The notes under the pieces were generated by a model, which saw only the letters and a list, made by a program, of their open reading frames with translations, was not told where the DNA came from and did not search any database. A stretch of DNA of 24,471 bases from a virus. The position numbers and the translations under genes were made by a program. How positions within the stretch are numbered: position 1 is the first letter of the stretch; each line of letters starts with the position of its first letter. This document shows positions 1 through 24,471 of the stretch, piece after piece. The DNA is taken from IMG/VR virus record IMGVR_UViG_3300020185_000253, positions 1-24,471 of that record; one strand, 5' to 3'.

Positions 1-154
1 TGACGCTTGTCGGGTTAGCACGTGCAGTCAGTGCTTGGTTGTACAATGCAACAGCAGAATCCTGCTCTTTAAAGTTGCGTTGGTACATGTCGGTGTCCAC
101 GATAACGTGAACCTGTGAGCCGTGACGTACGGCGTGAATTGTTGAGTTACTCAT
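1..154 (-). CDS. rIIB-like protein, N-terminal fragment (partial)
   Basis: The gene starts at ATG 154 and runs off the left edge, leaving 51 visible residues that begin MSNSTIHAVRHG. The visible part is a short beta-rich stretch (SQVHVIVDTDMY) followed by a helix. The leader before the start is A/C-rich (CACAACACACT) with no Shine-Dalgarno sequence, as for other genes here. It lies 47 bases downstream of the rIIA-like gene, the position that rIIB holds in many phages. That position is the main reason for the name; the fragment is too short to confirm homology. It could be an unrelated small protein. Confidence 0.45.
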   Translation of the reverse strand, partial: MSNSTIHAVRHGSQVHVIVDTDMYQRNFKEQDSAVALYNQALTARANPTSV

Positions 155-201
155 AGTGTGTTGTGTTGTGGGGACCGGCGATATTACCGGCCCCCGAGAT
201 A

Positions 202-2481
202 TTACTTCTGTCGATTAGGCATAAGAAGTGCGAACGCTTGCTTACACTTACTCTTGTAGCCTCCTCCGTATGAACGCATGCTGCAGATGGCTTCAGTCAA
301 GAAGTCACCTTCTCCGCGCTTATTGTACAAGTTCATAGCCTTGACAATAGGTGCAATAGATACAGTGTAGTTCATGTAGCTAAACGTAGTCTTGTCGTTA
401 GGGCAGACTGCAGTGTTCGTCACACCACGCTTCTTAGCAATTCGGTCAAGCTTTAGGACTTGGTCATAGGCTTTAGCAAAAGACTCGTCAGCTTGGCAGT
501 ACGCTTCCAAGAAGTGAGAAACAGGCTGAGACCTGAACTTCTCTACGAAGGCACGTAAGTGATGGATGTCGGAGTTACCGCGAGCTTCTTGCTTGCTAGC
601 CCAAGAGACGTAGTCCGTAAACATACCCATCTCTTTGAACTCTTTAGCAGATTTCTCGCTAACTGCAAAGAAGGAAATGTTGGCTGGTAACTCGAAGGTC
701 TGGTGAACCCAATCGGAAAACTCCTGCCAACGGCAATCAGATTCCTTGTGGGTCTCCTTAAGCGCGTTAACCTCTTTGCTTGTCATGTAAAGTACGGCAC
801 CACCGACCATACGCTGCAAATTCTTTAACTCATAGTCATACACACCCTTCCTACCAATTCCGCGCAAACGGTATTGAGTCTTAGAGCGGTCTACCTTTGT
901 AGTCTTAGAACGCAGTGCTTTCAGGGTCTCTTTGCGCTGAGCAATATACTCAGGGCTAGCTTGCCAATCCTCGAACTTGTCAGTGCGGTTCATCAGTTCC
1001 TTAAGAATCTTCTTGCCGAACTTGTTCCACAGTGACTCACGAATAGCTTCTGCACCTTCAAGAGGTACAGGCTCATTGTAGTTCGCGATGGTAATGAACC
1101 CGCCAACAGCGACCTCGTTGTTACGCTCGATGAGGTGGATAGACGTGTAGTCTGTCTCCTCTTTAAGCATCTCCTCCATGACCTCTTTGTCAGCAGGCGT
1201 CAACTTGTCCTCAGCTTTCCAGCGAATGAACAGCGGACGCTCGTCATTCCAGTTACGTGCCGTGTTGCCCGTAATGAATTGAGTGTAACGCATGATGTCG
1301 CTAGTCTTAGCGGTGCGCCATACCATTCCACTGCCGTTGTACTTCTTGTTGTACTGAGCAGTAACCTTGCACACAGATTGCGCGTAAGCACGCACCATGT
1401 GACGGTCAACACCCTCGAATCCTTCAAGAGTTACGGTCTCTTTCTTGACATAACCGGACTGCCCGTACCCGCCGAACCGCAAGTCCATCTCAACGTCAGT
1501 GCCGTCAAGGGTCAACATGAACTTGCTGTCGTTCTTAACAAACTCCAAGATACTATCAGTAGTAGTTCGTTGTCCGTCGGCCATAACCTGCAACTCTGCA
1601 AACGCGTCTTGGTATCGCTTCTGGATGTAAGCCTTAGTATCGTCGGTCATCTGGATAGACTCACGACTCATGGTAGGCATACAAGAACCAATCTCAAGCT
1701 TCGGGATAACGGTACACTTCGACAAGTAAGAGCCAGAGGCGTCAAGCTCTACAGGATATACAACATTACCCAGAGCAACCTTGCCATTAACAAGGCCACC
1801 CCGTCGGTCACGAGCAACAAAGAAGTTCTCGAATTCAAACACCTCGGTAGACTCGTATTCCTTGTTGTCGCTAAGTGTTACTGCCAAAGGCCGCATGAGC
1901 AACGTCTGCTCATTAATCGCATCAACAAACTTATCATAGTCCCACTTATTCTTAACTGGGATACGAATCTTTGTACCCTTACCTTCCTCGACAGCTGTGT
2001 CAAGGAGTGTGCAAGTACGGTCCTGTCCACGCTTCTCCAAGAGATACGTGTACTTGTTACCGTTGCACCATGTCTCTACGCGGAACACGTCCGTGTATGC
2101 AAATGGTGACTTAGCGCCAATACCAAAGCCACCAATCATATCGTTACCGTCGCGCTTAGTAGACGCGAAGTACAATGTGAAGATGTCTTCAATACGTTCA
2201 GGGCAGATACCTACACCGCTATCTTGGAACACAATCTCACCAGTGTTGGTGAAGCTGCTAGGTGCCGTGATAGAAATGCTTACAGGTTCTGTGCTGCCTG
2301 CTTCGACGTTAGCGTCTACACAGTTGCTGGCAATCTCCCGGACAATGCTTCCAAACTTGTCAGAGTACAAGCCGTCGGACATCATGTCCATCAGGAAAGA
2401 CTCTGCTTCTGGGGCAAAGCCCATCTTTTTGCCTACCTTAATCGTTGATTGGTACTCGGCGGATGAATTCTTAAACTTCAT
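202..2481 (-). CDS. rIIA-like GHKL (Hsp90-type) ATPase
   Basis: A 759-residue protein with a clear N-terminal GHKL ATP-binding domain. It has the N-box (REIASNCVDA, residues 48-57, catalytic Glu49 and Mg-binding Asn53), the G1 box DSGVGI (87-92) and the G2 box GGFGIGAKS (117-125). This layout and length match the phage T4 rIIA-like family, which is linked to membrane- or exclusion-related functions in infected cells; the biochemical role is not settled. The long C-terminal part shows no motif I recognise. It lies downstream of the RusA-like gene (49-base gap) and upstream of a possible rIIB-like gene. The leader (AACTCAACATACAGAAC before ATG) has no Shine-Dalgarno sequence. The ATPase fold is certain; the rIIA name is likely. 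Confidence 0.85.
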   Translation of the reverse strand: MKFKNSSAEYQSTIKVGKKMGFAPEAESFLMDMMSDGLYSDKFGSIVREIASNCVDANVEAGSTEPVSISITAPSSFTNTGEIVFQDSGVGICPERIEDIFTLYFASTKRDGNDMIGGFGIGAKSPFAYTDVFRVETWCNGNKYTYLLEKRGQDRTCTLLDTAVEEGKGTKIRIPVKNKWDYDKFVDAINEQTLLMRPLAVTLSDNKEYESTEVFEFENFFVARDRRGGLVNGKVALGNVVYPVELDASGSYLSKCTVIPKLEIGSCMPTMSRESIQMTDDTKAYIQKRYQDAFAELQVMADGQRTTTDSILEFVKNDSKFMLTLDGTDVEMDLRFGGYGQSGYVKKETVTLEGFEGVDRHMVRAYAQSVCKVTAQYNKKYNGSGMVWRTAKTSDIMRYTQFITGNTARNWNDERPLFIRWKAEDKLTPADKEVMEEMLKEETDYTSIHLIERNNEVAVGGFITIANYNEPVPLEGAEAIRESLWNKFGKKILKELMNRTDKFEDWQASPEYIAQRKETLKALRSKTTKVDRSKTQYRLRGIGRKGVYDYELKNLQRMVGGAVLYMTSKEVNALKETHKESDCRWQEFSDWVHQTFELPANISFFAVSEKSAKEFKEMGMFTDYVSWASKQEARGNSDIHHLRAFVEKFRSQPVSHFLEAYCQADESFAKAYDQVLKLDRIAKKRGVTNTAVCPNDKTTFSYMNYTVSIAPIVKAMNLYNKRGEGDFLTEAICSMRSYGGGYKSKCKQAFALLMPNRQK

Positions 2482-2530
2482 GTTCTGTATGTTGAGTTGC
2501 TCTCTTGCAAATGTTGCAGTCTATGAGCGG

Positions 2531-3166
2531 TTAAAAGTTCAAACTCTCGTCTGAAGATGTTTCGGAGTGAAAAGAGATGTACGCTCCGTGGTTTAGTATC
2601 TCCGGCCTATCTTCAGGAATAAGTCGGTATACCAGTTTACGGTCTTCCCTGTGGTCTACAGGAAAGTAACGGAAGCCGGGTGCTTGCGTGACGAACATAA
2701 CGTTGTCGTCAGGCAGTACACCGTTCCGCACTAGTGAATCAAGGAAACACTTATGGTAAATCCACTGGTTATCCAAGTCCCAATTCTTTGAAGCTAACGG
2801 ACAGTATAAGTCCGCTTCAATTCGTACTGGGAATGGCACCGGTTCTACGTTGGTAAACGGGTCGAAGAACTCCTTAATCACATTTACAACCTTACTACGT
2901 ACCATTGGGTTCATATTACCCGAGTACAAAGATTGTCCGTTGATTTTTAATTCTCGAGGCTTGTTTACCACACCAGCATTAGCTATGATAGGGGCGCCAT
3001 CTTCTCCAAGTAGGCGTCCTTTGAGGTCATACTTCTTAAACTTAGCATACTTCTTTGGCAACTTCTGTCCTTTACAGTAGTACCTTGCCTTACGAGTCTT
3101 GCTTAGCTCTACATGAGTAATGTATTCAGGTATCTCAATCGTTAATCCAGACTTCAAAGCAGTCAA
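2531..3166 (-). CDS. RusA-like Holliday junction resolvase, start uncertain
   Basis: The C-terminal half carries a RusA-like signature: WDLDNQWIYHKCFLDSL followed by NGVLPDDNVMF, giving the Asp residues that bind metal and cut four-way DNA junctions in RusA. This fits the replication cluster, where it would resolve recombination intermediates. The start is unclear. The open frame reaches 3403, but residues upstream of about 3160 are Ser/Lys/Thr-rich and overlap a convincing 82-residue gene in another frame. There is no ATG near the end of that gene. TTG codons at 3166 and 3157 are the nearest in-frame candidates; I used 3166. A +1 frameshift from the upstream gene at GAT-TGA is an alternative. 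At about 200 residues it is longer than E. coli RusA (120). Confidence 0.65.
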   Translation of the reverse strand: MTALKSGLTIEIPEYITHVELSKTRKARYYCKGQKLPKKYAKFKKYDLKGRLLGEDGAPIIANAGVVNKPRELKINGQSLYSGNMNPMVRSKVVNVIKEFFDPFTNVEPVPFPVRIEADLYCPLASKNWDLDNQWIYHKCFLDSLVRNGVLPDDNVMFVTQAPGFRYFPVDHREDRKLVYRLIPEDRPEILNHGAYISFHSETSSDESLNF

Positions 3167-3383
3167 TTTGGATAGTACGGCCAGTTTCTTCACAGGTTGC
3201 GTTGATTGCAAACTGTTCTTCACTCGCTTTTGAGAACTCGTACCCTCCTTGTTCGTCGAGCTGTTGCTTGATGTCTTTAATACAGGCAGTTGCCCCTTGT
3301 TGTGAGCGGAACCCCTGCGCTTGGACGGTGCTGTCCTGCGTGTCGAAGACTTGGACGAGCCAGATTTGTTGTGCATCAGCCAT
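3135..3383 (-). CDS. hypothetical protein, 82 aa
   Basis: ATG 3383 lies inside the last codons of the primase gene (8-base overlap), which suggests coupled translation. The 82-residue product has a balanced composition, with an amphipathic alternating pattern at both ends (IWLVQVFD, then IQIDCFEVW) and a Gln-rich helical middle. It is preferred over the low-complexity reading in the RusA frame over the same bases. I recognise no family. A small alpha/beta protein is likely. It may be made as a fusion with the downstream resolvase if a frameshift occurs at its stop codon. Confidence 0.6.
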   Translation of the reverse strand: MADAQQIWLVQVFDTQDSTVQAQGFRSQQGATACIKDIKQQLDEQGGYEFSKASEEQFAINATCEETGRTIQIDCFEVWIND

Positions 3384-4344
3384 TTATAAATTGTTGAACC
3401 CATTGCTGGGCGTGATACGGAGACGCAGCTTGCAAATCTGACAAGTCCTTTGCTCCGCTAACGAAGGCATAGTCTATGTTAAATTGCTTACGCATCTTGT
3501 TCGTGTTTTTAACACCCGTATAATCAAAGTCGTAGACAAGTGTAATCTTGCTAAAACGTTGTTTCAACTCGGCTACGTATTCTTCAGTGAGCGGGTGTAC
3601 CTCTGACTGCGGAGCAATTGCAGGTATACCATACTCGCTAAATACCATAACATCTTTAAGAGATTTTGTTATGATAAGGTTGTCACCTGTTTCAGGCAGC
3701 TGCTGCGTGCCTTGAACATTATCGGTGTTACATATAAAACGTACCTTGTCTTTAAACGGGAAATACAATTTGTAATTGTTATCACCAAACCAATAGGCAA
3801 AGCCGGGGCTTGTTGCGACGTACCTATAAATAGGCTTGTCGTTACACCACGCTTGGTTTAACTGAAACACCTTGTATTTTTTAAGTGTCGTAGGAGTAAC
3901 GCCATACTTGTGCCAGAACTTCTGACCAGCGTCATCCATATCCCATGAGCCGTTGAGGGTGTATGGCTCTATGGTGATATTAGTAGGCTCATTAGCCATT
4001 TCTTTTTCTAACTCAAGTGACGCGTCAACCTGAGGTTTACGAGGCACAGTAAGCAAACTGAACTCGTCAGATATATGCTTAAGCACGTCAGAAAAAGTGC
4101 AGCGATGAACCTTGCACGCAACTTCGAAACAGTCCATAGAACGGTCTTTACCAAAGTCACGGTATAACAACTTGCCCGCTTTGTTGTAATAGTACACACA
4201 GGACGGGCTGTTATCTTCGCGGAAAGGACTCTTAAACTTCTCATTAATCTTGATAGCTACCCCTACGTAGCGTACCATAATTTCTTCTTGAGAAACTTTT
4301 GAAAGAATCCAATCACGATTAATGGTTGGAAGTATACTATACAT
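3376..4344 (-). CDS. DNA primase, TOPRIM type
   Basis: A 322-residue primase that makes RNA primers for the phage replisome. The N-terminal part (SPFREDNSPS, residues 39-48) matches the fold around the CHC2 zinc finger but lacks its Cys/His ligands. The TOPRIM domain has IITKSLKDVM (224-233), where Lys stands at the usual catalytic Glu, and the metal-binding YDFDYTG (271-277), then GAKDLSD (297-303). A GTG at 4371 would extend the frame by nine residues, but those codons fall inside a strong hairpin, so ATG 4344 just downstream is chosen. The DnaB-like helicase is encoded four genes upstream, as expected for a primase-helicase pair made as separate proteins. Confidence 0.85.
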   Translation of the reverse strand: MYSILPTINRDWILSKVSQEEIMVRYVGVAIKINEKFKSPFREDNSPSCVYYYNKAGKLLYRDFGKDRSMDCFEVACKVHRCTFSDVLKHISDEFSLLTVPRKPQVDASLELEKEMANEPTNITIEPYTLNGSWDMDDAGQKFWHKYGVTPTTLKKYKVFQLNQAWCNDKPIYRYVATSPGFAYWFGDNNYKLYFPFKDKVRFICNTDNVQGTQQLPETGDNLIITKSLKDVMVFSEYGIPAIAPQSEVHPLTEEYVAELKQRFSKITLVYDFDYTGVKNTNKMRKQFNIDYAFVSGAKDLSDLQAASPYHAQQWVQQFING

Positions 4345-4352
4345 GATATATT

Positions 4353-4376
4353 GGGGGGCAGCCAAAGCCACCCCCC
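4353..4376 (-). terminator. Hairpin upstream of the primase start
   Basis: In minus-strand RNA this forms a 10-bp stem (GGGGGGUGGC with GCUGCCCCCC) closed by a UUUG loop. Two of the pairs are U-G wobbles, so the plus strand would carry C-A mismatches. It is followed by AATATATC and then the primase ATG nine bases after the stem. It may attenuate the operon or control primase translation. There is no long U-tract. Confidence 0.55.
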
Positions 4377-4382
4377 TTTATA

Positions 4383-4520
4383 TTAATTAACAAGTAGGTA
4401 CAGCAGGTACAAGAACATAGCCCATCCACCTGACATTAAGCCCAACATTGCCCACTCTTTATGAGAAGGAAGTCTGTGCCGAATGTACCATCTTTTTAGC
4501 ATACGATAACGCCGATTCAT
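4383..4520 (-). CDS. Small membrane protein, 45 aa
   Basis: ATG 4520 follows the stop of the SSB-like gene by two bases (TAA-AA-ATG). The 45 residues have a very basic N-terminal half (MNRRYRMLKRWYIRHR) and one hydrophobic C-terminal segment of about 20 residues rich in Gly, Trp, Tyr and Leu. This predicts a single-pass membrane protein with the positive end in the cytoplasm. The next gene is the primase, beyond a hairpin. No family is recognised. Host-membrane interaction is possible but not shown. Confidence 0.6.
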   Translation of the reverse strand: MNRRYRMLKRWYIRHRLPSHKEWAMLGLMSGGWAMFLYLLYLLVN

Positions 4521-4522
4521 TT

Positions 4523-5260
4523 TTAGAATACGAGGTCTTCGTCTCCTCCCCCAAGAGGTTGCCCCGCTTTATCCGCTGCATCTGCAGGGCTAAGAGGGTG
4601 ACCAACTGGTGGGTTAGCAGCAATCTCGTCCCACGGTGCGGGGCCATCATTGCTTGCTCCCGTTTCTGGAGTTACGTCTGTCAGCAGAGCGTCGAGCCCT
4701 CCCGGTGCTGTACCAGCAGAGCTTTTAGGCTCAATACGCTCGTACTTTTCCTCAATTGCCAGCGTGTCTGGAGTGTCCATACGCTGAATAAAAGGACGGA
4801 ATGCTTGCTTAGGGAACATGCAGTAGTCCTTGTTATTGAGGATGAGTTTGACTCGTACGTCAACCCCTTTAAAAGCTTCGCCGAGCAAAGTCACAACGTT
4901 GCCGCCAAACTCGTCCCAAGTGTTACCACTAATGACCACCTTATCGGCGGGCAAGTAACAGGATAGGATGTGTTTGATGCGTCCGCTAAGACCCATCAGT
5001 GCGTTACGAACCTGCTTTTCAGGGTCTTTACCCCACTGCTTGGCCTGCATACGCTGACGTTCTACGTCTACCTCAAATTCGGTATGACGGAAACGACGAC
5101 CTGACGCGTCTTCAAAGTTAAACTTCAACACATTCCCTCCGGTTCCATCTTGACGCAAAGCTTCGAAGAATACTCCGAGCAAACGAACGTTTTGATTGAT
5201 GCCAGCAGGCATTGGGGCGTTAGACTTTGGAGTCTCAACTTGATTGTCGATGTTGTACAT
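4523..5260 (-). CDS. Probable single-stranded DNA-binding protein
   Basis: A 245-residue protein starting at ATG 5260, 13 bases after the Sak4-like gene; the longer open frame overlaps that gene and its extra residues look non-coding. The core (about 20-170) is a beta-rich domain. The C-terminal 70 residues are Pro/Gly/Ala/Asp-rich and end in the acidic tip GGGDEDLVF. A flexible tail with an acidic end and terminal Phe is the hallmark by which SSB proteins recruit partners. Its place between the RecA-fold ATPase and the primase supports this role. No conserved OB-fold motif was identified by eye, so the call rests on tail and context. Confidence 0.6.
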   Translation of the reverse strand: MYNIDNQVETPKSNAPMPAGINQNVRLLGVFFEALRQDGTGGNVLKFNFEDASGRRFRHTEFEVDVERQRMQAKQWGKDPEKQVRNALMGLSGRIKHILSCYLPADKVVISGNTWDEFGGNVVTLLGEAFKGVDVRVKLILNNKDYCMFPKQAFRPFIQRMDTPDTLAIEEKYERIEPKSSAGTAPGGLDALLTDVTPETGASNDGPAPWDEIAANPPVGHPLSPADAADKAGQPLGGGDEDLVF

Positions 5261-5273
5261 CTGTAGTGTTGGA

Positions 5274-5942
5274 TTAGTCAATGTAAATCTCGGACATGTC
5301 GAAGTCGATGACTTGTCCGCGAAGGTGAGGGCAGCGTGCGCCGGCCTCTGTCTCATCATCTGCCATGAAGCTGACCTTGAGGTTACCCTCGCCATCACGG
5401 AAGACATAACCAATAGCATCGCTATCAGCCATAATAAAGTTCTTCAGTTTGCCGCTGAGGTCAAGAGACGAGGTGTTAACCTTGATATCTGTCTCGTTAG
5501 CAATCAGAGTCTTCTTACGGTGACCGATGAGGATAACACCCTTGCTAGCCAAAGGCTTAAGTTGGGTAAGAATCTTCATCACGTTGTCACGTACCATAGC
5601 GTAGCCCTTACCGAAGTCAAGGTCGCCAATGGTTTTTACTCCCTCGGACTTACAAACAAACTCTTCCATCCAATTGACGATGTTGTCAATGGTGTCGAGC
5701 GCGATGTAGTCGTACTTCTCTTCTTTCTCACGGAGAGCTTTGAGAACTCCCATCACATCTTGCAACGAGTTGGTTTGTATCTTCATGGCTTCAACCATGT
5801 CGGTACCCTGCTCGGTGTCGATGATTAGGCAGTTGTCGAGGGTTGCAAGAGTCGTGGTTTTACCGACCTTGCTTTGACCGAATAGGGTCAACAGTCGCGG
5901 CGATTTACGGGTAGCCGGAGTCCGTTCAGTTGGTAGTTGCAT
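5274..5942 (-). CDS. Sak4-like RecA-fold ATPase (recombination/annealing)
   Basis: A 222-residue P-loop ATPase with Walker A GQSKVGKT (22-29), IIDTEQGTD after the second strand (40-48), Walker B YIALDTID (79-86) and a third strand ending GHRKK. The size, the motif spacing and the neighbourhood of an SSB-like gene fit Sak4-type phage recombinases, which bind ssDNA and help strand annealing with the cognate SSB. It starts three bases after the stop of the DnaB-like gene. A broader name, phage AAA/RecA-like nucleotide-binding protein, would also be safe. Confidence 0.8.
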   Translation of the reverse strand: MQLPTERTPATRKSPRLLTLFGQSKVGKTTTLATLDNCLIIDTEQGTDMVEAMKIQTNSLQDVMGVLKALREKEEKYDYIALDTIDNIVNWMEEFVCKSEGVKTIGDLDFGKGYAMVRDNVMKILTQLKPLASKGVILIGHRKKTLIANETDIKVNTSSLDLSGKLKNFIMADSDAIGYVFRDGEGNLKVSFMADDETEAGARCPHLRGQVIDFDMSEIYID

Positions 5943-5945
5943 GCT

Positions 5946-6977
5946 TTACTGAATATTAAAAAGTGGTCCATCGGGAGGCACGTCTGCCCTGTACCCATCA
6001 GACCACGGGTCTATCCTGCCGTTTTCTAAGTTAGAAATCATACGAGTGTAACCTTGTGTGCCGTGTCGATTCTTTAGTACGTGAAGAGCAATAAGATTCT
6101 TCTCGTCTTCTGTCATCGTTGGCACGCGGTCTGGCCCGTACACTTCTAACCCGAGTAGGGCAGGTTGATGCATCACGAGGCAAACATCGGCTGCATGGTA
6201 CAGCTGTTTGCTACCGTGAATGTCTGTCTTAGTAGGAAAATGAAGCGAAGGTACGCTAGGGTCACGCCTAGATGATGACTCAATCTTATCGTTAAGCTGT
6301 GATAGCAAGATGTTAAGTGAATTAAATTCCTTACGGATATCAATAAACATCTTACCAAGCTCAGCTAACGTTTGAATCTCGTTCTCTCCCGGCATAGACT
6401 GCGCTAGCAGAGTATGGTCAAGAGTAACAACGAGGTCGTCATCTGGGTACCTCTGTTTCATTCTATCAATAGTGTCACGTATCTGTTGACGATTACCCGG
6501 TGTTTCTACAAAGTAGATAGGCTCGTCGGTCAGTCGTGACGATGCTGACTTTACCATCTCGTACTCCTTGCCTGACAGGGGCTTATCAGCAGACATTAAC
6601 TTACGATAGCTAATGCCAGTGAGAGTGGAGATTCGACGTGTCATTTCTGCAGCAGCTGACATCTCAAACGAGAAGTGCAAGATGCGCGTTTTTGATACGT
6701 CTTTCTGGAGAGTAGGATTGGTAAAGTCTCGAAGCAGCATGTTCAGCATGTAGGATTTGCCGTGCCCTGACGCACCGCACAACATGTAAGTCTGTCCAAA
6801 CTGGAAACCCCCGAGCAGCATGTAATTAAGTTTGTCCCACCTAGAGGCTAAGACAACTCTGTTACCTTGACGAGCATCTTTGATGTCATCGTGTGCTGTA
6901 GTTGCAGCTAGCTTGCTTGTCTGTATAGGAAGATTATAGAAGTCTTGCACTGGGTAATGTTTTACCAGTCGAGTCAT
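5946..6977 (-). CDS. Replicative DNA helicase, DnaB-like
   Basis: A 343-residue RecA-fold hexameric helicase lacking the N-terminal primase-interaction domain of full DnaB. Walker A is GASGHGKS (68-75); the DnaB signature HFSFEMSA with catalytic Glu105 follows; Walker B is LVVTLDH (182-188). The H4-like segment LNILLSQLND (221-230) and the KNRHGTQG arginine-finger region (302-309) are also present. It would unwind DNA 5' to 3' ahead of the phage polymerase. Its ATG lies 44 bases inside the end of the upstream 179-residue gene. The separate primase gene follows a few genes later. Confidence 0.9.
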   Translation of the reverse strand: MTRLVKHYPVQDFYNLPIQTSKLAATTAHDDIKDARQGNRVVLASRWDKLNYMLLGGFQFGQTYMLCGASGHGKSYMLNMLLRDFTNPTLQKDVSKTRILHFSFEMSAAAEMTRRISTLTGISYRKLMSADKPLSGKEYEMVKSASSRLTDEPIYFVETPGNRQQIRDTIDRMKQRYPDDDLVVTLDHTLLAQSMPGENEIQTLAELGKMFIDIRKEFNSLNILLSQLNDKIESSSRRDPSVPSLHFPTKTDIHGSKQLYHAADVCLVMHQPALLGLEVYGPDRVPTMTEDEKNLIALHVLKNRHGTQGYTRMISNLENGRIDPWSDGYRADVPPDGPLFNIQ

Positions 6978-7473
6978 TCATAATCTCCTCAATAGCAACC
7001 CATTGCTTCGAAGACAACCAGAGCTTGATGCCCATATGAATCTCGTGATTATTGGTGGCCCACTCAAGAGCCGTCATAATACGAGTATGCATGCCTTTCT
7101 TACTGACAAGCTTATCGTACTTCTCGCGAAGTTCGTCCATATCAGCGTTAAGCGCTGCCACACGCTTGCCATCTATCCACAGGTAACGTGGGTAAGTATC
7201 CACAAACTCATCAAAGTAGTCGCAAGAAGCCTCGTCCCCAAACATCTTACGAGTTTGGTTAGTAATCTCAACATTCATTAAAGACGGGTCTTTTGTATTA
7301 TCAATAAGCTTGATAAACTTGCGACTGATTAAATCACGCAAGTCCATTGTTGAGGACTGAAAGACATCTGACTTGTATGCGTCTGCAATTACCTCCCTAT
7401 CTCCTTGGTGCAAAGCATTAAGCAAAAGAACCTGCTGAGTGTTAAGGAAGTAGTTCATACAATATCTAATCAT
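6934..7473 (-). CDS. Hypothetical protein with winged-helix-like N-terminus
   Basis: A 179-residue protein. Its start overlaps the SF2 helicase stop as ATGA, and its end overlaps the DnaB-like helicase start by 44 bases. Residues about 10-75 read like a winged helix: helices, then LRDLISRKFIKLID, a turn, and VEITNQTRKMF. The C-terminal half is helical and ends in a basic, Ser/Thr-containing tail. Sitting directly between two helicases, it could be a helicase loader or accessory factor, but this rests only on position and a weak fold impression. Confidence 0.6.
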   Translation of the reverse strand: MIRYCMNYFLNTQQVLLLNALHQGDREVIADAYKSDVFQSSTMDLRDLISRKFIKLIDNTKDPSLMNVEITNQTRKMFGDEASCDYFDEFVDTYPRYLWIDGKRVAALNADMDELREKYDKLVSKKGMHTRIMTALEWATNNHEIHMGIKLWLSSKQWVAIEEIMNDSTGKTLPSARLL

Positions 7474-8696
7474 AGTGTTATGTCTAAGTGTGATAAGTCT
7501 ATATTACCACCCATAATATAGATGGCTTGGTCGAGTGACTGTACATGCTGAATATTGGTCGAGTTCTTCTGCCTCTTCTTCATCCACTTCTCGTCCTGAG
7601 TATCAGGCATATACAGGTTTACAATGTATCCGACCTTGCCCTCGACGAATCGAATGGCCCGGCCTGTACGTTGTACGTCTTGTCTGGGGGAACTGCTACC
7701 ACTAGAAATGATAGCGAGTTCTACACCCGGTACATCAAACCCCTCGTCTAATGCTCGCGCCGTGTTAATGATGCGTGCGGTGCCGTTGTTGAACTGCTCT
7801 AGCGCATTGCGTCGCTTTTTAGCGGGCATCTTGCTAGAGTAGGATACGGATTCGAGGGGTAGTTGAGCAGTTATTGCTTCAGCAAAGTCAACAGACTCGC
7901 TGAATGTAATCGTCTTGCGTTGTATCTCAGTGCATAACCTATACACACTGTCTACTTTAGACTGATTCATGTACAACATCTTCTTCCTTTTCGCCATGTT
8001 GCGATTGAAGTTGATAGCGTTGATACGAATCTGGTCTGCATCATCTACAGAACGACGTGCAAAGTTCTCGCACGCTTGCTCTGATTTGAGGCAGTTCATA
8101 GCTTGCCCGAAATCGTTACCAAACTTGCTAAAATAGTAAGAGAAATTCTTACTTAGCTTTTGGTACTCTTCTCGGTCGTGGTCATTTAGATACACGGGTA
8201 CGTTCAATACCCGAAATGGGCTGACGTATCCTGCACTCAGCGCTTCCTCCAACTTGACTGTGTCAATGATGGGTGCCTTTTGGCGAAGAAGATAGTCATT
8301 CCCGTCTTGTCGGGAGACTGTCGCTGTGAGACCCAATATCTTTTTGTAGGTGACGCGTTCGAAGACAGCGCCAAAGACATTAGTTGCGTAGTTATGAATC
8401 TCGTCTAAGATAAGCAAGTTGACGTCGTGCGCGTACTTAATAGCCGTGTTAACAACTAGCACAGTCACCTCGTCAAGATGCTCTACCTGCTCAGTCCACT
8501 GTGCTTTGAGGTGTATAGTAGGTACAATTACAAGCGTCTTGTTACCGGGCTGCTGTTTATTGAGCGCCTCGATAGCAAGTATAGCAGTATAGGTCTTACC
8601 GAAACCGGTACAAGCTTCGAGTGTACCTCTACACCCATTGCTTGCCCAGTTTCGTAAGATGCCTTTCTGCCTAGATAGACGCTTTTCGTCAATCAT
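7470..8696 (-). CDS. SF2 DNA/RNA helicase (UvsW/RecG-like)
   Basis: A 408-residue superfamily 2 helicase. It has motif I ACTGFGKT (28-35), motif Ia LVIVPT, motif II LDEIH (97-101), motif III GLTATVSR (122-129), motif IV TITFSES (262-268), motif V with ARALDEGFDVPG (313-324) and motif VI QRTGRAIR (342-349). It resembles phage UvsW-type helicases that branch-migrate recombination intermediates and dismantle stalled forks. The ATG lies within the last eight bases of the 77-residue gene upstream, so translation is probably coupled. There is no extra N-terminal domain. Confidence 0.88.
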   Translation of the reverse strand: MIDEKRLSRQKGILRNWASNGCRGTLEACTGFGKTYTAILAIEALNKQQPGNKTLVIVPTIHLKAQWTEQVEHLDEVTVLVVNTAIKYAHDVNLLILDEIHNYATNVFGAVFERVTYKKILGLTATVSRQDGNDYLLRQKAPIIDTVKLEEALSAGYVSPFRVLNVPVYLNDHDREEYQKLSKNFSYYFSKFGNDFGQAMNCLKSEQACENFARRSVDDADQIRINAINFNRNMAKRKKMLYMNQSKVDSVYRLCTEIQRKTITFSESVDFAEAITAQLPLESVSYSSKMPAKKRRNALEQFNNGTARIINTARALDEGFDVPGVELAIISSGSSSPRQDVQRTGRAIRFVEGKVGYIVNLYMPDTQDEKWMKKRQKNSTNIQHVQSLDQAIYIMGGNIDLSHLDITL

Positions 8697-8922
8697 CCAA
8701 CGCGCTAAGCGGGTCGTAGCAACCCTCCTCTTCTACAATTGTCTCTTCCAGCTTGTCGTCTGAGCAATCGATTGCAACTTCTGCGTGCATCTCAGCAAAT
8801 TTAGCTCGAGCTGCTTCAGTACTGGATGCTTTGACAATCACATCAATGCAGTAGACTTTTGTCACTACGGCGGACATGATAAAATCACGTTCTTCCATTT
8901 CCCATCTGTCTCTTTTAGTCAT
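8689..8922 (-). CDS. Hypothetical acidic protein, 77 aa
   Basis: The gene starts at ATG 8922, 12 bases after the stop of the 51-residue gene, and overlaps the helicase start by eight bases. The central part (KVYCIDVIVKASSTEAARAK) is a strand-then-helix pattern. The C-terminal 20 residues are strongly acidic (LEETIVEEEGCYD). I recognise no family. The acidic tail hints at protein binding or DNA mimicry, which is only inference. Confidence 0.6.
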   Translation of the reverse strand: MTKRDRWEMEERDFIMSAVVTKVYCIDVIVKASSTEAARAKFAEMHAEVAIDCSDDKLEETIVEEEGCYDPLSALDD

Positions 8923-8934
8923 TGGGTTTGTTTT

Positions 8935-9090
8935 TTAATCATTGAGTTCGTTTTTATGAAATAGGTTCTCTACGTCCTCGTTCAGTACGTAAAGTTGACT
9001 TAGCGTAACTGACAAGTGTTGCTTGTTACCTATGTTGCGTTTTATGATAGCGTTGAACCGTTTTACGATTCCCATAGCGTCATTAGGCAT
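8935..9090 (-). CDS. Hypothetical protein, 51 aa
   Basis: A small gene from ATG 9090 to TAA 8935. It fills an otherwise empty gap and overlaps the end of the upstream gene by eight bases, the packing seen throughout this operon. The product has a basic N-terminal half (GIVKRFNAIIKRNIG) and a helical C-terminus with acidic residues. A second ATG lies five codons in. No family is recognised. Support comes from tiling and natural composition. Confidence 0.55.
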   Translation of the reverse strand: MPNDAMGIVKRFNAIIKRNIGNKQHLSVTLSQLYVLNEDVENLFHKNELND

Positions 9091-9439
9091 TTATGTTTTT
9101 GTTAGTAAGAACAAAGTCGTCCTTGGTTAACCCTTCCATCACGAAGAACTCGCCCCATGATACTGAGCCAGAGGCCAATGTCACGGGCGTCTCACCTGCA
9201 ATGTTGATTATAGAAACCATCCAGTAACGGTGTTCTCCATTACCATCGTCATTGCTGGGGTCTTCAGCCATGTAGGGGGTCAGCTTAATATGAAAATCTC
9301 CCACATTCCATCCGGCCTCTAAGTCTGCTTTGTGGATGTTCTTGGGGATGTCAAGCGAATGGCTCTTGTCCCCATGGTTCCACGTCAGCATAAAAGGGCG
9401 GGTGTCGTTAAGTCCTTGCATCTCCACAGCTACAATCAT
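9083..9439 (-). CDS. Hypothetical protein, 118 aa
   Basis: The start overlaps the dUTPase stop as TAATG, so it is probably translated by re-initiation. The 118 residues are rich in aromatic and acidic side chains, with predicted beta strands (RPFMLTW, FHIKLTPYM, YWMVSIINI) and a Gly/Asn/Asp loop (DPSNDDGNGEH). No signal peptide or membrane segment is seen. I recognise no family; a small beta-sandwich or OB-like protein would fit. Confidence 0.6.
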   Translation of the reverse strand: MIVAVEMQGLNDTRPFMLTWNHGDKSHSLDIPKNIHKADLEAGWNVGDFHIKLTPYMAEDPSNDDGNGEHRYWMVSIINIAGETPVTLASGSVSWGEFFVMEGLTKDDFVLTNKNINA

Positions 9440-9876
9440 TAAAGGCCTGAACTGCCGTGCCCGTTAGAACCTCGCTGGCTGTCCTCCATTCCGTCAAAGA
9501 ACTCTTGCTCCACTGGCAGGAATTGCGCTTTGATAAAAGGAGTGAGTACAACTTGTGCGATACGCATACCGGGTTCTACCACGAAGTCTTTCTTGCCCGT
9601 GTTAAGCAAGTTGACCATGATTTCACCACGGTATCCGCTGTCGATAATGCCCGGCGCGTTAGTCACGATAAGCCCGCTTTTGTGTGCGAGTCCGCTACGC
9701 GAGCAGACCATAGCAACAACGCTGTCAGGCAAAGCAATACGGACACCAGTACGGACAAGCTGACGCTCGCCCTGCCGGATTGTTACCGTTTCGTCTGCAG
9801 TGATGTCAGCACCCGCGTCACCCTCATGGACGTATGTAGGAGCCTGACCTGTACAAAAGATACCAACTTTAGACAT
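9439..9876 (-). CDS. dut: dUTP diphosphatase (dUTPase)
   Basis: A 145-residue trimeric-type dUTPase. It hydrolyses dUTP to dUMP and pyrophosphate, keeping uracil out of phage DNA and supplying dTMP synthesis. All five motifs are visible: DAGAD (20-24), SRSGLA (59-64), APGIIDSGYRGEI (74-86, catalytic Asp79 and Tyr82), GMRIAQ (103-108) and the P-loop-like RGSNGHGSSG (135-144). In the last motif a His replaces the usual Phe that stacks on uracil. ATG 9876 is chosen; a longer frame to 9957 overlaps the upstream gene and adds basic residues unlike the family. It overlaps the 95-residue gene by eight bases. Confidence 0.92.
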   Translation of the reverse strand: MSKVGIFCTGQAPTYVHEGDAGADITADETVTIRQGERQLVRTGVRIALPDSVVAMVCSRSGLAHKSGLIVTNAPGIIDSGYRGEIMVNLLNTGKKDFVVEPGMRIAQVVLTPFIKAQFLPVEQEFFDGMEDSQRGSNGHGSSGL

Positions 9877-10156
9877 TTTCTTCAGGGGTTTCAGGGTTAG
9901 ATGTTTGCGCAGCGGCGGCAGCCTTAGCTTGCGCTGACAAACTGCCAAGAATTTCAAGTGAAGTTCCTGCTAATACAATGGCTTGCGTAAACCGAGCTCT
10001 AAGAATTTGGTCTTCGCTGCCTTCGGTTGCTGCTTGAGCAAACCGGTCGAGGCTACCTGTAGCAGCAGAAAGCTGCTCAATAACTCCGTCGAGGTTAATT
10101 TCCTTTTCCATGTTGTTTTTGTTAGCGCGTTTTGCGCGGCGTGTTGCGGATGCCAT
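9869..10156 (-). CDS. Hypothetical Ala-rich helical protein, 95 aa
   Basis: The start codon ATG 10156 overlaps the polymerase stop as TAATG. A GTG four codons upstream is possible but less likely. The N-terminus is basic (RRAKRANKNN), followed by helices rich in Ala, Leu and Gln (LDGVIEQLSAATGSL, then LAGTSLEILGSLSAQAKAA) and a Pro/Glu tail. The pattern suggests a helical or coiled-coil adaptor. The role is unknown; being between polymerase and dUTPase, it may act in replication. Confidence 0.6.
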   Translation of the reverse strand: MASATRRAKRANKNNMEKEINLDGVIEQLSAATGSLDRFAQAATEGSEDQILRARFTQAIVLAGTSLEILGSLSAQAKAAAAAQTSNPETPEENV

Positions 10157-12057
10157 TATTTCTCCCACACTTTACAAGTAGTGGTGTCTGACTTTAGTAG
10201 ACCTGACGTTACGATAGTCCTACCGGCAAGTTCCATCTGCTCTGTAATAACAGGAGACCACTTGTCAATAAGGTCATCGCGAACGACAAAGTCTAGCTGG
10301 TCATGAACAGCCATTACCATTTGAATCTCATCACGTTTATCGTGAATGAGTTGTCTAATACGTACCATAGCTTCTTTCGTCATATCACCAGCAGCGCCTT
10401 GGATAGGCGTGTTGCGTGACATACGGTCGATGCTACCCATATCACGAGGTTCGGTAGCTTTACCGGCCCAGAGTGGGAATTTACGAATGCGCTTGTATGG
10501 CTCCATAGTACGGATGTAACCGTGCTTTTTGCCAAACCTTGCATTCTTGTTTAGAAACTTCTGTATACTTGGGAACACCGAGAAATACTTATCAATTAGC
10601 TCTTGAGCCTCATCAATAGGTATGTCTAATGTGTCGCTAAGTTTGTGAGGCCCCATGCCGTAAGCCAGACCAAAGTTAATTCCTTTGACTGCATTACGTA
10701 GTTTCTTGTGGCCTTTGCATTCGCATTTCTGCTTGCCCACCATGTAAGCGCAGTCTTCCTCAGCAGCCTCTACCCATTCCTGTCCGTACACGAGGTCGGC
10801 GCAGACTGAGTGGAGGTCTTGTCCATCTTCAAGTGCATTGAGCCACACAGGGTCTTGTGAACCATGTGCGATAATGCACAACTCTTGTGAGGAGAAGTCG
10901 GATGAGACGTACGACCAACCGCTAGGAGCAATAAAACAGTTTCTGTAATCATTGTCTGCTGGTATTTGCTGCATATTCGGGTTACGTGAACTGACTCGTC
11001 CCGTTCGAATAATCTGGCTAAAGTTAGTGTGCACCTTACCATCCGAGTCAACGTACTTTTCGACCCACTTAGGGCCAAAAGCAGTTGCTTTCTTGTACTT
11101 CTCCTTGAAATCTATAAACAGCGGAATCAACGGGTGCAAGTCTAAGTGCTTGGCCTGTAGGATTTTAGTGTCGCTAGACTCCAGTCCCGGTAGGAGCTTT
11201 TGGAGAATGGGGGTTGTTTGGTGAGGAGACGACCAATTGATATTTACAGAGGCGAGTCTTGCCACTTCCTCAGTTTCAAATATGTCTGTTTGAAACACAT
11301 GTGATTTAAACTCTGAGAACTTCTTGTCATCTAAGATGATTTTATTTAAGTCTCGCTCTGCAGCGTAAGCTTCTTGAAGTTTGAGTGAGGCAAGTTCTAG
11401 CCAACGGTTTACGTTTACAAGCATCCCGTTGTATTCAATGTCAGAGAATGCAAGGACTGCTGCGTTTTCAAGTTTGCAGCATTCTAACAGACCTTGGTCT
11501 TTACCACTAATCCATTGAACATCTCGTAACCGATGCAAATACATAACGTCTTTTGCAGCATATACAATTTGCTTGTCTGTAAACTCACCTTCGTGGTCAA
11601 CAAATGACTTCTGCTGCTCCTTATCCATTTGGATATTGAGGTAACGGTTTAGTAACCCTGCCAAGCTGTAAAAGCCCGACACGGTATCTTGTCCATTAGT
11701 CAATACCTTTTCAATAACCATCGTGTCGTGCACGTTGGCCAGAGTTATTCCATAACTCTTGAGAAACTTGTAGTCAAACGAAACATTGTGCAGAATTTTC
11801 TTGCTGGCACGCGACTCAAGCAGGAGCTTAACTAATGGAAGCTCGGGCTTTTGTCGAACGTCAAATACAAATTGGTGTTCACCTGTGCCTATCTGTATAG
11901 TAAGCAGGGTGTTGTCTACAAACGATAGGCCTGTAGTCTCCGTGTCAACTTGTAAAGTGCGCTTTGTCTTTAAGTAGTCAAATGCGTTTTGTTCTGTACA
12001 TCGTTCAATATCAGAATGCTCGTCGAGTGTGGTTTGAGGGGATATGAAATATATCAT
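10156..12057 (-). CDS. polA: DNA polymerase I, family A, with 3'-5' exonuclease
   Basis: A 633-residue replicative polymerase lacking the 5'-nuclease domain. The proofreading domain shows DTETTG (38-43), NVSFD (91-95) and YAAKD (166-170). The polymerase domain shows TGRVSS (352-357), motif A SSDFSSQEL (metal-binding Asp387), motif B RNAVKGINFGLAYG (Arg454, Lys458, Tyr466) and motif C VHDQLDF (Asp586). Motif C has Gln where most family members have Glu after the Asp. A Cys/His-rich insert (Cys436, Cys445, Cys447, His450) precedes motif B. It starts with an ATGA overlap to a 27-codon peptide gene, so expression is probably coupled. It would copy the phage genome together with the helicase, primase and SSB encoded downstream. 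Confidence 0.95.
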   Translation of the reverse strand: MIYFISPQTTLDEHSDIERCTEQNAFDYLKTKRTLQVDTETTGLSFVDNTLLTIQIGTGEHQFVFDVRQKPELPLVKLLLESRASKKILHNVSFDYKFLKSYGITLANVHDTMVIEKVLTNGQDTVSGFYSLAGLLNRYLNIQMDKEQQKSFVDHEGEFTDKQIVYAAKDVMYLHRLRDVQWISGKDQGLLECCKLENAAVLAFSDIEYNGMLVNVNRWLELASLKLQEAYAAERDLNKIILDDKKFSEFKSHVFQTDIFETEEVARLASVNINWSSPHQTTPILQKLLPGLESSDTKILQAKHLDLHPLIPLFIDFKEKYKKATAFGPKWVEKYVDSDGKVHTNFSQIIRTGRVSSRNPNMQQIPADNDYRNCFIAPSGWSYVSSDFSSQELCIIAHGSQDPVWLNALEDGQDLHSVCADLVYGQEWVEAAEEDCAYMVGKQKCECKGHKKLRNAVKGINFGLAYGMGPHKLSDTLDIPIDEAQELIDKYFSVFPSIQKFLNKNARFGKKHGYIRTMEPYKRIRKFPLWAGKATEPRDMGSIDRMSRNTPIQGAAGDMTKEAMVRIRQLIHDKRDEIQMVMAVHDQLDFVVRDDLIDKWSPVITEQMELAGRTIVTSGLLKSDTTTCKVWEK

Positions 12058-12137
12058 CGAGAGAAATACCAGTTTAATGCTACTACAAGAAGTATTGCTA
12101 TTATGTACTGAGCTGCTGCCATTTTAAGTATCAGCAT
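12054..12137 (-). CDS. Small membrane peptide, 27 aa
   Basis: ATG 12137 comes one base after the upstream stop (TGA-C-ATG), and the TGA stop overlaps the polymerase ATG as ATGA. The 27-residue product (MLILKMAAAQYIIAILL, continuing to a WYFSR end) is almost entirely hydrophobic, with Lys near the start and Arg at the end. This is a single membrane helix. The exact fit between two genes is the main evidence. It may serve mainly to couple polymerase translation, or act in the membrane. Confidence 0.5.
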   Translation of the reverse strand: MLILKMAAAQYIIAILLVVALNWYFSR

Positions 12138-12138
12138 G

Positions 12139-12375
12139 TCAGAAGAATAAGAACATTACACGGTCTACTCTGTCCATCCATTTACAAATTGAGCTTAGTC
12201 GTTCATTGTAAACTTGCGCAGCATTCCAATTCTCTTTTTCCATGCATTTCTCTGCCAGCCTAAGGTTGTAGTTAAACATGGCTCGAAGTAACCCCTCTAC
12301 CATAAGGCAAATAGTAAGCCATCCAATAACAAAAAACACTGCAATAACAATTGCTATAATCAAGTAATCAATCAT
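12139..12375 (-). CDS. Membrane protein, 78 aa
   Basis: An N-terminal transmembrane segment (about residues 3-26: LIIAIVIAVFFVIGWLTICL) is followed by a 50-residue helical cytoplasmic part with mixed charges and a hydrophobic end (VMFLFF). It starts two bases after the radical SAM stop. No lipobox or cleavage site is seen. The family is unknown. The size and single anchor recall small phage membrane proteins that tether complexes or modify the host envelope; this is inference. Confidence 0.65.
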   Translation of the reverse strand: MIDYLIIAIVIAVFFVIGWLTICLMVEGLLRAMFNYNLRLAEKCMEKENWNAAQVYNERLSSICKWMDRVDRVMFLFF

Positions 12376-12377
12376 CG

Positions 12378-13256
12378 TTAAAATATGTATCTAATTGTGT
12401 TCCAAGGAATTGCCTTGTCATGCAGATGCACGAACTTATTAATGGCTTCCCTTTTAAGCTGTCTCTTGTAACGAACGTTATGCCCTCCATACTGAGACTG
12501 CTTGGGTTCTTGGAGTTCTGTATTCCAAAGCAAATGCTCGCCCGGTAAATTGTTTTCCAAGTTGTACTTGTGCTTAGCTTCTTCGTGTGTCAACATGATA
12601 CACTCGGCGTGCACGAGTTTTTTGGCATCATCAGAAATGCCGTAGTTGAGCTGATTAAACAGCTCTGTGTAGTCATCCTCCCAACCATTGTATAATATGA
12701 TTGGACTAAAATTTACATGGATGTCATACCCTGCATCTATAAATCCGTCGATAGCAGCAATGCGTTCTGCAATACTAGCAGTGTTTGGTTCTACGATGGA
12801 GGATATGCGCTGAGGCATTAATGAAAAACGAATGCGTATCTTGCCCTCAGGGTTAAAGTTGAGGAAGTTAAGCGGTACCATTTTGGTAGCTAAGCTTCCC
12901 ATTGCAAACTCGTGGTCACGAAAGAACTCGAAGATACGAGTCCAGTCATGGAACTTGGAGTGCAAAGCAAAATCCTCATTGCAAGAAATATCATACGACA
13001 CAAAGTGCGCATGAGTTTGGTTGGGCTTCTCTACATTGGCATAGAAAAGTACATGTCTATCAATAGCTTGCAGAATTTCTTCTGTGTTGCCGGCAATAGT
13101 AAGTCCCTTGGCGCTATGCCTTTTCATGTAGCAGTAGCTACAATTAAATAGGCAGCCGTACCCAAAAGATGGGCTAATGTAGTCAGTAGAACGCCCACTG
13201 TAGCGAATGTCCATAGACTTACGTTTTACTCGGCTAATTTGCGCCTTAGAATTCAT
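12378..13256 (-). CDS. Radical SAM protein, spore photoproduct lyase-like
   Basis: A 292-residue protein with the radical SAM cysteine motif CLFNCSYC (35-42; Cys35, Cys39, Cys42), which would bind a [4Fe-4S] cluster and cleave S-adenosylmethionine. The preceding FGYG and the YCYMKR that follows resemble SplB-type lyases, which repair thymine dimers by direct reversal. The rest reads as a partial TIM barrel, with the strand-and-charge pattern of this superfamily. In this context a DNA repair role for phage genomes is plausible, but tRNA or nucleotide modification cannot be excluded. The ATG overlaps the sigma-factor stop as ATGA, so the two are probably made together. Confidence 0.75.
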   Translation of the reverse strand: MNSKAQISRVKRKSMDIRYSGRSTDYISPSFGYGCLFNCSYCYMKRHSAKGLTIAGNTEEILQAIDRHVLFYANVEKPNQTHAHFVSYDISCNEDFALHSKFHDWTRIFEFFRDHEFAMGSLATKMVPLNFLNFNPEGKIRIRFSLMPQRISSIVEPNTASIAERIAAIDGFIDAGYDIHVNFSPIILYNGWEDDYTELFNQLNYGISDDAKKLVHAECIMLTHEEAKHKYNLENNLPGEHLLWNTELQEPKQSQYGGHNVRYKRQLKREAINKFVHLHDKAIPWNTIRYIF

Positions 13257-13705
13257 AATAAATCTTTTAGTCGGTGTCGTGCACGCATGGCTCTTACTTT
13301 AACAGTAGACACAGGTTGATTTAGACGTTCAGCGATTACTTGAAGTTCAATTCCTTCAAAGTAATGCTGGATTATTACCTCTAAATCCTTGGGTCGTAGT
13401 TGTGCCAGTGCACGATGTAGGACTGTGTGGTCAGAACAGTCTTCGGTTTCGTCGGTGAGGTGATGCTCGTGTATGTCAATGTCACTGAATCTCTTAAGCT
13501 CTCGCTTTAAGGACAGTGCTTTGTTACGAGCAATAATTCCAATCCAGTTACGCATAGGACGCCCGTCCCACTTGTCTTGGTTGGTTATTACGTAGTTAAA
13601 TGCAAAGCAAGCAGCATCTTCTGCCAGCTGAGTAGTTTTACATACCTCACTTGCAGCTTCAAAGGCTTCATGCCACAAGAAGTCTGCGTTGTGAGTTATG
13701 CTCAT
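13253..13705 (-). CDS. ECF-like RNA polymerase sigma factor
   Basis: A 150-residue protein with two sigma-70 regions. Region 2 spans about residues 12-72 (the RPMRNWIGIIARNKALSLKR stretch matches the core-binding and -10 recognition helices). Region 4 spans about 95-150, with the helix-turn-helix around LQVIAERLNQPVSTVKVRAM (121-140). The linker is short and acidic, as in ECF sigma factors. It would redirect host RNA polymerase to phage promoters. The start overlaps the upstream stop as TAATG and the end overlaps the radical SAM start as ATGA. Its target promoters may be the repeated element described on the right of the window. Confidence 0.82.
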   Translation of the reverse strand: MSITHNADFLWHEAFEAASEVCKTTQLAEDAACFAFNYVITNQDKWDGRPMRNWIGIIARNKALSLKRELKRFSDIDIHEHHLTDETEDCSDHTVLHRALAQLRPKDLEVIIQHYFEGIELQVIAERLNQPVSTVKVRAMRARHRLKDLL

Positions 13706-14298
13706 TATCTCTTGTTAGAGTACATGACGTCGTATACTAAAAATGCACCTGCTTGGTAGCTTACTAAGTAAGCTAATGTCCTAAACAGTAAAGTTTTGGT
13801 AAACTTACCACGCGTGAAGTTTGGCTTGTATGGGTCTACTATGCTCCTAGGGGAGATAGCCAACGCAGTTGCCATAAACACAAGTCGTGTCATTTTAGAT
13901 AGATGCCAAGCGTCTGTTGTGGCTACAAGTACTGACGTAGAACCGGGGTACCGTCGTCCTTGTGCAGGGTCTCCGTTCTTGTATTTGTTACGCCATGAAA
14001 GTTCAGGGTTCCACCACTGCTCGTTGGCATTAGGGTGCACCTGTCTAAACTCTGCGTAATGAAATTGGAGTACATCTTCTAGCCCGTTAGACATGCCAGA
14101 CAAAAAGAGCAACGCTAGTGTAGGTTGCTCTGATTTGAATTGAAATCCTTGGTTGATTTGCGTCTTACGTTCAGCAAAACTAGGCCTAAGTAAAACTGTA
14201 TCCCCTTGTGCTGATACATTGTATGAGCCCATCAATAAGAAGAGCATCATAATCAACGCAACAATAAGCAGGGTGTACGCTGGTGTATCTTCGTTCAT
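13705..14298 (-). CDS. Exported or membrane protein, 197 aa, unknown function
   Basis: The N-terminus is a signal peptide (hydrophobic core about residues 9-25) with a likely cut after SYNVSA before Gln31, the A|Q site common in Bacteroidota. Further hydrophobic stretches occur near residues 139-149 and 172-191, the second a likely membrane helix. A conserved-looking core has NPELSWRNKYKNGDP (98-111) and TTDAWHLSKM (127-136), with Asp, Trp and His that could form a site. I recall such motifs in Bacteroidota membrane proteins of unknown function but cannot name the family. It is first in the replication operon, just after a hairpin. The leader is A/C-rich (CCACAAACCACCAACTAACG). Confidence 0.6.
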   Translation of the reverse strand: MNEDTPAYTLLIVALIMMLFLLMGSYNVSAQGDTVLLRPSFAERKTQINQGFQFKSEQPTLALLFLSGMSNGLEDVLQFHYAEFRQVHPNANEQWWNPELSWRNKYKNGDPAQGRRYPGSTSVLVATTDAWHLSKMTRLVFMATALAISPRSIVDPYKPNFTRGKFTKTLLFRTLAYLVSYQAGAFLVYDVMYSNKR

Positions 14299-14328
14299 TA
14301 CGTTAGTTGGTGGTTTGTGGTAAAGGTT

Positions 14329-14358
14329 GTAGGGCGACGTCTTGTCTCGCCGCCCTAC
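14329..14358 (-). terminator. Hairpin after the metallophosphoesterase gene
   Basis: An 11-bp stem in minus-strand RNA (GUAGGGCGGCG with CGUCGCCCUAC), with an 8-base loop and one G-U wobble. It lies between the metallophosphoesterase stop and the next gene's ATG. It has no long U-tract, so it may be a weak terminator or an RNA-processing/stability structure that sets off the replication operon. Confidence 0.55.
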
Positions 14359-14379
14359 CCTTTAGAACCAAATGACTTT

Positions 14380-15642
14380 TTATCTTAACGTGAAGTCAAA
14401 CACGTTGGGCCTTCCGTCACCATTATTCTCAAGAATAGTAATGCCGGAGGTACTAGACCAGCCATTAGACTCGGAGTACCAGTTACCTGTGAAGATTGGC
14501 GCCACTGAGATAGAGCGATAGTTCGCTTGGTCCCAGTGAATGTTGTCAATCTTTTTGTACTGAGTCTTACCTCGTCGGCTGTGGAAGTGGCCGCCCAAAA
14601 GGACGTTATAAACACCTTGCTCACCGTACTCCCAGAATGTCTGAACCATATCGTTCTTAGACAAACCGAGGTGGTTGTGGGTAAAGATGTACCGAATTCC
14701 ATCTATGTTCTCGCTAACGAGAGCATGGCTGAACTTGACATCAAAGCCGGATTGCTCTAGCATGAATGCAAGTATCTGTGCAACACCCCCTTGGCTGTCA
14801 ATGTCTGCTTTGATAGTAGTTCTATCATGGTTACCAGACACGACTGACACCCCCTTCAAATTGTTAATCTGTTCGAGGAAGTCCCGGAGGATGTTGTAGG
14901 CAATAATTGTGACATTGGCACCATACCCACCGTATTCGAGTTGTTGCCAACTATTCATATGGTTAAGTCCGGTGAAGGTCTCAATAAAATCGCCAAGCAT
15001 CGCTACCTCAACTTTCTTGTAATTCAATCGGTTGATTTGCAATGCAGCTTGGTTCAAACGGTCAACAACTACATCGTAGCTGAAGTCGTCTGTCTGAAGC
15101 ATATCGGTTACCTTAGCGCCAATGTGGAAGTCTGAAATAACTGCCACACCGGTACCGGCTCCCTTTGCTTTACGAGCCTTGACCTTACGGACAGAGGCAA
15201 CGTAAGCTTCTTGAACATCAGTTAAGTCAATATTAGCAGGCCCGATAGGGTCTAGCTTAACCTTGACTTGATAGTTTGTCTTATCACCGGCATCCCACGA
15301 ATTACAAGTCCACGAGCTGACTTGCCACTTAGTGGTGTCAACTTCAAAGAACTCAATAGCTTCGTCGAGGCTTGTGATAGACTGACTACCCTTATATGAA
15401 AACTCTTTCGAGCCGTCTGCGTTAGCTTGAACAGATGTTAAATTGTCAGCAGTAACAGAAGATTTGCTGTTATCTACTACTTTTTTAAGGCTACTAGTAC
15501 CTGCTTTAACAGAAGCAGCCATCTTTCGAATTGTACGTTCTGTTCTAGTAGTACCTGCAGCAATAGCAAGTCGGGCAATCTCAGCGTTTGAAGCTTCGGG
15601 ATTGTCCTTGACTAGTTTTGTAACTAGTTTACGTGTACTCAT
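14380..15642 (-). CDS. Metallophosphoesterase with N-terminal HTH-like segment
   Basis: A 420-residue calcineurin-like phosphoesterase. Dimetal motifs appear in order: ISDFHIG (169-175, Asp171, His173), MLGDFIE (215-221, Asp218), SGNHDR (269-274), FTHNH (320-324) and LGGHFHSR (349-356). The first 45 residues (NPEASNAEIARLAIAAG, then TERTIRKMA) look like a helix-turn-helix, so the enzyme may act on DNA, like SbcD/Mre11-type nucleases. No SbcC-like partner is visible in this window, and a phosphatase role is possible. It stands between a cluster of small membrane proteins and the replication operon, followed by a hairpin. Confidence 0.8.
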   Translation of the reverse strand: MSTRKLVTKLVKDNPEASNAEIARLAIAAGTTRTERTIRKMAASVKAGTSSLKKVVDNSKSSVTADNLTSVQANADGSKEFSYKGSQSITSLDEAIEFFEVDTTKWQVSSWTCNSWDAGDKTNYQVKVKLDPIGPANIDLTDVQEAYVASVRKVKARKAKGAGTGVAVISDFHIGAKVTDMLQTDDFSYDVVVDRLNQAALQINRLNYKKVEVAMLGDFIETFTGLNHMNSWQQLEYGGYGANVTIIAYNILRDFLEQINNLKGVSVVSGNHDRTTIKADIDSQGGVAQILAFMLEQSGFDVKFSHALVSENIDGIRYIFTHNHLGLSKNDMVQTFWEYGEQGVYNVLLGGHFHSRRGKTQYKKIDNIHWDQANYRSISVAPIFTGNWYSESNGWSSTSGITILENNGDGRPNVFDFTLR

Positions 15643-15686
15643 GTTTCAACTGTTTAAGTACAACAGCGTAAGGCCATTGCTCACGC

Positions 15687-15770
15687 TCAGCGGTTCCAGT
15701 TGTAAAGTAATACACCGATGAAAGCAAATAATGCTACAGTCAGTATGATTATATCAACAGGGTGTGTCAC
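15687..15770 (-). CDS. Small membrane peptide, 27 aa (GTG start)
   Basis: GTG 15770 lies 17 bases inside the end of the 66-residue gene, and the frame ends at TGA 15687. After THPVD the peptide is a single hydrophobic segment of about 16 residues (IIILTVALFAFIGVLL) ending YNWNR. It has the same length and a similar aromatic/Arg ending as the 27-residue peptide before the polymerase. There is no ATG; the evidence is the hydrophobic segment and its tight fit after a gene for another membrane protein. Confidence 0.4.
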   Translation of the reverse strand: MTHPVDIIILTVALFAFIGVLLYNWNR

Positions 15771-15954
15771 TATTTCTGTTAGCTTGGATGACTCTTAGCT
15801 CTTGTTTGGCCTTAGATAACTCGCAAACCAAATGAATTTCATTCTGCTTGCAGTTTTCTAATTCAACTTCAAGCTGGTTGGCTCGTACTTCTTGGGTGTG
15901 TGCACGAAAACTAAAGAAAATAATGGCGGTAATGGTTAGTATGAGGTGAATCAT
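15754..15954 (-). CDS. Membrane-anchored coiled-coil protein, 66 aa
   Basis: An N-terminal hydrophobic segment (IHLILTITAIIFFSF, residues 2-16) is followed by a helical, charged region (about 20-58) with the spacing of a short coiled coil. This layout resembles inner-membrane spanins (Rz-type), but no partner lipoprotein overlaps it and it is short. A signal peptide cut before Gln21 is an alternative. It starts eight bases after the end of the 132-residue gene. Confidence 0.6.
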   Translation of the reverse strand: MIHLILTITAIIFFSFRAHTQEVRANQLEVELENCKQNEIHLVCELSKAKQELRVIQANRNSDTPC

Positions 15955-15964
15955 GGTTTAGTTA

Positions 15965-16363
15965 TTATTCCCAATAAATATGGTCGTTGTTTCTCCAAGT
16001 AGGTGGAATGGAGTCACGTCCTTCTTGCTTGTAGTCCCGGTGCTCGTACTTAAACTTGACAGGAACGTCTGAAGCTTCAACGAGGGGCATGTGAAGCTCA
16101 ACTTCGAAGAGGAGAGTTTCTGGGAGAGGCCTACCTTCCAACTTGGCGGCATCAATAAGGTCATTAATGACCCCATCTACAAAACGAATGGATACATCAC
16201 GGTATCCGGTGTATTTATCGCGAACAACATTCCGGATGGCCGTAACTTTTTGAACCCTATTAAGGTTGTTGCTGGTCAGGATATCGGGAAAATCTGCGGT
16301 CTGTACTTGTACAGTGTCAACGCGTTTGATAACAGTCGCGTTTTTGTAGTCAAATCTAGACAT
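15965..16363 (-). CDS. Hypothetical protein, 132 aa
   Basis: A soluble 132-residue protein with alternating strands and helices (DTVQVQTADF, YRDVSIRFVDGVINDLIDAA, TLLFEVELHMPLV) and a charged, aromatic C-terminus (YEHRDYKQEGRD, NNDHIYWE). There is no signal peptide or membrane segment. The leader is A/C-rich with a repeated ACCACCAA and no Shine-Dalgarno sequence. I recognise no family. It is the first gene after the hairpin at 16429 and may head the transcript that continues into the two small membrane proteins. Confidence 0.65.
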   Translation of the reverse strand: MSRFDYKNATVIKRVDTVQVQTADFPDILTSNNLNRVQKVTAIRNVVRDKYTGYRDVSIRFVDGVINDLIDAAKLEGRPLPETLLFEVELHMPLVEASDVPVKFKYEHRDYKQEGRDSIPPTWRNNDHIYWE

Positions 16364-16428
16364 AAAATTGGTGGTTTGGTGGTTTGAATGGTAGTGGGCT
16401 TATTGGAGGAGGGGGTAGGCACTACTTA

Positions 16429-16449
16429 GGGACGGACATAGTCCGCCCC
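16429..16449 (-). terminator. Hairpin between the basic exported protein and the 132-aa gene
   Basis: A 9-bp stem in minus-strand RNA (GGGGCGGAC with GUCCGUCCC, loop UAU) containing one G-U wobble; the plus strand would have an A-C mismatch. About 45 bases follow the gene stop before the stem. It is followed by UAAGUAG rather than a U-tract, so termination is uncertain. Confidence 0.5.
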
Positions 16450-16494
16450 CTTTCGTGTCTTTCTCTCACACCCGTGTCTCTACCACAACAGGTA

Positions 16495-16716
16495 CTATTG
16501 TCGGCTGCGCAATCTGCGCGCATGCCGACGAGACTTTCTACTTGGTTTGTTGCCATGCCAAGGCACTATAGCTTGAGAAGGTACGCGACTAGCACGTACA
16601 GTTTTAACCTTGACAGCTTTAACTTTGGGCTTAGCCCATCCGCACTGCGCATTACAAGTAAGCATGCAGGCGCACATTATTGCTGCCAAAGCAGCGAGTT
16701 TAATTAACTGCTTCAT
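16495..16716 (-). CDS. Basic exported protein, 73 aa
   Basis: A signal peptide of about 23 residues (MKQLIKLAALAAIMCACML) with a probable cut at CNA|Q, the A|Q site typical of Bacteroidota. The mature part is short and extremely basic (Lys/Arg-rich throughout, ending RKSRRHARRLRSRQ). Cys21 is a weak lipoprotein candidate. A small secreted cationic protein could bind nucleic acid, lipopolysaccharide or the envelope; the function is unknown. It is preceded by the hairpin-rich block. Confidence 0.6.
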   Translation of the reverse strand: MKQLIKLAALAAIMCACMLTCNAQCGWAKPKVKAVKVKTVRASRVPSQAIVPWHGNKPSRKSRRHARRLRSRQ

Positions 16717-17140
16717 AACGAGTTATTAAAATTAGACGAGGAACAATTTCCTTCGCCGAAGACTAGCGCAGCTGCCGAAGCAGCCACTACCCAAGGACTT
16801 TTTGTGTCGGGTATACAGGGCACAGTTAACCTACTGAGTGAGGACTCTTCGCGAGAATGAGTGAATATCGACGCCCCCCACGATACGACATATCGACGAT
16901 GCAACTGGGGGACTTCCTTTTAACGCAAGGCGGCGTCTTATTTCGTAACAAGCAAACAAGAAAGACCGATAACACCTCTGAATTCGTTACCTAGCTCGAG
17001 GCCGTGTTATTAGCCGACACGCTGGGGTGCGTGCTACCCCCCTCTCATCAGGGGATGGAGCGCAACTAAGTCCTGCAGGACGAAGTCACGACATCTTGCG
17101 TTGCGGTGCAAGCTGTGCCACCAAGCCGGACTCTTGCGAG
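16717..17140 (-). other. ORF-poor, hairpin-rich region (candidate structured RNA)
   Basis: About 420 bases without a convincing gene. On the minus strand it holds many stems: a GCAA-loop stem ACTC/GAGT just after the upstream gene; the palindrome GTCCTGCAGGAC; ATAACA/TGTTAT paired across about 30 bases near 16970-17010; CCCCC/GGGGG enclosing CGATA/TATCG at 16874-16911; and GCTGC-TTCG-GCAGC near 16770. A weak TTG frame (16713-16904) ends with an ATGA overlap to the next gene but has unnatural composition. No tRNA, tmRNA or known riboswitch motif was recognised. It may be a long structured leader, a noncoding RNA or a replication site. Confidence 0.45.
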
Positions 17141-17449
17141 TTACTTGGATTTACCTTTAGACTTACTGGTCTTAATTTTAGGCTTCTTTTTAGCCATAAA
17201 CTCCTTGTATGCTTTTCCGCTGCAAACGGATACTTCAAGGAAGTGCTCGGGTACTTGGATTGGGGAGAACCTTCGCCCTGTCACAACACAAGTCATTTGC
17301 CATGCACCTTCGCTGTCATAGACAGGAGTAGTAGGCATGAACTGTACACCAAACTTTCCTTCTGGCTCAGCGCCAAGGATTGCAGTGGTGTTACGAGGAA
17401 TACTAGGTAGCTCAGAGAGCGCGTGGAACTTCTTCATTTGAGGTGCCAT
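17141..17449 (-). CDS. Hypothetical protein with basic tail, 102 aa
   Basis: A 102-residue protein starting at ATG 17449 (ATG 17437 is an alternative). The middle has strand-like stretches (GKFGVQFMPTTPVY, GAWQMTCVVTG). The last 20 residues are a Lys/Ser-rich basic tail beginning KKKPKIK, which suggests nucleic-acid binding. No family is recognised. It lies alone between a terminator and the hairpin-rich block, so it is probably a short transcription unit that reads into that block. Confidence 0.6.
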   Translation of the reverse strand: MAPQMKKFHALSELPSIPRNTTAILGAEPEGKFGVQFMPTTPVYDSEGAWQMTCVVTGRRFSPIQVPEHFLEVSVCSGKAYKEFMAKKKPKIKTSKSKGKSK

Positions 17450-17502
17450 TAGTGCTAATAATTTAGCGTGTGCCCGTTAATCAGGTGGAGCACGGTACCC
17501 GT

Positions 17503-17547
17503 AAAAAAACACCCCCGCTCAATCGCGTTAGGTCATGAACGAGGGTG
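17503..17547 (-). terminator. Intrinsic terminator after the 155-aa gene
   Basis: The best terminator in the window. In minus-strand RNA an 11-bp stem (17537-17547 with 17510-17520, including CACCCUCG/CGGGGGUG) has two wobble pairs and a 16-base loop. It is followed at once by seven U residues (17503-17509). It lies 24 bases after the stop of the upstream gene. Confidence 0.8.
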
Positions 17548-17570
17548 CATACTGCTGGATGGCAGGCAGG

Positions 17571-18038
17571 TTAGAATCCTGCAATGTCAGCCAAAGAAGT
17601 TTCCTCCGAGCTGGAAGATTCTTCCTCTTGGCTGGCCACAGGGTGACCGTTCCAACGGAAAGCCTGCTTTACAGTAGACTCAAAGTTGGGAGCATCTTCG
17701 GATGCAGGCACGAAACAGCTGTACGTGTCAACCGTACGCTGAACTACATTGCCTGCAATGCTATCCTCGATAACATAGGGCTCTACGCTGCGAGAAACAA
17801 CTGTACCCACGATAGCAGTGCCAACGGGGGCGCTGTACAAGTGGTTGTACGGGCTGTCCACGCCTGATTCCCAAGCATTGAGGGTTTGCGTAGTGCTGTC
17901 TCCAAGAGCATTTACAGTAGCTCCGGTGACAGGGTGTGTCATCTGGGCGAAAGTAGTGCAGTTGAGGGTGACCGTCTTAAAGTTGCGGCCTGACTTGTCT
18001 TGTCCTTCACGGACGTTGGTAACTTCGTTGAACGTCAT
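17571..18038 (-). CDS. Hypothetical protein with SSB-like acidic tail, 155 aa
   Basis: A 155-residue protein whose start reads like an OB-fold first strand pair (FNEVTNVREG, then GRNFKTVTLN). The C-terminus is a Glu/Ser-rich tail (residues about 137-148) ending LADIAGF, similar in style to SSB tails with acidic residues and a terminal Phe. It may be a second single-strand binding protein or an SSB mimic, but homology is not shown. It is a single-gene unit flanked by hairpins at 18080 and 17503, so it is probably transcribed separately, perhaps strongly. The leader has no Shine-Dalgarno sequence. Confidence 0.65.
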   Translation of the reverse strand: MTFNEVTNVREGQDKSGRNFKTVTLNCTTFAQMTHPVTGATVNALGDSTTQTLNAWESGVDSPYNHLYSAPVGTAIVGTVVSRSVEPYVIEDSIAGNVVQRTVDTYSCFVPASEDAPNFESTVKQAFRWNGHPVASQEEESSSSEETSLADIAGF

Positions 18039-18079
18039 GTTCGTTGAGATTTAGGGGGTTGTGTGAACCTAAGAGTGAA

Positions 18080-18113
18080 AACCCCCGACAGTCGGTTCAT
18101 GCTGCCGGGGGTT
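18080..18113 (-). terminator. Terminator hairpin after the 65-aa gene
   Basis: A 12-bp stem in minus-strand RNA (AACCCCCGGCAG with CUGUCGGGGGUU, 10-base loop) with one G-U wobble. The end of the stem plus following bases read UUUUC, a short U-tract. It closes the four-gene overlapping cluster to its right. Confidence 0.7.
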
Positions 18114-18121
18114 GAGTTGTC

Positions 18122-18319
18122 CTAGAATGAGGGTAGATACTTGAGCGTAAGTACTTGCATCATGTCCCTATCTTGGAAGATAAGAAAAGCGTCCCGCAGG
18201 TCTTGTTGCTGGTCTGCTGGCATCGCAGCTTTGAGCTGGATGTAGAGATTACGCTCGTAAGGAGTGAGTCCTTGAATACGAGCTTTAACGTTGTCAATCC
18301 GTGTCTTGTATCTTGACAT
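18122..18319 (-). CDS. Hypothetical helical protein, 65 aa
   Basis: A small, charged and mostly helical protein (RIDNVKARIQGLTPYERN, then LRDAFLIFQDRDMM). The ATG lies 26 bases inside the end of the upstream gene, so the two are probably translated together. It is the last gene of a four-gene cluster ending at the hairpin 18080-18113. I recognise no family. Confidence 0.6.
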   Translation of the reverse strand: MSRYKTRIDNVKARIQGLTPYERNLYIQLKAAMPADQQQDLRDAFLIFQDRDMMQVLTLKYLPSF

Positions 18320-18620
18320 GGTCAGAGAGTTGTCTAATTATTTGCTCAATAGTTGGCTCTGCGTCTAACTTAGCGATAAGTTCTACACAGCGCGCGCAAT
18401 CCTCGTAGAGCTCTTCTTGTTCAAAGAACTTGAGCGCTACTTGCAGCTCCTGCTTCCATTGGGTACGTTGCAGGGGAAAGGCATGTCCTTCAGGTTCTTC
18501 TATAGTGATAGAACCTTCGTTGAATTGAATTCCGTAGTCGATGCTGGTGATTATTCTACGCACGGCATCGAGGACTGTATGGAACAGCCCGTCGTTGTTG
18601 TGGTTAGAAGTCTGGTTCAT
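18294..18620 (-). CDS. Hypothetical protein, 108 aa
   Basis: ATG 18620 (MNQTSNHN) is chosen; a TTG nine codons upstream would overlap the neighbour more. The product has a helical N-terminus, a short strand pair around GSITIEEPEGHAF, and C-terminal helices rich in Glu, Cys and Leu (KFFEQEELYEDCARCVELIA). It overlaps the upstream gene by 17 bases and the downstream gene by 26. No family is recognised. It shares with its upstream neighbour a similar EE.EYE.CA-like helix, so the two may be distant relatives. Confidence 0.6.
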   Translation of the reverse strand: MNQTSNHNNDGLFHTVLDAVRRIITSIDYGIQFNEGSITIEEPEGHAFPLQRTQWKQELQVALKFFEQEELYEDCARCVELIAKLDAEPTIEQIIRQLSDHVKIQDTD

Positions 18621-18975
18621 CGCTTTGGTTTTTGCCTTCGTGGACAATATTAATCGGTAGGTCAGCTAGGTTTTTGTTGAGTCCAATATTGGCGGACACC
18701 TCGCGTAGCTCATTCATGGTTTTGAAGACCTTAGCGCACTGCTCGTACTCTTCGAATTCCTCGAGAGTAGGCAAGAAGTGGCTGAGTTCGTCGTACCAAC
18801 TACCAAGCATTTCGTGCCATCCATCGCCACTAAGGTCATCGATAGCATCGTTAAAAGCTTGTATGTGGAGCTCCGTGATAGTCATGGCCTCCATCCTAAT
18901 TTGTTCAGGAGTTGCAGGGGGAACTTGCCCCCCGTCTTCAAAGAACTCCTTGAAGAGGTCATCCATATCAGACAT
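18604..18975 (-). CDS. Hypothetical acidic helical protein, 123 aa
   Basis: A very acidic 123-residue protein (MSDMDDLFKEFFEDGG start) that is mostly helical. It contains LEEFEEYEQCAKVFKTMNEL (residues about 71-90), which resembles the FFEQEELYEDCARCVELIA helix of the next gene. It overlaps its upstream neighbour by eight bases and its downstream neighbour by 17. No catalytic motif or membrane segment is seen. Acidic small proteins of phages often bind host enzymes, but no target can be read here. Confidence 0.65.
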   Translation of the reverse strand: MSDMDDLFKEFFEDGGQVPPATPEQIRMEAMTITELHIQAFNDAIDDLSGDGWHEMLGSWYDELSHFLPTLEEFEEYEQCAKVFKTMNELREVSANIGLNKNLADLPINIVHEGKNQSDEPDF

Positions 18976-19363
18976 CGCTTTCGTCGCTTTCCGAGTAGGT
19001 TACTACCTCTTGGGTAGACCAACTCATTTTATCTAACGTGAAGTCACCTTCACCGTCGTAGTACATGCCGGCGCTTGCCACCTTGTCATTGACATTATCA
19101 GGGACTACCTCCCCGTCAATCTTGTCTTGCAAGCGGTCAATGGTTTTGTACGCGACTTTGAGCTCTTCCTCTAAGTTGATGATTACGCAGTTAGCCTCGT
19201 CAAGCCACGTTTTGTGGTTACTAAGTCTGTAACTTAAGCGGGTTGACTCGGTTTTGTAGATAGAAACGAAGTAGCAAGCAAAAGCCACTGTTAGCACGTA
19301 GCCGAAAATTAAGAAATACATGTGGTGTAGGGTATTGAGAGTTAATGGGTTACGTGCTAGCAT
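18968..19363 (-). CDS. Membrane-anchored coiled-coil protein, 131 aa
   Basis: One transmembrane segment (about residues 15-35, MYFLIFGYVLTVAFACYFV) is followed by a long helix with heptad-like spacing (about 55-85, WLDEANCVIINLEEELKVAY) and an acidic, Ser-rich C-terminus ending SESDESDV. This spanin-like or tethering layout has no visible partner gene. ATG 19363 is used; ATG 19321 would leave only the membrane anchor at the N-terminus. A copy of the repeated element lies 30 bases upstream of the start, so this gene may head the four-gene cluster. Confidence 0.65.
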   Translation of the reverse strand: MLARNPLTLNTLHHMYFLIFGYVLTVAFACYFVSIYKTESTRLSYRLSNHKTWLDEANCVIINLEEELKVAYKTIDRLQDKIDGEVVPDNVNDKVASAGMYYDGEGDFTLDKMSWSTQEVVTYSESDESDV

Positions 19364-19392
19364 ATAGTTAACACCTATCTTCTAATAAAGTT

Positions 19393-19415
19393 GGATACTC
19401 ACCTCTACTACAAGC
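19393..19415 (-). promoter_or_regulatory. Repeated element, copy 7 (candidate promoter)
   Basis: Reads GCTTGTAGTAGAGGTGAG followed by TATCC on the minus strand. It shares the AGTAGAGGT core and final TCC with six other copies to the right. It lies between the hairpin at 19457 and ATG 19363. Confidence 0.5.
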
Positions 19416-19456
19416 AAAAGCACGTGCAGTAGGCACGTTGGAGGAGAGGTTAAAGT

Positions 19457-19491
19457 GTAACCCCCACAACCGCGAAGGCTGCAGGGGTAAC
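19457..19491 (-). terminator. Hairpin after the first lipoprotein gene
   Basis: A long stem in minus-strand RNA: 15 positions with one mismatch and three wobble pairs, loop UUCGC. It begins three bases after the stop of the lipoprotein gene. It is followed by ACUUUAACC, a weak U-tract. It likely ends or protects the lipoprotein transcript. Confidence 0.6.
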
Positions 19492-19494
19492 GGG

Positions 19495-19863
19495 TTAGTT
19501 AATAAAGATGATGAGCCAAGTGTCGTAGGTGACAAGGCCTGAGAGTACTGACTCGGTTTCGTTGTAGTCAAGCGTCTCTGCAGCTTCTGTGTTGTAGAAC
19601 ACCTTGAGCGATTGGTCTACAAAAGCATACTGATAGCTGATGTCATTGTCGTTGTTTGGAAACACTTCGAGAAGCGAGTCATTTACAAAGACACAGTAGC
19701 CTTCTCCAAGCACGTCTGTTTCGTTTTCAATTTGAAAATCATAAGCAGCACCGTAGGTGATACCGAAGTCGTTGATGGAGGAGTACATTGGCCCCATTGG
19801 GTCAATTTGAGTACAGGAGGTAAGCACGCAGATGACTGCGAGTATTGAGAAGAACTTTTTCAT
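19495..19863 (-). CDS. Lipoprotein, 122 aa
   Basis: A signal peptide with lipobox LTSC (residues 14-17) and Cys17 as the lipid-modified residue, preceded by MKKFFSILAVICV. The mature part is acidic and beta-rich (DFQIENETDVLGEGYCVFVN, VFPNNDNDISYQYAFVD). Thr-Gln follows the Cys. It would sit in a membrane, probably the periplasmic side. Small phage lipoproteins often give superinfection exclusion, which is a reasonable guess here, but there is no direct motif. The leader is A/C-rich (CTTCAAACAACTCACA). Confidence 0.75.
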   Translation of the reverse strand: MKKFFSILAVICVLTSCTQIDPMGPMYSSINDFGITYGAAYDFQIENETDVLGEGYCVFVNDSLLEVFPNNDNDISYQYAFVDQSLKVFYNTEAAETLDYNETESVLSGLVTYDTWLIIFIN

Positions 19864-19917
19864 TGTGAGTTGTTTGAAGTAATATACGAATTATTGTCCG
19901 GATGGCAAGGAAAGAGA

Positions 19918-19941
19918 GTACCCCCGCCGAAGCGAGGGTAC
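19918..19941 (-). terminator. UUCG-capped hairpin after the 114-aa gene
   Basis: A 10-bp stem in minus-strand RNA (GUACCCUCGC with GCGGGGGUAC) closed by a C(UUCG)G tetraloop, with one U-G wobble. It starts six bases after the upstream stop and is followed by UCUCUUUCC. The very stable tetraloop appears only in the minus-strand RNA. Confidence 0.65.
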
Positions 19942-19947
19942 CTAGTG

Positions 19948-20292
19948 TTAGAAAGGAAGGGGAGCTTCCATGTTGCTGTGATACATGATAGCTTCGTAGA
20001 AGTCTTCTGCAATTTGTGCAGCGTTGACATACACTTTCTTCTCATAGAAGTCCATGTACGGCTTTTCCTCTACTCTTTGCCTGCACATGTTAGCTACCGT
20101 GAGCACACGATGGTGATACGGCTCGGTACTGGGCCGGAACAGCATGCCTTCAACCAAGATGTTGATTTGAAACAAAGCTGAACGAGCATGGTAGCCTTTC
20201 TGCTCGGGCACATCTCTGTAGATATACCCGATAGTCTTGCTGATGATAGCTTCTGCAGCTGTCATGTTGTCGATGGTGTCACGCATACCCAT
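19948..20292 (-). CDS. Hypothetical protein, 114 aa
   Basis: The start overlaps the stop of the 38-residue gene as TAATG. A soluble, mostly helical protein with many aromatic and charged residues (MTAAEAIISKTIGYIYRDV, EKKVYVNAAQIAEDFYEAI). No signal peptide or known motif is seen. It forms a two-gene unit with the 38-residue gene, ended by the UUCG hairpin. Confidence 0.65.
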   Translation of the reverse strand: MGMRDTIDNMTAAEAIISKTIGYIYRDVPEQKGYHARSALFQINILVEGMLFRPSTEPYHHRVLTVANMCRQRVEEKPYMDFYEKKVYVNAAQIAEDFYEAIMYHSNMEAPLPF

Positions 20293-20408
20293 TAGTTCTT
20301 GGGATTTATGGTGACAACGCCGTTAGACACAGAGAAGATGCGAGGACGGACAGTAGGTGTGACTGTTTGCACGTTGGTTGGCTTGTTGCCGGGAATGTTG
20401 AGATACAT
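20292..20408 (-). CDS. Hypothetical small protein, 38 aa
   Basis: ATG 20408 follows a pyrimidine-rich then A/C-rich leader (TACAAACACACATTACC), like other leaders here, and the TAA stop overlaps the next ATG as TAATG. The 38 residues are Pro/Thr/Val-rich (MYLNIPGNKPTNVQTVTPTV) and end with a strand-like RIFSVSNGVVTI. Length, leader and coupling support it as a real gene. The function is unknown. Confidence 0.6.
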   Translation of the reverse strand: MYLNIPGNKPTNVQTVTPTVRPRIFSVSNGVVTINPKN

Positions 20409-20527
20409 GGTAATGTGTGTTTGTATGAGAGAATAAAGAGAAAAAAGAAAGCAGTTTGTCTTCGTGCTTAGGAATACGTCGTTGCCCTGTACAGGACTAT
20501 ATGTACGACCTTTCTATGTCTGCACCC
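20409..20527 (-). promoter_or_regulatory. Leader with stem-loop and polypyrimidine tract
   Basis: This stretch holds a GTCGT/ACGAC stem (20478-20509, with an inner GTACA/TGTAC alternative). It is followed by a pyrimidine run, mostly T and C, on the minus strand (20422-20448) ending TTTATTCTCTC. The run resembles the TTTATTCT that precedes the repeated element elsewhere, but the AGTAGAGGT core is absent. It probably contains the start of the transcript for the 38- and 114-residue genes. Confidence 0.35.
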
Positions 20528-20638
20528 CTACCTCACCGGCAGCATAAGGAGTGACTGACTCTTGCAGTTTTTCAGCAAGTTTGCCGTCGTGTTTACTAGG
20601 TCTGTGGAATCACGACCAATACCACAGTTGCCGGACAT
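20528..20638 (-). CDS. Possible small protein, 36 aa
   Basis: ATG 20638 starts inside the end of the 53-codon gene (29-base overlap) and runs to TAG 20528. The product begins MSGNCGIGRDSTDLVNTTAN and has a natural composition. Overlaps of 17-44 bases also occur between other genes here. No family is known and there is no other support. Confidence 0.35.
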   Translation of the reverse strand: MSGNCGIGRDSTDLVNTTANLLKNCKSQSLLMLPVR

Positions 20639-20771
20639 ATTTTCGGAGAGTCCATACTCCTGCTGATACACAGCAATTTCTGCGCAGCTCAGCAGCTACG
20701 ACTTGTTCGTCTGGTATCTCGTCGAACCACTGAGAGTCTGCCCTTTCGGTTGCAGACACCGAGTCTCCCAT
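20610..20771 (-). CDS. Possible small protein with HTH-like segment, 53 aa
   Basis: ATG 20771 is preceded by an A/C-rich leader (ACCACCACACCCACC and onward), like confirmed genes here. The 53 residues are acidic at first (MGDSVSATERADSQWFDEIP). They then form a helix-turn-helix-like stretch (DEQVVAAELRRNC, then VWTLRKYVRQLW). It is the best-supported small frame in an otherwise gene-poor 600-base stretch. A tiny regulator is possible; no family was recognised. Confidence 0.45.
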   Translation of the reverse strand: MGDSVSATERADSQWFDEIPDEQVVAAELRRNCCVSAGVWTLRKYVRQLWYWS

Positions 20772-20772
20772 G

Positions 20773-20916
20773 CTAGACTAAGGGTAAAGGTGGGTGTGGT
20801 GGTACTAAACTGTCTGCGGACAGAGTTCCCAACCACGTGCCCTCTTGCCGCAGCAAGTATGCGAGTAAGTCAGTGCTCCAAAGGCTGAGCCAAGGGATGA
20901 GGGAATGTCCCGACAC
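20773..20916 (-). CDS. Possible small protein, 47 aa (GTG start)
   Basis: GTG 20916 to TAG 20773, ending one base before the ATG of the next small frame. The product is Leu/Trp/Pro-rich (SLIPWLSLWSTDLLAYLL near its start). It would fill the gap exactly, but it has a non-ATG start and overlaps several hairpins (such as CTTGC/GCAAG and CTGTC/GGACAG), so it could be untranslated leader. Confidence 0.25.
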   Translation of the reverse strand: MSGHSLIPWLSLWSTDLLAYLLRQEGTWLGTLSADSLVPPHPPLPLV

Positions 20917-20921
20917 TGAAC

Positions 20922-21005
20922 TTACGAATGAGTGCAGCCCATAGTAGGACTGACTAACTCCGCCGTGGCGGTTGGAGTAGAAACGTGCGAATTAACCACG
21001 AACAT
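20922..21005 (-). CDS. Possible peptide, 27 aa
   Basis: ATG 21005 to TAA 20922 encodes a 27-residue peptide (MFVVNSHVSTPTATAELV at the start) between the terminator at 21041 and the GTG frame. It overlaps a CTCC/GGAG hairpin. A chance frame is quite possible; it is listed because the four small frames tile 21005-20528 almost without gaps. Confidence 0.2.
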   Translation of the reverse strand: MFVVNSHVSTPTATAELVSPTMGCTHS

Positions 21006-21040
21006 GAGCCATTTAAGGGAAATGACTGAACCTTGCAATA

Positions 21041-21065
21041 AAAAGTCCCCTTTCGCTTAGCGGGG
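21041..21065 (-). terminator. Terminator-like stem with T-tract
   Basis: In minus-strand RNA, CCCC and GGGG pair around GCUAAGCGAAA (which holds CGC/GCG), followed by ACUUUUUAUU. The stem is weak but GC-only, and the U-tract is good. It would end transcription coming from the 107-residue gene or from the element at 21142. Confidence 0.5.
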
Positions 21066-21141
21066 TATAGCGGCCTTTATTGGTTGCGGCGTTACCATCC
21101 ATGACATTGGTTGCAGCATGGACTCTGCTATAAATGAGATT

Positions 21142-21165
21142 GGAGTCTCATCTCTACCACAGAGC
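21142..21165 (-). promoter_or_regulatory. Repeated element, copy 6
   Basis: Reads GCTCTGTGGTAGAGATGAGA then CTCC on the minus strand. It keeps the TCTGT, GTAGAG and final TCC of the consensus, with G-to-A at the GGT position. No ATG gene starts soon after it. Confidence 0.4.
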
Positions 21166-21207
21166 ACCAAGACCCCCGTTAGGGAGCCTTGGGCTGTGGC
21201 GCGTGAA

Positions 21208-21531
21208 TCACGCAAGTTTGCACCAATAGCGCAGCGTGCCATCGTCGGACTCGTCATCGCGCATTTCGCGGAAGTTGACCTTGATGTCGAGCTTTTTTGT
21301 AGCCTCATTGCCGAGGTACAAGCTGGGGTCATCTTCGTCTTGCGTCATCATCTCTTTGACAGAGTCAGCGAGGCTGCTCATTTCGATGTTAACAAGAACA
21401 GTGTCTTCGGTAGAGTTACCAAGCACAGTCTCTTGACCGGGAATAGTAGCAACGCCGAAAATGTAAAACTTGCCGTTCTTAGCAGATTGCTTGACGCGGC
21501 TGATTTGGGTAATTGTAGCTGGAGTAGCCAT
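21208..21531 (-). CDS. Hypothetical protein, possible OB-like, 107 aa
   Basis: A 107-residue soluble protein. The N-terminus (ITQISRVKQSAKNGKFYIFG) resembles the first strands of the 155-residue gene at 17571-18038 in layout: strand, basic turn, Gly, strand. A helical acidic middle (SLADSVKEMMTQDEDD) and two strands follow (LDIKVNFREMRD, TLRYWCKLA). No family is recognised; an OB-fold-like nucleic-acid binder is a possibility. It is preceded by a repeated element (21579-21602) and by a hairpin. Confidence 0.65.
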   Translation of the reverse strand: MATPATITQISRVKQSAKNGKFYIFGVATIPGQETVLGNSTEDTVLVNIEMSSLADSVKEMMTQDEDDPSLYLGNEATKKLDIKVNFREMRDDESDDGTLRYWCKLA

Positions 21532-21578
21532 GATAAATGTATTGGGTTAATGAGAAAAAGTTGTCAATAAGCGAAAGT

Positions 21579-21602
21579 GGAATCTCACCTCTAATTGAGC
21601 GT
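21579..21602 (-). promoter_or_regulatory. Repeated element, copy 5
   Basis: Reads ACGCTCAATTAGAGGTGAGA then TTCC on the minus strand. It lies directly after the hairpin at 21605 and 47 bases before ATG 21531. It shares the TAGAGGTGA core and TCC end. Confidence 0.5.
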
Positions 21603-21604
21603 AT

Positions 21605-21629
21605 GAGCACACCCATCACGGATGTGCCC
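21605..21629 (-). terminator. Hairpin after the second lipoprotein gene
   Basis: A 10-bp stem in minus-strand RNA (GGGCACAUCC with GGGUGUGCUC, loop GUGAU) with two wobble pairs. It lies eight bases after the lipoprotein stop. The repeated element begins three bases later. Confidence 0.6.
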
Positions 21630-21637
21630 TTACGTTG

Positions 21638-21973
21638 TTATTGCAACGGCTCGAATGTGCCGATGGCAGAGAAGTATTTGCCGAGAAGCTCGTTATGTTG
21701 CCTGTATGTGTCATCATGCAGGTGTTGGAAGTAAATGGTGTTGCCTTTGCTGTCAATCAGCTGGAAACACCTGTCTTCCAAGAATACTATGGTGTATGAG
21801 TCTACTACGTCGTTCTCGTAGTTGTAAATAGACGCGAGGCATTGCTCTGGAGCCAATAGCACATTGACGTGTGAATGCTCGCATTCGAAGTCGGCTGTGT
21901 AGAACGGTACTTGGCTTGAGCATGAGGTAAGAAGCGCCGCCCAAAACGCGCAGAAGAGAATAAAATGTTTCAT
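21638..21973 (-). CDS. Lipoprotein, 111 aa
   Basis: A signal peptide with lipobox LTSC (residues 15-18) after MKHFILFCAFWAAL. Cys18 would be lipid-modified, and Ser-Ser-Gln follows. The mature part is beta-rich with many aromatic and His residues (DSYTIVFLEDRCFQLID, NTIYFQHLHDD). ATG 21973 is used; the longer frame upstream crosses a hairpin. It is the second LTSC lipoprotein in the window, without evident similarity to the first beyond the signal. A role at the host envelope, such as exclusion of other phages, is possible. Confidence 0.75.
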   Translation of the reverse strand: MKHFILFCAFWAALLTSCSSQVPFYTADFECEHSHVNVLLAPEQCLASIYNYENDVVDSYTIVFLEDRCFQLIDSKGNTIYFQHLHDDTYRQHNELLGKYFSAIGTFEPLQ

Positions 21974-22028
21974 TGTTTGAAGGGAATAACGGACTTGTCC
22001 GAAAAGAAATTTGAGAATGGAGAATATA

Positions 22029-22052
22029 GCCCCTGCACTTATGTGCAGAGGC
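22029..22052 (-). terminator. Hairpin after the 45-aa membrane protein gene
   Basis: A 10-bp stem in minus-strand RNA (GCCUCUGCAC with GUGCAGGGGC, loop AUAA) with one U-G wobble. It is followed by UAUAUUCUCC, the same GGGGCTATATTCT context as the hairpin at 22692. Here the AGTAGAGGT core is missing. Confidence 0.6.
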
Positions 22053-22059
22053 CTAAGGG

Positions 22060-22197
22060 TTAACGTTTGTTGATGATGTCTTGGATACCATGCCACAGCA
22101 TTGCACCCGCAGCAGCGAGTACAAACATGCAACCGATGATAACAAGGACGCCGAGCATATTGCCGACGTCAAGAAGTAGAGATTCTTGTTCGTTCAT
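22060..22197 (-). CDS. Small membrane protein, 45 aa
   Basis: ATG 22197 lies 17 bases after the hairpin that covers the end of the previous gene. A short acidic start (MNEQESLLLD) precedes a hydrophobic segment of about 22 residues (MLGVLVIIGCMFVLAAAGAM), then a short polar end with Asp-Asp-free DIINKR. It is a single-pass membrane protein. With the neighbouring 35-residue membrane peptide it might form a pair, for example holin-like or envelope-modifying, but lysis genes are not otherwise seen here. Confidence 0.6.
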   Translation of the reverse strand: MNEQESLLLDVGNMLGVLVIIGCMFVLAAAGAMLWHGIQDIINKR

Positions 22198-22214
22198 GAT
22201 AGAAAGGGATTGAA

Positions 22215-22241
22215 CTTACCCGCGCAATGAGCGCAGGTAAG
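22215..22241 (-). promoter_or_regulatory. Hairpin over the stop codon of the 35-aa gene
   Basis: An 11-bp stem in minus-strand RNA (CUUACCUGCGC with GCGCGGGUAAG, loop UCAUU) with one U-G wobble. It includes the gene's stop codon, and the next ATG is 17 bases beyond. There is no U-tract, so RNA processing, stability or translation control is likelier than termination. Confidence 0.5.
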
Positions 22242-22323
22242 CGATGAGAGATGGCACGAGCATGAGCACTGTGAGTGCTGTGCCCGCGATGACGTTGAGT
22301 TGGTAAGGAGTGAAGTCTTGCAT
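22216..22323 (-). CDS. Small membrane peptide, 35 aa
   Basis: ATG 22323 to TAA 22216. A polar start (MQDFTPYQLN) is followed by one hydrophobic segment of about 20 residues (VIAGTALTVLMLVPSLIAYL) and a basic end RSLRG. A single membrane helix is clear. Its start is 13 bases after the upstream hairpin, and its stop is buried in the next hairpin. The function is unknown. Confidence 0.6.
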   Translation of the reverse strand: MQDFTPYQLNVIAGTALTVLMLVPSLIAYLRSLRG

Positions 22324-22334
22324 GAGAAAGGGGT

Positions 22335-22631
22335 TTATCCCCGCTGCGGTTGTGCAGCGAGGATGTTGAGTTTGCGGAGCTTTGCGGTGTAGATGCAAGC
22401 GTACTGCTGTGTGCAGGGAACTTGCGCGATGAGGCCGAGGAAGTTGTGGTACACGACGAAGTGGCCTGTGTTTGTGTAGGCAGACTCGAGCAGTGGTACT
22501 TCCATCTGGTCTACTTTGTTTGCGCGCAGCTTGCTGAGCAGAGACTCTAGGATTGCAGGGTTCTGGATTACACCGTCAATGGTGTTGTTATCTGCACCTG
22601 TGCTTGCGATGAATGACTTGATTGTTTGCAT
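22335..22631 (-). CDS. Hypothetical protein, 98 aa
   Basis: A soluble protein with a helical N-terminal half (DGVIQNPAILESLLSKLRA) and a strand-turn-strand-helix C-terminal half (GHFVVYHNFLGLIAQV, then YTAKLRKLNIL). The 3' end overlaps a hairpin. The leader ends GCAATAAAAAACAAGATTC, like that of the gene at 23516. An element copy lies 34 bases upstream of the start. No family is recognised. Confidence 0.6.
   Translation of the reverse strand: MQTIKSFIASTGADNNTIDGVIQNPAILESLLSKLRANKVDQMEVPLLESAYTNTGHFVVYHNFLGLIAQVPCTQQYACIYTAKLRKLNILAAQPQRG
22337..22364 (-). promoter_or_regulatory. Hairpin over the end of the 98-aa gene
   Basis: An 11-bp stem in minus-strand RNA (AUCCUCGCUGC with GCAGCGGGGAU) with one U-G wobble and a 6-base loop. 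It covers the last codons and meets the stop. AACCCCUUUCUC and then the next ATG follow. Confidence 0.5.
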
Positions 22632-22665
22632 GAGAATCTTGTTTTTTATTGCAACGAACGAGCTT

Positions 22666-22688
22666 GGCGCTTACCTCTACTTCAGAAT
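22666..22688 (-). promoter_or_regulatory. Repeated element, copy 4
   Basis: Reads ATTCTGAAGTAGAGGTAAGC then GCC on the minus strand, preceded by TAT so that the unit is TATATTCTGAAGTAGAGG. It lies three bases after the hairpin at 22692 and 34 bases before ATG 22631. Confidence 0.55.
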
Positions 22689-22691
22689 ATA

Positions 22692-22715
22692 GCCCCACCG
22701 CGTTAACGGCAGGGC
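22692..22715 (-). terminator. Hairpin after the 87-aa gene
   Basis: A 10-bp stem in minus-strand RNA (GCCCUGCCGU with GCGGUGGGGC, loop UAAC) with three wobble pairs. It starts six bases after the stop and is followed by UAUAUUCUG, which is also the start of the repeated element. Confidence 0.6.
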
Positions 22716-22721
22716 ATATAA

Positions 22722-22985
22722 TCATTTGGTCAAGTCCATTGATGTGACGTTGACACCGACTGCACCACACAGTTCAATGATGGTGCTTTGGAGCAGAGGA
22801 GTGAACTTTTCTTGATAGAACAGCTCACCCGTGAAGTCAAACAGCATGACATAGTCGTTGATGGACTCACGTTCAATGACACATTTGTGTGCAGTCATGA
22901 CAGAGCCATCGCTAAGTGTTATGCCTTCGTCTAAGACATAGCTGAGGTTGCGTAGGCGTGAAAGTTGTTTAGATAAGATAGACAT
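22722..22985 (-). CDS. Hypothetical protein, 87 aa
   Basis: ATG 22985 is chosen, 15 bases after the hairpin at 23001; the longer frame crosses that hairpin. A basic helical start (MSILSKQLSRLRNLSYV) is followed by strands (YVMLFDFTGELFYQEKF), a helix (LLQSTIIELCGAVG) and a last strand (VNVTSMDL). This beta-hairpin, helix, strand order recurs in the neighbouring small genes. No family is recognised. Confidence 0.6.
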   Translation of the reverse strand: MSILSKQLSRLRNLSYVLDEGITLSDGSVMTAHKCVIERESINDYVMLFDFTGELFYQEKFTPLLQSTIIELCGAVGVNVTSMDLTK

Positions 22986-23000
22986 GGGAGAAAGGGTTGT

Positions 23001-23027
23001 GACCCCGCACTGTTGTAGTGCAGGGTC
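23001..23027 (-). promoter_or_regulatory. Hairpin before the 87-aa gene
   Basis: An 11-bp stem in minus-strand RNA (GACCCUGCACU with AGUGCGGGGUC, loop ACAAC) with one U-G wobble. CACAACCCUUUCUCCC and the ATG follow with no U-tract, so it may be a leader or processing hairpin rather than a terminator. Confidence 0.5.
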
Positions 23028-23034
23028 GATGAGA

Positions 23035-23259
23035 TTATATGGCGTGAGGTATGTTGATGCACAGCATTTGTGCAATGTTCATGCGGTTGCAGCCGGCGAG
23101 AACGCGATAGAACACGTTATATTGGACAACCTTGTCGAGCAGAACTGTGCCATCGGCTTTGGAGAAGATGGTGACAGTATTGTCGGACAGGGTGCGCGCT
23201 TCCATACGAACATAGATGTTGTTGGGCTTGCAAGAGTAGAAGAAAGAGAGAGTATCCAT
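23035..23259 (-). CDS. Hypothetical protein, 74 aa
   Basis: ATG 23259 is 15 bases after the upstream hairpin. The product is beta-rich at first (NNIYVRMEARTLS, NTVTIFSKADGTVLLDKVV), then helical (FYRVLAGCNRMNIAQML). It has four Cys residues. It fits the strand-turn-strand-helix pattern shared by neighbours. There is no signal peptide. The function is unknown. Confidence 0.6.
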   Translation of the reverse strand: MDTLSFFYSCKPNNIYVRMEARTLSDNTVTIFSKADGTVLLDKVVQYNVFYRVLAGCNRMNIAQMLCINIPHAI

Positions 23260-23274
23260 AAGAGATATGGTTTT

Positions 23275-23300
23275 GGGGCCACAGCATATGCCATGACCCC
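23275..23300 (-). promoter_or_regulatory. Hairpin before the 74-aa gene
   Basis: An 11-bp stem in minus-strand RNA (GGGGUCAUGGC with GCUGUGGCCCC, loop AUAU) with three wobble pairs. AAAACCAUAUCUCUU and the ATG follow. There is no U-tract. On the plus strand the wobbles become C-A mismatches. Confidence 0.5.
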
Positions 23301-23306
23301 GGATGA

Positions 23307-23516
23307 TTATTCAGAGATGAAGTTGCAGTCGTGAAGGTCAGACTTGAGAGCAGTGAGTTCTGCATCTGAAATCTCCTCGGTAGCAAGTTCTTGTCCATAG
23401 AAACCACAAAGGGTTACCGTGGCAGTTGTTCCGTCCAAAGAGTGTGTTACAACTACATCTTCAATGTGAGCGGAAGAATCAAGCATGTGCTCGGTAATAA
23501 GGTCGTTGAATGACAT
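23307..23516 (-). CDS. Hypothetical acidic protein, 69 aa
   Basis: An acidic 69-residue protein: a helical start (FNDLITEHMLDSSAH), a beta-hairpin (HIEDVVVTHSLDGTTATVTL, then GFYGQELATEE) and a C-terminal helix (DAELTALKSDLHD). The leader ends GCAATAAAAACATATTCTC before ATG, nearly the same as at 22631. A repeated element lies 32 bases upstream. No family is recognised. Confidence 0.6.
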   Translation of the reverse strand: MSFNDLITEHMLDSSAHIEDVVVTHSLDGTTATVTLCGFYGQELATEEISDAELTALKSDLHDCNFISE

Positions 23517-23548
23517 GAGAATATGTTTTTATTGCCATTAATGAGAAT

Positions 23549-23571
23549 GGTTTTCAACTCTACTTGAGAAT
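23549..23571 (-). promoter_or_regulatory. Repeated element, copy 3
   Basis: Reads ATTCTCAAGTAGAGTTGAAA then ACC on the minus strand, preceded by TTT. It lies immediately after the hairpin at 23575, sharing the T-tract TTTATTC, and 32 bases before ATG 23516. Confidence 0.55.
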
Positions 23572-23574
23572 AAA

Positions 23575-23597
23575 GGGGCGCACGCAGTGTGCACCCC
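23575..23597 (-). terminator. Terminator after the 78-aa gene
   Basis: A 9-bp stem in minus-strand RNA (GGGGUGCAC with GUGCGCCCC, loop ACUGC) with one U-G wobble, followed directly by UUUAUUC. It lies seven bases after the gene stop. The U-tract overlaps the beginning of the repeated element. Confidence 0.7.
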
Positions 23598-23604
23598 TGA
23601 TTCA

Positions 23605-23841
23605 TTAGACAGTTTCGTAGTAACGTACATAGCCGAGTTTCGACAGGTCAGCAACAACGAGGTTGCGTGTTTGCTCGTCTAAGTGGAACTCACATGTGGA
23701 CTTGTAGTCGTTGTTCATGCAGAGCAGCACATACTTTCCTGCATCTTTGTCGAAGGATACGTTGAATTGTGTGGTCTTGGATGCAAAGTGAACGTGAGAT
23801 ACGACAGCGTTTGCAGTTTTGCGAGAAGTAGGGAGAGACAT
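23605..23841 (-). CDS. Hypothetical protein, 78 aa
   Basis: ATG 23841 is preferred because it follows an A/C-rich leader (CTCAAAAACACAACACAA); a GTG ten codons upstream would make that leader coding. A basic Ser/Thr start (MSLPTSRKTANAVV) precedes strands (TQFNVSFDKD, KYVLLCMNNDY, STCEFHLDE), a helix and a final strand (YVRYYETV). It resembles its small neighbours in layout. The function is unknown. Confidence 0.6.
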   Translation of the reverse strand: MSLPTSRKTANAVVSHVHFASKTTQFNVSFDKDAGKYVLLCMNNDYKSTCEFHLDEQTRNLVVADLSKLGYVRYYETV

Positions 23842-24123
23842 TTGTGTTGTGTTTTTGAGAGAGTAGTGCACACTAATTACATAGCACTACAATGTATGGT
23901 AAGAGAAAGAAGGGGAGAAAGGGGAGAATACATAGGTAGGAAGCCTACACCATACTCTCGCCCTTACAATAGCAACTAACAGTTACATCCTCATTCCACA
24001 TCATTCCTTACACCCTTTAGCGTAAGTACTCTGTGGTATCCTGAGGCAAGCATCGTATGTTCTGAGCATCTCGCAGTAGCTTGTAGACGAGTGTGCTTGC
24101 AATTAAATGCTATATACGAGGTT
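23842..24123 (-). other. Gene-poor stretch with leader and two very short frames
   Basis: No gene above 30 codons. On the minus strand it holds two tiny coupled frames: 24069-24001 (22 residues) and 24004-23945 (19 residues), which overlap by four bases; both are weak. A polypyrimidine run near 23897-23930 contains the direct repeat CTCCCCTTT and TATTCT. A small GTAGG/CCTAC hairpin lies near 23940. It may be a long leader for the 78-residue gene, transcribed from element copy 2. Confidence 0.3.
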
Positions 24124-24146
24124 GGATGTTTTACCTCTATACAGTA
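24124..24146 (-). promoter_or_regulatory. Repeated element, copy 2
   Basis: Reads ACTGTATAGAGGTAAAACAT then CC on the minus strand. The last part (AGAGGTAAAACATCC) is identical to copy 1. It lies seven bases after the hairpin at 24153. The next long gene is far downstream at 23841. Confidence 0.5.
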
Positions 24147-24152
24147 GTAATA

Positions 24153-24174
24153 GTAGACCCTGTTAGGGGCCTAC
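24153..24174 (-). terminator. Hairpin after the 64-aa gene
   Basis: An 8-bp stem in minus-strand RNA (GUAGGCCC with GGGUCUAC, 6-base loop) with one G-U wobble. It lies 13 bases after the stop. UAUUACU follows, merging with the repeated element. Confidence 0.5.
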
Positions 24175-24187
24175 CTTACCATACATC

Positions 24188-24382
24188 TTAACTACCGTGA
24201 CGATACGTGAGTGTCCAGCCCATGGCTTTACAATCGTTCTCGATATAGGGCATCTCCGTACCCATCACTACTTCATCCTTGACAACGTTGTTGTTGTCAT
24301 CATAAAAGGTGAGTGCATACGTGTAACCGTGCACATCGTTGCTGATTTCCTCAGCTACTATACTTGTCATATTGCTATCCAT
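24188..24382 (-). CDS. Hypothetical acidic protein, 64 aa
   Basis: An acidic 64-residue protein: a short helix (MTSIVAEEISNDV), a beta-hairpin (YTYALTFYDDNNNVVKDEVV), a helix (PYIENDCKAMG) and a last strand (WTLTYRHG). It shows the small beta-hairpin, helix, strand layout most clearly among the right-hand genes. ATG 24382 is used; a second ATG lies four codons in. A repeated element lies 14 bases upstream. No family is recognised. Confidence 0.6.
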   Translation of the reverse strand: MDSNMTSIVAEEISNDVHGYTYALTFYDDNNNVVKDEVVMGTEMPYIENDCKAMGWTLTYRHGS

Positions 24383-24396
24383 AGATAACGAGTACG

Positions 24397-24420
24397 GATG
24401 TTTTACCTCTACTACAGAAT
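24397..24420 (-). promoter_or_regulatory. Repeated element, copy 1
   Basis: Reads ATTCTGTAGTAGAGGTAAAA then CATCC on the minus strand; this is the closest copy to the consensus. It is partly enclosed by an inverted repeat (CGGATGTT at 24395-24402, AACATCCG at 24437-24444). It lies 14 bases before ATG 24382, the shortest spacing of all copies. Confidence 0.55.
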
Positions 24421-24471
24421 CATGCGGGGGGTGTTTAACATCCGCAACTTCCCGGGGGGGTTTTTGCTAGG

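Follow-up and report, generated by a model that had tools for sequence, protein, structure and literature searches.

Terminator-like hairpins after stop codons in a crAss-like phage genome fragment, and whether their G-U wobbles are a signal

Hairpins that fold better in the RNA of one strand than in that of the other raise the question as to whether the G-U pairs behind this asymmetry are themselves a signal or simply accumulate where one strand alone has to fold. The question arises in a virus record of 24,471 bases whose genes lie on the minus strand, analysed here over its whole length and referred to as the window, for which a preliminary description had listed sixteen intergenic hairpins, each with G-U pairs and each said to pair only in minus-strand RNA. 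Selection for a one-directional RNA structure, recognition of the wobbles by a protein or RNase, and avoidance of cruciform DNA had been proposed as reasons.

Judged from its protein sequences, the phage can be assigned to the Crassvirales (crAss-like phages), in which the nearest relatives of its primase and DNA polymerase are found; an RIIA-like protein, a DnaB-like helicase and a sigma-region-4 protein are also encoded in the window, and one helicase also matches that of Cellulophaga phage phi14:2. A megablast search with the complete window found no match among phage records, and its relatives are IMG/VR contigs with about 80% polymerase identity. Based on the known host range of Crassvirales, the host phylum is presumably Bacteroidota; the habitat, if the contig series is any guide, is guessed to be marine. 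The radical SAM protein encoded by 12378-13256 has a Pfam match to the spore photoproduct lyase family (SPL, 5.9e-28) and is possibly a DNA photoproduct repair enzyme carried by the phage.

The hairpins stand out clearly from background. An unbiased scan of both strands for gapless stems of at least 8 pairs with loops of 3-10 nt yields 18 strong stems (-15 kcal/mol or lower), all of them on the minus strand of the window: 16 are intergenic, and two, at 1771 and 20204, lie in coding sequence. The plus strand has none, and dinucleotide shuffles give 0.8 and 1.0 strong stems for the minus and plus strands, with maxima of 3 and 4. All 16 first-listed sites form stem-loops of 9-13 pairs with at least one G-U each in minus-strand RNA, including two that are real hairpins yet fall outside the limits of the scan (17510, with a 14-nt loop, and 24153, at -13.4 kcal/mol), and the scan adds two further intergenic hairpins with G-U pairs at 170-195 and 21167-21192. 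The claim that pairing occurs "only" in minus-strand RNA is too strong, since the antisense strand folds at every site; what stands is that the sense strand folds better, by a mean of 5.5 kcal/mol (-20.2 versus -14.7 kcal/mol), the difference being only 2 kcal/mol at 18080. The recurrent CCCU/GGGG pattern is present at five sites (17510, 19457, 19918, 22692 and 23001, as first numbered), with CCU at three more (22029, 22215 and 22337). An Rfam search for a known RNA family returned one chance match, far below threshold.

Eleven of the 18 hairpins begin 5-8 nt past a stop codon (mode 6), while the next start may be as close as 8 nt or hundreds of nt away; this narrow spacing on one side and variable spacing on the other tie the hairpins to gene ends. 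The window has 19 gene junctions that span 25 nt or more, and 15 of them carry a hairpin. All lie on the minus strand. The hairpin at 170-195, unlisted earlier, follows the RIIA-like gene (202-2481) by 6 nt, with arms GGGGGCCGGT/GCCGGTCCCC and 2 G-U pairs, and has an ortholog at 8359-8384 of relative G003; that at 4353-4376 (GGGGGGTGGC/GCTGCCCCCC; 2 G-U) lies 6 nt past the stop of 4383-4520 and 8 nt upstream of the primase start. Two are set further from the stop, at 14329-14358 (21 nt past 14380-15642; 1 G-U) and 16428-16450 (44 nt past 16495-16716; 2 G-U, 1 terminal). The hairpin at 17509-17548, after 17571-18038, combines CCCT/GGGG arms and its 14-nt loop with a T7 tract and, on these sequence features, is probably the sole clear classical intrinsic terminator of the window. 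Further along are 18080-18113 (8 nt past the stop of 18122-18319; 1 G-U; antisense nearly as stable), 19460-19488 (6 nt past 19495-19863; ACCCCTGCAGCC/GGTTGTGGGGGT; 3 G-U including a tandem UG) and 19917-19942 (5 nt past 19948-20292; UUCG loop; 2 G-U, 1 terminal), the last with orthologs in relatives G002 and G004. The second previously unlisted hairpin, 21167-21192, lies 15 nt past the stop of 21208-21531 (2 G-U); it is joined by 22028-22053 (6 nt past 22060-22197; 2 G-U, 1 terminal) and 24152-24175 (12 nt past 24188-24382; 2 G-U, 1 terminal). Three others, 21605-21629 (8 nt past 21638-21973; 3 G-U), 22692-22715 (6 nt past 22722-22985; GCCCTGCCGT/GCGGTGGGGC) and 23574-23598 (6 nt past 23605-23841; 1 U-G), are followed by a TAGAGGT motif or, at the third, a TAGAG motif.

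The remaining hairpins sit between closely spaced genes. Those at 23001-23027 (7 nt past 23035-23259; 1 U-G) and 23275-23300 (6 nt past 23307-23516; 3 G-U) both lie 15 nt upstream of the next start, and two overlap the last codons of a gene: 22337-22364, within the final codons of 22335-22631 and 13 nt upstream of the next start (1 U-G), and 22214-22242, which covers the final codons and stop of 22216-22323 (2 G-U, 1 terminal). Short-gap genes, in the window (22985-23001, 22323-22337 and 22197-22214, minus strand) as in relatives, have a pyrimidine-rich leader, e.g., ACAACCCTTTCTC-ATG, and no Shine-Dalgarno sequence.

The hairpins are most likely unidirectional 3'-end stem-loops, terminator-like but mostly devoid of a U-tract, that define mRNA 3' ends or shield them. 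A stem built on GC pairs would form in the mRNA just 3' of the codon at which the ribosome stops, and would thereby set or protect the 3' end of its gene's message; 3'-end formation or protection, as well as the enzyme acting there, are putative roles. At the U-tract site 17510 the hairpin is probably an intrinsic terminator, while at the U-tract-less sites, which are the majority, it would more likely block a 3'-5' exonuclease after downstream termination or cleavage, the nearest alternative for these sites being that it partly terminates transcription, or makes it pause, between co-transcribed genes. Because the sense RNA alone would have to fold, C-to-U and A-to-G changes that leave a G-U pair would be tolerated and accumulate, which would account for the strand asymmetry; where convergent genes both need the hairpin in their RNAs, a perfect stem would be expected. 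The proposal of a one-directional RNA structure is supported by the 18:0 strand asymmetry, the position after stop codons, the retention of structure under sequence change and the perfect stems of convergent junctions. Several observations count against the 3'-end reading: some hairpins leave just 8-16 nt to the next start, too little for a promoter, so that not all can be full terminators; the ribosome would open the two hairpins that overlap coding sequence; and internal wobbles, tandem UG steps and mid-stem placement exceed the null expectation described below. The 30 nt downstream of the hairpins contain little G and more C (11.5% G, 27.5% C), but as the upstream flank is G-poor too, this rut-like character is not specific.

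A simpler possibility, tenable but held with distinctly less confidence, is that all are ordinary intrinsic terminators which the host RNA polymerase uses, their U-tracts being weak in a GC-richer phage. Their location, their GC-rich stems and the one clear U7 case fit, and hairpins with U-tracts do occur at gene ends in crAss001, phi14:2 and other control phages. However, while the GC-rich stem 3' of a gene is there, the U-tract directly after it mostly is not: four of the 18 hairpins have at least 4 U in the next 6 nt, and the tract is clear at 17510 only. On average these 6 nt hold 2.2 U in the window versus 3.7 in the control phages, several window sites having none. Downstream U is alike at short-gap and long-gap junctions (P=0.61) and therefore does not separate terminators from stabilisers. 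The 9-13 bp stems of the window are too short for classical RNase III sites, whose duplex reaches about 20 bp or longer, although they may be short non-classical ones.

Comparison with relatives shows that structure is kept while sequence turns over: orthologous junctions retain the hairpin, and both stem sequence and wobble positions change. At the primase junction, compared over five genomes, 100% of cells pair and 3 pairs are changed on both sides, against 50-70% pairing when the partner arm is slid as a control; the stem covaries across the five, and other orthologous junctions behave likewise. In this stem the wobbles are pairs 7 and 8 of the window sequence, but pairs 6 and 9 of that in most relatives; the place of the wobble is therefore not fixed, which weakens the idea that a protein or RNase recognises a wobble at a set position. 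At the 22337 junction a U-G at about pair 5 is retained in three genomes (the window and two relatives) while other pairs have changed.

Perfect Watson-Crick stems at these sites in related phages had been named as a refutation of the proposal. None of the 47 distinct co-directional hairpins of the group is wobble-free, where an energy-matched null gives about 6. Between convergent genes, in contrast, perfect stems are found at 26552-26581 of relative G001 (AGGGGGCCGG/CCGGCCCCCT) and 13048-13072 of G003 (GGGCCCGG/CCGGGCCC), as well as at 14806 of the weakly related G009; stems able to fold on both strands, in the manner of bidirectional terminators, are thus present at two or three convergent junctions in relatives and at none inside the window. 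This fits a rule, drawn from two or three cases, under which a junction that needs both strands to fold admits no wobbles. The contrast is weaker in the controls crAss001 and phi14:2, whose convergent stems have one G-U each on one strand, and more distant relatives have nearly perfect stems, among them a co-directional one with 10 perfect outer pairs (G008 44599). The gene adjoining the convergent junction, thyX, offered no route to further convergent junctions, being common to unrelated viruses; these were used as control phages instead.

How unusual the wobbles are can be judged against random stems matched in length, loop and energy and folded on one strand only. The 23 non-redundant hairpin families carry 48 G-U pairs in total, against 42.6±4.4 expected (P=0.13, not significant), and the presence of a wobble in every family reaches only P=0.08. 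Selection for the wobble itself is therefore unsupported: random stems of equal strength have nearly as many G-U pairs, largely the outcome that had been set as its refutation, so that no special selection is needed to explain the wobble content, which is probably not a new signal. A first wobble with U in the 5' arm and G in the 3' arm, reported for twelve hairpins, recurs in about 11 of the 16, but there is no orientation rule, internal U-G and G-U being split 21:21 across the 23 families. Gene-end hairpins of the control phages have 15% G-U and 3 of 29 are wobble-free, compared with 21% and 0 of 27 in this group; as terminators of Bacillus cereus have about 5% G-U pairs (PMC5381666), phage stems in general, and not just those of this group, appear to be wobble-rich.

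What remains unexplained, and keeps a weaker form of the wobble proposal alive, is where the wobbles sit. An internal wobble is present in all 23 families (P=0.008), tandem 5'-UG/3'-GU steps number 7 versus 1.2 expected (P=0.0002), and 25 wobbles versus 14.2 expected fall at pairs 6-9 (P=0.0008); these three tests were chosen post hoc, and as families, the CCCU stems in particular, may share descent, their P values may be too small. An explanation by selection on the wobbles, in which a protein or RNase of phage or host reads a mid-stem U-G or tandem UG, or in which the wobble prevents the hairpin from functioning in antisense RNA, would account for this excess and for the U-G kept at the 22337 junction, but is unlikely in view of the expected total, the even orientation, the shifting positions between orthologs and the co-directional stem of G008. 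Its more specific form is doubtful to a somewhat greater degree: a mid-stem wobble, often a tandem UG above a clamp of 4-6 bp, would be a selected mark, perfect stems being reserved for convergent junctions. Were it true, the mark would make the hairpins one-directional or recognisable by an RNA-processing factor or RNA polymerase of the phage's own.

A promoter-like motif, (A)GTAGAGGTRAR, recurs on the minus strand ahead of early genes, in most cases 9-11 nt past a hairpin (24402-24411, 24130-24139, 23553-23562, 22670-22679, 21584-21593, 21147-21156 and 19398-19407); with at most one mismatch it has 13 matches versus 5.2 expected. At the equivalent place, G002 and G004 have GGGGGAGCT, and this replacement suggests that promoter specificity was switched between the window and these two relatives. 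There is no convincing gene in the roughly 800 nt of 20409-21207 (minus), which are predicted to fold heavily and include blocks of 83-85% identity to G002 and G004; this is a candidate structured non-coding RNA with no match in Rfam. A second conserved non-coding stretch of 424 nt, 16717-17140 (minus), is partly common to G002 and G004.

In phage N4, promoter hairpins of the virion RNA polymerase form in the template strand at the start site, with a 5-7 bp stem and a 3-nt loop. It is very unlikely that the hairpins of the window are such elements, even though the TAGAGGT motif follows several of them and relative G001 encodes what its sequence indicates is an unusually large, fused crAss-type virion RNA polymerase: many hairpins lack the motif, their position tracks the stop codon and not the start, their stems of 9-13 bp and loops of 3-14 nt differ, and their wobbles favour the sense RNA and leave A-C mismatches in the template strand, which is the wrong polarity. 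The G001 assignment follows from matches of a single 4,982-aa protein (11598-26543, L016/L017) to gp47, gp50 (with its DFDVD motif) and gp49 of crAss001, its parts thus being three separate proteins there; this genome region lies outside the window, and the C-terminal part, used as a search query, matched its own contig only. Least probable of all is avoidance of perfect stems as cruciform formers or blocks to DNA replication, which is not needed and, despite the absence of perfect stems among the 47 co-directional hairpins (P=0.08 after removal of redundancy), fits poorly with the perfect palindromes that the same group tolerates between convergent genes and, as a DNA-level model, does not predict a wobble polarity favouring sense RNA.

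Read as 3'-end stem-loops, the hairpins amount to a dense and testable map of where mRNAs may end in an uncultured crAss-like phage, and suggest a rule, wobbles where one strand folds and perfect stems where both must. They also carry a caution: strand-specific wobbles alone are no evidence for a new signal. Our literature search found little on transcript termination in crAss-like phages, and nothing direct on crAss-like or U-tract-less Bacteroidota terminators.

Among known systems, intrinsic terminators, including bidirectional ones, share with these hairpins the GC-rich stem, short loop, position after the stop codon and common stem at convergent junctions, and wobble is the main tolerated intermediate in them (PMC5381666); they differ in that the hairpins described here mostly lack a U-tract, have 18-21% G-U versus about 5% in Bacillus cereus (PMC5381666), and in some cases sit between close genes. 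Hairpins of Escherichia coli that are GC-rich and without a U-tract have been read as ends trimmed back after downstream Rho-dependent termination (PMC13289151); the likeness extends to the lack of a strong U-tract and to the G-poor, C-richer downstream flank (PMC13289151), but the present set belongs to a phage and occupies most of its spaced gene junctions, and a role for Rho is putative. REP elements are likewise intercistronic 3' UTR hairpins, whereas no repeat sequence is shared here beyond the loose CCCU/GGGG similarity. The promoter hairpins of phage N4 resemble the set in lying near early genes and in the virion RNA polymerase carried by relatives, and differ in wobble polarity, in their shorter stems and in the linkage to stop codons seen here. 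The kind of element is known, and the set is a new, dense example of it.
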